NCBI GenBank assembly: GCA_037138755.1
Contig: JBAXHT010000001.1
Coordinates: 1,335,805 to 1,399,804 of the forward strand
Reading direction: 5' to 3'
DNA: 64,000 bases
DNA from: Armatimonadota bacterium
Lineage (GTDB): Bacteria > Armatimonadota > Fimbriimonadia > Fimbriimonadales > Fimbriimonadaceae
The number at the start of each line of letters is the position of its first letter. Positions within the stretch are counted from its first letter, which is position 1. Below the pieces are notes generated by a model. It was not told the DNA's origin. It saw only the letters and a list, made by a program, of their open reading frames with translations, and searched no databases. Shown here one piece after another: positions 1 through 64,000 of this stretch. The position numbers and the translations under genes were made by a program.

Positions 1-1490
1 CAGAAACTACGATAACGCAACCAACGGGCTCGTTTGCCCAGACCGCGGGCACGCAGACCAAGCGGGCAACCGTCACTGGCAAGTCGCTCAACGTCAATAT
101 CAATACGACCGCCGATGGGAACGCTGCGTTCGTGATGCTGGACAATGGAAAGCCAGGAGCTTGGTACACCGGGCTCACGAACACTCTGGAAGGTCTCACC
201 GATGGCTACGTCGCCACAACAAAGCTAGCGAACGGTAGCTTCCGGCTCGCAAACTTCGATATCTCAAATCTTGAGGATGGTCTGCACGTCCTCAAGGTCC
301 GCGTGTTTGCCGACACTGGCAGCCGCCCCGGCGTATTCAGCGACTTTTACTACTGGTTCGATGTCCGTCGGGGACTGGGGACTGGCTGGACCATTGACGG
401 AAACCTCACCGAATTCGGTACTGAGGCCAACTGGTGGCAGCAACGTACTCCTTCATCGAGCTCGAATCGTCTGGATGGGCTCTTCATTTCAAATGACGAC
501 CAGTACCTCTACATCGGGCTTGCTGGTCGAGTCGACCCAGCCGAGGGAATGACGAACGGAATGTCGTTGTTGATCGACCCTGCAGTCGGTTCAAGTGGAG
601 GGATCACGAATCTTGCGTCTCTTAATGATGATAGTGGTCCGGCTCCGAGGCTTTTATCGAATACTCGCCTCACTGTTCCAAGTGGGTTCTCCGCAAAGTT
701 GGCTCTATCCAGCTTCCGCCATAGTGTGCTAAGCACGTCGCCGGAATCGGGAATCAATGGGCTGCCCACGCTGCCGAAGACCGCCGGTGCCGAGGCGGGC
801 ACTTGGCGAATTGACCCCACTAGGCTGAGTGCGCTGATCGGAGTTCCTAGCAGTATCGCCATCCAACCGCGAACTTCACCTACGGGGACTCTCACCGGGC
901 TTGAAGCAGCGATTCCGTTGCGATCAATCTTCCGCAACGGAGCAGTAAGTGGCCAGGCAATGGGCTTCCTAGCCTATCTTGGAACGACTGGAGAGGCAGG
1001 GACAACACTTCTTTCCACTGACCCTCTCCGGGGAAGTATCGGCGGACGGCCCGAAGCCGTGAGCTGGCTGTCGAACCAGTTCCTTCCGACCCAGTCAAAT
1101 GTCTTGAATGACCCTGGTACAAACTTGTTGACGGTTCCGAGCTTCCTAAGCTACCAGCCGATGCGAGCAAGCGCGAGTCCTGACATTGTCATTAGAACCA
1201 CGAGTTACGATCCCGCGACCCAAACTCAGACGGTCGGGGTTCGGAACAATGGAACAACCACCCTGTCTGGCCCGGTTTGGTTGGTGGTCACTCCTGGAGT
1301 AAAGAGCACGGCTCAAGTGGTGAATCGGCAGGGGATGACCATTTACGGAACGCCGAAGCCGTACTGCCTGATTCGCCGGACGAGCCTTGCTCCGAAGCAA
1401 GAGCAGGTGTTCGAGGTGAAGTTTAGCAACGTGAACGGAAGTTCGCCGCTGGCAACCTACGCTGCAATGTTTGGTAGAGGCGCGCTGTAG
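1..1490 (+). CDS. C-terminal part of a large secreted protein (5' end outside window)
   Basis: The frame is open from base 3 to the TAG at 1488-1490, giving about 495 visible residues, so the start lies upstream. The GTG/ATG codons near 132 sit inside the open frame and are not credible starts. The sequence is rich in Ser, Thr, Gly and Asn with no membrane segment, as in extracellular beta-sandwich proteins. A stretch around bases 470-950 (NDDQYLYIGLAGRVDP, then a Gly-rich loop and LNDDSGPAPR) looks like a carbohydrate-binding or DOMON-like beta domain. The last ~110 residues (DIVIRTTSYDPATQTQ, then VGVRNNGTTTLSGPVW) look like an Ig-like domain. Similar tails occur on bacterial amylase-type and cell-surface proteins, but the catalytic part, if any, is not visible, so no function is assigned. 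Confidence 0.75.
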   Translation, partial: ETTITQPTGSFAQTAGTQTKRATVTGKSLNVNINTTADGNAAFVMLDNGKPGAWYTGLTNTLEGLTDGYVATTKLANGSFRLANFDISNLEDGLHVLKVRVFADTGSRPGVFSDFYYWFDVRRGLGTGWTIDGNLTEFGTEANWWQQRTPSSSSNRLDGLFISNDDQYLYIGLAGRVDPAEGMTNGMSLLIDPAVGSSGGITNLASLNDDSGPAPRLLSNTRLTVPSGFSAKLALSSFRHSVLSTSPESGINGLPTLPKTAGAEAGTWRIDPTRLSALIGVPSSIAIQPRTSPTGTLTGLEAAIPLRSIFRNGAVSGQAMGFLAYLGTTGEAGTTLLSTDPLRGSIGGRPEAVSWLSNQFLPTQSNVLNDPGTNLLTVPSFLSYQPMRASASPDIVIRTTSYDPATQTQTVGVRNNGTTTLSGPVWLVVTPGVKSTAQVVNRQGMTIYGTPKPYCLIRRTSLAPKQEQVFEVKFSNVNGSSPLATYAAMFGRGAL

Positions 1491-1519
1491 TTATGCGGTA
1501 AAATGTAAGTTCTCCGCGC

Positions 1520-1595
1520 AGGGGTATAGCTCAGTTGGTAGAGCGTCGGTCTCCAAAACCGTAGGTCGCGGGTTCAAGTCCTGTTGCCCCTGCCA
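1520..1595 (+). tRNA. tRNA-Trp (anticodon CCA)
   Basis: A complete 76-base cloverleaf. The acceptor AGGGGTA pairs with TGCCCCT, the discriminator is G and the 3' CCA is encoded. The D arm is GCTC/GAGC with loop AGTTGGTA, and the anticodon loop CTCCAAA carries anticodon CCA. The T arm is GCGGG TTCAAGT CCTGT. It lies between the end of the secreted protein gene and the next + strand gene. A -10-like TAAAAT at 1499-1504 could drive it. Confidence 0.97.
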
Positions 1596-1641
1596 TTTTA
1601 CTGCGGAAATCTCAAGAAACCGATCCTAGTAGAAATGCGTT

Positions 1642-1647
1642 TATACT
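1642..1647 (+). promoter_or_regulatory. -10 hexamer TATACT, leaderless-type promoter
   Basis: TATACT ends 8 bases before the ATG at 1656 and there is no Shine-Dalgarno, so transcription would begin at or next to the start codon. The same arrangement recurs at many genes in this window. Confidence 0.5.
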
Positions 1648-1655
1648 AGTCAAGT

Positions 1656-2249
1656 ATGGACGGCGAATACAGCAAGCTGGAAAAGGACTTCCTTGGCAAT
1701 GAGCGGATGGTTCATTACAACTCGGACGGAGTTGCCGTTTCCGCCAGCCGTGTTGAGCGAGCCGAGGATGGGTCGATGACGGTCGGTGAGCCGATTCCTC
1801 TTTCCACCCAATCGCAACCGACCCAAGTACCGGTCCGGCCGACTACAGATGCTGGGCCAGGAAGTTATCCTCCTGGAACCGTCGCCACGATCGGTATTGC
1901 GTCTTTTGTCTTGGCTGCCCTAGCAGCTTTGTTCATCATCAACTCAAACAAGTCGGATTCGCCGGCCGAGCGGTTTAATACTGCTGTCTACCGTGATCCT
2001 GTTCAGGTGCAACCGCGAACCGAAAACTTGGAAGATGTTCCTCCGCCTAGAGAGTACGACAGCCCCCAGCCCAGGCAAGAGGATGAAGTGCCTCCTGGAG
2101 ACCCAACAAGGCCAAGAATTGATATTCGAAACGAAGAGCCCGAAGTTCTTGAAAAGAAACCTGAGCCTACTCATGACAAACCCGATCCAGAGCCGAAGAA
2201 AGGGTCAGACCCAATTGATCTACGGGGCGATGGCGACGAATCCCGGTAA
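1656..2249 (+). CDS. single-pass membrane protein with Pro/Glu-rich tail, unknown function
   Basis: 197 residues. An N-terminal soluble part (MDGEYSKLEKDFLGNERMVH) of ~70 residues precedes one membrane helix at about residues 75-95 (TVATIGIASFVLAALAALFI). A low-complexity tail rich in Pro, Glu, Asp and Arg follows. I recognise no domain. The N-terminal segment with its glycine/valine turn could be a small beta module. The ATG at 1656 is preceded by a TATACT hexamer 8 bases upstream. The next gene starts 18 bases after the stop on the same strand and is also membrane-anchored, so the two may act together at the envelope. Confidence 0.75.
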   Translation: MDGEYSKLEKDFLGNERMVHYNSDGVAVSASRVERAEDGSMTVGEPIPLSTQSQPTQVPVRPTTDAGPGSYPPGTVATIGIASFVLAALAALFIINSNKSDSPAERFNTAVYRDPVQVQPRTENLEDVPPPREYDSPQPRQEDEVPPGDPTRPRIDIRNEEPEVLEKKPEPTHDKPDPEPKKGSDPIDLRGDGDESR

Positions 2250-2267
2250 CATTGACAACACAAGATC

Positions 2268-3104
2268 ATGGTAGCCATCGGAATTGCGTCGTTTCTCATT
2301 GCGAATCTTCAGCAAAAGCTTGAGACAAAGTTATCCGATCTAAAACCGGTCACTCAAGCAGCCGGAACTGGGCAGATCGAAAAGAATGATGCCTTCTCGA
2401 TCGGCGGAGTTGTCCTCTCCGAGGGAATGCTCTTTACACCAAAGAACGCTGGAGATAACAACGAGCAAAAGGCGACGCTGGTGTACTCAATCCCCGCCAA
2501 TACAACTTCGTTTCGAGCCTTCTTCGGGATACCCGACGGCTATCCGACCGCATGGCTCTCAGCCAGCTTGGCGGTTTCGGTCGATGGTGAGCTCGTCAAG
2601 CTGTACGAAGCTCAATCAGATTCAAAGCCAATCAAGATAGAAATCCCAACCAAGGGCGCGAAGTCGCTCAAGTTGGTCTTCAACGGCTACTCTGCGCTGG
2701 GAGATAGCGTTTTTTCTTCGCTCGCGTCGAAGCCCTCCGAACAAATTCCAAAGCCGGCTGTGGATACAACTGGCCTCGCCCGAGTCATTCTCACGGCCCC
2801 GGAGAACGGTGACAAGACTAAAGATAAGCTTGTTGTTAAGTGGGATGCTATCTCTGAAGCAATCGCCTATGGTGTCGAAATAGTTTTGGTCTCTAACAAC
2901 TCGAAGACGGTTCCGACTCGGTTTCTTCGATCCTTTACAGCCAAAGGAACTTCCTTTGAGTGGGTCTTTTCGGAGGATGTCGTATCTGGCGAGTACCAAG
3001 TCAGTGTGATTGCATTTAGCAAAAAGGGAGTTCTGAGTCGCTTCAGCGCGAGCAAGCGATTTACGGTGGAGCGAAGAACGGCTACAAAGCCCGGAAACCA
3101 ATAA
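2268..3104 (+). CDS. membrane-anchored beta-domain protein with C-terminal FN3-like domain, unknown function
   Basis: 278 residues starting at ATG 2268 with a short hydrophobic stretch (VAIGIASFLIANL) that may be a signal anchor. Residues ~35-160 (GGVVLSEGMLFTP, YSIPANTTSFRAFFGIP, LVFNGYSALGDSVF) have the pattern of an NPCBM-like carbohydrate-binding jelly roll. Residues ~168-270 (RVILTAPENGD, LVVKWDAISEAIAYGVEI, EYQVSVIAFSKKGVLS) read as a fibronectin type III fold. No catalytic motif is visible. It lies 18 bases after the preceding membrane protein gene, probably in one transcript, and upstream of a substrate-binding lipoprotein. Confidence 0.65.
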   Translation: MVAIGIASFLIANLQQKLETKLSDLKPVTQAAGTGQIEKNDAFSIGGVVLSEGMLFTPKNAGDNNEQKATLVYSIPANTTSFRAFFGIPDGYPTAWLSASLAVSVDGELVKLYEAQSDSKPIKIEIPTKGAKSLKLVFNGYSALGDSVFSSLASKPSEQIPKPAVDTTGLARVILTAPENGDKTKDKLVVKWDAISEAIAYGVEIVLVSNNSKTVPTRFLRSFTAKGTSFEWVFSEDVVSGEYQVSVIAFSKKGVLSRFSASKRFTVERRTATKPGNQ

Positions 3105-3148
3105 TCTCCTGACCTTGTTCTGGTAATCAGGTGTGGTTTCAAGCCACA

Positions 3149-4000
3149 ATGAATGTTATGCGCAGGCACTTGCTTGGACTACTGTTGCTCTCATCCCTCT
3201 CGTTTACTGGATGTGATAAGGCGACGACAGTCTCTGTCCCCATGCGGGGCGAGAGACTTCAGCACATCGTTAGTTTGAGCCCTGGAACGACAGAGATCCT
3301 CGCCACAATTGCCGTCAATTTTGAAGGCAGAACCAAGGCGTGTGATTTTCCGGACATGGTGAAGTCAAAGCCAATTTACGGAGATTTGAAACCGGACTTT
3401 GAGAAGATCACTCTGGACAAGATCCAACTCGTGGTGGTAGACGCTGATCTCTACTCCGAGGAGGATAAAACAAAGCTGAAGTCGACTGGTGCGAAGATAT
3501 TTGAGTTCAAAGCTACAACGGTTTCCGATCTTGAGAAGGAGATGCTCACGCTCGGTAGCCTTGTTGGCAGCGAAACGAATATCCAGGTTTATGTTGACCG
3601 AATCCGGCGAGAGCGCCGGGCTGCGGAAGGAGATTCTCCCTCTCCAAAACCAAAAGCAGTTCTGATCCTTCCTGGATCGGGTGGGACTCATATGATTGCG
3701 GGTGTGAAGTCTTTCCAAGCAGATTTGCTCAAGATAATTGGTGCTGAACCTGTTGGACCCGAATCGAGTAAGTTCGAAATGCTGACTCCTGAGTTTCTGT
3801 TTCAAGCTAACCCTGATGTGATTATCGTTGCTGGAGAAGCTAAATCCTTCCTGGCAGACACTCGCTTTTCAAACCTCGCAGCCGTTAAGGGTCTGAAGAT
3901 TTTCGGAAACAAGCAAGACATGTGGGTTCGCCGTGGGGGTCGTATTGACACTCTTATTGAGCAAGCCCACAAAGCCTTGATGCTCGTGGTGAAGAAGTAA
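3149..4000 (+). CDS. ABC transporter substrate-binding lipoprotein, BtuF/FecB-like
   Basis: About 283 residues. A lipoprotein signal (MRRHLLGLLLLSSLSFTGC) ends in a lipobox with Cys, so the protein is probably anchored on the outer face of a membrane. The mature part has the class III periplasmic-binding signature: IVSLSPGTTEILATIAV near the start, then DFEKITLDKIQLVVVD and PEFLFQANPDVIIVAG. That family binds vitamin B12, heme or siderophores; the ligand cannot be told. No permease or ATPase gene is adjacent. I prefer ATG 3149 or 3158 to the GTG at 3131 because the signal peptide starts there. Its stop TAA shares one base with the next ATG (TAATG), implying coupling to mtnP. Confidence 0.8.
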   Translation: MNVMRRHLLGLLLLSSLSFTGCDKATTVSVPMRGERLQHIVSLSPGTTEILATIAVNFEGRTKACDFPDMVKSKPIYGDLKPDFEKITLDKIQLVVVDADLYSEEDKTKLKSTGAKIFEFKATTVSDLEKEMLTLGSLVGSETNIQVYVDRIRRERRAAEGDSPSPKPKAVLILPGSGGTHMIAGVKSFQADLLKIIGAEPVGPESSKFEMLTPEFLFQANPDVIIVAGEAKSFLADTRFSNLAAVKGLKIFGNKQDMWVRRGGRIDTLIEQAHKALMLVVKK

Positions 4001-4848
4001 TGAATCAACGCGCAGAAATCGGAGTTTTCGGTGGATCTGGCTTCTACAGCCTCCTCAAGGATGTCGAGGAAGTCAAAATTGACACGCCTTATGGCGCGCC
4101 AAGCGACGCTGTCTTCCTTGCGACCGTAGCTGGCCGCAAGGTAGCGTTCTTGCCCCGCCACGGTCGGCACCACACACTGCCGCCCCACAAAATCAACTAT
4201 CGGGCGAATGTCTGGGCGATGAGATCGCTCGGTGTCCAGGCGATCATCTCGCCGTGCGCAGCGGGTTCCCTTCAAGCTCATGTTGCACCAACCCACTTCG
4301 TCGTCTGCGACCAGTTCGTAGATCGGACCAATGGTCGAGCCGACACTTTCTACGACGGCCCAATCGTCACTCACGTCTCACCCGCAGACATGTACGACGC
4401 GACCCTCCGCAAGCTCGCCGTCGAAACCATCCGCGAGAACGGAATCACCTGCCACGACGGCGGAACCGTTGTTGTCATCCAAGGACCTCGCTTCAGCACC
4501 AAGAGCGAGTCCAAGTGGTTCCACGACCAAGGCTGGGAAGTCATCAACATGACCCAATACCCCGAGGCATACCTTTGCCACGAAATGGGAATGGCGGTTG
4601 TCAACATCTCGCTCATCACCGACTACGACAGCGGCGTCCATGCCGGAGCCGAAGCTGTGAACGCCCATGACGTCCTCAGCGTATTCAAAGAGAACTCAGA
4701 GAAGATCAAGAAGGTCGTTCTGGACATGATCGGAAAGATGCCTTCCGACCTAACCACCCTCGGACACCGAGCCTCGCTGGCGTACACTCGAGGCGACGGA
4801 CACGCAACCTCGCCCAACGATATTCGTCTATTTGAATTGCTGGACTAA
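4000..4848 (+). CDS. mtnP: S-methyl-5'-thioadenosine phosphorylase
   Basis: 282 residues, the usual length. It splits methylthioadenosine with phosphate into adenine and methylthioribose-1-phosphate, which clears a by-product of polyamine and SAM use. Visible family motifs are GVFGGSGFYSL at the N-terminus (phosphate site), FLPRHGRHHTLPPHKINYRAN, then SPCAAGSLQ, and VINMTQYPEAYLCHEMGM (substrate Met/Glu region). TDYDSG carries the two Asp residues typical of MTA phosphorylases, where purine nucleoside phosphorylases have Asn. The start overlaps the stop of the lipoprotein gene by one base. A gene for adenosine deaminase near 60 kb would act on related nucleosides. Confidence 0.93.
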   Translation: MNQRAEIGVFGGSGFYSLLKDVEEVKIDTPYGAPSDAVFLATVAGRKVAFLPRHGRHHTLPPHKINYRANVWAMRSLGVQAIISPCAAGSLQAHVAPTHFVVCDQFVDRTNGRADTFYDGPIVTHVSPADMYDATLRKLAVETIRENGITCHDGGTVVVIQGPRFSTKSESKWFHDQGWEVINMTQYPEAYLCHEMGMAVVNISLITDYDSGVHAGAEAVNAHDVLSVFKENSEKIKKVVLDMIGKMPSDLTTLGHRASLAYTRGDGHATSPNDIRLFELLD

Positions 4849-4851
4849 CCT

Positions 4852-7080
4852 ATGCTTTCGACCCTCATCGCCCTCTCGTCGCTAACGCTTACTCAGGTTT
4901 CGGGAGGCCAGGGGGAAAGTGTTTTTCCGAAACCGGTGGCGCGAAATCCGGAGGTGCTGACGGACCGGAGCATTTTTCAGTACCTCACGGACTCGACGAA
5001 TGACATCTCTCGCACCACGAGTGAGGAACAAGATTGGTCTGCGCTCAAGCTAGTCGCTCCCAAGGTGACAGCAGTAAAGCTGCGCGTGCTGATGCTCGTT
5101 TTTGAGCGCGACTTCACGAATCCCAGGATCAGCAACACTCTGGAGCTATCTGACAAAACTCGACTGGTGCAGTCAATGTCGCGAATCAGAGCTTTTTTCT
5201 CGTCGATGTCCGCTGGAGAATTGGATATCGAAGTCATCCCGCGATTCATCTCTGAGCCAATTTTCTTTGACTACGAAGCAAAGGAGATCTTGGAGAAAGA
5301 GTTTAACCAGTCGAAGTTTGACGCTGACGATCGTGAGGAGAGGGGACCATTCGACTCCGTTATAGCGATTTCTAGTTCAAATGGAAAAATTGGTTTCTCT
5401 AGCGACTTTTCATCTCTATCAGGCAACTCTGACACAGTTCTACTCGAACAGAATTTAGTTCGAACGGTGTGCTGGTCTTTCCGAGATAACTTGTTGCGTA
5501 GGTACAAGGAGGCTCCTGTCTCGATGGAGGTAGCAGCAAGAACTTCTCCATTCAACTACCCTAATCAGTGGCCAAGCCTTCGCAAATCGGTAGACTCACG
5601 TCTATTCAGCAAAACGTTCCGTTCGGATAACGAGTCCGTCCTGCGCGGAACATCTGCATTTGGTGCTCAATCTGAGTTCCAGAGTAACGAGCCAACGACA
5701 AGCGTTTCGGGCTCGGTCAATGTACTTTCCGTGGATGGTGCGCTGGTCTACACCGAATCGGCAATCATCAGAAACGGAAGAGTGAAGATACCTGGTTGGC
5801 CCGTCGGAATATTGGAATTCAAAGTCCGAACGAAATCTTCAAACCCTGTCTCGTTCCGGTATGTGAGTCCAACCGCTGGTGCCGAAGGCGGTCCAGAGGT
5901 CAAAGATGTCACCATCGGAGTAGGTGCCTCTATTCCCATAACGCCAGACGGTACATGGCAAACCGTTCGCGTTGGTCGTGCCGACGGGAAATCACAACAT
6001 CTTACATTCGGTGTGCCCGCCGAGTTCAATGGCGTTACTCGTGACCCCCACGAGGTGGTCAAGTACGAGTTCAAAGAGTTCAAAATTGTGTCCGACGCGC
6101 CGAATCCGGTTACTCCGCCAAAGACTTGGAATTTGGACACCTCGGAAGGGATTGCGCAGGCCCTCACCTCGGCACGAACTGAGATAAAGCGGAATGCGCT
6201 AGCACAAGTTCTTTCCGATCCTGATAAATTCAAATCCCTCCAGCCCAAGCTCCTAGAAATGTCGACCGAACTCGAACCCGCCGTCGCCTTCGGCGCCGTC
6301 CATGCCTACGGCCGAATCGGAATCGCGAACGACGACCTGATCGGCAAAGCCTTCATGAACCGCCTCGTTGCCACCGCGCCAAACGAGTACGCCCGCGAGG
6401 CCGCTCTCCTCTACTTCGCCGAGCACCCCGAACAGACCACTTTCGAAGCCATCGCTCCTAATATCGTTCGCCGCAGCTGGCGAACGAGGATCGCAACAGT
6501 GAAAGCCCTTGCCGCGCTGGACAGGACCGAGCTCAAGGCCAAGCCCGCCGCTAGGCAGCTCCTCCTAACTGCCACGGGGCAGGATATGGCGATCATCCGC
6601 TCCGCCGCCCTCGCGATGATGAAGCCTGAGGTTGAACTTGAGCGAAAGCAGCTCGAATACTCCCTGGTCAACGATCCTTCGGAGCAAGTCCGGCTTCAGT
6701 GCCTCAAACAACTCGCGGCGGCTAACGCCTCCAAGGAAGTCCTCTTCGGGTCCCTTGCCGACGACAGCCCATACGTCAGGGAACATGTCTATGAGCAACT
6801 TCCAGTAAGTCTTCAGCGTGAGGCACTCCAGCGCATGGTGATCGACCGAGACACCTATGTCCGAGCGGCAGCCCTTTACGGTTTCGCCAAACTTTCAGAA
6901 TCAACACAATCAGGTGAAATTCAGAACACGTTTGCTGAGGAGCATCCTGCGGTTCTACTGGCTCTGGTCGAAGGCGCCCAACGTGGAAAGTGGAAACTTC
7001 CCGCAAACGTGATCGAAAATGCCAAGAAAAGCAAGAGTCCACTGGTGCGAGAGGGCGCAGCGAAGTTAGCACTGCAATGA
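4852..7080 (+). CDS. secreted protein with C-terminal HEAT-like repeats, unknown function
   Basis: 742 residues starting 3 bases after mtnP. The first ~20 residues (MLSTLIALSSLTLTQVSGG) are a signal peptide. Residues ~70-230 resemble the front part of secreted metallopeptidase-like proteins (VLMLVFERDFTN, FDSVIAISSSNGKIG) but I see no HExxH. Residues ~275-400 look like a beta-sandwich domain (VSGSVNVLSVDGALVYTESA). From ~430 to the end are helical pairs of HEAT type (ALTSARTEIKRNALAQVLSD, LLEMSTELEPAVAFGAVHAY, YVREHVYEQLPVSLQR). Base composition shifts to C-rich at about 6240, where the HEAT part begins in earnest. The stop overlaps the rpiB start as ATGA. Confidence 0.65.
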   Translation: MLSTLIALSSLTLTQVSGGQGESVFPKPVARNPEVLTDRSIFQYLTDSTNDISRTTSEEQDWSALKLVAPKVTAVKLRVLMLVFERDFTNPRISNTLELSDKTRLVQSMSRIRAFFSSMSAGELDIEVIPRFISEPIFFDYEAKEILEKEFNQSKFDADDREERGPFDSVIAISSSNGKIGFSSDFSSLSGNSDTVLLEQNLVRTVCWSFRDNLLRRYKEAPVSMEVAARTSPFNYPNQWPSLRKSVDSRLFSKTFRSDNESVLRGTSAFGAQSEFQSNEPTTSVSGSVNVLSVDGALVYTESAIIRNGRVKIPGWPVGILEFKVRTKSSNPVSFRYVSPTAGAEGGPEVKDVTIGVGASIPITPDGTWQTVRVGRADGKSQHLTFGVPAEFNGVTRDPHEVVKYEFKEFKIVSDAPNPVTPPKTWNLDTSEGIAQALTSARTEIKRNALAQVLSDPDKFKSLQPKLLEMSTELEPAVAFGAVHAYGRIGIANDDLIGKAFMNRLVATAPNEYAREAALLYFAEHPEQTTFEAIAPNIVRRSWRTRIATVKALAALDRTELKAKPAARQLLLTATGQDMAIIRSAALAMMKPEVELERKQLEYSLVNDPSEQVRLQCLKQLAAANASKEVLFGSLADDSPYVREHVYEQLPVSLQREALQRMVIDRDTYVRAAALYGFAKLSESTQSGEIQNTFAEEHPAVLLALVEGAQRGKWKLPANVIENAKKSKSPLVREGAAKLALQ

Positions 7081-7508
7081 AGATTGTCCTTGCATCCGAC
7101 CACGCAGCCCTAGACCTCAGGGGATACCTGAAAGACAAACTGGAAGCCGCTGGGCATCAAGCCACCGAAGTAGGGGCGCTAACTACCGATGCCTACGATT
7201 ACCCAGACGCAGCCGACGAACTTGCCAAAGTGCTGAACGATCACGATTTTGGTATTGTCATTTGCGGAACCGGAATTGGCATCAGTATCCGAGCCAATCG
7301 ATACACCCAAATCCGCGCGGCACTCTGTACCACCGAATATATGGCCGAGATGGCTCGTGAGCACAACGATGCCAACGTCCTGGCTCTCGGAGCCAGAGTT
7401 CTCGGCACCGAGCAGGCGTGGGCAATCACCAAAGCGTTTCTCAGCGGAAAACCTAGTGAAGTCCCGAGGCATAAAGCTCGCGTCGAGAAGCTTGGCGCGC
7501 CAATCTGA
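7077..7508 (+). CDS. rpiB: ribose-5-phosphate isomerase B
   Basis: 143 residues. It interconverts ribose-5-phosphate and ribulose-5-phosphate in the non-oxidative pentose phosphate pathway. RpiB/LacAB family features are KIVLASDHAALDLRGYLK at the start, DYPDAADELAKVL, the active-site ICGTGIGISI (Cys base), and AREHNDANVLALGARV with the conserved His. The ATG at 7077 is the first residue of the family alignment and overlaps the TGA of the upstream gene (ATGA). An in-frame ATG at 6990 would add 29 residues lying inside the HEAT gene and is rejected. Confidence 0.93.
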   Translation: MKIVLASDHAALDLRGYLKDKLEAAGHQATEVGALTTDAYDYPDAADELAKVLNDHDFGIVICGTGIGISIRANRYTQIRAALCTTEYMAEMAREHNDANVLALGARVLGTEQAWAITKAFLSGKPSEVPRHKARVEKLGAPI

Positions 7509-7510
7509 CG

Positions 7511-7516
7511 TAGAAT
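7511..7516 (+). promoter_or_regulatory. -10 hexamer TAGAAT before the S41-like pair
   Basis: TAGAAT lies in the 16-base gap after rpiB and ends 8 bases before ATG 7525. No Shine-Dalgarno is present, so this may be an internal leaderless promoter for the two peptidase-family genes. Confidence 0.4.
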
Positions 7517-7524
7517 AGTTCCAT

Positions 7525-8787
7525 ATGAGTCTTGAGCGCAAAAGCCTGAGCAGCGCGTTGGTCATTTCCGGTCTTTTGGTCGCCGGAATTGCGGGAATGA
7601 AGTTCAGATCGATCCGTGACCTTCCGAATACGCAGGAAACGAACCTGAGTTCCATGCTCGCCTCAAACGGCAAAGAACTCGAGATTGCTGAAACAGACTA
7701 TTTCACCGGAATCATCGAGCTCCTTCGGGGTCGCTACGTTGACCAAGTGCCCACTGACGACAAGCTACTTAGCGGGGCGGTAAGAGGAATGATCGTCGGC
7801 TTGCGCGATGTCGATAGCCAGTTCTACAAACCAGAGGAGTTCACCGCCTTCAAGAGCATCCGCGCCGGACGTTATCCCGGAATCGGAGTCTGGATGGACT
7901 ACAAGCCCCAGAAGGTCAGCCTCAAGCTTGGCGGAGTGAGCCAAGAACAGGACATGCCTCGTCTCACCGTCGTTTCAGTCGCCCCTGGCTCGCCAGCGGA
8001 TAAAGCGGGTGTGAAACCCGGCGATCTGCTCGATTCTGTTGATGATCACTGGGTGATGAACAGTGAAGCCATCATCAAGTATCAAGCCGCCCAAGCCGAC
8101 TTCATGGCGAAGAAGATCGACTTCAAAACGATCAACGACATGCGAAAATCGCTCAAGGCCCGTATGGACAAGAGCATCATGCCCGTCCGAGCGCGCGAGA
8201 AGCTCATCACAGGCAATACCGGAGAGCTTGCCATTATCTGGGAACGCGCCGGCAAAAAGATCGAAACGAAGATCGCGAAAGCGGAAACTGATGTCCAACG
8301 AGCAGTTGCTGCCGACGGAACGGTTAACCTGATGTTTACCAGCGGAGCCGTTGAGGATCTGACGGCGGCGCTGAAAGACAAATCAGCCATCACTCTGGAC
8401 CTCCGGAACAACGTCCTCGGAGATATGGAAACCATGCGCCGTTGCCTCGCCCTCGTAGCTCCGGCGGGAACTTACGGTTACTTCAAGAACGAGCGAAAGT
8501 CGTCGGCACCCGTTCAACTGACGATCAGCAAAGGGAATTCAACCCCTCCAAAGATCAAGTTGATTGTTGATCAAAGCACGCGCGACGCCGCCGAGATCTT
8601 CGCTCTTGCGCTTCAGAGCAAAGGAATCGCGACGCTCAGCGGTACCGATATGGGCAACAGCCGCAAGCTGAAAGACGTCGTCCAGCTTCCTGATGGTAGC
8701 GGATATACGCTCAATATCGGAACCTTTACTCCAGGCAAGCCGCCAACCACCAAGGTCGCCCAGGCCAAAGAGGAGGCACAAGTATGA
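7525..8787 (+). CDS. S41 (C-terminal processing) peptidase homologue, predicted catalytically dead
   Basis: 420 residues with an N-terminal membrane anchor (SALVISGLLVAGIAG). The CtpA/Prc layout is present: N-terminal cap (YFTGIIELLRGRYVDQVPTD, GLRDVDSQFYKPEEF), PDZ domain (VVSVAPGSPADKAGVKPGDL) with a ~60-residue charged insertion after it, and an S41 core (ALTLDLRNN-like ITLDLRNNVLG, then IKLIVDQSTRDAAEIFALAL). In active members the nucleophile Ser sits in SASAAE and the general base Lys 25 residues later. Here these positions are Asp354 (TRDAAE) and Ser379 (GNSRK). Both catalytic residues are therefore missing. The gene overlaps the next, intact S41 gene as ATGA, so I infer a regulatory or scaffolding partner. 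Confidence 0.75.
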   Translation: MSLERKSLSSALVISGLLVAGIAGMKFRSIRDLPNTQETNLSSMLASNGKELEIAETDYFTGIIELLRGRYVDQVPTDDKLLSGAVRGMIVGLRDVDSQFYKPEEFTAFKSIRAGRYPGIGVWMDYKPQKVSLKLGGVSQEQDMPRLTVVSVAPGSPADKAGVKPGDLLDSVDDHWVMNSEAIIKYQAAQADFMAKKIDFKTINDMRKSLKARMDKSIMPVRAREKLITGNTGELAIIWERAGKKIETKIAKAETDVQRAVAADGTVNLMFTSGAVEDLTAALKDKSAITLDLRNNVLGDMETMRRCLALVAPAGTYGYFKNERKSSAPVQLTISKGNSTPPKIKLIVDQSTRDAAEIFALALQSKGIATLSGTDMGNSRKLKDVVQLPDGSGYTLNIGTFTPGKPPTTKVAQAKEEAQV

Positions 8788-10028
8788 AAACTCTCACCCG
8801 CGCACTCGCCATTACACTCGGACTGAGTGCCAGTTTCGGGTTTGGATTCCTTTGGAAGGATATCCGTAATGGCCAACTCGGCTCATCTCCGAAGGACCTG
8901 CTCCTCGGAATCAAAACGCCGAGCAAGGCGGCAAATGCGGAGTCGTTATTCAAGCAGACATTTGCGAGAATCCTAAGTTCGTACAAGAGCGAACAAGACC
9001 GCAAGGAACTCAAGTATTCGGCGATGGAAGGGCTCGTCGCCTCACTTGGCGACCCGCATAGCAACTTCTTCGTACCAAAAATCAACACCGCGTTTCGCGA
9101 CGATACAAGTGGCAAATTCTACGGAATCGGTGCCAGGTTGCTTCCGGACCCGCTTGGCGTTAAAGTCGTCGCGGTCTTCAAGGATGGCCCGGCGATTCGT
9201 GGAGGAATTAAGGGCGAAGACGTGATCATCGAGGTCGATGGAAAACGCATCGCCGGAATGAATTCCGACGATATCATCCTGATGATCAAAGGCAAGGAGA
9301 ACACCTTTGTCAAGCTCAAGGTTATGCGGCCCGGAAAACCAGAGCCGCTTGTGTTTAACCTTCGTCGCGAGAAAGTCGTTCCGCCGCTCGTCGAAGGCAA
9401 ACTGCTTGAGGATTCAAACGTCGGCTACCTCAAGATCACAAGCTTCTCTCAAGAAGTCCCTGAGCAGTTCACTCGGGAATGGGAAGCACTGGACAAAGGC
9501 AACCTCAAAGGCCTCGTCATCGACCTGAGGGATAACCCCGGCGGCGCGCTTGATGCGGTTGTAGACATGCTAGGAGCGTTCATTGATGACCGGCTTGCCG
9601 TCACTCTGAAAGATCGAGATGGTGGAGAAGAGAAGGCGAACACACCCGGCGGTCAAGTTCGACAGATTGGCTACAACGTTGCAGTTCTGATCAACGAAGA
9701 TTCGGCGAGCGCGGCAGAGATCATGGCGGGAGTTCTCCAGGATTACAAGAAGGCGATCCTTGTCGGCGATACGTCTTACGGAAAATTCTCAGTTCAGACC
9801 GTGTTCCAACAGTCAGATGGCGCCGGAATCAAGCTGACAATTGCGAAGTACTACCTGCCCAAGCAAGGGGCACTTTCGCGAAAGGTGGATGATGATGGGA
9901 TCTACGTCAGCGGCGGACTTAAGCCTGACCTATCGGTCGCCCCGGATCCAGATCAAGAGTTCGAGTCGGGTAATCCGAAGAAGGACAATCAGTTAGCAAA
10001 AGCAGTCGAAGCGATCACCAAACGTTAA
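8784..10028 (+). CDS. S41 family C-terminal processing peptidase
   Basis: 414 residues with an N-terminal signal or anchor (ALAITLGLSASFGFGFLW). It is a serine protease that trims or degrades envelope proteins. Domains: cap (ALVASLGDPHSNFF-like GLVASLGDPHSNFF), PDZ (VVAVFKDGPAIRGGIKGED) and S41 core (KGLVIDLRDNPGGALDAVVD). The catalytic Ser is Ser309 in NEDSASAAEIMAG and Lys334 in TSYGKFSVQT, 25 residues apart as in Prc and CtpA. It starts inside the stop of the degenerate paralogue (ATGA). Its TAA overlaps the stop of the convergent permease gene by 4 bases. Confidence 0.9.
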   Translation: MKTLTRALAITLGLSASFGFGFLWKDIRNGQLGSSPKDLLLGIKTPSKAANAESLFKQTFARILSSYKSEQDRKELKYSAMEGLVASLGDPHSNFFVPKINTAFRDDTSGKFYGIGARLLPDPLGVKVVAVFKDGPAIRGGIKGEDVIIEVDGKRIAGMNSDDIILMIKGKENTFVKLKVMRPGKPEPLVFNLRREKVVPPLVEGKLLEDSNVGYLKITSFSQEVPEQFTREWEALDKGNLKGLVIDLRDNPGGALDAVVDMLGAFIDDRLAVTLKDRDGGEEKANTPGGQVRQIGYNVAVLINEDSASAAEIMAGVLQDYKKAILVGDTSYGKFSVQTVFQQSDGAGIKLTIAKYYLPKQGALSRKVDDDGIYVSGGLKPDLSVAPDPDQEFESGNPKKDNQLAKAVEAITKR

Positions 10029-10885
10029 CCCTGGTTGGATTTCGGATCGAAGTAGTTTCGAAGTCCATCGCCAATAAAGTTGAGCGAGAAGACTGTCAAG
10101 CTGAGGATCAAACAGGGCCAGAGTAGCTCAACTGGGTACGAGTTGAAGTTCGTTCGCGCACTATTGATCATTCCGCCCCAAGTCGGCGTTGGTGGCTGCA
10201 CACCGATGCCGAGAAAGCCAAGCGTTGACTCGGAGATAATCGTTCCTGCTAGCTCAACCGTAGAGACGGCGAGGAAAATGCCGGACATTTGGGGCAGCAA
10301 GTGTTTGAAGACGAGGTAAGCCGTCGAAGCTCCAGATGCCTTGGCCGCAACCACATATTCTCGCTCCTTCAACGTTGCCAACTGCGTTTTTGTAAGCCTC
10401 GCAATGCTTGGCCACCCGGAGATCGAGAGTGCGAAGATGACCGCAAGCGGGCCAACTTTGGTCGCGCCAACAATTCCCACAATCAGGATCGCGAAGAGAA
10501 TATCCGGGAAGGCAAACATGCCATCTGTGAATCGCATCACGGCATTCGAGACCCACTTCTTCGAAAAAGTAGCGATGACGCCAACTGTGATCCCCACGAT
10601 CAAATTGATCGTCTGAACCGCAAAGCCGATGAAAAGACTGATTCGCGCACCGTACGCGAGGCGCTGGAGGAACGATCGTCCGATCTCATCCGTTCCGAGC
10701 AATGCTCCTGGTGAGCCCATCGGCAAGTGAGGCTTACCGGCGTTATCGAAAACAGGGTCTAGAACCTTCCCGTCGGAGCCAAGCGGGATGGGAATCAACG
10801 GCCCAAAGATCGCGAAGAGCAACAGCAACGCCATGTAGGTGACGCCGATCCAGAACAACGGATCTCGAATCTTCTTTCCCTTCAA
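10025..10885 (-). CDS. ABC transporter permease, DppC/OppC type
   Basis: 286 residues of the inner-membrane permease family for di/oligopeptides, nickel or related solutes. The N-terminal region has one helix (FWIGVTYMALLLLFAIFGPL), then the periplasmic segment MGSPGALLGTDEIGRSFLQR typical of OppC. Five further helices follow, with the ATPase-contact loop VVAAKASGASTAYLVFKHLLP (EAA-like) and ESTLGFLGIGVQPPTPTWG. It overlaps the DppB-type gene by 4 bases (ATGA). No binding protein or ATPase gene is in the window, so the substrate is unknown. Confidence 0.9.
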   Translation of the reverse strand: MKGKKIRDPLFWIGVTYMALLLLFAIFGPLIPIPLGSDGKVLDPVFDNAGKPHLPMGSPGALLGTDEIGRSFLQRLAYGARISLFIGFAVQTINLIVGITVGVIATFSKKWVSNAVMRFTDGMFAFPDILFAILIVGIVGATKVGPLAVIFALSISGWPSIARLTKTQLATLKEREYVVAAKASGASTAYLVFKHLLPQMSGIFLAVSTVELAGTIISESTLGFLGIGVQPPTPTWGGMINSARTNFNSYPVELLWPCLILSLTVFSLNFIGDGLRNYFDPKSNQG

Positions 10886-11832
10886 ACCTGGCCCTCCCGG
10901 ATGCGTGGATCGAGAATTGGCAGAAGGATGTCAACGATGAGATTTACGACAATGAAGATGAAGCCGGTTACAAGGACGCATGCCTGGATCACCGGAACGT
11001 TGTTAGAGAGGATTGCTTCAATCGTTGTGCTACCGATCCCTGGATAGCTGAAATATCTCTCCACAACAAACGAGCCAGTGAGAAGGAATCCAAACGTGGT
11101 TCCAATTGCGGTCACAACGGGCAGAATCGCGTTCCGGAGCGCGTACTTTGTCATCAGCCGAAACGGCGGAACGCCCTGCGCCGTCGCCGTGCGGATGAAC
11201 TCTTGCCGCAGGGTCTCAATCATCGAGGCTCGAGTCAATCGAGTCAACAATGACATTGGTCTGAGCGACAAAACCGTTACTGGCAAAGCGAGATACATCC
11301 ACAATGGACCCCGGAGCTGAGTCTCCCAAGTTGTTGGCAGGACATCAAACTTGATGCAGAAAATAAACGTTAGAATCGGAGCCAGAACGAAGTTCGGCAG
11401 GGTCACACCAAACGTCGAAGCCGACAAAATGCCCCGGTCAAGCAACTTAGTCTCCCGGATTGCGGCAATCGTGCCCATCGAGATTCCTACAATGGATGCG
11501 AGCAGGATGGCGAGTAGCGCAAGCCGAAGCGTCATCGGCATCGTCCGACCCAAAATCGCCGACACCTTTTCGTGTGTCCCCGAATAGCTCTCGCCCCAAT
11601 CGCCCTTCACAATCCCGCTGATGTAATTCACGTAGCGAATCGGCAACGGCTTGTCCAAACCAAGGCTTTCGCGAATCCGCTGAATTGTCTCAGGTGAGGC
11701 CTTTTCACCAGCAATGTAGGTGGCCGGATCGCCTGGAGCTAAGTCCGAGGCAACAAAGGTGATGATGGAAATGAACAGAAGGCTGACAATGCCAAACGCA
11801 AATCTAGATAGAAGCGCTCTGACCAACTGCAC
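10882..11832 (-). CDS. ABC transporter permease, DppB/OppB type
   Basis: 316 residues. The N-terminus (LSRFAFGIVSLLFISIITFV, then DLAPGDPATYIAGEKASPE and RESLGLDKPLPIRYVNYI) is characteristic of OppB. Five more membrane helices carry the EAA-type loop EFIRTATAQGVPPFRLMTKY and a C-terminal FSYPGIGSTTIEAILSNNVP. The start is GTG at 11832; AGTTTA at 11839-11844 is a TAAACT hexamer on the coding strand, 6 bases upstream, suggesting a leaderless message. It pairs with the DppC-type gene downstream to form the transmembrane channel. Confidence 0.9.
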   Translation of the reverse strand: MQLVRALLSRFAFGIVSLLFISIITFVASDLAPGDPATYIAGEKASPETIQRIRESLGLDKPLPIRYVNYISGIVKGDWGESYSGTHEKVSAILGRTMPMTLRLALLAILLASIVGISMGTIAAIRETKLLDRGILSASTFGVTLPNFVLAPILTFIFCIKFDVLPTTWETQLRGPLWMYLALPVTVLSLRPMSLLTRLTRASMIETLRQEFIRTATAQGVPPFRLMTKYALRNAILPVVTAIGTTFGFLLTGSFVVERYFSYPGIGSTTIEAILSNNVPVIQACVLVTGFIFIVVNLIVDILLPILDPRIREGQV

Positions 11833-11838
11833 CTGAAA

Positions 11839-11844
11839 AGTTTA
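11839..11844 (-). promoter_or_regulatory. -10 hexamer TAAACT for the permease operon
   Basis: Read on the minus strand this is TAAACT, ending 6 bases before the GTG start at 11832, with no Shine-Dalgarno between. Confidence 0.5.
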
Positions 11845-11851
11845 GCAGACC

Positions 11852-12373
11852 TCAGCCCTTAACAACACGGACCGAGCTGATCTTGTCGCCAACCGCAATT
11901 CTCTGAACCACATCCATTCCCGCCGTGATCTTGGCGAAGACCGTGTACTTACCGTTCATGAATCGACTTGGAGTGAGAAGGATGAAGAATTGGCTATCAC
12001 CAGAATCTTTGTCGTCTGGGTTCCGAGCAAGTCCAACTGCGCCGAGATCGCAAGCAAGACCGCTGTCCTCGAATGGAATCTTCTTGCCCGATCCGCCATT
12101 TGACTCCTCATCTACGGATCCATTCTTGGAAGCCGGATCGCCAACTTGAACCAAAAATGGCTTCGGCTTCTGAATCGAGCGGTGGAACCGCTGACCATCG
12201 TAAAACCCTCTCGAGACAAGTCCCAAAATTTGAGCGCAAGTCTTTGGGGCCGCCTTCTGATCCAGCGTCATTGTGAACTCGCCGCGACCCTCGATCGCGA
12301 AAACGAGCTTGTCTTGCGCAGCCGAAAAAGCCGACGCCAAGAGCAGAACCAGAAAAATCAGAAGTGAACGCAT
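11852..12373 (-). CDS. secreted cyclophilin-type peptidyl-prolyl isomerase
   Basis: 173 residues from ATG 12373; a TTG at 12382 would add three. A signal peptide (SLLIFLVLLLASAFSAAQ) directs it out of the cytoplasm, where it would speed proline isomerisation during folding. Cyclophilin features are ITLDQ-like FTMTLDQKAAPKTCAQILGL, then the active-site FYDGQRFHRSI and VQVGDPAS, GAVGLARN, SGDSQFFILLTP and YTVFAKITAGMDVVQRI. The loop after VQVGDPAS is Gly/Ser rich as usual. It stands alone, 19 bases from the permease operon promoter. Confidence 0.9.
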   Translation of the reverse strand: MRSLLIFLVLLLASAFSAAQDKLVFAIEGRGEFTMTLDQKAAPKTCAQILGLVSRGFYDGQRFHRSIQKPKPFLVQVGDPASKNGSVDEESNGGSGKKIPFEDSGLACDLGAVGLARNPDDKDSGDSQFFILLTPSRFMNGKYTVFAKITAGMDVVQRIAVGDKISSVRVVKG

Positions 12374-12416
12374 ACGCCTCAACTACATATTGTGACGTAT
12401 ACACGAGCTCGGCGTT

Positions 12417-13001
12417 TCAGTCCTCAAGCGCTCGACCGTAGCCATCCAGCCGTACTTGTCCGGACAGAATGAGCACTCCGTCGATGATCGACCAGACGTG
12501 GAGCGTGCCGCACGTAATGATCGCGGCGATGAGTTGGATCACCCCAAGAGCGGAATAACCCATGTAAATTCGTCCCACACCGGGCACCAACAATTGCAAA
12601 ACGCCGCTCAGCGTCCGGCTCTTGTCGCTGCGTGGCATGTTCGCGGGCATGTGGTAGCCGTACGTTGGCCTAGGGTAGCTCGTCTGAGCCTGCATCGGCG
12701 GAATCTGCTGCATTTGTTGGGAGTAGCTTGGTTGAGCATAGCCCTGACCCTGACTCATCGGAGGCATGATTTGCGATGGTGACGGCGTCGGGGGCGGCGA
12801 AGCAAACGGCTCAATCGCTTGGAACGCACCCGTCAGTTCAGGCACCGAGGAGGCCGGCAGCCAATCGCCCATTCCAGCGCGCCACACGTAAGTCTGTTTC
12901 TCGATAACGCCGCCCTCGATCAGCTCTTCGAGCTGCTCCTTGGTGAGTGGGCCAAGCTGCCCAAACGACCCAACGTAATACCAAGTGGCGAGATCACTCA
13001 T
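12417..13001 (-). CDS. GYF-like and TM2 domain membrane protein
   Basis: 194 residues from ATG 13001. The N-terminal ~60 residues (ATWYYVGSFGQLGPLTKEQL, YVWRAGMGDWLPASSV) are a GYF_2-type module, which binds peptides. A Pro/Gln/Met-rich linker (~70-125) follows. The C-terminal TM2 domain has two helices (SGVLQLLVPGVGRIYMGYSA and LIAAIITCGTLHVWSIIDG). The combination is common in bacterial envelope proteins of unknown role. An ATG at 13067 would add 22 residues (MNETKGYNSVVSF); I prefer 13001 because the GYF fold starts there, but this is uncertain. Confidence 0.8.
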   Translation of the reverse strand: MSDLATWYYVGSFGQLGPLTKEQLEELIEGGVIEKQTYVWRAGMGDWLPASSVPELTGAFQAIEPFASPPPTPSPSQIMPPMSQGQGYAQPSYSQQMQQIPPMQAQTSYPRPTYGYHMPANMPRSDKSRTLSGVLQLLVPGVGRIYMGYSALGVIQLIAAIITCGTLHVWSIIDGVLILSGQVRLDGYGRALED

Positions 13002-13130
13002 GAATGGAAAGAAACCTTGTGTTAATGAGAACGATACGACAGAGTTGTACCCTTTCGTTTCGTTCATAGGTAAAAGCGACTATCAGACGGAACGCAGCTG
13101 TCTGCAGGTACGTTAACCTGAGCAACTCAA

Positions 13131-16100
13131 ATGAGCAAAGAATCCACGAAGCAAGTTTTTGTCGATGAAACCGGAAAGCGTTCCAGGTTGATTCGACTAA
13201 TTCTCACCGGATTCATTCTCGTTGTCAGTGTGCTCGCATCTGTTTTTCTCATCAGTCTGGGTTCTATTGCTGTTCTTCAACCTAAGAAGCTGACCAATCG
13301 AATCAAAACTCATCTAGTCTCAAATGAGAGAAAGGGCTCTGGGATCGAACTTGCCCGGCTGACCAATCGCCTGATGCGCGAGAAAAAGCCTATTTCAGAT
13401 ACCAAGGCCAAAAAGAGCGAAAGTGTTGTCCTCGGCTTCTATGCACCTTGGGAAGAAGCCGGATTGCCTTCGTTCGAAGCTCACGCTGCTTCGATGACTC
13501 ATCTTGCGCCCGCTTGGCTGCGGCTCTCATCAGATGGAGGCAGGGTCGAGACACCCGACTTTGATCTTGAGTCGAATCCAAAGAATCTGGACATCATTCG
13601 CATTGCTCGTGAGAAAGGTGTCAAGATCACGCCTCTTCTTTCCAACGCCAATGAAGGGAATTTTTCGGCTAAATCTTTCAAGCAGCTGTTGGTTGATCCT
13701 GCCAAACAGAGCACAATCGTGTCCTGGCTCATCAGATTTTGTAAGGATCACCACTTTGATGGGATCAACTTCGATTTCGAGGAGATCGATCCTTCTGACT
13801 ATCCGAAGGTTACTGCGTTCCTCAAACAAGCAAGCCTCCAGTTCGGAAAGGAACAACTTGAGCTCTCGTTAGATGTCCAGACGAACCTACCAAGCAAGAT
13901 CGTCGCTGAATGGTGCAATTCATTGGACTACGTCGTTCTCATGGCGTACGATCAACACGAGGAGACTGGCACGGCCGGGCCAATCGCGTCGTTGTCTTGG
14001 GTTGAGGAACAACTAGAAACGATGCTGGCTGAGGTACCGGAAGACAAACTGGTACTTAGTCTCGGCAGCTACGGCTATGACTGGAAAAGAGGTAAGTCGG
14101 GGGGCGAATCCATTTCATTCCAGGGCGCGATGGCTGCTGCCGAAGGGTATCGAGATGGCGAAAATCCCAGCGATGTCATTCAGTTCGAATCGAAGTCGCT
14201 CAACCCCTACTTTGAGTACGAGGATGAAGCCGGGCAGATGCATGACGTCTGGTTCTTAGATGCTCCCACCGTCTACTCTCACTGGAAACTTGGCCGAGAA
14301 CGAAAATTGAGAGGAACTGCTCTCTGGGCGGTTGGGACTGAAGACCCAACCATATGGAAGTTTCTTGATCGTCATACAAAGGACAGCTTCGATCCCGTGG
14401 GTGAACTCGGCACGGTCCGCTTCCCGTTCGAAGTTGCATATGAGGGCAAAGGCGAGGTCCTGGAAGTACGGGCTAGGCCCTCGGAAGGCAAAAGAGAGAT
14501 CACTATTGACCCTAAAAGCGGGCTGATCGACGACGTGGTCTACCAGAAGTATGCTTCTTCTTACCTGATCAGGAAGAGCGGGTTCAAACCGAAACAGATT
14601 CTTTTGACCTTTGACGACGGACCGGACCCAAAGTACACTCCGCAAATACTGGATGTACTTCGAAAGTACAACGCTCCTGCCGCATTCTTCTTCGTCGGAG
14701 CTAATGTAGAGGCCAATCCTCAACTTGCCCAACGAGCCTATGACGAGGGCCATGATGTTGGAAACCACTCGTTCTCTCACCCAAATCTCGGATTTGTTTC
14801 CGACGAACGAGTCGCACTTGAAATTAATGCGACCTTTCGAGTCATCGAAAGTGCCACTGGGCGATCATCGATTCTCTTTCGACCACCCTATAACGCTGAC
14901 TCGCAACCTGAAACGAGCAGCGAAGTACGCCCGGTTGACATCGCCTCCCAGCGTGGCTTCCTAACCATTGGCGAAAACGTAGATCCTAACGACTGGGACC
15001 CAAATTTCACTGACGCAAACGGAATTCAGCGGAGGCGAACAGCCGAAGATATAGTTCGACTCACGCTCGAAGATCTCGACCGCCGGGAAGGTACCGGCGA
15101 GGAAGGCAACATCGTCCTCCTCCATGATGCTGGCGGTCCGCGCGATGAAACGGTCAAAGCTCTCGATCAGTTGATTCCCACCTTACGAAAGAAAGGCTAC
15201 GAGTTGGTGACTACCGGGCAGTTGTTGGGTCGTTCAAGAGATGAACTTATGCCGCCCATTGCCTCCAAGGATCGCGGGGCCGTCGCGGTGAATCGAGTTG
15301 TTTTCAATTCTCTGCATATCAGCCAGATCGTGTTGTCCACAAGCTTTGTGATCGCACTGGTTCTCGGCTTCCTCAAAGCCATTGCTGTGACGGTTCTGGC
15401 TCTCGCAGAGCGAAAAGCAGAGCGAGTCCGAAACTTTGAGCTCGGTTACGCTCCTACGGTTTCCGTTCTCATTGCTGCCTACAACGAAGAGAAAACAATT
15501 CTTGATACCGTACGTTCCGTTCTGGATTCGGACTATCCAATTCAGGAAGTCATCGTGGTTGACGATGGCTCGAAAGATGGCACTGCGAAAGCTCTTGTAG
15601 GAGAACCACGAGCCAGGGTCATCACAAAGGAGAATGGCGGAAAGGCATCGGCGCTCAATGTTGGCTTGGCGGCAACGCAGAGCGAACTCGTCTTTTGCAT
15701 CGACGCCGATACTCAGCTCGATCCTACGGCCATCACTCGTCTCGTCCGTCATTTCGCGAAGCCCGAAGTCGCTGCTGTTGCTGGAAACGTCCAAGTCGGC
15801 AACGTGAAGAACATGGTCACAGCCTGGCAGGCTGTGGAGTACCGTACCAGCCAGAACCTGGATCGACGCGCTTTGAGCCGTTTGAATGCGATTACCGTAA
15901 TCCCCGGAGCGATTGGGATGTGGAGACGGGAGGCAGTTCTTGCGGTCGGAGGTTACTCCAGCGATACGCTGGCCGAGGATATGGACCTGACGTGGCGCCT
16001 GAGAATCGCGGGCAATCGCCTCCTTACCGAACCGACCTCTGTGGCATACACTGAAGCCCCCGAGACTTGGAGCGCTCTCAGCAAGCAGCGTTTCCGTTGG

Positions 16101-16547
16101 TCTTACGGCACGTTTCAGTGCCTCTGGCGCTATCGACACGCGCTAGCCCATCACGGTGCCTTTGGCTGGATTGTCTTGCCGTTCATGTGGATCTTTCAAA
16201 TCGGTTTCCAGCTCCTAGGGCCGATTGTTGACTTACAGATTCTCTTCTCACTCGGCATGGCGATGCTGATGCCCCACACCAAAGAGACTCTTAACTCTGC
16301 TCATTGGGATTCGCTGCGGCTTATGCTCGAGCTCTACGCACTCTTCTTTGCTGTCGAGTTGGGCTCGGGAATAATTGCTTATCGTCTAGATCGAGCCAAA
16401 CCGTGGCCCCTGATGTGGCTACTGGTTCAACGATTTGCATATCGTCAACTCATGTACATTGTCATGCTGAAAGCAATCTGGCGTGCCCTCATGGGCACTC
16501 GTCAAGGATGGGGGAAGCTCAAACGGACGGGAAACGTAAAGGTCTAG
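13131..16547 (+). CDS. GH18 - NodB deacetylase - GT2 glycosyltransferase fusion
   Basis: 1138 residues. A membrane helix at ~22-45 is followed by a GH18-type domain (~100-430) with the DGxNxDxE motif FDGINFDFEEID near residue 210. A NodB polysaccharide deacetylase domain (~485-705) shows LTFDDGPD, the metal ligands in GNHSFSHPN, FRPPYN, and LLHDAGG. A second membrane helix (~725-745) leads to a GT2 processive glycosyltransferase (~770-1000): VLIAAYNEE, VVDDGSKDGT, CIDADT, EDMDLTWRL and QRFRW. C-terminal helices follow. The layout suggests one protein that makes, deacetylates and trims an N-acetylhexosamine polymer across the membrane, with GT2 inside and the other two outside. It is likely related to poly-GlcNAc or chitin-like exopolysaccharide; the product is inferred. 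Confidence 0.93.
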   Translation: MSKESTKQVFVDETGKRSRLIRLILTGFILVVSVLASVFLISLGSIAVLQPKKLTNRIKTHLVSNERKGSGIELARLTNRLMREKKPISDTKAKKSESVVLGFYAPWEEAGLPSFEAHAASMTHLAPAWLRLSSDGGRVETPDFDLESNPKNLDIIRIAREKGVKITPLLSNANEGNFSAKSFKQLLVDPAKQSTIVSWLIRFCKDHHFDGINFDFEEIDPSDYPKVTAFLKQASLQFGKEQLELSLDVQTNLPSKIVAEWCNSLDYVVLMAYDQHEETGTAGPIASLSWVEEQLETMLAEVPEDKLVLSLGSYGYDWKRGKSGGESISFQGAMAAAEGYRDGENPSDVIQFESKSLNPYFEYEDEAGQMHDVWFLDAPTVYSHWKLGRERKLRGTALWAVGTEDPTIWKFLDRHTKDSFDPVGELGTVRFPFEVAYEGKGEVLEVRARPSEGKREITIDPKSGLIDDVVYQKYASSYLIRKSGFKPKQILLTFDDGPDPKYTPQILDVLRKYNAPAAFFFVGANVEANPQLAQRAYDEGHDVGNHSFSHPNLGFVSDERVALEINATFRVIESATGRSSILFRPPYNADSQPETSSEVRPVDIASQRGFLTIGENVDPNDWDPNFTDANGIQRRRTAEDIVRLTLEDLDRREGTGEEGNIVLLHDAGGPRDETVKALDQLIPTLRKKGYELVTTGQLLGRSRDELMPPIASKDRGAVAVNRVVFNSLHISQIVLSTSFVIALVLGFLKAIAVTVLALAERKAERVRNFELGYAPTVSVLIAAYNEEKTILDTVRSVLDSDYPIQEVIVVDDGSKDGTAKALVGEPRARVITKENGGKASALNVGLAATQSELVFCIDADTQLDPTAITRLVRHFAKPEVAAVAGNVQVGNVKNMVTAWQAVEYRTSQNLDRRALSRLNAITVIPGAIGMWRREAVLAVGGYSSDTLAEDMDLTWRLRIAGNRLLTEPTSVAYTEAPETWSALSKQRFRWSYGTFQCLWRYRHALAHHGAFGWIVLPFMWIFQIGFQLLGPIVDLQILFSLGMAMLMPHTKETLNSAHWDSLRLMLELYALFFAVELGSGIIAYRLDRAKPWPLMWLLVQRFAYRQLMYIVMLKAIWRALMGTRQGWGKLKRTGNVKV

Positions 16548-17026
16548 GTCAAAACTTCAAAGCGATTCTGATCTCGGTTTTTTCGAACCCGATTGGGATC
16601 GAATACCTGACCGTTCATCGCAAGATAAACGCCCTTGTTCGCGGTCTGAAGCACCCCCATTGCAAACGCCACGTTGAAAACTGCATCTGTAAACCGAAAG
16701 TTTGCCGGCTGCAGCGAACCGGTGAGAACAACCGTCTTGGATGTCCGCCCCTGCAAAAACTGCCCAGTTAAGGCCAAAGTGTCGGTCCCGTGGGTGATCA
16801 GAATCCGCTCCTCAATGCACTCATTCACCTTCTCAAGAATCATGGCGCGGTCCTCATCGGTGATCTCCAAACTATCTTTCTTAAGAACGCTTTCGACGAT
16901 GTAAGGCACCGTCACCCCGCCTTCACGAAGGATTCCTTGTACGACCGGATTCCCCACCTCATACTCGCTCAGCGAGTCGAAGTAAATTTTGTCAATCGTC
17001 CCGCCCGTCGTCAAAATGCGAATCAT
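16544..17026 (-). CDS. half-length type I/II asparaginase-family protein
   Basis: 160 residues, about half of a normal L-asparaginase (~330). It corresponds to the N-terminal domain only: RILTTGGTIDKIYFD (first catalytic Thr), ILITHGTDTLALTGQFL (second Thr-Asp pair), VVLTGSLQPA and FNVAFAMGVLQ. The C-terminal domain, which helps form the inter-subunit site, is absent and nothing downstream restores it, since the gene ends convergently on the glycosyltransferase with a 4-base overlap. Stand-alone short asparaginase domains exist in other bacteria, so it may be functional, but its activity is uncertain. A TAGAAT hexamer ends 7 bases before its ATG. Confidence 0.8.
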   Translation of the reverse strand: MIRILTTGGTIDKIYFDSLSEYEVGNPVVQGILREGGVTVPYIVESVLKKDSLEITDEDRAMILEKVNECIEERILITHGTDTLALTGQFLQGRTSKTVVLTGSLQPANFRFTDAVFNVAFAMGVLQTANKGVYLAMNGQVFDPNRVRKNRDQNRFEVLT

Positions 17027-17033
17027 TCGTTAA

Positions 17034-17039
17034 ATTCTA
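17034..17039 (-). promoter_or_regulatory. -10 hexamer TAGAAT for the asparaginase-like gene
   Basis: ATTCTA on the plus strand is TAGAAT on the coding strand, 7 bases before the ATG at 17026; there is no Shine-Dalgarno. Confidence 0.5.
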
Positions 17040-17150
17040 CTAACACTGCCCAATGCACGGTTCGCTGGTCAGTTCTCCTCAAGAACGGTTCCGGTAAAAT
17101 AGTGTGTCAGTCGACCGTGATCTTTCAACGTAGAAAGAACTAAGGCAACC

Positions 17151-19109
17151 ATGTCAACCAAGACTTCAAAAAGCACTTTCAACAAGCTCAAGTTCCTCAA
17201 ACTGATGATGCTCTCCCGTGAGGGGGATCGCCGCGAAGGAATCTTGCTCCGACAAAGCAAGGGCTGGTTCCAAGTCTCCGGAATGGGCCACGAAGCACTT
17301 GGCGCGCTTGCCTACTTACTCCGAGAAGACGACTATATCTTCCCCTACTACCGCGACCGTGGCTTGATGCTGGCTCGAGGACTCACCAACAAAGACCTCG
17401 CCCTTGCCTACTTCGCCAAGCGTGATGGAAGCAGCGGCGGCCGCCAGATGCCCGGGCACTACAGCAGCCGACCGCACAACGTTTTCAGCGTCTGTACGCT
17501 CACCGGTGGCAACTGTCTTCCGGCCTGCGGAACCGCTTGGGGAATGAAGATGGACGGCAAGGACAGCGTCGCTATCGCCACCATTGGAGACGCGGCGGCT
17601 CGGCAGGGCGAGTTTTATGAAGCTTGGGCTTTTGCCATTCAAGAAAAGCTTCCCGTCGTTTTTGTGCTGGAAGACAACAAGTACGGCATCTCAACTCCGA
17701 CCGAGAAGTTCATGCCGTTCCACCTCGGATTATTCGAATCAGAAGCTGTCGTCAAAGTCGATGGTCGGCATCCGGACAACATCCTAGAAGCAGGTCGAAC
17801 TGCCATCGAGAAAGCTCGTAAAGGCGAGGGGCCAACCATGATCTGGCTCGACATCGACCGCCTTTCCTCACACACATCTAGCGACGATCACCGGGTCTAC
17901 CGCGATCTGAACGACATCGAAGAGATGCAGCTCCGCGATCCGATTCGACTCCTTTCCGAGGAACTCCTCAAGTCCGGAGAACTCACCGAAGCCGCATTCC
18001 AGGCGATGCAAGATGAGGTCTTCAAGGAAGTCGACGAAGACTATATTGCCGCAGAAAAAGCCGACGATCCGATCAGCGAAGAAACCATGCGCGATTGTTG
18101 GGGCGACGAGGTTGATGCAGAGGCTCCGCCGATCACCGCCGGACGTCAAACCATGGTCTCCGCAATCAACACTACCTTCCGAAAAGCCCTCGAAAATGAT
18201 CCCAAGATCGTCTTCTTCGGCGAAGACATCGAGGACCCCAAAGGCGGCGTTTTCGGCGTCACCAAGGGTCTCAGCGAAGCATTCCCCAAGCAAGTTTTCA
18301 ATTCACCACTTGCGGAAGCAACGATCATGGGAGTCGCTGTTGGCTTGTCAGCCTACGGATGGCGACCGGTCTTCGAACTCCAGTTCATCGACTTCATCGC
18401 TCCTGGCTGGAACCAGATCACTGGCCAAATGTCCACCCTCCGCTGGCGAAGCTTTGGTGAATGGAAGTGTCCGCTCGTGATCTACGCCCCTTACGGTGCG
18501 TACCTGCCGGGCGGTTCGCTGTGGCATAGCCAGAGCAACGAAGGCTCCTTGGCTCACGTCCCGGGTCTGCGAGTCGCCGTTCCGAGCACCCCGCAAGACG
18601 CCGCCGGACTCCTCTGGAGCGCAATCCACGGTGACGACCCCACCTTCGTTCTCGTTCCGAAGCACATCTTCCGAATGCAAATCGAAGTCGAGAACGTCGA
18701 GCCGGTTCCGTTTGGGGTTGCGAATGTCGTTCAAGAAGGCTCCGATGTCACGATCGTCAGCTACGGTAACACGATGGAACTCGTCCACGAAGCCGCTGCC
18801 AAGAGTGGCGTGAGCTGTGAGATCATCGACCTCCGGTCAATCGTTCCGTGCGATTACGAGACCATTACCGAGTCCGTCGCAAAGACTGGAAGGTTGGTCG
18901 TCGTTCACGAGGACACCAAGACCTGCGGCTTCGGACAGTCGATCATCAGCGAAATGGTCAGCGTGCCTGAGAGATTTAATCTCTTCCTTTCGCCACCTCA
19001 ATTGGTCTGCCGTGACGATGTCCACATCGGCTACAACCCGATCTATGAATACGCTGCTTTGCCTGACGTTGATCAAGTGATTTCCGCGATCAACGTTGTG
19101 ATGGAATAA
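17151..19109 (+). CDS. 2-oxoacid dehydrogenase E1, fused alpha and beta subunits
   Basis: 652 residues. It is the thiamine-diphosphate decarboxylase component of a pyruvate or branched-chain 2-oxoacid dehydrogenase complex. The alpha half (~1-310) has GHEALGALAYLLREDDYIFP, the TPP motif GDAAARQGEFYEAWAFAI ending in NKYGIS, and SSHTSSDDH. The beta half (~325-650) has ITAGRQTMVSAINTTFRKAL, FFGEDIEDPKGGVFGVTKGL and FNSPLAEATIMGVAVGLSAY, with the C-terminal transketolase-like domain ending in GYNPIYEYAALPD. Fusion into one chain is known in several phyla. E2 and E3 genes are not in the window. A Shine-Dalgarno-like CTAAGG precedes the ATG and a TAAAAT at 17095-17100 suggests a ~45-base leader. 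Substrate is not resolved. Confidence 0.9.
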   Translation: MSTKTSKSTFNKLKFLKLMMLSREGDRREGILLRQSKGWFQVSGMGHEALGALAYLLREDDYIFPYYRDRGLMLARGLTNKDLALAYFAKRDGSSGGRQMPGHYSSRPHNVFSVCTLTGGNCLPACGTAWGMKMDGKDSVAIATIGDAAARQGEFYEAWAFAIQEKLPVVFVLEDNKYGISTPTEKFMPFHLGLFESEAVVKVDGRHPDNILEAGRTAIEKARKGEGPTMIWLDIDRLSSHTSSDDHRVYRDLNDIEEMQLRDPIRLLSEELLKSGELTEAAFQAMQDEVFKEVDEDYIAAEKADDPISEETMRDCWGDEVDAEAPPITAGRQTMVSAINTTFRKALENDPKIVFFGEDIEDPKGGVFGVTKGLSEAFPKQVFNSPLAEATIMGVAVGLSAYGWRPVFELQFIDFIAPGWNQITGQMSTLRWRSFGEWKCPLVIYAPYGAYLPGGSLWHSQSNEGSLAHVPGLRVAVPSTPQDAAGLLWSAIHGDDPTFVLVPKHIFRMQIEVENVEPVPFGVANVVQEGSDVTIVSYGNTMELVHEAAAKSGVSCEIIDLRSIVPCDYETITESVAKTGRLVVVHEDTKTCGFGQSIISEMVSVPERFNLFLSPPQLVCRDDVHIGYNPIYEYAALPDVDQVISAINVVME

Positions 19110-19146
19110 CCTAGATTCCGAAGAATTTACGGATCAATCAAACGAA

Positions 19147-19168
19147 GGGGTCAAGTAAACTTGACCCC
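19147..19168 (+). promoter_or_regulatory. perfect hairpin ending at the start codon
   Basis: Arms GGGGTCAAG and CTTGACCCC are perfectly complementary over 9 bases around a TAAA loop, and the 3' arm ends on the base before ATG 19169. The only Shine-Dalgarno-like stretch (GAAGGGG, 19144-19150) is inside the 5' arm, so the folded RNA would hide it. It could equally be a DNA operator. There is no T-tract, so it is not a terminator. Confidence 0.6.
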
Positions 19169-20296
19169 ATGAAGCCCATGCGAGTCGGCATTATCGGAGC
19201 CGGCAATATTAGCTCGATCTACTGCGAAAATCTCAAGAAATTCGCCTCAACTGAGCTGGTGGGCATCGCAGATCTGTTGCCTGCAGCAGCGGAAGCCCAG
19301 GCCGAAAAGTACGAGATCAAGTCGTTCTCCGTCGAAGAAATGATCGCAACTGACGAGGTGGACCTCATCGTCAACCTCACGATTCCGGCTGTCCACGGGC
19401 AGGTAGCACTCCAAGTCTTGAATGCCGGAAAGCACGTCCACAACGAAAAGCCCCTCGCGCCAAACCGCGAAGAAGCCCGCGAAATGCTCCGCACCGCCAA
19501 GGAAAAGGGCCTCACCATCGGTTGCGCCCCGGACACCTTCCTCGGAGCCGCTCATCAGCACGTTCGCAAGCTCCTCGAAGGCGGAATCATCGGCCCGATC
19601 GTCGGAGTCCACGGCTACATGACCTCACGCGGAGTCGAATCTTGGCATCCAAATCCCGAGTTCTTCTACAAGCCCGGAGCCGGTCCGATGCTCGACATGG
19701 GCCCGTACTACCTAACGGCGATGGTCAACATGTTCGGACCAATCAAGCGGGTCGCCAGCATCACCAACATTACCTACCCTGAGCGAACCGTCACCAGCGA
19801 GCCAAAGAAGGGAACCGTCATCAAGGTCGAAACTCCAACCCACTTTGGAACCACGGTCCAGTTCCATAGCGGTGTCGTTGGTCAACTCACCATGTCGTTC
19901 GACACTCACGGATTCGAAGGCCAGCCCTGCATCGTCGTCTTCGGCGGCGACGGAACCATGATCGTTCCTGATCCAAACTCCTTCGATGGCTGGGATGGCC
20001 GCCCAGAAACCGGCAACATCATCGTCCGGAAAGGAGGCGAGTCCCAGATCATCCGCTCCACCGAGCCATTCAAAGCCAACTCGCGCGGCCTCGGGGTCCT
20101 CGACACGGTTCACGCCATCGCCGAAGGACGCCCCAACCGCGCCAGCGGAGACCTGGCCTTCCACGTCCTCGACGCCATGCTTGCCTCAATCGAGTCGTCC
20201 GAGCAAGATCGCTTCATCAGCCTGGAAAGCAAGCCCGACCAACCGACCGTGATCGGTGATACGGAGTTCCCGGCCGAACGCGAACTGATGGGCTAA
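19169..20296 (+). CDS. Gfo/Idh/MocA family NAD(P)-dependent oxidoreductase
   Basis: 375 residues. The N-terminal Rossmann fold (MRVGIIGAGNISSIYCENL) and the family signature VNLTIPAVHGQVALQVLNAG followed by KHVHNEKPLAPN (the EKP motif with the catalytic Lys) are clear. GGPMLDMG-like GAGPMLDMGPYYLTAMVNMFG marks the substrate domain. Members act on sugars, inositols and their derivatives; the substrate cannot be told. An alternative start is ATG 19178, which begins exactly at the Rossmann strand. Either start is masked by the hairpin just upstream. It is monocistronic on the evidence of spacing. Confidence 0.88.
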   Translation: MKPMRVGIIGAGNISSIYCENLKKFASTELVGIADLLPAAAEAQAEKYEIKSFSVEEMIATDEVDLIVNLTIPAVHGQVALQVLNAGKHVHNEKPLAPNREEAREMLRTAKEKGLTIGCAPDTFLGAAHQHVRKLLEGGIIGPIVGVHGYMTSRGVESWHPNPEFFYKPGAGPMLDMGPYYLTAMVNMFGPIKRVASITNITYPERTVTSEPKKGTVIKVETPTHFGTTVQFHSGVVGQLTMSFDTHGFEGQPCIVVFGGDGTMIVPDPNSFDGWDGRPETGNIIVRKGGESQIIRSTEPFKANSRGLGVLDTVHAIAEGRPNRASGDLAFHVLDAMLASIESSEQDRFISLESKPDQPTVIGDTEFPAERELMG

Positions 20297-20450
20297 TTGG
20301 AGCGCGGGTGCCCCCACCCGCTTCCGGGCGCGATAGCGACAATACAAACCAGGATCGCAAGTGGAACAACCCGAAAAATCGGGGCGTCTCGCATGCTTCG
20401 CGAGCGCAGCGAGGAGTCACGAGAACCAACAGATTGGAGTAGAAAGGAAT

Positions 20451-20867
20451 ATGAAAGTTTCAGTCGAATGGAAAGGCGACCTCACTTTTGAAGCAACCGC
20501 CCCGAGTGGCGTGCCATTCATCATGGACGCCTCCCACAACGAGAACGCACCCGCAAAGGGCCCAACGCCGCTTGAAGTTATGGTCGGCTCTCTCGCTGCC
20601 TGCTCAGCCGTTGATGTCGTCGGAATCCTTGCCAAAAAACGCCAAACCGTCGAAAGCTACCGAATCGAAGTCGTCGGCGAGCGTCCCGAACCGGGCACCT
20701 ACCCCCGCCCGTTCACCGCCCTCACCGTCCGCCACATCCTCAAAGGTCCAAATCTCGACCCCGCCGCCGTCGAGCGAGCCGTCCAACTCAGTGACGAAAA
20801 ATACTGCTCCGTAGCCGCCACGCTGCGCCAGAACCCGACGATTTCGACAGAAGTTGTGATCGGTTAA
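20451..20867 (+). CDS. OsmC family protein
   Basis: 138 residues. OsmC/Ohr proteins are small dimeric thiol peroxidases. Visible are the N-terminal strand KVSVEWKGDLTFEA, the helix start GPTPLEVMVGSLAACSAVDVV with one Cys, and the second Cys in LSDEKYCSVAATLRQNP. The pair has the spacing of the YhfA-type subgroup, so peroxide reduction is likely but not proven. A good Shine-Dalgarno (AGAAAGGA) lies 5 bases before ATG 20451; an upstream in-frame start at 20361 would add 30 unconserved residues and is rejected. Confidence 0.87.
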   Translation: MKVSVEWKGDLTFEATAPSGVPFIMDASHNENAPAKGPTPLEVMVGSLAACSAVDVVGILAKKRQTVESYRIEVVGERPEPGTYPRPFTALTVRHILKGPNLDPAAVERAVQLSDEKYCSVAATLRQNPTISTEVVIG

Positions 20868-20926
20868 GGCGCGCAAATAAGATCTGCTATTGCTTGGCGA
20901 AATTGGAGCGTGGGACTTCGTCTGCC

Positions 20927-21238
20927 TTAGGATTTGTCAGGAGGGGCGCCAGCCGAATGGGAGTCAGCTGGCTGGTTTCCGTGTCTCCAACGGTAGTCAA
21001 CAATCGAATAGGCACTTTTAAGATCCACCCCGGTTCGGTCTCTGACCAGCTTAATTGCTTGTAGCTTTTCGCTAGGTAGGTGTCTTAGTTCCTCCTCGGT
21101 TAGATAAATTGAAGATAACTCGGAGTTCAAAGCTACCCGCTGATCGATTCGCTCTCTCCGGCCCGGAAGGGACGACCATCGACCCGCAAGGAAGGCCAGT
21201 ACTGCCACGTCAATGATGTCTAGTTGCTCTCGATTCAT
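20927..21238 (-). CDS. small protein with ribosomal L7/L12 C-terminal-like domain
   Basis: 103 residues. The first part (LDIIDVAVLAFLAGRW, then a basic stretch) is unassigned. Residues ~57-84 (EKLQAIKLVRDRTGVDLKSA then YSIVDYRW) match the helix-turn-helix face of the L7/L12 C-terminal domain, usually KIAVIKAVREITGLGLKEAK. L7/L12-CTD fragments appear in many bacterial proteins outside the ribosome. The start overlaps the recN stop (ATGA), so it is translated with recN. Its function is unknown. Confidence 0.7.
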   Translation of the reverse strand: MNREQLDIIDVAVLAFLAGRWSSLPGRRERIDQRVALNSELSSIYLTEEELRHLPSEKLQAIKLVRDRTGVDLKSAYSIVDYRWRHGNQPADSHSAGAPPDKS

Positions 21239-22893
21239 CCTAACAACTCTCGAGCATTTGCCAAAGCAGTCTCGGTCACCGTATCCCCCGCCAACATCCG
21301 CGCTATCTCCTCCACCCGATCCTCCGCCGAAAGTGCTACCACCGACGTCTGGGACCGACCCCCTTCTTCCCGCTTCTCAATCCGGTATTGATGCGAAGCG
21401 CAAGCCGCCACCTGCGGCAAGTGGCTAATAGCGATCACCTGATAAAACGCCCCGAGAGCCGCCAGCTTGCGCCCAACCGCCGCCGCCGCCTTCCCACCGA
21501 GCCCAGTATCCACCTCATCAAAAAGCAACGTCGGAACCCCTACCCGCCCCGCCAAAGCACTCTTCAACGCCAGCATCACCCGCGAAACTTCGCCGCCGGA
21601 AGCAATCTTCGCCAGCGGCTTCGGAGGCTCCCCTACGTTGGCCGAAAAGAGAAACTCAACCTCATCAGCACCCAGTGCTGAAGGCTCGCAAGGCTTGATC
21701 GAAACCTCCAACCGGGCCCTGCCCATCGAGAGGTCATCCAAATGCTCCCTCATCGAAGCTACAAAAGCATCCGCCTTCGACCTCCGAACACCTGTCAAAA
21801 CTTGGCAAGCCGAAGCCAACTCAGCCGAAGCCGAGGTGAGTTGCTGGTTCAGCGATTCCTCCGAAGCCTCAGCATCCTCCAAGGTCGCAAGCTCTTCTTC
21901 AGCCGATAAACAAAAGGCCAAAATCGCAGCTTCGCTTTCGCCGTACTTCCGCTTGAGCCGTTTTAACCCATCAAGGCGCTCGGACGTCAAATCCAGCAAT
22001 GCAGGGTCAGAGTCCAGCCGCTCGAAGTAGGAAGACAATGCATGCACGGATTCATCCAGATTCACCACCGCAGCCTCCAGTCCAGAAGCTACGACCTCCA
22101 AGGAAGAATCAAACCGAAAAGCATCTGACACCGCAGAGGAACCGCCCGCCAGAAGATCACGAGCATTCACTTCGCCTTCGCTAAGTGACGAAAGAGCGGC
22201 CTGAACCGAAGAAGTAATGCGCTCCAAGTTCTTCAATCGAGAGAGTGTCGCCGACAGTTCCTCTTCCTCGCCGTCGACCGGGGAGAAGGAGCGAATCTCG
22301 TTCACCTGGAACCGAAGCATATCCAAGCGCTGTTCCCGTTCCCGAAGCCCTCGCCGCAAGGCTTCCATCCGGGTTCGAACCGCTGAAAACGACGAAAACG
22401 CCGACTCGACTGCACCTAATGCAGAAACAGCCTCGACTCCAATCCACTGATCCAAATACCCAACATGCGTCAGTGGATCAAGCAAAGCTTGATGCTGATG
22501 CTGGCCGTGCAAATCAACGATCAACCGCCCTAGAGCCCTCAAGGTAGCAATCGGAACCGTCCCTCCGTTCACCCGTGCAACCGACCGACCCCCTGCAAAA
22601 ACCTCACGCAGAATGAACAGACGCCCATCCTCCAGCTCCAAACCAAGCTCAGACAACGGAGCCAGCAGGTCAGCTCGCGCAGACAAATCAAGAACCAGCT
22701 GAACCGACGCCTTCGCTGCTCCGGTCCGAACTAAATCCGTATCCGCCCGCTCGCCCAGAGCAAGCTCCAAAGCGTCGATCATCAACGATTTTCCCGCCCC
22801 AGTCTCGCCAGTCAGAACCGAGAAACCTCCGTTGAATGAAAGTTCAACGTGGTTGATAATCGCAAGATTCTCGACTCGTAGTTCAGAGATCAT
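21235..22893 (-). CDS. recN: DNA repair protein RecN
   Basis: 552 residues, the usual length. RecN is an SMC-like ATPase that acts at double-strand breaks. Walker A is GETGAGKSLMIDALELALGE near residue 29. Long coiled-coil arms occupy the middle (REREQRLDMLRFQVNEI, ERLDGLKRLKRKYGESEAAI). The ABC signature is KIASGGEVSRVMLALKSALA and Walker B is PTLLFDEVDTGLGGKAAAAV, followed by QVIAISHLPQVAACA. The ATG touches the stop of the HTTM gene by one base. It forms one run with the upstream HTTM and TPR genes. Confidence 0.96.
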   Translation of the reverse strand: MISELRVENLAIINHVELSFNGGFSVLTGETGAGKSLMIDALELALGERADTDLVRTGAAKASVQLVLDLSARADLLAPLSELGLELEDGRLFILREVFAGGRSVARVNGGTVPIATLRALGRLIVDLHGQHQHQALLDPLTHVGYLDQWIGVEAVSALGAVESAFSSFSAVRTRMEALRRGLREREQRLDMLRFQVNEIRSFSPVDGEEEELSATLSRLKNLERITSSVQAALSSLSEGEVNARDLLAGGSSAVSDAFRFDSSLEVVASGLEAAVVNLDESVHALSSYFERLDSDPALLDLTSERLDGLKRLKRKYGESEAAILAFCLSAEEELATLEDAEASEESLNQQLTSASAELASACQVLTGVRRSKADAFVASMREHLDDLSMGRARLEVSIKPCEPSALGADEVEFLFSANVGEPPKPLAKIASGGEVSRVMLALKSALAGRVGVPTLLFDEVDTGLGGKAAAAVGRKLAALGAFYQVIAISHLPQVAACASHQYRIEKREEGGRSQTSVVALSAEDRVEEIARMLAGDTVTETALANARELLG

Positions 22894-23831
22894 CAGGAAC
22901 GCGCAAACCGCGCTTTGAGTCTATCCCACCAAGCCGCAGTCTCTTCACCATCATAAAAAACGATGTACGAAGTCATCATCAAGAAGGCAAACAGAGGGAT
23001 GTTCATCGAATACTCGATCCATGCATGGAGGCTCACTCCTGCCAGAAGCACATACTTACGAAGCGGCTTGAAAAACACCAGAGTTCCGAGCGCGAACTCA
23101 ACGGCAAGGCTCCCCCAGGTAGTGATTTTTACCATAGGATAATCGTCGAAGAAAGCAGGAACGGGAAAGCGATCGAACTCGTGTAATCGAGCTGGGTACC
23201 ACGTAGCATCCCCTGACTTCCAAAGACCTCCGAACCATTTCGCCCAGGTCGTCGTGAAATACAACAACGCCAAATTGTATGCAATTAGCCGTTGGGGCCA
23301 CATTGAAATCAACGGCGGCTGTTCCCCTGCGGTCCCCTTGCGCCTTGCAATCCATCGATCAAGAGAGACCGCTGCCCCCGAAGGTCCCATCGCCAAGTAG
23401 ATGGCCGCGACTCGCATCCAAGTGTCTCCGCCGTGAAGAATGATCGGATTGCGATGATGAATCGCGACGATTCCAAGAGCCAAGCAAAACGTGCTGAACC
23501 GACTCCAAATCCCTAATGCGGATAGAGCGGCAAACCCGGTCGTCGCCCAGTAAACCGCTTTCACGATTAGATCGTTGGTCACTCCAAATAGAGGATCGAT
23601 CCGGTTGAACAACAGCGAACGATCGCCGCCGTTCATGTAGTGCGAGTCCATCCACTTTGCGCCTATCTCGGCCGGAACGTAACCTGTCTGACCAAACCAG
23701 TCGTTCCAAAACAGCCCGATCATGACGAAGTTGATGAACAACAACGTGCAGAACAAGATTCGGAACACCCCAAGGGTCACCGGGCTTCCATACCCAAACC
23801 ACCAACGGTAAAGCTGCTTAGCGCTTTCCAA
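22893..23831 (-). CDS. HTTM domain membrane protein
   Basis: 312 residues with about seven or eight hydrophobic helices. The HTTM domain is the membrane part shared with vitamin K-dependent gamma-carboxylase. Landmarks are LGVFRILFCTLLFINFVMIG, SALGIWSRFSTFCLALGIVA, then HHRNPIILHGGDTWMRVAAIYL, LIAYNLALLYFTTTWAKWFG and HAWIEYSMNIPLFAFLMMTS. Bacterial HTTM proteins lack a firm activity. The start overlaps the upstream gene by 14 bases, and that gene carries the WDMFAPNP motif often found with HTTM proteins, so the two probably work as a pair. Confidence 0.87.
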   Translation of the reverse strand: MESAKQLYRWWFGYGSPVTLGVFRILFCTLLFINFVMIGLFWNDWFGQTGYVPAEIGAKWMDSHYMNGGDRSLLFNRIDPLFGVTNDLIVKAVYWATTGFAALSALGIWSRFSTFCLALGIVAIHHRNPIILHGGDTWMRVAAIYLAMGPSGAAVSLDRWIARRKGTAGEQPPLISMWPQRLIAYNLALLYFTTTWAKWFGGLWKSGDATWYPARLHEFDRFPVPAFFDDYPMVKITTWGSLAVEFALGTLVFFKPLRKYVLLAGVSLHAWIEYSMNIPLFAFLMMTSYIVFYDGEETAAWWDRLKARFARS

Positions 23832-24474
23832 CGTTCCACCCCATGTCTCGCGCTAGTTTGGTCTGATCAACGATGTGCCAATAATAGGTGTAACTCTGGT
23901 AGGGCGGTTCTGGCCCACGTTTTGCGTCGTGCCGCGCAACCTCTTGCCAGTGCCGAGTCAACCCAACTTTCACTGGCGGATTCTTGGGGTCTTTCGCGTT
24001 GATGAGCGCGAAGTGTTGGGCGAAGACTGGCCACATCCAGCCGTTATCGTTGCCATGAGCCGGATCACTCTGGTTGACTCGCTCATAGAACTTCCGATAG
24101 CGCTCCATGAGATACTTCTGAGTGAGCGGAAGTTCCTTCATCCTGGGATACTGGTAGGTCGTATGCGAACCATCGAAGAAGATGATTTGTGCGTCGCACC
24201 AAAAGTCCGTCTGCGCCGGATTAGGGGCAAACATATCCCAATATTGCCAGAGCCCAGTGGGCAGGATGTAGGTCTCAAGAAACGGATGAGTCTTGAGCGT
24301 AGCGTCGTTCCACTTCAGAAAAATATCGGTTCCGTGCGCTGGTACCTCATTGTTAACAACGGCCTGAGTGGGCTTGGGTAATGCGTAGATCGTCACCATC
24401 AAGACGTTAGAAGCGACAAACGCGCACACCAATGGGTGTACGCGTTTGTTCTCAGCGGGTGCGGTTACCTGCAC
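23818..24474 (-). CDS. HTTM-partner protein with WDMFAPNP motif (DUF5819-like)
   Basis: 218 residues. One N-terminal helix (PLVCAFVASNVLMVTIYALP) is followed by an external domain with GLWQYWDMFAPNPAQTDFWC, KYLMERYRKFYERVNQ and YQSYTYYWHIVDQ. The FAPNP box is characteristic of proteins encoded next to or fused with HTTM domains. It overlaps the HTTM gene by 14 bases, indicating translational coupling. Activity is unknown; membership of DUF5819 is my best recollection and should be confirmed. Confidence 0.65.
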   Translation of the reverse strand: MQVTAPAENKRVHPLVCAFVASNVLMVTIYALPKPTQAVVNNEVPAHGTDIFLKWNDATLKTHPFLETYILPTGLWQYWDMFAPNPAQTDFWCDAQIIFFDGSHTTYQYPRMKELPLTQKYLMERYRKFYERVNQSDPAHGNDNGWMWPVFAQHFALINAKDPKNPPVKVGLTRHWQEVARHDAKRGPEPPYQSYTYYWHIVDQTKLARDMGWNVGKR

Positions 24475-24483
24475 CGTACTAGT

Positions 24484-26331
24484 TTACGCCTCAAGCTCGG
24501 CAAGAACGTCTTTTAGTTCAGTCATCATGTCCGGGTTTTCGTTGACAACCGCCCGAACTTGCTCAGCGATCTGCTTCGCTTCATCGGTGTGCCCCGCTCG
24601 CTTTGCAGCAAGGCCGAGGTTAATAAACACACCGAAACTCTGCTGATTCTGCGAGAACGCGAACTGCATGAACTGCCAAGCATCTTCGTGCTTGCCCTGC
24701 CCGTTAAGCGACTCTCGGTACTCGCCGTAGGCTGGTTCGCAGCCAGGATACATTTCAAGCAATCGTCGAGCCGCGTCTTCGGCTTCGACGTGATCGCCGA
24801 TTCGGTTGTACGCCGATGCAAGCATCGCCCACATCTTCCAGTAATCGGCAAGCCAGTTGCGGAGTGGTTTAAGGTCGCGAATCGCACCTTCAGCATCTCC
24901 AGCGGCTAACTTTTCGCCTGCAGCCTGAACGCTTTCTATCCGCTTCGGCTGCTCCAGTTCGATAAGCCAAGCAGTTGCCTGGGCCTTGGTGTTCGGATCT
25001 GGATTCGCCTTCAGGACGTTTTGCAGTACCGCAGGAATCTCAAACTCGCGGTCGGCGGCCTGGAGAGTCTGAGCGTATTCAAGCAACAGCGGAACATCGG
25101 CCGGGGCGACATCAATGACGTCCTCGTAGAAGTCCATCGCTCGGTCCAAATCCTCGTTTTGTGCCAGATAAGGAGCATAGAACCGCTTAACCAAAACGTT
25201 TTCTTCGACGCTGACAATGGCATGCTCGAACGCCTTCTCGCCGTCGGATTGGCGACCGTTTTGAATCAGGGAGATGGCGTACTTTGCGTGAAACTCCGGA
25301 TTCTGCGGATGCGCATCGACCAGTTCTTTCCAAAGCGCAGGAACTTCGTGACCCCGACCGGTCGCGTTCAATACTCCGACCAAGAAGTCCATTGAAGGTT
25401 TGGTCTCATCCTCAAGCTCAATCGCTCGCTTAAAGTTGCGCTCGGCATTGACGAACATGTTCATCGACGCCTGAGCATTGCCGAGGCGATTCAAAATCCC
25501 CGGATCATCGGCTTTGAGCTGAGCCGACTTTTCGAAGAAATCGACCGCTTTTGCGGCATCGTTTGCCGCTTGGTGAAGCTCACCAAGTGCGAAGAATGCA
25601 CCAAAGTCGTCTGGAACGAGCTTGGTCGCTTTGTTCAGCGCTCCTTCTACAAGTTCAAAGGTTCCGATCTGGTACTGCGTGCAAGCTCGGCATAGTCCAA
25701 CCAGCACTTGGTACGCCCCTTCAAACTCCTTGTCAAGCTCGATGGCTTCGGCTAAGGATTCAAGAGCGCCCTCCGGAGAAAACTCCTGGGCCACGAGGCC
25801 GTTGGCCTGCTGGATGTAGTTCAGAGCATCGTAACCCTCAAGGAACTTGAGGAAGCAAGCCGCGCTGTCGGTGCCGAACTCCATCGTCTCTCCCGCCAGA
25901 AACTCGGGGAGCCCGATTTGGGCTTCATCAGCAAGTCGCTTGACCATTTTGTGGAGAACGGTAAAGATCTGCTCGTCCGTAAACTTGTGGACTTCGGTGA
26001 CGCCACCTGCCAAGTCATCTTTCTTGGTATAGCGAACCGTAATCTCGTGGCCGCCATCGGCGGCGGCAATCGAGCCGTCCATCGAAACATCAACCCCGGA
26101 CTGGCTAAACAAATCGCCAAGCTGATCGGCTTCGAGGAGCCCGTCCCCAATATTCACAAAAGCGGTACGGGCAACCCCGCCCTGTTCGACTTGGGTCAGG
26201 AAACTCACGGACTGAACATCAGCTTCTCCGTGGCTACGAAGTTGGTCTGCCACGAAAGCGGAAATTTGGCGCCCGAGCTGGGGCTTTGCGCCCTCTCCGG
26301 CATTTAAGGGCAAAACTGCAACTTTCAACAC
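24484..26331 (-). CDS. tetratricopeptide repeat protein
   Basis: About 615 residues from GTG 26331. Residues ~1-150 form an N-terminal alpha/beta domain (KVAVLPLNAGEGAKPQLGRQ, VDVSMDGSIAAADGGHEITV) like those that sense or score outer-membrane or regulator inputs. The rest is at least eight TPR units (AIELDKEFEGAYQVLVGLCR, FGAFFALGELHQAANDAAKA, PGILNRLGNAQASMNMFVNA, LDRAMDFYEDVIDVAPADVP). A longer frame to ATG 26442 would run over the conserved tdh N-terminus. A TAAACT hexamer 7 bases before GTG 26331 supports the shorter start. It leads the run with the FAPNP protein, HTTM and recN. Confidence 0.8.
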   Translation of the reverse strand: MLKVAVLPLNAGEGAKPQLGRQISAFVADQLRSHGEADVQSVSFLTQVEQGGVARTAFVNIGDGLLEADQLGDLFSQSGVDVSMDGSIAAADGGHEITVRYTKKDDLAGGVTEVHKFTDEQIFTVLHKMVKRLADEAQIGLPEFLAGETMEFGTDSAACFLKFLEGYDALNYIQQANGLVAQEFSPEGALESLAEAIELDKEFEGAYQVLVGLCRACTQYQIGTFELVEGALNKATKLVPDDFGAFFALGELHQAANDAAKAVDFFEKSAQLKADDPGILNRLGNAQASMNMFVNAERNFKRAIELEDETKPSMDFLVGVLNATGRGHEVPALWKELVDAHPQNPEFHAKYAISLIQNGRQSDGEKAFEHAIVSVEENVLVKRFYAPYLAQNEDLDRAMDFYEDVIDVAPADVPLLLEYAQTLQAADREFEIPAVLQNVLKANPDPNTKAQATAWLIELEQPKRIESVQAAGEKLAAGDAEGAIRDLKPLRNWLADYWKMWAMLASAYNRIGDHVEAEDAARRLLEMYPGCEPAYGEYRESLNGQGKHEDAWQFMQFAFSQNQQSFGVFINLGLAAKRAGHTDEAKQIAEQVRAVVNENPDMMTELKDVLAELEA

Positions 26332-26378
26332 GGCTTTCAGTTTACCGGGCAGGGGCGTTGCCAAGTACAATGATCGCC
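26332..26378. promoter_or_regulatory. 47-base divergent promoter with two leaderless-type -10 hexamers
   Basis: AGTTTA at 26339-26344 is TAAACT on the minus strand, 7 bases before GTG 26331. TACAAT at 26366-26371 is 7 bases before GTG 26379 on the plus strand. No Shine-Dalgarno is found on either side. Confidence 0.55.
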
Positions 26379-27407
26379 GTGCAAGCCATCGCAAAGACGC
26401 GACCTGAGCCGGGCGTTGAAATCGTCCAAGTTCCCGAACCAACCATCCAGCCTGGTTACGTGAAGCTCAAACTCGAGGCTGCGTCGGTATGCGGCACCGA
26501 TTTGCACATTTACAACTGGGACGAATGGTCTTCCGCTCGCATTAAACCACCGCGTATCATCGGGCATGAGTTCTGCGGAACCGTCGTCGAAGTCGGCGAG
26601 GGTGTCACCGAGCGCGAGGTTGGGGATTTTGTTGCCAGCGAGTCGCATATCGTCTGCGGCAAGTGCATTCAATGCCTCCATGGGCAAGCTCATGTCTGTG
26701 CAAACACGGTTATCCTCGGCGTTGACGTCGACGGTGGATTTGCCGAATACGCGGTCATTCCTTGGGAAAACGCCCGCCCGACTCCACGTGGAGTGTCGCC
26801 TCTCGTCGCGGCCTTCCAAGATGCCCTGGGCAACGCTGTTCACACTGCCATGGCGGGTCCGCTCGAAGGTCGAAGTGTTCTCATCACCGGTATGGGACCA
26901 ATCGGCCAAATGGCAGTGACTGTTTGTAAGGCAGCGGGAGCCGACAAGGTTTTTGCTACCGAGGTCAGCGAGTTTCGAACCGCCTCTGCGCTCAAAGTCG
27001 GGGCCGATGACGTCTTCAATCCGCTCACTCAAGATGCGCTGGCCGAAACGCTAAAGCACTGTCCAGGTGGCGTTGATGTTGTCCTTGAGATGTCGGGTCA
27101 CCCCTCTCAACTCGCATTAGCGATAGGCGCCGTTCGGCCTGGGGGCAGGGTGTCCCTGTTGGGAGTTTACGGAAAGGCTGAGCAGACAATCCTCCTTAAC
27201 GAGGTCATCTTCAAAGGGATCGATTTGCAGGGCATTGTCGGTCGCAAACTCTGGGATACGTGGGATCAGATGGGCGCTTTGTTGCAAAGTGGCAAGCTCA
27301 ATCTGGATCCAATCGTCACCCACGTAATGCACTACACCGAATTCCAGAATGCGATGGAGCTGATGAAGGCCGGTAAGGCCGGAAAGGTCGTCTTTACGTT
27401 CAACTAG
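26379..27407 (+). CDS. tdh: L-threonine 3-dehydrogenase
   Basis: 342 residues from GTG 26379. It oxidises L-threonine to 2-amino-3-ketobutyrate with NAD. It is a zinc medium-chain dehydrogenase with catalytic zinc motif ASVCGTDLHIYNWDEW (the HIYNWDEW box is typical of Tdh), GHEFCGTVVEVG, structural zinc cysteines CGKCIQCLHGQAHVC, and nucleotide-binding GMGPIGQMAV. QAIAKTRPEPGVEIVQVPEP aligns with the canonical N-terminus if GTG is the start. ATG 26370 would add three residues and place the -10 hexamer inside the gene. The aminoketobutyrate ligase gene (kbl) is not adjacent. Confidence 0.9.
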   Translation: MQAIAKTRPEPGVEIVQVPEPTIQPGYVKLKLEAASVCGTDLHIYNWDEWSSARIKPPRIIGHEFCGTVVEVGEGVTEREVGDFVASESHIVCGKCIQCLHGQAHVCANTVILGVDVDGGFAEYAVIPWENARPTPRGVSPLVAAFQDALGNAVHTAMAGPLEGRSVLITGMGPIGQMAVTVCKAAGADKVFATEVSEFRTASALKVGADDVFNPLTQDALAETLKHCPGGVDVVLEMSGHPSQLALAIGAVRPGGRVSLLGVYGKAEQTILLNEVIFKGIDLQGIVGRKLWDTWDQMGALLQSGKLNLDPIVTHVMHYTEFQNAMELMKAGKAGKVVFTFN

Positions 27408-27430
27408 GGTTGGGCCCTATCTAGCCAGAG

Positions 27431-28426
27431 CTAGCTGGCGGCGGCGAAGAGACCAGCGTTGATGGCCCCCGCCCGAAAGTCATAGGCCCATGTCATTGCA
27501 TCATCCAGCGCAAAGGGATAATTCTCGCGATGAGTCGCCAAATCGACCGCAAGTTGGTAGGCCCCTAAATTGGCAAGGGCGTGTTGAGCAACCCGGAAGG
27601 TGCCATGGTTATTCTCTGAGAGTGAAGCATCATGACCGGTTGAGGTCCAATCAGCAACCGCTACCGCTTGGTGGCCTTTGATAGCCGCCGCCGCGCCTTG
27701 CCAGGAACCGCCCTTGCGAAACCGCGCGGAACAAACGACTGTAAAATGCGCCATCGCATAGATCAAACCGTTTCGCTCCATCGCCCGTCCCGTGCTGAAG
27801 GGCTCTCGGGGTGGGCATACCGAGAGCGCGTAGCCGAGCCAACGCCCATGGTCCATCCCACACGGCAAGAAGTGAACCACGTCGCCTTGCGCCCCCAAAA
27901 TACCGTCTCCAAAAGCAGCGTCGCATCCCTCAGCGGCGCCTGAAACTCCAAAATAGCCTCGATCCGAGCACCAATGTCCTGTCGCCCGGGCCAACTCGAC
28001 CCCCATCGGAGGTGGCTGACGACTGCCGACTCCTCCTACTCCAAAACGATCCAAGCCGTCCTCGTCCTGCCAAGGAGGTGTGGCTGCCATAGATGGATCG
28101 CTAACCCAAAGAACCGGCGGAGCACAGCGGCCAAGGTGCTTTAGCAAAGACTGGGGGTAAGCCGCACAAGCCGACGTAACGATCTCCTGCCGATCCAACA
28201 GCACTTCCGCCTGAGTGATCCGCCGGGTATTCATCAAGTGGACGGCCTCGGTGACAAAACCCTCGCGGCGTAGGGTCGAGAGAATCCAGTTCCATGAAGG
28301 TTCCGTTTCCCCGTCGAGCCCTCGCCGAAGGCATGAGAGTATTTGGGTGTGACGCGACGATCTCGAGCCGGGGCGGTTTTCACCTTCTCCGTAGAGTGCT
28401 GCCAAGACAGTACTTAAAACTCGCAT
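27431..28426 (-). CDS. divergent DprA/Smf-like DNA-processing protein
   Basis: 331 residues. DprA loads RecA on incoming single-stranded DNA. Here the Rossmann-like core is recognisable: YPQSLLKHLGRCAPPVLWV (family YPxxLxxLxDxPxxLxxxG), FGVGGVGSRQPPPMGVELAR (VGSRxxTxYG) and YFGVSGAAEGCDAAFGDGIL (SGxAxGIDxxAH). It has lost the usual RG, His and some Gly residues and lacks a clear C-terminal winged helix. It stands alone and divergent from GH38, while comM is 28 kb away. It may be a true but divergent DprA or a paralogue with another role. Confidence 0.65.
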   Translation of the reverse strand: MRVLSTVLAALYGEGENRPGSRSSRHTQILSCLRRGLDGETEPSWNWILSTLRREGFVTEAVHLMNTRRITQAEVLLDRQEIVTSACAAYPQSLLKHLGRCAPPVLWVSDPSMAATPPWQDEDGLDRFGVGGVGSRQPPPMGVELARATGHWCSDRGYFGVSGAAEGCDAAFGDGILGAQGDVVHFLPCGMDHGRWLGYALSVCPPREPFSTGRAMERNGLIYAMAHFTVVCSARFRKGGSWQGAAAAIKGHQAVAVADWTSTGHDASLSENNHGTFRVAQHALANLGAYQLAVDLATHRENYPFALDDAMTWAYDFRAGAINAGLFAAAS

Positions 28427-28592
28427 ATTGCCACGTACTAAGTATATCGTGTTTGTCGATGGCGATATTTAGGCTACGACTGCATTTTTGCGACATTATT
28501 CGCAACTAACCCCGAATCAACAGCTTCATGTCCACTTTTCCCCGAAACGATGGGTTCAAGGTTCGAGCCAAAGTAGACTCCCCAAAAGACAA

Positions 28593-31500
28593 ATGCTCAA
28601 GCATTCCGACCTCACTCGCCGCCGCGTCTCGCAGTTTCTGGTTAACACGCTGGAACCGCTCCTCTACGGGGACCAAGTCGATCTCAAAATCGAAATCAAC
28701 CGTCGTCCAGCCAAGGATCAAAAAGAAGCCATCGCTGGCAATTGGGAAGAGGTCGGCCCAGGCTTTGCTTACGGACCTGCCTACACCACGTTCTGGTTTC
28801 GCCTAACGGGCAAGGTGCCAAAATCTTGGGCTGGCCAAAACGTCGTTGTTCACGCCGAAATCGGCAGCGAACGCACCCTTTGGAAGGACAATAGCCCTTA
28901 CCGCGGCATTGACTACAAGCACACCGATTTTGGATTCTTGACCGGCGGTACCTTGCCGACAGATGGCCCCGTAAAAGGTGGGGAAACCGTCGAGTACATC
29001 CTCGAGGCCTATACAAAGAACCCTCAATGCCGAGTGCACCTCAAAGAGCTCCCCAGAGAAAAGGAAGTCGAGAAGGTTGAGTTCGCTTATCTCAAAATCG
29101 TCCGCCCCGAAGTCAAAGCCCTCCACTTCGATATCGACTTCTGTCTCAGCCTTCTTGAAACCTACCAACAAGATGACCCCGGTTACGCAACGGTCTTACG
29201 CGCGCTTAACGAGGTCATTAACCTGTGGGTCAAAGAGGAGATTGAGTCGATTCCGAGAGCCAGAAAACTAGTTAAGGACACCTTGGGCTCCCTCAACGGG
29301 GAGTTCAAACATGCGATCTACCCCGTGGGCCACGCCCACCTCGATACCGCATGGCTCTGGCCTATCGACATCACCAAGAAGAAGATGGCGCACACCACCT
29401 CCACGCAGCTCAGCCTCATGGAGCGATACCCAGAGTACGTCTTCGTACATAGCCAAGCCAGTCAGTACGAGTGGCTCGAACTCGAGTATCCCAAACTCTT
29501 CAAGCGAGTCAAAGAAGCCATTGCCCGCGGCCAATGGGAACCAGTTGGCTCGATGTGGGTCGAGGCGGACTGCAACCTCACTGGTGCTGAATCCCTCGTC
29601 CGGCAATTTCTTTACGGTAAGCGCTACTTCCGCAAGCACTTCGGCTACACCACGAAGGACATGTGGCTTCCTGATGTTTTCGGCTACTCTGCCGCGCTCC
29701 CACAGATTCTCGCGAAGTTCAACATCGACTACTTCCTCACCCAGAAGATCAGTTGGAACCAGTTCAACAAGTTCCCCCACCACACCTTCTGGTGGCAAGG
29801 CATCGACGGCACTAAAGTCTGGTCCCATTTCCCTCCGGCGGACACCTACAACGCATCTGCCGAACCTAAGGAAGTCGTCTACTCAGTCAAGAATTACAAA
29901 GACCAAGCCCGAGCCGACCAATCGCTGTACGTCTTCGGACATGGCGATGGTGGCGGCGGCCCAACCGAGAGGCATCTCGAATTCATTCGCCGCGGTCGCA
30001 TGGCTCCCAACTATCCAGAGGTCATGTCTGGCAAACGGGCGATCGACTTCTTCCGCGAGGCGAAAGCCAAGTCCAAAGACTTAATGACCTGGGTCGGAGA
30101 ACTCTATTTGGAGCTTCATCGAGGAACCTACACTTCGCAGGCCGCCAACAAAAAGTCGAACCGCGAGTGTGAGTTCCTGTTGCGCGATGCCGAATGGCTC
30201 AGCTCGTTCACGGCTAGTTTCCCAAAGAAATACCCATCGAAGGAGCTCGAAGCAGCTTGGAAACTCGTTCTGCTCAACCAATTCCACGACATCATCCCGG
30301 GTTCGTCAGTGCAGGAGGTCTATCGTGACTCGAAGGTTGACTACATAAAGGTAACGGAGTCTGGGAAATCCATTGTGAACGCCGCCTTAACGGAAATCGG
30401 AGAGAAGCTGGCGACAACGGAGATGAAACTCCCCCACGCAATCTTCCAAAACACGACTGTTCAGACACAAGCCTCGATCCCTTGGAGGAGCGAGACAGTG
30501 CCGGCCAGCGTGGCCTGCGGTGATGAAATCCTTCCGGTGCAAAACGTGGATGGAGAACTCATCTTTTCGACCCCGCTCGCCGCTCAGGGCACCGTCGCGG
30601 CGGCAGATTTCTCCGACCTCAACCCAACGACCAAGTACCGGCTAAAAGCCAGCGGACGGAAAATCGAGAATGATCAATGGAGCGTCCGCTTCGACGTCAA
30701 CGGCAATATCAGCTCAATCCAAAGTCTTGAGGACGGAACGGAGTTCATCGAACCAGGCAAGCTCGCAAACGTCTTCCAACTTTTTGACGATCAACCACTC
30801 TTCTGGAGCGCGTGGGACGTTGACGTTTTTGCCTACGAAACGGCTCAAGACCTCCTGAAAAGCGAGAGCTTCGAGATCGTCGAGCGCGGCCCTGTGCGTG
30901 TTGCTGTTGAAGTCGTCAAGAAGTTCGGAAAGTCAACAATCAAACAACGCATCAGCCTCGGCCCCACCCCGGGAATCCGGTTCGATACCGAGATCGACTG
31001 GCACGAAGACGACAAGCTCCTCAAGGTGGCGTTCCCGCTCAACGTCAACGCCGCTAGGGCGACTTACGAGATTCAGTTTGGAAGCGTTGAGCGACCAACT
31101 CACTACAACACCACTTGGGACATGGCTCGCTTTGAAGTCTGCGCCCAGAAGTGGATTGATGTAAGCGAGGGCGACTTAGGTGTTGCCCTCTTGAACGATG
31201 GAAAGTATGGCCACGACGTTCATCAAAATGTCATGCGGATGTCACTCCTTCGAGCGCCAAAAGCGCCAGACCCCGACTGCGATATGGGTGTCCATAAGTT
31301 CACTTATGTCCTGATGCCGCACTTCGGACCGCATCAGTACGCCGATGTCGTGCGCTCGGCGTACGCGCTGAACGCTCCCATGAGATCGGTGCCGTTGAAG
31401 CCAAGCAATGGAACTGCCGCCGTCCTTCCCCAACTGGTCAGTTGCGACAACCCAAACATCGTGATCGAAACCGTGAAGAAGGCGGAAGACTCAAACGACC

Positions 31501-31688
31501 TCATCGTTAGGGTTTACGAATGTCATAACACAAGAGGGACTGCCGAGCTTCGCTCTCTCCGGCCGATTCTCGGTGCCCAACTTTGTAACCTGGAAGAAAC
31601 CGAAATGGGCGAACTCGAAATCGAGGATGGAGCTATACAGTTTGATTACAAGCCGTTTGAGATCATCACGCTCAAACTGAGGGTCTAG
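28593..31688 (+). CDS. alpha-mannosidase, glycoside hydrolase family 38
   Basis: 1031 residues from ATG 28593. It hydrolyses alpha-mannosides. The N-terminal lectin-like region (~1-210) precedes the catalytic (beta/alpha)7 domain with the metal site VGHAHLDTAWLWPI, then WVEADCNLTGAESLVRQFLY, and the nucleophile Asp361 in WLPDVFGYSAALPQILAKF. Next come FGHGDGGGGPTERHLEF, the three-helix segment LLNQFHDIIPGSSVQEVY, and the beta-sandwich C-terminal domains (ARATYEIQFGSVERPTHYNT). No signal peptide is seen, so it is probably cytoplasmic, like other GH38 enzymes of this size. Two in-frame upstream starts (28488 on) encode an unconserved basic stretch and are rejected. Confidence 0.92.
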   Translation: MLKHSDLTRRRVSQFLVNTLEPLLYGDQVDLKIEINRRPAKDQKEAIAGNWEEVGPGFAYGPAYTTFWFRLTGKVPKSWAGQNVVVHAEIGSERTLWKDNSPYRGIDYKHTDFGFLTGGTLPTDGPVKGGETVEYILEAYTKNPQCRVHLKELPREKEVEKVEFAYLKIVRPEVKALHFDIDFCLSLLETYQQDDPGYATVLRALNEVINLWVKEEIESIPRARKLVKDTLGSLNGEFKHAIYPVGHAHLDTAWLWPIDITKKKMAHTTSTQLSLMERYPEYVFVHSQASQYEWLELEYPKLFKRVKEAIARGQWEPVGSMWVEADCNLTGAESLVRQFLYGKRYFRKHFGYTTKDMWLPDVFGYSAALPQILAKFNIDYFLTQKISWNQFNKFPHHTFWWQGIDGTKVWSHFPPADTYNASAEPKEVVYSVKNYKDQARADQSLYVFGHGDGGGGPTERHLEFIRRGRMAPNYPEVMSGKRAIDFFREAKAKSKDLMTWVGELYLELHRGTYTSQAANKKSNRECEFLLRDAEWLSSFTASFPKKYPSKELEAAWKLVLLNQFHDIIPGSSVQEVYRDSKVDYIKVTESGKSIVNAALTEIGEKLATTEMKLPHAIFQNTTVQTQASIPWRSETVPASVACGDEILPVQNVDGELIFSTPLAAQGTVAAADFSDLNPTTKYRLKASGRKIENDQWSVRFDVNGNISSIQSLEDGTEFIEPGKLANVFQLFDDQPLFWSAWDVDVFAYETAQDLLKSESFEIVERGPVRVAVEVVKKFGKSTIKQRISLGPTPGIRFDTEIDWHEDDKLLKVAFPLNVNAARATYEIQFGSVERPTHYNTTWDMARFEVCAQKWIDVSEGDLGVALLNDGKYGHDVHQNVMRMSLLRAPKAPDPDCDMGVHKFTYVLMPHFGPHQYADVVRSAYALNAPMRSVPLKPSNGTAAVLPQLVSCDNPNIVIETVKKAEDSNDLIVRVYECHNTRGTAELRSLRPILGAQLCNLEETEMGELEIEDGAIQFDYKPFEIITLKLRV

Positions 31689-31690
31689 CA

Positions 31691-32437
31691 ATGGTTCACC
31701 TTGCGGCACTCTTGCTTCTGGATGACGATCCTTTGATCGTCATCCAGAAGGGTGATCTACCGATCATCATTTCTGCTCCCCATGGTGGCCGGCTTACAGT
31801 CCCAAACTGTCCGCTCCGAACAAACAAGGCCGCCCCCCAGTTCGTGACCGTCCTCGATACCAACTCCGACAAACTTGCCGAAGAGACGGCGAAGGAACTC
31901 GAAGAGCTCACCGGCAAGAAGCCCTGGCTGGTCATCGCTAAGTTCAGCCGGAAGTATGTCGATGCCAACCGGCCGGAAAAGGATGGCGCCGAAAGCGAGG
32001 CGGGAACTGCCGTCTACCGCAAGTACCATGAAGCACTTCGGAAGGCAGTGGACGCCACCCGGATTCAGCCTGGTGCTCTGCTCATTGACATCCACTCGCA
32101 AGGAAAAGTGAGCGATACGGTGTTTCGTGGAACCGGAAATCTCACTTCGCTTCGAAATAAGTCTCTCGGCCCGTTCTCTGGAGCCAAGGGATTCTTGGCG
32201 ATTTTGGAGAGTAGAGGACTGAAAGTTGAACCCTCCATCAAGGATGCCGATCAAAAGGAGAATCCCGCTTTCAATGGAGGCTGGATCACGAGAAGCTACG
32301 GCGCAAGTGCTGAAAAGGGGATCGATGCGATCCAATTGGAATTTGGCGCAGACTTGCGGTCGAAAGACAAACTTACCAGCACGGCCAAGACCATCGCGAT
32401 AGCGATCAAATCGCACCTTGAAAACGGCTCGAAGTGA
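31691..32437 (+). CDS. N-formylglutamate amidohydrolase-like protein
   Basis: 248 residues beginning 2 bases after GH38, so likely cotranscribed. The FGase fold is seen in LPIIISAPHGGRLTVPN, the metal-binding region KYVDANRPEKDG, LLIDIHSQGKVSDTV and DAIQLEFGADLR. FGases cleave N-formylglutamate or related amide bonds in histidine breakdown, but distant members act on other amides. No other hut gene is nearby, so the substrate is unknown. Confidence 0.82.
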   Translation: MVHLAALLLLDDDPLIVIQKGDLPIIISAPHGGRLTVPNCPLRTNKAAPQFVTVLDTNSDKLAEETAKELEELTGKKPWLVIAKFSRKYVDANRPEKDGAESEAGTAVYRKYHEALRKAVDATRIQPGALLIDIHSQGKVSDTVFRGTGNLTSLRNKSLGPFSGAKGFLAILESRGLKVEPSIKDADQKENPAFNGGWITRSYGASAEKGIDAIQLEFGADLRSKDKLTSTAKTIAIAIKSHLENGSK

Positions 32438-32443
32438 TAAGAT
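32438..32443 (+). promoter_or_regulatory. -10 hexamer TAAGAT before the 140-aa gene
   Basis: TAAGAT begins at base 32438, at the end of the upstream gene, and ends 6 bases before ATG 32450. No Shine-Dalgarno is visible. Confidence 0.45.
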
Positions 32444-32449
32444 GCTCAC

Positions 32450-32872
32450 ATGTCTTTGCTGAAGAAACTGTTCGGCACAAAGCCAACTCCAACCCCCGTC
32501 AATGAGATGTCGTACGACGACGTTTGGGTCGAGTTCAGGCGCATCGTGCCCTATCGGGACGGCAAGATGTTCATCTCCGTCTTGCAGCAACCTGAGTACA
32601 AGGAGGCGCTTGCCTGGCTGAGTCCTGGTACGGAGTGCCCCATGGCGAAGAGCCTGGTTCGAGGTCTGGTTGACTACTTCCGCAACCCGACTGGCGATCT
32701 CGACAACCTCGCGATGGTCTATCAAGCCGAGAGCGTCGAGAATTGGTCAACGCCCCCGGGATCCAGTCTGACGGCACTCGGTCAAATCGTCGCCATCACA
32801 GGAATCAAGGCGACCGTCTTCTACAAGCCAACGCCCGAAGAGGAGCACGTCAAGATCGAAATCACCCCTTGA
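32450..32872 (+). CDS. conserved-looking hypothetical protein, 140 aa
   Basis: 140 residues, soluble, acidic at the end. After MSLLKKLFGTKPTPTPVNEM comes VWVEFRRIVPYRDGKMFISV and LVRGLVDYFRNPTGDLDNLA. I recognise no family. Codon use matches neighbours. The start follows a TAAGAT hexamer by 6 bases. The end overlaps by 11 bases the convergent dehydrogenase gene. Confidence 0.65.
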   Translation: MSLLKKLFGTKPTPTPVNEMSYDDVWVEFRRIVPYRDGKMFISVLQQPEYKEALAWLSPGTECPMAKSLVRGLVDYFRNPTGDLDNLAMVYQAESVENWSTPPGSSLTALGQIVAITGIKATVFYKPTPEEEHVKIEITP

Positions 32873-33911
32873 GCGAAGCCAGATCGATCACGAAGCGGTA
32901 CCGAATGTCGCTCTTCAACATCCGCTCGTATGCGGTGTTGATGTAATCCATCGAAATCACTTCGATGTCGCTCGTAATGCCTCTCGCCGCGCAGAAGTTG
33001 AGCATTTCCTGAGTCTCCCGGATGCCCCCGATCATCGATCCAGCGAGTGAACGTCGTCCGCCTATGAGCGAGAACGCGCTGACCGGAGACGGATTTGGTA
33101 GGCCGACAAGAACCATCGTGCCATTGAGTTTCAAAAGCCCGAGATACGAATTGAGGTCGTGATCAGCAGAAACTGTGTCCAGAATGAAGTCGAACTTTTT
33201 CCGATTCTCCGAGAACACCGCTTCATCACCCGTCGCGAGGAAGTCGTCAGCACCGAGTGCCAAAGCTGCCTCGCGTTTCGACGGTGAGTGGCTGAGTACC
33301 GTGACATGAGCACCGAACGCTTTCGCAAACTTGACACCCATGTGCCCGAGTCCTCCGAGACCAACTACTGCGACCGAGTCGCCGGGCTTCACGCCGAAGT
33401 AGCGCAACGGCGAGTACGTGGTGATACCAGCACATAGCAGCGGAGCCGCGGCATCCAACGGGAGTCCCTCTGGAATCGACACGATATAGTGCTCCTGAAT
33501 GACGATTTGGGTTGAGTAGCCACCGTAGGTCGGCCCCGAACCGTCGCGAGCCTGAGCGTTGTACGTGCCAGTCATGCCTTCGTCGCAGTACTGCTCCTCG
33601 CCGGCAACGCATTGAGGACAGGTTCGGCACGAATCAACAAAAACTCCAACTCCCACCGTGTCTCCAACCTTCCACTTCGAAACGCCTGATCCAACGGAGA
33701 GAACTTTTCCAACGATCTCGTGCCCCGGTACCATCGGGAAAACGGATCCGCCCCACTCGTCGCGAGCCTGGTGCAGGTCGCTGTGGCAGACGCCACAGAA
33801 CAGAATGTCGATAAGAACATCATCAGCTCCCAGCGCTCTCCGCTCAAGACTCCAAAGCTCAAGAGATGAAGTGGCTGATTGGGCGGCGAAGGCACGAGTA
33901 GGGAAGCTCAT
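32862..33911 (-). CDS. zinc-dependent NAD(P) alcohol dehydrogenase, cinnamyl alcohol/YahK type
   Basis: 349 residues from ATG 33911. It reduces aldehydes or oxidises alcohols. The catalytic zinc motif is FCGVCHSDLHQARDEWGG, then PMVPGHEIVGKV; the structural zinc cysteines lie in SCRTCPQCVAGEEQYCDEG; the nucleotide site is VGLGGLGHMGVKFAKAFGAH. These match the YahK/ADH-II subfamily, usually NADPH-linked with broad aldehyde substrates. A frame opening 47 codons upstream (to 34052) is rejected because the family begins at MSFPTRAFAAQS. A Shine-Dalgarno-like AAAGG lies 7 bases upstream. Confidence 0.9.
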   Translation of the reverse strand: MSFPTRAFAAQSATSSLELWSLERRALGADDVLIDILFCGVCHSDLHQARDEWGGSVFPMVPGHEIVGKVLSVGSGVSKWKVGDTVGVGVFVDSCRTCPQCVAGEEQYCDEGMTGTYNAQARDGSGPTYGGYSTQIVIQEHYIVSIPEGLPLDAAAPLLCAGITTYSPLRYFGVKPGDSVAVVGLGGLGHMGVKFAKAFGAHVTVLSHSPSKREAALALGADDFLATGDEAVFSENRKKFDFILDTVSADHDLNSYLGLLKLNGTMVLVGLPNPSPVSAFSLIGGRRSLAGSMIGGIRETQEMLNFCAARGITSDIEVISMDYINTAYERMLKSDIRYRFVIDLASLKG

Positions 33912-33992
33912 AGGAACCTTTGTTGTACTGCGATGAGCTTGCGTTTGTCGCGGTTCGCTGTAAAGAGTTGCCCGATTCCAACAAATAAGGGG

Positions 33993-33998
33993 TAACGT
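33993..33998 (+). promoter_or_regulatory. -10 hexamer TAACGT before the esterase gene
   Basis: TAACGT fits TANNNT and ends 7 bases before ATG 34006, in a 94-base gap between divergent genes. Confidence 0.4.
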
Positions 33999-34005
33999 AC
34001 CCTCC

Positions 34006-35004
34006 ATGAAGAGCGGTATCGTCGCCCTCGCATTCCTTGCCGGTGTCGGCACAACCCTCGTCGTGGCCCAAAACCAAGCCGCAAAGCCAAACCCCGATTC
34101 TTTCTACAAGCTCGGTCCTGATTCTCAGGTCAAAGAAGGCGTGCCCAGGGGCGAAATCAAAGGGCCCTTCATGCTCCCGAGTACCGCTTATCCCGGAACC
34201 CAGCACACGTACTGGGTGTATGTTCCTGCGCAATATGACGCCAAGAAACCCGCTTCGCTGATGGTCTTCCAAGACGGCCACGCCCACGTCGGACCTGACG
34301 GCGGGTTCCGGGCCAGCGTCGTCATGGACAACCTGATCTTCCGCCGAGAAATTCCGGTCATGCTGGGTATCTTCATCAATCCTGGTCGCCGACCTGACCA
34401 AGATGAACCGTCCGCGCAGCGCGGCTGGGGTGACGGCTTTACCAACCGCGGTCAAGAGTACAACGCTCTTGACGATAAATACGCCAGGGTCGTGACGGAC
34501 GAAATTGTTCCTGAAGTCGAGAAGACCTACAGTATCAGCAAGGACCCTGAGCAGCGCGGAATCGGTGGAACAAGCTCAGGAGCGATCGCCGCATTCGGCG
34601 TAGCCTGGCACCGCCCGGACTCCTTCCGGAAAGTGCTGAGCATCGTCGGCTCGTTTACCAACATCCGGGGTGGCCACCAGTACCCCGACATCATCTCGAA
34701 GGAGAAGAAGAAGCCGATTCGGGTCTTCCTTTGTGATGGTCGAAATGACCTGCGTGGTGTCCGCGACGGGAAATACGATGCCACCTGGGATTGGTATTTA
34801 CAAAATGTTCGCATGAAGGACGCCCTTACCAAAAAGGGATACGACCTGAACTACACGTGGGGCATCAATAACCATGGCGGAGCCTTTGGTGGCCAAATCC
34901 TCCCCGACATGATGCGCTGGCTCTGGCGAGACGCCCAAAAGGACATCACCGATCCTAACGACCAGATTGAACGGAGCTTGCGGGCACCAGGGATGGACCA
35001 CTAA
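34006..35004 (+). CDS. secreted esterase, enterochelin esterase-like alpha/beta hydrolase
   Basis: 332 residues with a signal peptide ([18 protein letters not shown]). The alpha/beta hydrolase fold of the esterase D/Fes group shows [33 protein letters not shown] and the nucleophile elbow [17 protein letters not shown] (GxSxG). The acid and base are likely in [10 protein letters not shown] and the C-terminal [20 protein letters not shown]. The substrate may be a carbohydrate ester; that is inference. Confidence 0.85.
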
Positions 35005-35010
35005 AAAGCT

Positions 35011-35024
35011 AAAACCTAGGTTTT
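35011..35024. repeat. 14-base perfect palindrome upstream of the PEP-CTERM gene
   Basis: AAAACCTAGGTTTT is its own reverse complement. Its last T is also the first base of the sigma-54-like element. It could bind a dimeric regulator or be part of a weak terminator for the esterase gene. Confidence 0.5.
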
Positions 35025-35038
35025 GGCACGAAATTCGC
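35024..35038 (+). promoter_or_regulatory. sigma-54 type (-24/-12) promoter
   Basis: TGGCACG, four bases, then TCGC. The consensus is TGGCACG-N4-TTGC, so 10 of 11 specified bases match, with the invariant GG and GC exactly 12 bases apart. A start site near 35050 would give a leader of about 28 bases before ATG 35078. Confidence 0.65.
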
Positions 35039-35077
35039 ACCTCTGCTTGCTGACTCGATCTGAGTCCGCGAGCAGAT

Positions 35078-35707
35078 ATGAAAATTGCAATCCTCCCATC
35101 GCTTTTGGTCGGCACCCTTGCTATCGCAGGTTCAGCGCAGGCCATTGACCTCACCTTTACGGGTATGAGCTTGCCAGATGCAAAGACTGCATCGATCTCT
35201 GTAAACGGAAGTGGCTTCACTTCGGTCTATGCTGGTCAGCTCAACTTCTCTTCAAGTAGCGGCTCCTTGAGCAGCTATTGTGCCGATGCACTGTCCTTTT
35301 TGGACAATACTTCGAACAGCTATTCAGCTAGCTCCCTCACCTTGACGCCGAACACCAATCTTGGCAAAGCTGGCACCATTCTTGCCAACAACCAAGCAAC
35401 AGCCCTGACGTCTGCTCAGCAAGCGGGACTTCAGCTCGCCGTATGGGAAGCTATCTACGACGGCGGATCGACATTCGACGCTTCTGGCGCTAAGTTTCAG
35501 GCGAAAAACGTGAGCTCGGAAATCCTGGGCTTTGCTTCGCAGTACTACGGAACTTACTGCGTCACTCCGACGAACAGTGTCACATATTTCGGCACCACTG
35601 AAAAGGGTGGCCAATCTCAGATGACCGCAGTTCCGGAGCCGATGACGATGACCGCGCTAGGACTTGGCTCACTCGCCCTGCTACGACGCCGACGCAAGTC
35701 GGCCTAA
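35078..35707 (+). CDS. PEP-CTERM sorting domain protein
   Basis: 209 residues. A signal peptide (AILPSLLVGTLAIAGSAQA) and a C-terminal sorting tag (VPEPMTMTALGLGSLALL then RRRRKSA) bracket a Ser/Thr/Asn-rich body with two Cys (YCADALSF and TYCVTPTN). PEP-CTERM proteins are cut at the PEP motif by exosortase and end up on the surface or in the exopolysaccharide matrix. The exosortase is not in the window. The promoter is sigma-54 type. The stop overlaps the convergent response-regulator gene. Confidence 0.9.
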   Translation: MKIAILPSLLVGTLAIAGSAQAIDLTFTGMSLPDAKTASISVNGSGFTSVYAGQLNFSSSSGSLSSYCADALSFLDNTSNSYSASSLTLTPNTNLGKAGTILANNQATALTSAQQAGLQLAVWEAIYDGGSTFDASGAKFQAKNVSSEILGFASQYYGTYCVTPTNSVTYFGTTEKGGQSQMTAVPEPMTMTALGLGSLALLRRRRKSA

Positions 35708-36375
35708 CCCATGAACTTGTAGCCAACACCCCGGACGGTCACGAGTTTCTCGGGAACGTTCGGGTCTGGCTCAATTCGGGTTCGAAGCCAGCGGATGTGG
35801 ACATCCACAGTTCTGGAAGTAACGTAAGCATCCTTCCCCCAAACTCGATCCAAAAGGGCTTCGCGAGTAAAAACCTGACCGGAGTTCTTGGCAAGAAACA
35901 TGAGCAGCGCAAACTCTTTCGGTGAAAGAGTCATTGGCTTTCCATCGATGCTCGCTTCGTGAGTGCGTGGGTCGATCAATAGGCCGCCACGTTCGATGAC
36001 TTCGCTCGCGGGTTCGCCTTGAGCGCGCCGCAGAATCGCCTTCACCCGTGCCGCAAGTTCGGACATGTTGAATGGCTTAACAACATAATCATCCGCTCCC
36101 ATTTCCAGGCCCCGAACTCGATCCTCTTCGTCGGCTCTCGCGGAAACAAAGATAATTGGCGTCTGGTTATCCTTGCGAACTGCCCGGCAAAAATCAAAGC
36201 CCGAACGATTGGGCAACATGATATCAAGAATCACAAGGTCGGGTTTTACCCGCTTGAAAAGCCGCATGCCGTCCTCGGCACTCTCGGCGGTAAACGTCGT
36301 ATACCCCTCGCGTCGGAACTTCGCTTCCAAAGTTTCGGAGATCGCCGGCTCATCGTCAACAATCAGTAGAGTCAT
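35704..36375 (-). CDS. OmpR/PhoB family response regulator
   Basis: 223 residues. The receiver domain (1-~118) has the acidic pair in LLIVDDEPAI, the phosphorylated Asp51 in LVILDIMLPNRSG, FVSARADEEDR and the Lys in DYVVKPFNMSEL. The winged-helix DNA-binding domain (~130-223) has LSPKEFALLMFLAKNSGQVF, TREALLDRVWG and the recognition segment SRTVDVHIRWLRTRIEPDPN ending GVGYKFM. No histidine kinase gene is next to it, so the partner is elsewhere. TTAA-rich repeats lie 28-60 bases upstream of the start and could be its own binding site. Confidence 0.93.
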   Translation of the reverse strand: MTLLIVDDEPAISETLEAKFRREGYTTFTAESAEDGMRLFKRVKPDLVILDIMLPNRSGFDFCRAVRKDNQTPIIFVSARADEEDRVRGLEMGADDYVVKPFNMSELAARVKAILRRAQGEPASEVIERGGLLIDPRTHEASIDGKPMTLSPKEFALLMFLAKNSGQVFTREALLDRVWGKDAYVTSRTVDVHIRWLRTRIEPDPNVPEKLVTVRGVGYKFMG

Positions 36376-36400
36376 GTTTCCAATGCAAGTTTTACGCGCC

Positions 36401-36440
36401 GATGTTAAGGCTGAGTAAAGACTCCTTAATCCTGTTAATT
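36401..36440. promoter_or_regulatory. TTAA-rich repeated boxes upstream of the response regulator
   Basis: On the plus strand this reads GATGTTAAGG, then GTAAAG, CTTAATC and GTTAATT at roughly 10-base steps. The 9-mer ATGTTAAGG recurs before the small gene at 41936. PhoB-type regulators bind such direct repeats; binding here is inferred. Confidence 0.35.
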
Positions 36441-37566
36441 ATCCCGCTGCGATAATCTCAACGTTCGCCCTCGGAACCGTCACTTCCTCACCGCTGTTCA
36501 GCTTCGCCCGCAAGACTCGAACGTGAGTTCCCGAATCCAAAGTCACTAGCTCGGGCGGAAGATCTGTGACGCTAGCCAGCAAACCGAAGTAAGGCTCGCG
36601 AATGACCCGAATCTGTGTCCCGATATTGAGCGAGAGAACCTTCGCTTCCTTGCTTGCTTCACCCGTAGTTCGCGGTTCTGGAACAATCAACTCCGGCCGG
36701 ATAACGCCAGCCCGAATCTGGGTTGCTCCATTGATCGAACAATCGTGTCCTTCAAGCGATTTCAAGAGATCAAACGTGCGCGAAGCCATTGGCAAGAAAC
36801 CAAATCCCTCGGTGACCATCAAGGTCAGATTGATTTTCTCTGAACCGGTAATCGCAACACCGATGTCGTAACCCAAAAACTCGATGAGGTCGCTGTCTTT
36901 GAGTCCTCCAGCGATGATTCCGGCTGCGCCGACTGCCGACGCCCGTTTGATGGCAGCGGCTGTCATTCCCGCGCCCCCGATCAAGATTTTTCCGGCGTCG
37001 GAATCCAAAATGTGCTTTTCGTCCAGAACCTCGTCGGGCGACTCAACGGCCTGGCGAAGCGAGCCCTGCCGCTCTCCGCCCACTCCAAAAATTCCTTGGA
37101 CCATCGCACAGCGCGTCTCGATAATCGCGCCCTCCATCGGCAGAACTTCGGCGACTTTGCCCTTGATGTAGGCGTTCATGTCAATTGGAATCGACGGCTC
37201 GCGAATCAGAGCATTGCCCGTGATGTCACTGTAGCTTTCAACTGTTCCTGTATGCTCCGAGGTTGCGGTCGGGGCCTTGAATATGCCAAATAGTTTCTTC
37301 CCGGTGGCAACAAGATCACCCTTCTCAATCTGATCGCCAACCTTGACCACCATGAATGCCTCAGCATCCTTCGGCTCTACGCCCAGAGGATCGGCAATAC
37401 GCATGGTCTGCAGGTTTCCTGGGAGCAGAGCCCTGGCAATCGGCGTAGTCGGCTCGACTGTATCACCGATGCCCACCAAAACCTCACCTTTAATCGGTAG
37501 TCGGCGTGTGCGGCGGACAACGATGTCGCCACTAACGGTCAATCCAGGTGTATATGCGCTTCCCAA
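36439..37566 (-). CDS. conserved-looking protein with barrel-sandwich-like N-terminus and KOW-like C-terminus, unknown function
   Basis: 375 residues from a TTG start at 37566, which is the only start available in frame. The N-terminal part (PIKGEVLVGIGDTVEPTTPI, VGDQIEKGDLVATGKKLFGI, HTGTVESYSDITG) has paired Gly-turn repeats like biotinyl-lipoyl or RnfC-type barrel-sandwich domains. The middle (GAGMTAAAIKRASAVGAAGI, IAGGLKDSDLIEFLG) resembles a small Rossmann-like region. The end (GTQIRVIREPYFGLLASVTD and SGEEVTVPRANVEIIAAG) has KOW-like turns. I cannot name a family. It lies 41 bases after the ferredoxin reductase gene on the same strand. Confidence 0.7.
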   Translation of the reverse strand: MGSAYTPGLTVSGDIVVRRTRRLPIKGEVLVGIGDTVEPTTPIARALLPGNLQTMRIADPLGVEPKDAEAFMVVKVGDQIEKGDLVATGKKLFGIFKAPTATSEHTGTVESYSDITGNALIREPSIPIDMNAYIKGKVAEVLPMEGAIIETRCAMVQGIFGVGGERQGSLRQAVESPDEVLDEKHILDSDAGKILIGGAGMTAAAIKRASAVGAAGIIAGGLKDSDLIEFLGYDIGVAITGSEKINLTLMVTEGFGFLPMASRTFDLLKSLEGHDCSINGATQIRAGVIRPELIVPEPRTTGEASKEAKVLSLNIGTQIRVIREPYFGLLASVTDLPPELVTLDSGTHVRVLRAKLNSGEEVTVPRANVEIIAAG

Positions 37567-37607
37567 TTTCTTAACAACTCCGAGAGGTTTGGGAATGATG
37601 ATACACC

Positions 37608-38591
37608 CTACAACTCCATATCGCTGCTATGCCCCGGAAACAGCTTCGCTTCCGGATCGATGTACGTCTTCGCAAAGCAAACCGCCGTCGCCGCCTCACC
37701 AACCCCCGTCGCAATCAACTTTAGCTTCGACCCGTAAGTCGCAACATCCCCCACCGCAAAGATTCGCGCCAGGTTCGTCTCGTACTTCGAGTCAACCTTG
37801 ATCTGATTCTTCTCAATCTCCAGCCCCCATTCCTTCAAGGGACCGAGCGAAGACTTAAAGCCAATGTTCACGCAAATAGCATCCGCCTCAACCCGCTCGA
37901 GTTCCTTCGTCTGGGTGTTCTCCAGCGTCACCGCCTCGAGCTTTCCATCCGAGCCATGAAGCTCCTTAACAACATAGAACAGCTTCATCCGAACGCTCGA
38001 GTTCTTAACAACTTCAACCGAATGGTCATGGGCCTTAAACACATCTCGCCGGTGAACCAACGTAATGCTCTCGCAGATGTCGTTCAGGTTCATCGCCCAG
38101 TCAAACGCCGAATCTCCGCCACCAACAATCAGCAGCTTCTTCCCGGTAAAGATCGAGCGGTCTCGAACCCCGTAGAAGACGCTCTTCCCCACAAACTCTT
38201 CTTCCCGCTCAACCCCAATCTTCGTCGGAGAAAACGCTCCCGGTCCCGCCGAGATAATCACCGTACGAGTAGGTAGCTCAAGCCCCTTATCCGTCCGCAA
38301 CAGCCAATGATCACCACAATCCTCCGCCGAAACCGCCGTATTCTCAAGCACCAACTTCGGATGGAACTGCGTCCCCTGAGCGATCAAATCTCTCGCCAAG
38401 TCCTTGGCCAGAACTTTCGGAAACCCCGGCATATCAAAGATGTACTTCTCGGGATAAAGTGCCATCAATTGCCCACCGAGTTCGGGAAGGGAATCGATAA
38501 CTCGCACGGACATCCCGCGCAGGCCAGCATAAAACGATGCGAACAACCCGCAGGGGCCGCCGCCAATAACAGTTACATCAACGAGATTCAT
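37608..38591 (-). CDS. ferredoxin/flavodoxin--NADP reductase, thioredoxin reductase-like
   Basis: 327 residues. FAD-binding GGGPCGLFASFYAGLRG starts the chain, with PELGGQLMALYPEKYIFDMP typical of the YumC/TR-like FNR group. The NADPH site is VGGGDSAFDWAMNLND with HRRDVFKAHDHS, and GDVATYGSKLKLIATGVGE binds FAD. The CxxC redox pair of thioredoxin reductase is absent, which fits an FNR that passes electrons between NADPH and ferredoxin. Confidence 0.93.
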   Translation of the reverse strand: MNLVDVTVIGGGPCGLFASFYAGLRGMSVRVIDSLPELGGQLMALYPEKYIFDMPGFPKVLAKDLARDLIAQGTQFHPKLVLENTAVSAEDCGDHWLLRTDKGLELPTRTVIISAGPGAFSPTKIGVEREEEFVGKSVFYGVRDRSIFTGKKLLIVGGGDSAFDWAMNLNDICESITLVHRRDVFKAHDHSVEVVKNSSVRMKLFYVVKELHGSDGKLEAVTLENTQTKELERVEADAICVNIGFKSSLGPLKEWGLEIEKNQIKVDSKYETNLARIFAVGDVATYGSKLKLIATGVGEAATAVCFAKTYIDPEAKLFPGHSSDMEL

Positions 38592-38647
38592 GGCCTAGAG
38601 ATTTATGGATTAGTGTCGCGGCTCGCCATTGAAACCGGATATCCGTT

Positions 38648-39136
38648 TTACCCTTTTGTTAACCCCGACCACTTCATCGCAAGCCGCTCAGACCACCTCG
38701 GCTTCGGCGGAACATATCCCCGCCCCGCCTCCATTGCATCCTTCAACGAGTTGAAAGTATTCCAGAGACCCCAAAGCGCAAAGAGAACCCACGTCACAGC
38801 ACTTTTAACGATGATGCCTACCCAGCCAATCTTCTCCGGATGGATGCCCGTCGAGTCCCAAACGCCATCCTCCTTCATCTTCCAGATGCTATAGCTCAGG
38901 CTGCAAGCAATCAAAATCCCCGCGATGATCGTGCTCATCACCTGCTCGATCAACATCCGGTAAGAGTGGAACTTGACATAGGGCGAGCGCGTCCCGATCA
39001 CCGAACCCACGATCGGCGCAACGTACGGTAGAGGAATCGATGCCAGATTCACCAGCATCGCCAACCCCTGATCCTTCTTTGGGATTTCCAAAGTCATTGT
39101 CGAATCAGTACGCCGCGCCTCCGGAACCGGTTTCAT
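38648..39136 (-). CDS. small multi-pass membrane protein, DUF4870-like
   Basis: 162 residues with about three helices (GLAMLVNLASIPLPYVAPIV, MSTIIAGILIACSLSYSI, WVGIIVKSAVTWVLFALWGL). The segment SPYVKFHSYRMLIEQV resembles the FxxxHxxQ region of DUF4870/Tic20-like proteins. Function unknown. The start overlaps the gltX stop by 4 bases (ATGA). Confidence 0.7.
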   Translation of the reverse strand: MKPVPEARRTDSTMTLEIPKKDQGLAMLVNLASIPLPYVAPIVGSVIGTRSPYVKFHSYRMLIEQVMSTIIAGILIACSLSYSIWKMKEDGVWDSTGIHPEKIGWVGIIVKSAVTWVLFALWGLWNTFNSLKDAMEAGRGYVPPKPRWSERLAMKWSGLTKG

Positions 39137-40683
39137 AGCATCGAAAGTGCCCGATCGATCCGCTTCACAATCCGATCCGGACCTAGAACAGACATCAGCT
39201 CAAACAATCCCGGCCCAAACGTCTTGCCCGTCAAAGCAACCCGCGTCGGGTGAACAATCGGCCCCAACTTCTCAATCCCGTTTGCTTCCTGGAAAGCCAC
39301 CAAAGCCGCTTTCATCTCATCCGGCGACAGAGCCGAGGCACCACAAGCAGAACGAATGTGCTCGAACAAAGCGCGCGCATGAGGCTGGCCAAACCACTTC
39401 TCAACCGCCTTCGGATCCATCGGCGGCTCCTCAACAATGAAGAACTCGCAAGCCTCGCCAAACTCGATCAGGTTCGTCACGCGCTCCTGCTCCAGCTTAA
39501 TGCACTCCAGCGCATACTCCCGATTCGTCCGGGCAAAAAGAACGAACTTCTCGAACTTTTCAAAAATCGCCCGTCCATCGCGAGGTTTCTGATTCGGCAA
39601 GACCTCCTCATCAACAAAGTTCTCCCAGAATCCCTTCGTGTGCTCCTCAGCGTACAAGCCCTCGATCTCCGCCAAAACCTGCTCGGCACTCATCGACCGA
39701 ATCGTGTGGCCGTTCAGCCACTTCAGCTTCTCAATATCGAACTTGCCCGGACTCGGCTGAAGCCCCGAAAGCGCAAAAGCCGAAATCAACTCCGGCTCCG
39801 ACATCGCCTCCCGATCATCCCCCGGCGACCATCCAATCAGCGCAATAAAGTTTTTCAGCGCCGACTTCAGGTACCCCTGCGCCATGTAGTCCAGAACCCG
39901 AGTCGCCCCATGCCGCTTCGACAGCTTCTTGCCATCCGCACCTACAATCACTGGACAGTGAACAAAAATCGGCGGAGTCCAGCCAAACGCCTCAAAAATC
40001 AGCCAGTGAATTGGCGAAGTCGAAATCCACTCCTCGCCCCGCAGAACATGGGTGATCTCCATGAGGTGGTCATCCACCATCGCCGCAAAGTGGTAAGTCG
40101 GCATCCCATCCGCCTTGATCAAAACCGGATCCGGCAAGGTATTCGAGTCAAACTCAACCCGCCCACGGATCAAATCCTGAACAACGATCTTTCGATCCCG
40201 AGGAACCTTTAGCCGGATGACATAAGGCTTACCCTCCGCAATCGCCGCCTCAACTTTCGCGGCATCAGCATCACGCCAATCCCCGCCGTAGTAGCCGATC
40301 TGGACCTTGTTGATCTGCTGAAACTCGCGCATCTGCTCGATCTCTTCCTGAGTATCAAACGCCTTATAGGCGTGACCAGAAGCCTCTAGCTCGGCGATCT
40401 TCGAAGCATAAATCCCCAAAGCCTGACGCTCCGACTGCCGATAAGGCGCATGAGGTCCACCCACGTGCGGCCCCTCGTCAAACTCAATCCCCACCCACCG
40501 CAGAGTCTCCACAAACTCATGCTCGCTGTCCGGGTTATAACGACTCCGATCCGTGTCCTCGATCCGCAAAATACACGAGCCGCCTTCCTTTTGCCGCAAC
40601 AAATAGTCGTACAGAACCGTACGCAAAGCTCCCACATGAAGGAGCCCCGTTGGGCTTGGCGCAAATCGAACGCGGACTGGCAT
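39133..40683 (-). CDS. gltX: glutamate--tRNA ligase
   Basis: 516 residues, normal for the family. It charges tRNA-Glu. Class I synthetase motifs are RFAPSPTGLLHVGALRT (HIGH variant HVGA), ILRIEDTDRSRY, RLIMVDD-like FAAMVDDHLMEITHVLRGEE, and the KMSKS variant GKKLSKRHGATRVLDYMAQG. The C-terminal helical anticodon-binding domain follows. The run continues 25 bases upstream with DUF1385 and downstream with the DUF4870-like gene. Confidence 0.97.
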   Translation of the reverse strand: MPVRVRFAPSPTGLLHVGALRTVLYDYLLRQKEGGSCILRIEDTDRSRYNPDSEHEFVETLRWVGIEFDEGPHVGGPHAPYRQSERQALGIYASKIAELEASGHAYKAFDTQEEIEQMREFQQINKVQIGYYGGDWRDADAAKVEAAIAEGKPYVIRLKVPRDRKIVVQDLIRGRVEFDSNTLPDPVLIKADGMPTYHFAAMVDDHLMEITHVLRGEEWISTSPIHWLIFEAFGWTPPIFVHCPVIVGADGKKLSKRHGATRVLDYMAQGYLKSALKNFIALIGWSPGDDREAMSEPELISAFALSGLQPSPGKFDIEKLKWLNGHTIRSMSAEQVLAEIEGLYAEEHTKGFWENFVDEEVLPNQKPRDGRAIFEKFEKFVLFARTNREYALECIKLEQERVTNLIEFGEACEFFIVEEPPMDPKAVEKWFGQPHARALFEHIRSACGASALSPDEMKAALVAFQEANGIEKLGPIVHPTRVALTGKTFGPGLFELMSVLGPDRIVKRIDRALSML

Positions 40684-40708
40684 AGACCCATAAGGGTACC
40701 TGCCAGGC

Positions 40709-41713
40709 TTATTTAGCCTTCAAAGTCTCTTCGCCCGCAAGGCAAGCTTTCAGCGAATCCAAAGCGACCTCGATTTGGTCATCGCGTGGCTCCGAGGTCG
40801 TGATCAACTGCGTCCACAGCCCCGGCTTGAACATCACCATAATTGCCGCGTTGTCCCGAAACTTTCCCGCGAAGCGAAGGAGTTCATAGGCAATCCCCGC
40901 GATGAACGGCAGAACTGCGATGTGATAAAGGAAGTTGCCCAGCGCGATCATCAGGGTATTGCCCTTGAACTGCGTGAAGTGATCCTCAAACCGTGGAATC
41001 CACGGGAAGATCACAAACCCGAGGAGCAAAACAATAATCGCAAAGGAGGTTCCACAACGAGGGTGCAAGCGAGTCTGAGCCTTACAGTTCTCCAGCGTCA
41101 ACTCCTGCTCCGCTTCCCAAGTGTTGATCGCCTTATGCTCTGCGCCGTGATACTTAAAGACTTCCTTCACCTGCTTCATCTGGCTAATGAGCAGAAGATA
41201 GCCGATGAAAAACGCGAACTTGATCGTCTCGACGAGAAGGTTCGTCACCTGTGGCCCGAGGTCGAACTTTTGGCGAAGAGTAGTCCCTCCGACCTGGGGA
41301 AGATATTTGAACAAGAAGAGACTAAATGCCAGGGATACGACAATGGTTCCGGCGACGACACCGTCCTGAATCGCCTTTGACGCTACCGGCTGTGAGTTCT
41401 TCGTCACCTCTTCCGCCGCATCCACAACCTTATCCTCCGGCTTCTGATACTCCGGAGCCAACTGAATATCCGAAGCAAACTTCATCGCCCGAATCCCGAG
41501 CGACATCGCATCGAGCAACGCCCACGACCCGCGCAAAAACGGCGTCTTCAGCCACTTCTGCCGACCAATCCAAGTCTTCTCCAAAGGCTCGGCCTTCACA
41601 ACCAACTCCCCATTCGGAGCGCGACAAGCCACTGCGAAGTACTTCGGCGACCGCATCATCACTCCCTCGATAATCGCTTGACCGCCAACACTTAGGAATT
41701 CATCCTTGGACAT
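40709..41713 (-). CDS. DUF1385 (YqhQ-like) membrane protein
   Basis: 334 residues from ATG 41713. The family signature is at the N-terminus (FLSVGGQAIIEGVMMRSPKY, PFLRGSWALLDAMSLGIRAM). Four helices follow, with FKYHGAEHKAINTWEAEQEL and HPRCGTSFAIIVLLLGFVIF, both strongly conserved in DUF1385. Activity is unknown; the His/Glu/Cys residues could bind metal. A GTG/ATG-type start at 41776 would add 21 unconserved residues. A TATACT hexamer ends 7 bases before ATG 41713 and decides the start. Confidence 0.9.
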   Translation of the reverse strand: MSKDEFLSVGGQAIIEGVMMRSPKYFAVACRAPNGELVVKAEPLEKTWIGRQKWLKTPFLRGSWALLDAMSLGIRAMKFASDIQLAPEYQKPEDKVVDAAEEVTKNSQPVASKAIQDGVVAGTIVVSLAFSLFLFKYLPQVGGTTLRQKFDLGPQVTNLLVETIKFAFFIGYLLLISQMKQVKEVFKYHGAEHKAINTWEAEQELTLENCKAQTRLHPRCGTSFAIIVLLLGFVIFPWIPRFEDHFTQFKGNTLMIALGNFLYHIAVLPFIAGIAYELLRFAGKFRDNAAIMVMFKPGLWTQLITTSEPRDDQIEVALDSLKACLAGEETLKAK

Positions 41714-41720
41714 CGGTGTA

Positions 41721-41726
41721 AGTATA
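41721..41726 (-). promoter_or_regulatory. -10 hexamer TATACT for the DUF1385-gltX run
   Basis: AGTATA on the plus strand is TATACT on the coding strand, 7 bases before ATG 41713, with no Shine-Dalgarno. Confidence 0.55.
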
Positions 41727-41830
41727 GCTTTCACGGGCTTCAGGCTTGAGGGATCAGGTTTCAGTTTCGAAACCACTTCTCAATCCTGAAACCTCAATCC
41801 TGAATCCCCCATAGGCCTCAATCCCCATCA

Positions 41831-41866
41831 AATGTTAAGGAATGCTTAATGAACCCCCCATTAAAC
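41831..41866. promoter_or_regulatory. TTAA direct-repeat boxes before the 66-aa gene
   Basis: GTTAAGGA, three bases, then CTTAATGA gives two 8-base units with an 11-base period, followed by CATTAAAC. This layout resembles Pho boxes and shares the 9-mer ATGTTAAGG with the region before the PhoB-like regulator gene. Confidence 0.35.
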
Positions 41867-41935
41867 CGACTTTAGGATGATGGCACCGAACTTGCCGTAC
41901 ACTTATGTAGTCGAAAAGACCAAGGAGGAGCAATC

Positions 41936-42136
41936 ATGGAATCTCTGACAAACAGAGGACTGAAGCTCACCGAGGACGAAGCATTCGCACTGTTGGGACT
42001 TTGTTTAACCAGCCCTGGGCCGGTTGATGAAGCGACAGCGGTTGCAATGCGGAAACTGGCGGCGTATTGTTCGCAAAGAAGCGAAAAGAGCAATTATCCA
42101 ATCAATCTAAATACAGCAGCCGTTGCACCGAGGTGA
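41936..42136 (+). CDS. small acidic-helical protein, 66 aa, unknown function
   Basis: 66 residues (MESLTNRGLKLTEDEAFALL, GLCLTSPGPVDEATAVAMRK, then LAAYCSQRSEK). It would form two or three helices, with no membrane segment. It has the best Shine-Dalgarno in the window (AAGGAGG, 7 bases before ATG) and its own strong terminator 15 bases after the stop, so it is a true monocistronic small gene, probably well expressed. I recognise no family. Confidence 0.75.
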   Translation: MESLTNRGLKLTEDEAFALLGLCLTSPGPVDEATAVAMRKLAAYCSQRSEKSNYPINLNTAAVAPR

Positions 42137-42150
42137 GACGAAACAAAGTA

Positions 42151-42178
42151 AGGGGAGGCAAGAAGCCTCCCCTCTTTG
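42151..42178 (+). terminator. intrinsic terminator after the 66-aa gene
   Basis: The stem AGGGGAGGC pairs perfectly with GCCTCCCCT around an AAGAA loop and is followed by CTTTG, a short T-rich tail. Confidence 0.8.
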
Positions 42179-42361
42179 TGTCTGAGGATCAATATGGAGT
42201 GCGAAAACTCGTTCTCGCTTTGGATCACTAGAGCTCCGCTCGGACTCCTTCGACAAACTCTCCGCGCGAAAATTGAGCACTGTAACCGAGGTAAGAGCAC
42301 CAGCCAGTAGATTCGACATCCCCGCCTCGAGCCTCAATCCGTTCGCGACATAATAACAAGG

Positions 42362-43462
42362 ATGCTGACCGTCCAAGACGTCCTCCGAACCCTCGAATCC
42401 TTTACCCCCGTTCGATGGGCGTTCGATTTCGATAACGTCGGCCTCCTCGTCGGCTCAAAATCCGCCCCGGTCACCAGAATCATCATCGCCCTTGACCCGA
42501 GTCCTGCACTCATCAACCAAGCCATTGCCCAGAAAGCTGAGCTCGTCATCACCCACCACCCCATCCTCTGGAGCGGCACAAAGTCGATCACCGACGCCAA
42601 AGACGATACCGCCTTCGCCCTATCTCTGGCAAAACACGGGATCTCACACATCGCCGCCCATACCAACTGGGATGCTGCTCCGGGCGGAATCAACGACACC
42701 CTCGCCGGTCTCCTCGGTCTCCAAAATCTCAACTCATTCGGTTCCGCCGCAAGCGTTCCGTACAGCAAGATCATCGTCTTCTGTCAGCTCGAACAAGAAG
42801 ACATTCTCCTCGATGTGATGGCTGAACACGGGGCGGGAAACATTGGTAACTACCGCCGATGCGGATTCAAGGCCCACGGAGTAGGCACGTTTGAGCCGCT
42901 TCCTGGCTCAAACCCCTCCGTCGGCAGAATCGGAAAGTCTGACGAAATCGAAGAAACCAAGATCGAAATGATCTGCCCAACCCACCGAGTCTCCGACGTC
43001 ATCTCCGCAATGATCGAGAAGCACAACTACGAGCAACCCGCCTTCGACGTGATCCCGCTTGCTCCGCTCGAAGAGCAACCTTGTGGCCGAATCGGCTCTC
43101 TAGCCAGTCCGATCACACTACAACAATTCATCACCGAAACCAACACCGCACTTGGAACATTCAGCATGGCCTGGGGTGACCCCCAACGAATGATCGAGAA
43201 AGTCGCCGTAGTCGGGGGAGCCGCCGATAGTGACTGGCGCCACGCCCTCGACGCCGGAGCCGATGTCTTCGTCACGGGAGAAGTGAAGCACAATGTCTCA
43301 ATCGAAGCCACCAACGCCGGCCTCGCCATCGTTGCCGCCGGGCACTTCGCCACCGAAAACCCCGGCATGAAGGCACTGGCGGACCAACTCAGCCTGCGTC
43401 TTCCGGCGATAAAGACCAGTCACTTTGAACCCTCCGCTGGGCAATTTGGCTGCCCGATCTAA
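42362..43462 (+). CDS. Nif3-like dinuclear metal-centre protein
   Basis: 366 residues, the long form with an inserted domain. Metal-binding residues appear in AELVITHHPILWSG, HIAAHTNWDAAPGGINDTLA and, near the end, IVAAGHFATENPGMKALADQ. The N-terminal WAFDFDNVGLLVGS is diagnostic. The middle (~125-250, IIVFCQLEQEDILLDVMAEH, GAGNIGNYRRCGF) is the PII-like insert. Formerly annotated as GTP cyclohydrolase I type 2; real activity is unsettled. AAGG lies just before the ATG. Confidence 0.9.
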   Translation: MLTVQDVLRTLESFTPVRWAFDFDNVGLLVGSKSAPVTRIIIALDPSPALINQAIAQKAELVITHHPILWSGTKSITDAKDDTAFALSLAKHGISHIAAHTNWDAAPGGINDTLAGLLGLQNLNSFGSAASVPYSKIIVFCQLEQEDILLDVMAEHGAGNIGNYRRCGFKAHGVGTFEPLPGSNPSVGRIGKSDEIEETKIEMICPTHRVSDVISAMIEKHNYEQPAFDVIPLAPLEEQPCGRIGSLASPITLQQFITETNTALGTFSMAWGDPQRMIEKVAVVGGAADSDWRHALDAGADVFVTGEVKHNVSIEATNAGLAIVAAGHFATENPGMKALADQLSLRLPAIKTSHFEPSAGQFGCPI

Positions 43463-43504
43463 CTTATTGGAACCCGGGGTGTCGACCATTCCGTATTGGT
43501 CTGC

Positions 43505-51239: not shown

Positions 51240-52172
51240 TCACAGGTCGTAAGATAGTTGAGGCTGTGGGACTGCCTCCAAATCAATCTCCGAATGTGTG
51301 CCGAACCTGAGCCAGCTGTCTTTCGCATACTCAGGTGAGAGTTCAATCGACTTCCATTGACGGCTCAACTGTTCTGCTACATGCCCGGTGGTGTTGCTAC
51401 CTGCAAAAGGATCCAGAACCAGATCACCCTCGCTTGTCAAATACTTGATAAAGAACCGTGGCAGATCAGCAGGGTACCGAGCTGGGTGTATTTTCCTTCC
51501 AAGTGACTTACTGTCTCGAATATAGTCACTGTTTGACTCGTTGTTTCCTGCTTGGATGAGATTTGATGGAATCGAACCACCTTGGTCAGAGGCAAAGCTT
51601 CCATTTATCACGTGGCCACTAGGACGCACCGTTGGTTTGAGCCCTCGGCCTATCAACCGCTTCATGTCAGCACTGTATTCCTGCAAAACTTGTCGGTTAT
51701 CGGCCTTGGCGAAGGGTTCTTTGACCAGCCAAAAAATGTACTCGACACTATCCTTCACTCGTATCCTGCGGACGTTAACCCATTCCGCAGGTGCCGGCAT
51801 TTTGGCAGGGTTATACCAAAAGAATTCTTGCGCCAAATCAAACCCTAGATCATCGCACAAGGCGAGTAGAACTCGGTAGTGGTACAAACTGCGGACTGGA
51901 GCCCCAGGTGTCCACGCGCCTCCCAGATTGAGCACAAACGAACCGGTCGGCTTGATTATCCTCTTGATTTCCTTGGCAAACGGGAGTAGCCACGCGACGT
52001 ACTCAGATTGGTCGGCGTTACCGTACTCCTTTTTGAAATGTAAGGCATACGGAGGGCTCGTCATGACTAGATCGACAGAGTCCGAAGGCAGTGACTTCAT
52101 GTATTCCAGACTGTCCGCGCAATACATTTCACCGTACAACGTTCGGTAGATCGGTTCAGTTATGGAGCGCAT
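51240..52172 (-). CDS. N4-cytosine-type DNA methyltransferase (beta class)
   Basis: 310 residues. The catalytic motif DLVMTSPPYAL is N-terminal and the SAM-binding motif VLDPFAGSNTTGHVAEQL is C-terminal, the circularly permuted beta class. TSPPY is the form used by N4-cytosine methylases. The whole chain (KKEYGN, FVLNLGGAW, EWVNVRRIRVKDSVEYIFW, HPARYPADLPRFFIKYL) resembles M.PvuII as I remember it. The site recognised cannot be deduced. The start overlaps the upstream endonuclease gene by 17 bases. Confidence 0.87.
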   Translation of the reverse strand: MRSITEPIYRTLYGEMYCADSLEYMKSLPSDSVDLVMTSPPYALHFKKEYGNADQSEYVAWLLPFAKEIKRIIKPTGSFVLNLGGAWTPGAPVRSLYHYRVLLALCDDLGFDLAQEFFWYNPAKMPAPAEWVNVRRIRVKDSVEYIFWLVKEPFAKADNRQVLQEYSADMKRLIGRGLKPTVRPSGHVINGSFASDQGGSIPSNLIQAGNNESNSDYIRDSKSLGRKIHPARYPADLPRFFIKYLTSEGDLVLDPFAGSNTTGHVAEQLSRQWKSIELSPEYAKDSWLRFGTHSEIDLEAVPQPQLSYDL

Positions 52173-52707
52173 CCACCACGTCCTGAAATTTTGTGTACCA
52201 GACGGAGCCTTGTACCGGATCCAGCTCCACTTCGTTCATGACGCGGAGCTTGCCAGCGTGAGAACTATGATCGGGAATGTCTCGAACCAAAATATATCTG
52301 AACTGGCTCCAGTCCTTTGTGTATCGCCCCATGCACACCGCCACGACATCGAAATGATCGCGGTCGTAATATCGGCTACTCGCATCCTCCTTTGACGCCC
52401 GAGTCTTCTGGATTTCAACCTCCAGCTTAACTCTACTTTTCAGCGGTTTGGGTTTACGTAGGGTCTTAACTTCCACTCGGATTCGATTAGAGTCAAGTGT
52501 TACCGCCGTGAAGTCATGCATCCCATCGACATCGTGCTCATCGAATGACTCCAACCAACCTTCTTGCGAAGCGATTTTGAGCTTTCGCTCGAAGTGGACC
52601 TCTGCTACCGCTCCCTCTAACGCTACTTTGAGCCGAAATCTACGATCGATTGCATCGAGAAGTTCTTGAGAGGTCAAACCGTACTCAATCTCAAGCGGGT
52701 GTGGCAC
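52156..52707 (-). CDS. predicted restriction endonuclease, PD-(D/E)xK fold
   Basis: 183 residues from GTG 52707. The centre reads DGMHDFTAVTLDSNRIRVEV followed by KTLRKPK, giving the D...ExK catalytic pattern with the Asp at HDF and the acid-x-Lys in EVK. The position next to and overlapping a methyltransferase makes a type II restriction partner very likely. CATAAT ends 5 bases before the start. No controller (C) gene is seen. Confidence 0.75.
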   Translation of the reverse strand: MPHPLEIEYGLTSQELLDAIDRRFRLKVALEGAVAEVHFERKLKIASQEGWLESFDEHDVDGMHDFTAVTLDSNRIRVEVKTLRKPKPLKSRVKLEVEIQKTRASKEDASSRYYDRDHFDVVAVCMGRYTKDWSQFRYILVRDIPDHSSHAGKLRVMNEVELDPVQGSVWYTKFQDVVDALHN

Positions 52708-52971
52708 GATTGATTATGTCACCCAGCCACGAACCGCCGACTCAAATTAATTCTCAAACTTCACTTTAAGTGCTCCATCAGCCTTCAGGTTGGGTTCCGT
52801 AGCGGCGTCATCGGGCAAGAACGGTGCCATAGCAAACTAAACAACTTGGACTGTCCGCAGCTATTGACTTAGAGGGCTGTGGGAGTGGTCCTTGCTCACT
52901 TAGAGTCTTTTGCAGTGCAAGATTTCCGCTCTGGCGCTGTAAAGAGTATCTGGTAAAGTGTACTGTCCAAA

Positions 52972-53784
52972 ATGGCTGAATCGAAAGAATCTCTTCATAA
53001 AGAAAATTCACTGCTTAAAAACGTTTTAGTTGCCCTGTTTTTTCTTCTTACTGGATTCGGCTTGCTAGGCCTCGCAAGTGTCGATTTTGGCGTCACGGTT
53101 TGGAAGTATTTCCCCAAACTATTCGAAAAGATTGGTGCAGTCCTGTTGGCGGTCGGCATCGTTGATGTCCTTTGGGAATACGCACGCAAGCAATCTTTTC
53201 TTCACGAAATCAGGACCGCCATTATTCAAACCGATGCCCCGCCAAAGCTTGGAATCGAAGACGCGACTGACTCGTTTCATGATGATGTTCCATGGGCAAA
53301 GCTCTTCGAAAATTCTAAGAAAAAGACAATCAGCGTAGCCTTTGCGTATGGAGGGACTTGGAGAGGAATGAATGAGGCACGGTTGAAGGATTTCATAAAG
53401 GACGGAGGGACATTGGCCGTCTACCTCCCGGACGCAGAAGATGAAAATGTGCTCACGTGTTGCGCTCAGCTTTTTTCGAAGTCCACAGGAGATATGAAAG
53501 AACGCATTCTCGGATCAGAGAAATTCTTTGCTGATCTTCGGAATTCTTGCCCCAAGGCGAGCAAACGGCAGCGCAGTGTTCAAATTTATCGTGTCAAGAA
53601 ACTGCTGACTTTTTCGGCTTATGTCTTTGAAACGCACACGATTTACTCGTTTTATACGCACTCAAAGGAAAAAGGACGCCCGCCAGCTCTGGTTTGCTCT
53701 AAGGGTGGAGTGATGTCCAGATACGTTATGCATGAACTTGATACGCTACGGCATGAGAGCACCGCCAAACTCTACGAACCGTAA
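52972..53784 (+). CDS. two-helix membrane protein with cytoplasmic PLD-like domain, unknown function
   Basis: 270 residues. Two membrane helices (LVALFFLLTGFGLLGLASV and IGAVLLAVGIVDVLWEYA) lie within the first ~75 residues. The rest is a cytoplasmic alpha/beta domain (TISVAFAYGGTWRGMNEARL, FIKDGGTLAVYLPDAEDENV, VQIYRVKKLLTFSAYVFETH) with a phospholipase D-like pattern but no HKD motif. It is more A+T-rich than its neighbours. Next to a restriction-modification pair, it could be a membrane effector of a defence system; that is inference. Confidence 0.65.
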   Translation: MAESKESLHKENSLLKNVLVALFFLLTGFGLLGLASVDFGVTVWKYFPKLFEKIGAVLLAVGIVDVLWEYARKQSFLHEIRTAIIQTDAPPKLGIEDATDSFHDDVPWAKLFENSKKKTISVAFAYGGTWRGMNEARLKDFIKDGGTLAVYLPDAEDENVLTCCAQLFSKSTGDMKERILGSEKFFADLRNSCPKASKRQRSVQIYRVKKLLTFSAYVFETHTIYSFYTHSKEKGRPPALVCSKGGVMSRYVMHELDTLRHESTAKLYEP

Positions 53785-53920
53785 GCATCCGAAGTCGGGC
53801 TCACTTGGATACGTCGGAATTCTGAATCTCTGGGATGAGCATATCGTGGTTCGGTAAGGTGGTGATTAACCGCGCACTCCCAAGTGAGGACCGAAAACGG
53901 AGAACTTTCCAACAACCAGG

Positions 53921-53951
53921 TTGACAAAACCCCCGTTTCATTGCCTATAAG
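53921..53951 (+). promoter_or_regulatory. promoter before the terminase-like gene
   Basis: A perfect -35 TTGACA (53921-53926), a 19-base spacer and TATAAG (53946-53951), only 3 bases before ATG 53955. The start codon is at or next to the transcription start, as in other leaderless genes here. Confidence 0.5.
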
Positions 53952-53954
53952 TGC

Positions 53955-55229
53955 ATGCAAGAATTCCTCGACTGGCTCTCGCCCATCTGGAAACCCCACC
54001 CCGGACAACTCGCCTTCCTAGAAGCAAAAGCCAAAACCAAAGTATTAGCCTGCGGACGACGCTGGGGAAAAACCGACGCCTGCGCCGTCCACATCCTGTC
54101 GAAGCTCGAAAGCGACAAACCACGCCGCCAGCTCATCATCGCCCCCACCAAATCCCAAGCGAAGATGATCTACAAACGAATCGTCAGCCTCATCAAACGC
54201 CTCCTAAACAAAGACCTCTGGTTCCAAAAGTTCATCGACATCCCCACGTTCCGGGACAGCGACATGGAAATCACCATCGGACACCACACCATCTGCGCCC
54301 GAAGCGCCGGACAAAAACACAACCTCCGAGGAGACGAAGCCGACCACATCGCCGTCGACGAAGCCGCGTTCGTCACCCGCGAAGTCATCGACGAAGTCCT
54401 GAGTCCCATGATGGCCACCACCGACGGCGAGCTCACCCTCATCAGCACCCCCAAAGGAACCAACCACTTCTACGAACAGTTCTCCGAGGGCATCAAAACC
54501 GACCACGACAAAGACGAGTTCTTCAGCCTCCAAAGCCCAAGCTCCGACAACCCCATGGTCGTAGCCAAGTTCCTAGAGAAACAAAAGAAGCTCCTCAGCG
54601 CCAGTGCCTACCAAACCGAATACGAAGCCAAATTCGTCCAGCACGACGGCTACGTCTTCGCCCGCGAAGCCGTCGAGCGGTGCGTGCACCTCGAACCCGA
54701 AGCCGACATCCCCGGCCCCGACATCATCGCCATCGACTGGGCGAGGTACCACGACTACACCGCGTTAGTCGTCCTGCGCGGCCACCAAACCCGCGCATCT
54801 GTCCTCGAAGCCGACCGCCTCCAGCGCACCGGCTGGAAAGAACAAATCGAATGGGTCAAATCCATCACCGAGCGCTACCCCAACGCCAGAATCGTCTGCG
54901 ACACCACCGGAGTCGGAGACGGTATCACCAGCTGGCTCCGAGAAGAACTCAAAACCAAATCCGTGAAAGACCACACCATCACCGCCGCCAACAAACCCCA
55001 ACTCATCGACGGCCTCGTAAAACTCATCGAGCGAGAACACATCCAACTCCCCGACTACAAACCCCTGCGCGATGAACTAGACAACTTCGAAGCCACCCGC
55101 AGCGCCACCGGACACATAACCCTCGCCGCCCAATGCGGACACGACGACCTAGTCATCGCCCTAGCCCTAGCCGCCGCCGACCTCCCCTACGCCAACCGAA
55201 TGATGATGGTCACCGGAGAAAGAAGATGA
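53955..55229 (+). CDS. phage-type terminase large subunit, isolated
   Basis: 424 residues. The ATPase shows Walker A CGRRWGKTDA and Walker B HIAVDEAAFV, with a coupling motif TLISTPKGTNH. The C-terminal nuclease has acids in IIAIDWARYHDYTAL, CDTTGVGDG and GHDDLVIALALA. This is the DNA-packaging motor of tailed phages. No portal, capsid, tail or integrase gene is near, and codon use is C-ended as in neighbours, so it looks like a resident gene rather than part of an active prophage. Confidence 0.87.
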   Translation: MQEFLDWLSPIWKPHPGQLAFLEAKAKTKVLACGRRWGKTDACAVHILSKLESDKPRRQLIIAPTKSQAKMIYKRIVSLIKRLLNKDLWFQKFIDIPTFRDSDMEITIGHHTICARSAGQKHNLRGDEADHIAVDEAAFVTREVIDEVLSPMMATTDGELTLISTPKGTNHFYEQFSEGIKTDHDKDEFFSLQSPSSDNPMVVAKFLEKQKKLLSASAYQTEYEAKFVQHDGYVFAREAVERCVHLEPEADIPGPDIIAIDWARYHDYTALVVLRGHQTRASVLEADRLQRTGWKEQIEWVKSITERYPNARIVCDTTGVGDGITSWLREELKTKSVKDHTITAANKPQLIDGLVKLIEREHIQLPDYKPLRDELDNFEATRSATGHITLAAQCGHDDLVIALALAAADLPYANRMMMVTGERR

Positions 55230-55268
55230 GAAGACTCAAGACTCAAGACTAAATACTAAAGACTCCTC

Positions 55269-56783
55269 TCAGCCCCTCTCCCGGTACTGAACCGCTTCCG
55301 CCAAATGAGCCTTCCTAACCTGCTCCGACCCATCCAAATCCGCAATCGTCCGCCCGACCCGCAAAATCCGGTCAAAAACCCGCCCCGAAATACTCATCCG
55401 AGCCGCCACCGCCCGCATAAACTGGTCGCACTCCTCGTCCAAGACCACCATCTCCCGAATCTCCCTCGGCGTCATCTTCGCGTTCACTCTCGCCCCACCC
55501 AACCGAGCCCCCTGCAGCTCCCGCGCCGCAACAACCCGCTCCCGAATAGCAAAAGAAGCCTCCCCCGGCTCCTTATCCATCAGCTCATCCGGCTTCAACC
55601 GAGGCACCTCGAGGTGAATATCAATCCGGTCCATCAACGGCCCACTAATCTTGCTCGCATACTTGCTACAAGACGCCGGATTCGAAACGCACTTCTGCTC
55701 CGGCAACCCCCGAAACCCGCAAGGGCAAGGATTCATCGCCCCAATCAAAATACACTCCGCAGGAAAAGTCAGAGTATTGCTCACCCGAGCAACCGTAATC
55801 ACCCCATCCTCCAAAGGCTGCCGCAAAGCCTCCAAAACCGACCGATCAAACTCCGGCATCTCGTCCATCAACAACACCCCAAAGTGCCCCAAAGAAATCT
55901 CCCCCGGCTTAGGATTCTTCCCCCCACCCACAATCGCCGCATGCGATGCCGAATGGTGAGGCGACCGAAACGGCCGCTCCCAAACCAACCCCTCCCGAGC
56001 CCCCTTTTGCCCTGCCGAGGAATGAATCCGAGTCACCGCAATCGCCTCTTCCAGTTTCAACGGAGGCAAGATCGTCGGCAATCGCCGCGCCAGCATCGTC
56101 TTCCCTGAACCCGGAGGACCAACCATCAAAACGTTATGCCCACCCGCCGCCGCGATCTCCAGCGCCCGTATCGCGTGCTTCTGCCCTTTTACATCGCTGT
56201 AATCAACTTCGTAGTGAGGCAGTCGAACATCTTCGCCATCATCAAACACCACCGGTCCAACGAGCAAGGACCCATTCAAAAGCTCAACCGCTTCGAGCAG
56301 ATTCCGAACTCCGTAGACCTCAACGCCCACTGCAACTGCTGCCTCGCGAGCATTTTGATGGGGCATGATCAGCCTCCGGAAGCCTTGTTCGAGTGCCATC
56401 AACGCCACTGAAACCGCTCCATCTACCAGCCGCATTTCGCCGTCCAGACCCATCTCTCCTATGATGAGAGTGGATTCTAACTCGGAGATTGGCAAGACGT
56501 TGTTTGCGGCAAGAACCGCGATAGCAATCGGCAAATCCAGGAACGGCCCTTCCTTTCGCAGGTCCCCTGGAGCTAGGTTGCAGAGCACTCGCTTATAGGG
56601 AAAGTCCAGCCCGGAGTTCTTGATCGCCGTCCGAACCCGCTCTTTGCTTTCTCCGACTGCCTGATCCGGCAGGCCGACCAGGGTGAACATCATCTTCTCA
56701 ACCGCGGGTTGGAGGTCAACTTCGATCACAATCGGCAACGCCTCAATCCCGTTCAGGGTTGCGGAGTGGGCTTTGGCGATCAT
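55269..56783 (-). CDS. comM: YifB/ComM family Mg-chelatase-like AAA+ ATPase
   Basis: 504 residues. ComM is a helicase that helps branch migration during natural transformation. The N-terminal Lon-protease-like domain (SATLNGIEALPIVIEVDLQP, FTLVGLPDQAVGESKERVRT, IIGEMGLDGEMRLVDGAV) is followed by the AAA+ domain: Walker A MVGPPGSGKTMLARRLPTIL, RPFRSPHHSASHAAIVGGG, Walker B GVLLMDEMPEFDRSVLEAL and the Cys-rich segment MNPCPCGFRGLPEQKC. The 3' 900 bases are strikingly C-rich on the plus strand, while the 5' 600 are not. Confidence 0.94.
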   Translation of the reverse strand: MIAKAHSATLNGIEALPIVIEVDLQPAVEKMMFTLVGLPDQAVGESKERVRTAIKNSGLDFPYKRVLCNLAPGDLRKEGPFLDLPIAIAVLAANNVLPISELESTLIIGEMGLDGEMRLVDGAVSVALMALEQGFRRLIMPHQNAREAAVAVGVEVYGVRNLLEAVELLNGSLLVGPVVFDDGEDVRLPHYEVDYSDVKGQKHAIRALEIAAAGGHNVLMVGPPGSGKTMLARRLPTILPPLKLEEAIAVTRIHSSAGQKGAREGLVWERPFRSPHHSASHAAIVGGGKNPKPGEISLGHFGVLLMDEMPEFDRSVLEALRQPLEDGVITVARVSNTLTFPAECILIGAMNPCPCGFRGLPEQKCVSNPASCSKYASKISGPLMDRIDIHLEVPRLKPDELMDKEPGEASFAIRERVVAARELQGARLGGARVNAKMTPREIREMVVLDEECDQFMRAVAARMSISGRVFDRILRVGRTIADLDGSEQVRKAHLAEAVQYRERG

Positions 56784-56798
56784 GCGTATAGTTTGCCG

Positions 56799-57449
56799 TC
56801 AGCGGTTGGCAGTTTGCAGTTTTTTTTCGGGTGGGGGTACGAATTTGAGTTCAAGATCGCAGGCGACGTCCTCGGTACCGCCTTGCATCCGAGTCTTGGG
56901 GATTCGGAGCTTGAGAAGTTCTGGGAAGGGAAGTTTTGCATTCCAGATTGCGGTTCCGACGATTTTCGGCTGACTCTGTGCCCGATAAGTGATTTGATCC
57001 ACGCGAATCTTGTTGTGGACGGAACGAACGACCGCAACTGCGCCCGCCGTCATCGACTCCGTTTCGTCCATAAACTCGGAAATCCAGTCACCTCGATCTG
57101 AATCTCGGTCACGAATGGATCGCAACACGCGCTGGAAAATGCCTTCAACGGGACCTCTTTCGGGCGGCGAAAACGCTACAGATCCGTTCGAAAACAACGT
57201 CCATTTTCGCTCTGAAGGAGCGGCTTTGTAATCCGTCACAATCCGCTGACCGTCCACAGAAGTTGCGATCAGTTTCTGGACAAACGTCAGTTGGATTGCT
57301 TTCGGTTCGACTTTATCCACCCGAATACGCAACGACTCCTCGTTAGCGAGGTCAGTGTCTGCGTTGGTAAACCGTGACGTCAGGGTGTAGTCCCAGAACT
57401 GTCCTTCCTTCATCACAGGAAGCAATACTAATGCAGCAATCAGAGTCAT
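56799..57449 (-). CDS. secreted hypothetical protein, 216 aa
   Basis: 216 residues with a short signal-like start (MTLIAALVLLPVM). It reads as a beta-rich domain (FWDYTLTSRFTNADTDLANE, IQLTFVQKLIATSVDGQRIV, IRVDQITYRAQSQPKIVG). No family recognised. It overlaps the upstream septum-initiator-like gene by 4 bases and ends 15 bases before comM, so all are probably one transcript from pyk. Confidence 0.65.
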   Translation of the reverse strand: MTLIAALVLLPVMKEGQFWDYTLTSRFTNADTDLANEESLRIRVDKVEPKAIQLTFVQKLIATSVDGQRIVTDYKAAPSERKWTLFSNGSVAFSPPERGPVEGIFQRVLRSIRDRDSDRGDWISEFMDETESMTAGAVAVVRSVHNKIRVDQITYRAQSQPKIVGTAIWNAKLPFPELLKLRIPKTRMQGGTEDVACDLELKFVPPPEKKLQTANR

Positions 57450-57724
57450 TTCAGAGGAGTCTCTCCGGGTGGAACCCAGCCGGCTTTTCGGGCTTTCTCT
57501 TCCATCTCCAAAGGATTAGTCGCTTCACGACTCTTTTCGGATTCCTGGATTTCAGATTCTTTAAGAGATTTGATCTCCTTTCGCATTGCGCTCGCCTTCG
57601 CTTTCTGGTCGCCATACATTAGCCAAGGTCCACGGGCGGCAAAGAGTCCGGCCGCTACCGCCAGGATAATCACGATGGGAAGGAACAGCCCTTTCTTCTT
57701 TTTTCGGGTTCGCCGCCGGTTCAT
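57446..57724 (-). CDS. FtsB/DivIC-like septum formation initiator
   Basis: 92 residues. A basic N-terminus (MNRRRTRKKKKG), one membrane helix (LFLPIVIILAVAAGLFAA), a heptad coiled coil (AKASAMRKEIKSLKESEIQE) and a conserved-type tail NPLEMEEKARKAGWVPPGET, matching the DivIC/FtsB pattern of ...NPxxIExxAR..G...PGE. It would act in the divisome with FtsL and FtsQ. It overlaps pyk by 4 bases (ATGA). The assignment rests on architecture and the tail, not on strong identity. Confidence 0.72.
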   Translation of the reverse strand: MNRRRTRKKKKGLFLPIVIILAVAAGLFAARGPWLMYGDQKAKASAMRKEIKSLKESEIQESEKSREATNPLEMEEKARKAGWVPPGETPLK

Positions 57725-59115
57725 TTCACAACCTGGGTCATGATCATATTCGTGTTTCCGGCTTTGCCAGCTGGAACCCCGCCGGTGAGAATGACGAGGT
57801 CGCCGGAGTGCAGGCAACCGTTCGCGCTAAAGGTTTCGACCGCTTCCGCCATGACGTCGTCCGTCGAAGAAGGCTGAGGCACCAGCGTGGCCTGAACTCC
57901 CCAGACCACAGCCATGTAGGCAACAGTCTCAGGGCGCCAACTCGCACAGAGAATCTTTGCCTTTGGTCGAAACTTTGAAACCAATCGGGGGGTTTGCCCG
58001 CTTGTCGAGGTGGTGACGACAGCGGAAGGCACAAGCTGACGCTCGAGAATGGCGACGGCTGCAGCAATTGCCTCTGTGTGCTCCTCTGGGTCCTCTTTGG
58101 TGTATCGGTCGTAAATGTCGTCTCCAAGTTCGTACTCGGCTTCGAGAGCAATGCGCGCCATGACTCTGACGCACTCGATCGGGTACTGCCCAGCGGCAGT
58201 TTCGCCAGAGAGCATTACGGCGTCCGTCCCGTCGAGAACCGAGTTGAAGACGTCCGAAACTTCCGCACGAGTCGGGCGAGGGTTCGTCATCATACTCTCC
58301 AACATCTGGGTCGCTGTAATGACGGGGATTCCTGCTCGGCCGCAGTGCTCAATGATCCGCTTTTGGAGTCGAGGGACGTCTTCGATGTCCATCTGGAGGC
58401 CCATATCGCCACGGGCGACCATCACGATATCGACTTCTTCCATGATCGAATCGAGTTCACGAATCGCTTCGGGAGTTTCGATCTTAGCGCAGACCTTCAT
58501 CGTGGAGTGGTGCTTCTGGAGTTCCCACTTAAGGAGTTCGATGTCTTTTGCGTGCTTGACGTAGCTCAGGGCAATGAAGTCGCAACCGTAGTTGACGGCC
58601 TGCTGAACATCGTCGAGGTCCTTGATGGAAAGCGCCGGAACATTAAACGCTTGGCCAACCAACGTGATTCCTTTCTTGCTTTTGAGGTTTCCTCCTGTGA
58701 CAACGCGTCCTTTGAACCACTCACCGGACCTTTCTTCGATACGAATCTCGATTTCTCCATCACCCAGCAGGAGCTTCTCGCCTGGATCCATGACTTCAAG
58801 GATTTCATCTTGCTCGATTGGAAGCTCGGCTCCCTTGCCCATCGTGACAACTTGTCCAGCAACTAGGTCGAGACCATGAGTTCCGAGATCTCCGACGCGG
58901 AATTTTGGCCCTTGTAGATCAGCGAGGATTGCAACGGGAGCAGTCGTTGGGGAAAGTTCGCGGATCCATTCGATCCACCGGCCCTTGGCTTCCCAGTCTC
59001 CGTGGCTACAGTTCAGTCGGGCGACAGACATACCGGCTTCGATCAGTTCTTGAATCCGTTCTTTTGAATCCACTGCGGGACCCAGTGTGACCACTATTTT
59101 GGTTCGCCTATCCAT
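57721..59115 (-). CDS. pyk: pyruvate kinase
   Basis: 464 residues. It makes pyruvate and ATP from phosphoenolpyruvate. Motifs are TKIVVTLGPAVDSKERIQEL, SVARLNCSHGDW, ADLQGPKFRVGD, the active-site KVCAKIETPEAIRELDSI, IVMVARGDMGLQMD and TATQMLESMMTNPRPTRAEV, followed by VMLSGETAAGQYP. The C-terminal regulatory domain ends at about 464. It overlaps the septum-initiator-like gene and begins a four-gene run to comM. Confidence 0.96.
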   Translation of the reverse strand: MDRRTKIVVTLGPAVDSKERIQELIEAGMSVARLNCSHGDWEAKGRWIEWIRELSPTTAPVAILADLQGPKFRVGDLGTHGLDLVAGQVVTMGKGAELPIEQDEILEVMDPGEKLLLGDGEIEIRIEERSGEWFKGRVVTGGNLKSKKGITLVGQAFNVPALSIKDLDDVQQAVNYGCDFIALSYVKHAKDIELLKWELQKHHSTMKVCAKIETPEAIRELDSIMEEVDIVMVARGDMGLQMDIEDVPRLQKRIIEHCGRAGIPVITATQMLESMMTNPRPTRAEVSDVFNSVLDGTDAVMLSGETAAGQYPIECVRVMARIALEAEYELGDDIYDRYTKEDPEEHTEAIAAAVAILERQLVPSAVVTTSTSGQTPRLVSKFRPKAKILCASWRPETVAYMAVVWGVQATLVPQPSSTDDVMAEAVETFSANGCLHSGDLVILTGGVPAGKAGNTNMIMTQVVK

Positions 59116-59166
59116 AATGCTTCGCTTCCGTGCTGGCTTCGTTGAAACCTAGCCTAGAGTATGCCG

Positions 59167-59172
59167 TATCAT
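59167..59172 (+). promoter_or_regulatory. -10 hexamer TATCAT before the 160-aa gene
   Basis: TATCAT ends 7 bases before GTG 59180. AAAGGA between them could also serve as a Shine-Dalgarno, so a leaderless reading is less certain here. Confidence 0.35.
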
Positions 59173-59179
59173 AAAGGAC

Positions 59180-59662
59180 GTGGCGGAGCCTGTTTTAAGA
59201 TCAGGGGAAGATGTTGAAGCAATCTTAAAGATCGCGCTTAGAAACGAGCATGGCTCAGTGGACGAGTTGCGCGAACGCCTCGCTCGTTCGGCGGATGAGC
59301 TTGGAATCTCCCCGGAGGCCTTGGCCCAAGCGGAGGAGCAGTACCGTAAGGAAGCAAAAGTCGATAAGTACATGGCGGCCAAGCAAGCGGGTTTTCGTTC
59401 GAGCTTGATTACTTACGGGGCAATCACCGTTCTATTGAACGTGATCTACACGATCACAATGTTTGGCAAGTTTTATTGGCCGGGGATCGTTCTCGCCGCC
59501 TTCGGTGTCGCCATTGCCGGGCACTTTAATGAACTCCGACAGCGTCCAAGCTTATCTGATCGAAAGTTTCAGCTGTGGCTCCAATCGGGGGAGCCAACTT
59601 CGGTCGGTACGGACAGCGATGAGTGGGCGGACAAAGAAGCCCGCGAGCGACTCGAACGGTAA
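59180..59662 (+). CDS. 2TM-domain membrane protein, 160 aa
   Basis: 160 residues from GTG 59180. The first ~60 residues are helical and charged (SVDELRERLARSADELGISP, EALAQAEEQYRKEA) like the N-terminal part of SHOCT/2TM proteins. Two helices follow (SSLITYGAITVLLNVIYTI and WPGIVLAAFGVAIAGHF). Function unknown. It ends 12 bases before add and is probably cotranscribed with it. Confidence 0.7.
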   Translation: MAEPVLRSGEDVEAILKIALRNEHGSVDELRERLARSADELGISPEALAQAEEQYRKEAKVDKYMAAKQAGFRSSLITYGAITVLLNVIYTITMFGKFYWPGIVLAAFGVAIAGHFNELRQRPSLSDRKFQLWLQSGEPTSVGTDSDEWADKEARERLER

Positions 59663-59674
59663 ACTCGTTGATAC

Positions 59675-60697
59675 ATGCTCACCCGCGAGTTCTTCGAAGC
59701 GATGCCAAAAGTGGAACTCCACGTCCACCTCGAAGGGGCTACGCAGCCCGAAACTCTTCTGAGACTCGCCAAGAAAAACGGCGTTGAGTTGCCAGCAACC
59801 GACATCGAAGGCGTCAAAAAATGGTTCCAGTTCGAGAATTTTGACCAGTTTGTCCAGGTTTACATCGCGTGTATTGAGTGCTTTCGATCCGGCGAGGATA
59901 TTGAGCTTCTTGCCGAAGAATTCGCTCGAGAGCAAGCTCGTCAAAACATTTTCTATACTGAGGCGACCTATACGGCCGAGACGATTTTTCGAAGGTGTGG
60001 AGTGCCCCCAGATGAGCAGATCGAGGCATTGAGATCTGGCTTTGCCAAAGTTCCAGAAACGCGAGTTGAACTGATCATCGACATCGTGCGCGACATGGAG
60101 ACTCCGAACGGAGAATGGACGGCGGAATTGTGTAAGAAGTGGTTTGGAAAAGGCGTCTGTGCCATCGGTCTCTCAGGGTTCGAAGGGCGTACCTCGGTCT
60201 CCCGGCACTCCGCCGCGATTCGTGAGTCTAAGAAGGCAGGTCTGAAGTGTTCGACGCACGCGGGCGAAACTCAGGGTGCAGATTCGATCCGCGAAGTGAT
60301 CGAACACGCCGACCCCGATCGGATCGGGCACGGCGTCCGTTGCGTCGAAGATCCACACCTAGTGGCACAGCTCCGGGATTCTCAAATTCATCTCGAAGTG
60401 AATCCGAGCTCCAATGTGTGTCTGGGCGTTTTTCCTTCGCTGGAGAAGCACTCGCTTCCGCGAATGATGGACGAGGGCCTGAATCTATCGATCAACTCTG
60501 ACGACCCCCCATTCTTTAACACAACTCTCTCCGACGAGTATCTGCGGTGCGCGGAGACATTCGAGTTCTCCACCGACGTAATCTACTCTCTGGCTGTCAA
60601 CGCGGCGAAGAACGCCTTTCTCCCTGAACCAGAAAAGCGAGAGTTGATCGCCAAGGTGTCCGCCGGATTCAGTGCGCTTACCAGCGGATTAGATTAG
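59675..60697 (+). CDS. add: adenosine deaminase
   Basis: 340 residues. It deaminates adenosine to inosine. Zinc ligands and catalytic residues are in MPKVELHVHLEGATQPETLL, STHAGETQGADSIREVIEH, DRIGHGVRCVEDPHL, and LSINSDDPPFFNTTLSDEY. ANPSSN-like VNPSSNVCLGVF is also typical. Its stop overlaps the convergent fabH gene by 20 bases. Together with mtnP it points to purine salvage. Confidence 0.93.
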   Translation: MLTREFFEAMPKVELHVHLEGATQPETLLRLAKKNGVELPATDIEGVKKWFQFENFDQFVQVYIACIECFRSGEDIELLAEEFAREQARQNIFYTEATYTAETIFRRCGVPPDEQIEALRSGFAKVPETRVELIIDIVRDMETPNGEWTAELCKKWFGKGVCAIGLSGFEGRTSVSRHSAAIRESKKAGLKCSTHAGETQGADSIREVIEHADPDRIGHGVRCVEDPHLVAQLRDSQIHLEVNPSSNVCLGVFPSLEKHSLPRMMDEGLNLSINSDDPPFFNTTLSDEYLRCAETFEFSTDVIYSLAVNAAKNAFLPEPEKRELIAKVSAGFSALTSGLD

Positions 60698-61664
60698 CGC
60701 CCCAGACGAGTCCAGCCCCGAAGCCCACAGTCATGACCACCATTCCTTCTTTGAGGCGGCCAGCCTCAACCGCTTCATACAGTGCAAGCGGAATCGAGCC
60801 TGCGCTGGTGTTGCCGTATTTTTCCAGATTGACGAAGACCTTTTCCGGGGGCAAGTTCAGTCGCTTTGCTGCGGATTCGATGATTCGAATGTTTGCCTGG
60901 TGAGGGACAAAGAGGTCGACTTGGTCGGCAGTCATCCCGGCATCGTGAAGCACCTTTTCGCAGGCGTCGCCCATGGCTCCGATTGCGAATCGATAAACCT
61001 CATTTCCGTTCATCTTGATGCCGTAGGTGCGGGCGTACCACTCCTCACTTTTCGGCGGATATTTGGTTCCGCCAAGCTCGTTCATGATGTGTGGCGCGCC
61101 GCTGCCGTCGCTCATCAGCGCCGTCTTGATGATCCCTCTGGTGCTGGATTCTTGGTGGCCAAGAACGACAGCGCCTGCCCCGTCTCCGAACAAGATGCAT
61201 GTCGAGCGGTCGTTCCAGTTGACCTGCTTTGAAAGCGTATCGACGCCGACGATAATCGCGTTGTCGATCTGACCGCTCACGACCATCGCGTTCCCCACCG
61301 ATGCTGCGTAAATGAACCCGGCACAGGCGGCACCGATGTCAAAGGCGCCAGCATTTTTGAGGCCGAGTTGATCCTGTACGTAGCATGCGGCGGTCGGCCA
61401 GTCCCAGTCTCCCGAGACCGTGGCAACGATCACCATATTGATGTCGTTTTTGTCGAGTCCGGAGTTTTCAAATGCCTCTCGAGCCGCAGTAAGGGACAAG
61501 TCGAAACAACCTTCGTTAGGACCGCAGATTCTGCGCTGCTTAATTCCCGTGCGTTGAACAATCCACTCGTCGGTTGTATCAACAGTTTTGCTGAGCTCCT
61601 CGTTGGTAAGGATTTTCTCGGGGAGTGCGTGCCCGATGCCTTTGACGACGGCGTTTCTGTTCAT
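60678..61664 (-). CDS. fabH: beta-ketoacyl-ACP synthase III
   Basis: 328 residues. It condenses acetyl-CoA with malonyl-ACP to start fatty acid synthesis. The catalytic triad is visible: Cys114 in GAACAGFIYAASVGN, the His in FVPHQANIRIIESAA, and the Asn in YGNTSAGSIPLALYEAV. TDEWIVQRTGIKQRRI and GFGAGLVWGANLIRW are also conserved. It lies 15 bases after plsX with a GGAAG Shine-Dalgarno. Confidence 0.95.
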   Translation of the reverse strand: MNRNAVVKGIGHALPEKILTNEELSKTVDTTDEWIVQRTGIKQRRICGPNEGCFDLSLTAAREAFENSGLDKNDINMVIVATVSGDWDWPTAACYVQDQLGLKNAGAFDIGAACAGFIYAASVGNAMVVSGQIDNAIIVGVDTLSKQVNWNDRSTCILFGDGAGAVVLGHQESSTRGIIKTALMSDGSGAPHIMNELGGTKYPPKSEEWYARTYGIKMNGNEVYRFAIGAMGDACEKVLHDAGMTADQVDLFVPHQANIRIIESAAKRLNLPPEKVFVNLEKYGNTSAGSIPLALYEAVEAGRLKEGMVVMTVGFGAGLVWGANLIRW

Positions 61665-61679
61665 TAACTTCCAAAGAAG

Positions 61680-62744
61680 TTACCCGTTTTTGGGGTCGAC
61701 GAAGTTCTGAGGAAGTTCGCGGTGGACGGCATCTCGGATGTGATCAACTAACTCTGATCGGATCGCCTTGTCGGCCATTAGCACCGCATTCTTGATCGCT
61801 TTTGCGTTGCTTCGGCCGTGGGCAATGATGCACGTTCCGTTGAGCCCAAGCAGGGGAGAACCCCCAACTTCGGCGTAGTCCATGTGCTTGCGGATCGGCT
61901 TCATCACTTTCTTGAGCGGCCAATACATCGTCTGCATCAACTTGTTCGTCGGGACTCCGGCCTTGATCATCTTGGCAAACATCTCGGCGACGCCTTCAGC
62001 GGTTTTGAGGATGGTGTTTCCAACGAAGGCTTCGCAAACCACAACATCGCACGGCGCATTGAACATGTCCTTCCCTTCAATGTTTCCCGCGAACCATTCG
62101 TGATGTTCCAATAGCTTAAAAGCTTGTTTTGCAAAGGCGTTGCCTTTGCCTTCCTCTTCGCCGATGTTTGCTAGGTGAACTTTTGGATTTTTGCGTCCCA
62201 TGACCGCTTCGGCATACGCTCGGCCCATGATGGCGAACTCGACGAGGTGCTCGGGATCAACATCGGGCGATGCCCCGGAGTCCAACAGGAGGAATCCACC
62301 GTGCATGTTAGGCAGTTGTGAACCAATCGCAGGACGGTGAATGCCGTGCACCTGTCGCCAAGTGAGAAGTGAGGTGGCACATGCCGAGCCGGTGGATCCC
62401 GCCGATACAAAAGCCTTTGCTCTGCCTTCCTTTACCAGACGGCATCCGACCACCATGGAAGAATCCTTCTTCTTTCGGTAAGCGTCCAGAGGCTTCTCGT
62501 GCATCTCCACGATCTGGGTCGCGTTGACGATTTCGATATTCTTAGGGAAGTTGGCAGGCAGAAATTTCTCGACAACGTGGGTCGGCCCAACCAGGAGCAA
62601 CTTTCCGAGAATGCTCGGAGCCGCTTGGAGTCCACCCAGGATAATCTCGCCAGGGTAGTTATCGCCACCCATGGCGTCCAAAACGATGTTCGGCTCGCCG
62701 TGCGAGATGACCTCGGAAAGGTGGATCTGCGCGGCCTCGCTCAC
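61680..62744 (-). CDS. plsX: phosphate acyltransferase PlsX
   Basis: 354 residues. It makes acyl-phosphate from acyl-ACP for phospholipid synthesis. Signatures are NIVLDAMGGDNYPGEIILGG, AYRKKKDSSMVVGCRLVKEG, ASGNTGALM-like FVSAGSTGSACATSL, LLLDSGASPDVDPEHLVEFA and ALLGLNG-like GSPLLGLNGTCIIAHGRSNA. The first ~15 residues are extra relative to most PlsX. It overlaps the DUF177 gene by 4 bases. rpmF, often found between DUF177 and plsX, is absent. Confidence 0.94.
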   Translation of the reverse strand: MSEAAQIHLSEVISHGEPNIVLDAMGGDNYPGEIILGGLQAAPSILGKLLLVGPTHVVEKFLPANFPKNIEIVNATQIVEMHEKPLDAYRKKKDSSMVVGCRLVKEGRAKAFVSAGSTGSACATSLLTWRQVHGIHRPAIGSQLPNMHGGFLLLDSGASPDVDPEHLVEFAIMGRAYAEAVMGRKNPKVHLANIGEEEGKGNAFAKQAFKLLEHHEWFAGNIEGKDMFNAPCDVVVCEAFVGNTILKTAEGVAEMFAKMIKAGVPTNKLMQTMYWPLKKVMKPIRKHMDYAEVGGSPLLGLNGTCIIAHGRSNAKAIKNAVLMADKAIRSELVDHIRDAVHRELPQNFVDPKNG

Positions 62745-63277
62745 TCTGCCGGGTCTCCAAGGAGCTTTTTGAGCTTGCCAAGCTCGCTATTGTCGTTATC
62801 GATGATACGAGTTGCCCCTTCTGCAAAGATGCGATCACACTCTGCGATTGCATCCCCTTCACACTGAGGGTGGATCGGAAGGTTCAGAAGCAGGGTCTGT
62901 TGGATGAGTGCCTCGACCATTAAGTTGTTCTCCTCGAAGAACTTAACCGGCTCATCGGGATCAGCTTCGACTTTTGCGAAGTCCTGGTGGCTCATCGAGC
63001 TTGGAATTCCGACCACTCCAAACTGTTCGTCAAGAACAAACTCGATATCCATTTCGAGAGGTTGATCGCATCGCGAGCACTCCAGAACGACCCGAGCTTT
63101 GAACTCACCAGTGAGAAGGAGAGCATTGCCTGTCGAGATCGCTTCGAGGAATCCTTCAACGGGGGCGACCAGATCCAGGTCCTCCATTTCAGGAAGTTCT
63201 GTGGCAATGTCAACCGCCAGCTCCCGGCCAGGATGCTGGAGAACGTCATTGAGGTCTAGTAAGTCGTCCCTTCGCAC
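62741..63277 (-). CDS. DUF177 (YceD) family protein
   Basis: About 178 residues from GTG 63277. DUF177 proteins bind 23S rRNA precursors or act in ribosome maturation. The N-terminal DDLLDLNDVLQHPGRELAVD, the Cys pair in ARVVLECSRCDQPLEMDIEF, and the C-terminal LNLPIHPQCEGDAIAECDRI are typical, the last four Cys likely holding zinc. A longer frame to ATG 63376 would cross the promoter, and TACAAT at 63287-63292 (minus strand) lies 9 bases before GTG, so the short start is preferred. Confidence 0.85.
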   Translation of the reverse strand: MRRDDLLDLNDVLQHPGRELAVDIATELPEMEDLDLVAPVEGFLEAISTGNALLLTGEFKARVVLECSRCDQPLEMDIEFVLDEQFGVVGIPSSMSHQDFAKVEADPDEPVKFFEENNLMVEALIQQTLLLNLPIHPQCEGDAIAECDRIFAEGATRIIDNDNSELGKLKKLLGDPAE

Positions 63278-63377
63278 CGGACTGAAATTGTACCAGCGTG
63301 GCGAATTCCCAAAAAAACCTATCCAAGTGGGAACATAACTTGCTATACTCCGATCACTCTTGTTGCTAGGGATCACT
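63278..63377. promoter_or_regulatory. divergent promoter region for DUF177-plsX-fabH and the terminal lipoprotein
   Basis: Minus strand: TACAAT (63287-63292) with TTTTTG 17 bases upstream as a possible -35. Plus strand: TATACT (63344-63349) with a 28-base leader and AGGGA Shine-Dalgarno before ATG 63378. Confidence 0.45.
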
Positions 63378-64000
63378 ATGCGTCGTCAATTGGATTGGAA
63401 ACAACTGAAGTGGGGCTTGGGCGTTGGCGCTCTCGCCATCGCGATTTTTGGCTGTGCGGGTAACACCGCTGGCGGCTCTTCTACGGGCTCTACTGCGACC
63501 TCCGGGTCCACTGCAACCTCTGGGTCAACTGCCACCTCTGGTGGGCTATTCCCTGATGTAGCGTCTGTCAACCTCTCTGACACGCCTGCTCTCCTTCAAT
63601 ACGTCTTCTTGACGGGTGCTGGACGCGCGCCTTCTACCGAAGTTGCGGTTGCTCGAAACATGGCCGTCACCGACAATTTTGGAATCGAAATGTCGGATCT
63701 TACGGAGAAGACGCTGACGCTAACCTCCAATCAGTCGCAGATTCTTCCGACAAACGTTGGTCTCAAGACCACCGAATCAAGAAACTTTACGAAAGTTGAC
63801 CTCAACGTAGTGAGATACGACCTCAGCGATGATACTGGAACGCGATCGTTCACCAACATCATCGGTATTCCCGGAACGATTCCTTCGGACGTTAGAATCT
63901 ATAAGGGAAGAGAAAGTCTTGTTCCTCTGTACATGGATGGCTCGACCATCAACACCGAAACAAGAAACATCGCCGGAGTCGATACAGAAGTCGCAGTTTT
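63378..64000 (+). CDS. lipoprotein with Ser/Thr/Gly repeats (3' end outside window)
   Basis: At least 207 residues, open to the right edge. A lipoprotein signal (LGVGALAIAIFGCAG) places a lipid on Cys. A low-complexity linker repeats STATSG three times, coded by 18-base units near 63488-63541. The following region (LPTNVGLKTTESRNFTKVDL, DVRIYKGRESLVPLYMDG) is beta-rich and unassigned. It is the only gene on this strand after fabH. Confidence 0.7.
   Translation, partial: MRRQLDWKQLKWGLGVGALAIAIFGCAGNTAGGSSTGSTATSGSTATSGSTATSGGLFPDVASVNLSDTPALLQYVFLTGAGRAPSTEVAVARNMAVTDNFGIEMSDLTEKTLTLTSNQSQILPTNVGLKTTESRNFTKVDLNVVRYDLSDDTGTRSFTNIIGIPGTIPSDVRIYKGRESLVPLYMDGSTINTETRNIAGVDTEVAV

Follow-up and report, generated by a model that had tools for sequence, protein, structure and literature searches.

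Does the TANNNT hexamer that recurs just before start codons in this stretch of DNA from a Fimbriimonas-like, little-studied member of the Armatimonadota (the window, 64,000 nucleotides analysed as a whole) mark genes whose mRNAs have no leader? Leaderless genes with a start-adjacent promoter box are well known in Deinococcus and mycobacteria. The reading that we favor, at a probability of roughly 90%, is that the hexamers are -10 elements of the main sigma factor that set the 5′ end at or near the start codon, so that the genes behind them would be leaderless or nearly so, free of a Shine-Dalgarno (SD) sequence and served by promoters with no -35 element.

Hexamers at thirteen start codons of the window

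The original prediction placed a TANNNT hexamer ending 6–8 bases before ATG or GTG at thirteen genes, and the hexamer is present at all thirteen sites (spacer, bases between box and start codon):

1642–1647, plus strand: candidate -10 box TATACT, spacer 8, ATG 1656; 197 aa, no Pfam family; spacer 8 also in Fimbriimonas sp. D15.bin.35
7511–7516, plus strand: candidate -10 box TAGAAT, spacer 8, ATG 7525; S41 peptidase with PDZ; spacer 8 also in D15.bin.35
11839–11844, minus strand: candidate -10 box TAAACT, spacer 6, GTG 11832; ABC permease; spacer 6 also in D15.bin.35
17034–17039, minus strand: candidate -10 box TAGAAT, spacer 7, ATG 17026; asparaginase N-terminal family; TAGACT with spacer 7 in D15.bin.35
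26339–26344, minus strand: candidate -10 box TAAACT, spacer 7, GTG 26331; TPR protein, divergent to 26379; start not picked by the neutral caller
26366–26371, plus strand: candidate -10 box TACAAT, spacer 7, GTG 26379; zinc alcohol dehydrogenase family; start not picked by the neutral caller
32438–32443, plus strand: candidate -10 box TAAGAT, spacer 6, ATG 32450; 140 aa, no Pfam family
33993–33998, plus strand: candidate -10 box TAACGT, spacer 7, ATG 34006; esterase family
41721–41726, minus strand: candidate -10 box TATACT, spacer 7, ATG 41713; DUF1385; spacer 7 also in G012
45453–45458, plus strand: candidate -10 box TACAAT, spacer 6, ATG 45465; VapB-like antitoxin, followed by a PIN-domain gene (45691–46059)
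46580–46585, minus strand: candidate -10 box TAAATT, spacer 6, GTG 46573; 174 aa, no Pfam family; TAGATT with spacer 6 in G012
46589–46594, plus strand: candidate -10 box TAGACT, spacer 6, ATG 46601; GHL10 glycosyl-hydrolase-like; stands back to back with the box on the minus strand (46580–46585)
59167–59172, plus strand: candidate -10 box TATCAT, spacer 7, GTG 59180; 160 aa, no Pfam family; TATGAT with spacer 7 in G012

The spacer is 6 at five sites, 7 at six and 8 at two, and the start codon is ATG in eight cases and GTG in five. The claim that these starts have no SD also held, as SD-like words (≤22 nt) lie only 12–17 bases off, or 1 base off at 59180. The six genes put forward as SD-bearing contrasts gave a divided picture: none has a box at spacers 5–12, but a well-placed SD was found at just two, 41936 (AAGGAGG) and 44310 (GGAG). 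AAGGA lies 2 bases from the start at 20451, only AAGG was found at 17151 and 45201, and no SD-like 4-mer was present upstream of 63378.

When starts were chosen neutrally, from coding score and start-codon identity only and with upstream DNA ignored, 10 of the 58 window genes had a box at spacers 6–8 (1.96 expected; p 2.3e-5). These ten comprise nine of the thirteen genes and 19169. The boxed starts at 26331, 26379, 45465 and 59180 were not returned, so these four rest on the choice made in the original prediction; an earlier neutral run returned 59180, missed 46573 and, for the 45465 gene, picked 45450 in the same frame. Comparison with the nearest relative showed the same box spacing at all eight of the thirteen sites for which an ortholog was available. 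The 46601 gene has a box at spacer 5–8 in 9 of the 12 family orthologs examined and none in the other three, and the G117 homologue (55% identical) of the ABC permease at 11832 is without a box.

Enrichment across the genome and its explanation

Alignment of upstream regions over 864 kb, 26% of the genome, gave the sharp positional TANNNT peak that had been proposed as a check, at spacers 6–7. Among 713–714 genes, each with its start at least 120 bases from a stretch end, the hexamer occurred 49–50 times at spacer 6 and 28 times at spacer 7, against a background of 8.0. A sample of 655 genes beyond the window had a box at spacers 6–8 in 85 cases, where 22.1 were expected from a per-gene background of 3.4% (taken from spacers 24–60 of 713 genes). 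The excess over background at spacers 5–12 amounted to 17.9% of genes (14.8–21.8%), a share that depends on the strict TANNNT word and on our own gene calls. The suggestion that a large share of genes is leaderless thus fits the genome-wide excess, but the figure is about a fifth and no majority. The signal extends beyond first genes of a transcript, amounting to 19.8% of 474 first genes and 14.3% of 239 operon-internal genes.

De novo expectation-maximization (EM) recovered the motif GTAaACT with a class weight of 0.34 (best of six seeds, the other five ending at poorer optima), in which T1, A2 and T6 are fixed and the middle is weak. Counts made with no gene calling showed 61 occurrences of GTANNNT-6-ATG (29.6 expected) and 48 of GTANNNT-6-GTG (31.0 expected); TTG starts with an open frame of 80 codons were not raised (4 vs 8.4). 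With the same caller, an E. coli control showed neither a TANNNT peak nor an excess, and Deinococcus deserti plasmids, an established leaderless case, showed a peak at 6–7 and an excess at spacers 5–12 in 9.7% of genes.

Ortholog pairs with a box at spacers 5–9 (24 pairs, ≥65% identity and ≥60% coverage) showed an identity of 0.88–1.0 over the box and the two preceding bases and of 0.58–0.83 across positions 3 to 30 upstream of it; the T, A and T of the box were all kept in 21 pairs. G000 and G012 have conserved upstream DNA in any case, boxes being kept in 25 of 43 cases at spacers 20–54 and 10 of 12 at 13–19, so that box retention alone is a modest signal. No conservation peak was found in the -35 region of the 24 pairs, and none was visible in the base composition of 42 boxes. 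A degenerate sigma factor was considered as a reason for the missing -35 and rejected, as the best RpoD match of the sister genome G012 keeps VTRERIRQIE and the H and E of VPVHTLE, stretches that we take to represent an intact region 4.

Could the hexamer act in the mRNA, as an A/T-rich non-canonical ribosome-binding site, and not as a promoter? It occupies the usual position of such a site, its excess extends to operon-internal genes, and non-SD sites are stated to be used by about 10.4% of bacterial species (PMC9581028). We nevertheless consider this very unlikely, since the fixed T1, A2 and T6 with a weak middle are the -10 consensus, the box abuts the start at 6–7 with gene-call-free counts dropping on both sides, and in Deinococcus the same word was shown to act as a -10 element that a ribosome-binding site could not replace (PMC12340547). 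The anti-SD of the 16S rRNA is also normal: the one 16S match (C1:1010432-1011941) carries GGATCACCTCCTT at its 3′ end (C1:1011928-1011940), and the loss of CCUCC that marks organisms dispensing with the anti-SD was not found in it. SD excess was 14.7% of genes, compared with 44.3% in the E. coli sample, in line with the 25% SD use reported for Fimbriimonadia (PMC10783764).

A second alternative is that the promoters are ordinary, the chosen starts wrong, and the true starts further downstream behind normal leaders. Coding score was indeed the basis of the start choice, and a second group of boxes lies at 9–12; however, the same peak appears in the counts made with no gene calling, and start and spacing recur together at the eight sites comparable in the nearest relative, which makes this explanation highly improbable. 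That A/T-rich words merely happen to precede starts in this genome of 54% GC has a negligible probability, because TANNNT, although a loose word (background 1.1% per position per gene), forms a positional peak relative to spacers 24–60, the E. coli control is flat, and the 94 Armatimonadota genomes that belong to none of families f1, f13 and f22 give a pooled ratio of 1.03.

The favored reading is therefore kept in the following form. The hexamers (consensus GTAaACT, read as TANNNT) would be recognized as -10 promoter elements by the main sigma factor, using no -35 element, and transcription would begin at the first base of the start codon or a few bases from it. Ribosomes would then start on the 5′-terminal AUG or GUG with no SD pairing, the ordinary anti-SD being kept and SD sites probably serving other genes of the lineage.

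Distribution and known systems

Pattern counts made with no gene calling showed the box to be enriched in 14 of 14 genomes of its own family, in 6 of 9 genomes of family f13 and in 1 of 4 of family f22; none of the 94 other Armatimonadota genomes was singly enriched. No description of leaderless genes of Armatimonadota was found in the literature searched. The start-adjacent box is a known architecture in a new lineage, and would add an Armatimonadota lineage to the bacteria with many leaderless genes. Families f1 and f13, two independent-looking concentrations beside many families with no signal, offer material on gain and loss of the trait. Gene starts in these genomes are likely misannotated by tools that expect an SD.

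The -10-motif genes of Deinococcus-Thermus resemble those described here: TANNNT stands about 6–7 bp before the start, no -35 is needed (here none is conserved), both GTG and ATG starts occur, and the genes coexist with SD genes and are conserved in relatives (PMC12340547, PMC3160421). In Deinococcus the housekeeping sigma factor was shown to bind the box, and expression to depend on it (PMC12340547); the evidence here is sequence. The middle of the box is AAC here, as opposed to the TACACT form reported for D. radiodurans, a member of another phylum. Leaderless genes of mycobacteria and other Actinobacteria likewise show TANNNT, tolerate GTG and include a toxin-antitoxin operon, for which the VapB-like gene at 45465 would be the counterpart (PMC3898074, PMC4633059, PMC8485053). 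The present case differs from these in its phylum and its 54% GC.

Longer spacings and divergent pairs

Unexpectedly, the distance between box and ATG in 81 family genomes peaks a second time at 9, with a shoulder at 12, which implies leaders of about 3 and 6 nt. Three such boxes in the window were absent from the original prediction:

59660–59665, plus strand: candidate short-leader box TAAACT, spacer 9, ATG 59675; adenosine deaminase family; TAAGCT with spacer 9 in G012
61677–61682, minus strand: candidate short-leader box TAACTT, spacer 12, ATG 61664; FabH family; spacer 12 also in G012
63287–63292, minus strand: candidate short-leader box TACAAT, spacer 9, GTG 63277; YceD family, opening a yceD-plsX-fabH-like run; spacer 9 also in G012

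The spacing implies that genes with boxes at 9–12 would have a very short leader rather than none. Boxes at 6–8 and 9–12 numbered 95 and 86 in G000, compared with 27 and 7 in D. deserti (raw counts, Fisher p 0.004). We tentatively raise the idea, on balance doubtful, that start codons favor a whole-codon distance from the box-set 5′ end, giving leaders of 0, 3 or 6 nt. A 70S ribosome might, for example, load at the 5′ end and accept an AUG in its P site if the leader exactly takes up the E site; alternatively, start codons may have shifted downstream one codon at a time. If the idea is true, translation would be counted in triplets from the 5′ end of the mRNA, and the spacer-9 peak, if confirmed at the RNA level, would offer a direct test of ribosome start choice near that end.

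Three other causes of the spacer-9 peak were rejected. One was leaky initiation at a near-cognate 5′-terminal codon: the share of near-cognates did not differ between spacer 9 (23 of 149 leaders) and spacer 8 (15 of 97), among leaders listed from about seven genomes with repeated strings removed. Another was a chance second ATG after a start at spacer 6, where a start codon stood in 2 of 19 cases. Bias from ORF calling is real in principle, as a box with TAA or TAG puts a stop in frame at spacers 6, 9 and 12, and the spacing test was therefore repeated with no gene calling.

The pair 46573/46601 resembles the bidirectional promoters of E. coli and Salmonella, described as opposite-strand promoters with shared or abutting -10 elements (PMC12825309, PMC10268837); unlike those, five pairs here have the start codons themselves 21–33 bp from each other. 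That such bidirectional leaderless promoters are a general feature found no clear support, since controls with altered spacing were not clearly lower: in 2.07 Mb of family DNA the shared-GTAC arrangement occurred 4 times (0–3 in five altered spacings) and the shared-TA arrangement 33 times (21–29). Compact divergent pairs, 20–35 bp apart, made up 0 of 18 in G117, 0 of 16 in G092, 1 of 43 in eight other family genomes and a frequent 9 of 118 in G000, and 5 of the 9 carry both boxes.

Start-adjacent boxes in the window and genome

All 13 hexamers that the original prediction had placed before start codons in the window fit TANNNT, with spacers (bases between the box and the start codon) of 6 (five sites), 7 (six) or 8 (two), preceding ATG in eight genes and GTG in five. 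With starts chosen without upstream information, a box at spacers 6–8 was present in 10 of 58 window genes (1.96 expected). The window occupies positions 1335805–1399804 of contig C1 in a source genome of 3.27 Mb and 20 contigs. Sampling covered 864 kb, entirely on C1, made up of the window and forty 20-kb stretches, and used a small, self-trained gene caller that relies on dicodon scores and sets starts by coding score and start-codon identity, with no upstream input. TANNNT counts at spacers 5 to 12 in the resulting 713 genes were 11, 50, 28, 17, 31, 20, 17, and 18, the anticipated genome-wide enrichment appearing as a peak at spacers 6 and 7 over a background of 8.0 per position (spacers 24–60). 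Beyond the window, 85 of 655 sampled genes carried a box at 6–8 (22.1 expected).

The excess at spacers 5–12 amounted to 17.9% of genes (95% bootstrap 14.8–21.8%), being 19.8% for first-of-unit genes (n = 474) and 14.3% for operon-internal genes (n = 239). This share, roughly a fifth, is better read as a lower limit than as an estimate, because the strict TANNNT word misses divergent boxes. When EM was used to look for two freely spaced motifs, the best of six random starts (the remaining five ended at poorer optima) returned GTAaACT (weight 0.34) and a Shine-Dalgarno-like purine motif (0.46), putting the share of boxed genes at a third. Counting without gene calling in the 864 kb gave 61 GTANNNT-6-ATG (both strands) vs. 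a mean of 29.6, and 48 GTANNNT-6-GTG vs. 31.0, with neighboring spacers not raised for GTG (25 at 7); TTG with an 80-codon open frame was not raised (4 vs. 8.4).

With the same caller, E. coli K-12 showed no 5–12 excess (–4.1%, –8.9 to 1.0%; 200 kb, 155 genes). Deinococcus deserti plasmid DNA (400 kb, 283 genes) peaked at spacers 6 (17) and 7 (7) over 1.2. Its excess was 9.7% vs. about 60% leaderless genes reported for that species in PMC9031893, so the excess measure undercounts.

Other features of the window are:
19169 (+), a gene absent from the original prediction, with TANNNT at spacer 7.
45453–46059, a VapB-like antitoxin gene with a start-adjacent box, then a PIN-domain gene.
46573 (–) and 46601 (+), divergent starts that each have their own –10 box.

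Further such divergent pairs occur in the same genome at L061 1345/1367, L063 16227/16253, L067 1683/1709, and L014 5773/5807. In all five pairs, the window's included, the start codons lie 21–33 bp apart and the two boxes either overlap or stand back to back; they are five of the nine pairs at 20–35 bp in that genome. Median divergent spacing was 123 bp (118 pairs) vs. 245 bp in an E. coli sample (27 pairs).

Conservation and spread of the box

Comparison with a genome of the same genus (G012; 127 ortholog pairs, 650,624 bases of G012) yielded 24 pairs with a box at spacers 5–9. Over the six bases of the box and the adjoining two upstream, identity was 0.88–1.0, compared with 0.58–0.83 across the next 28 upstream positions, with no identity peak at the expected place of a –35 region. 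The box T, A, and T were all retained in 21 of the 24 pairs. Retention alone is less telling, because boxes at spacers 13–54 were often kept too (10/12 at 13–19, 25/43 at 20–54). Eight of the 13 listed genes had an ortholog in the DNA compared, and all eight kept the same box spacing in the nearest relative. The gene at 46601 had a box at spacer 5–8 in 9 of 12 family orthologs; that at 11832 has a distant homolog (55%) without a conserved box. For the six contrast genes, listed as having a Shine-Dalgarno, no ortholog had a box next to the aligned start codon.

One window protein shares 61% identity with Fimbriimonas sp. D15.bin.35, a metagenome-assembled genome and the sole relative among the matches listed; six window genes have homologs there at 75–98% identity. 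Fimbriimonas belongs to Armatimonadota, Fimbriimonadia, Fimbriimonadaceae, and the source genome's family, f1, is probably Fimbriimonadaceae.

Across 121 Armatimonadota genomes, GTAVAMTN{6,7}ATG was counted against the control GTAVAMTN{26,27}ATG. Family f1 gave 826 vs. 185 (p < 0.001 in 14/14 genomes), f13 gave 1053 vs. 265 (significant in 6/9), and f22 gave 310 vs. 170 (significant in 1/4). The other 94 genomes gave 2770 vs. 2677, with no single genome at p < 0.001; pooled f24 was raised (187 vs. 119, p = 6e-5), with a slight rise in f8 and f15 as well. Two f13 genomes, G013 (313 vs. 33) and G079 (283 vs. 36), had the strongest signal in the sample, about 8–9 times the control spacing. Called genes in 200 kb of G013 showed the same peak (excess 21.5%). 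No peak was seen in the 76 genes called from 120 kb of G062 (f22).

Promoter reading and translation apparatus

A –10 element that sets the transcription start at or very near the start codon is the reading that fits. The box would be bound by the main sigma factor, transcription would begin at the start codon or slightly ahead of it, and ribosomes would enter at the mRNA 5′ end. The 16S gene retains the anti-Shine-Dalgarno, and the Shine-Dalgarno excess was 14.7% of genes vs. 44.3% in the E. coli sample; PMC10783764 gives 25% Shine-Dalgarno use for Fimbriimonadia. The best RpoD match in G012 has regions 1.2 to 4, as an ordinary sigma-70 protein does. Of 30 genomes, 15 had a best match to RpoD_Cterm (TIGR02393) that scored under the curated cut-off (12/12 from f1, plus G013, G079, and G071), and the remaining 15 scored over it. 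A low score tracks the leaderless signal only partly, with G118, G093, G041, and G112 of f13 over the cut-off.

The original prediction, that leaderless genes may make up a large share in this lineage, is right in substance. The architecture is already known, and the lineage appears to be new for such genes. Zheng and others (PMC3160421) reported that 207 of 953 bacterial genomes, from many groups, have TA-led genes, and Armatimonadetes is not among the groups they list. Leaderless transcription is predicted for 21.6% of bacterial species, as cited in PMC9581028; the underlying survey may include a Fimbriimonas genome in its supplement. Among the open-licence literature matches listed for the phylum or genus with leaderless or Shine-Dalgarno, no paper was on the topic.

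The spacing of 9

The part of the finding worth pursuing is a second peak at spacer 9. Without gene calling, GTAVAMT-k-ATG totals in 81 family genomes were 1387 (k = 8), 1726 (9), 2110 (10 and 11 together), 986 (12), and 669 (13). In 58 genomes spacer 9 had more matches than spacer 8 (7 ties), and 76 genomes had more at 9 than the average for 10 and 11 (2 ties), although paired p values overstate the evidence because the genomes are related. Spacer 12 exceeded 13 in 62 (9 ties) and is a shoulder, not a peak, because it lies slightly under the mean of 10 and 11; in the source genome alone, it fell below 13 (8 vs. 15). The 14 genomes shared by every search gave per-spacer sums of 413 (6 and 7), 240 (8), 289 (9), 182.5 (10 and 11), and 92.5 (26 and 27). 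Near-cognate start codons in 3-nt leaders, considered as a source of the peak, showed no enrichment among the sites listed, which came from about seven genomes.

Spacing was conserved in the G012 pairs for 6/8 boxes at 9, 5/6 at 10, 3/6 at 11, and 3/3 at 12. D. deserti differs in having 7 boxes at 9–12 vs. 27 at 6–8, compared with 86 vs. 95 in the source genome (p = 0.004, raw counts).
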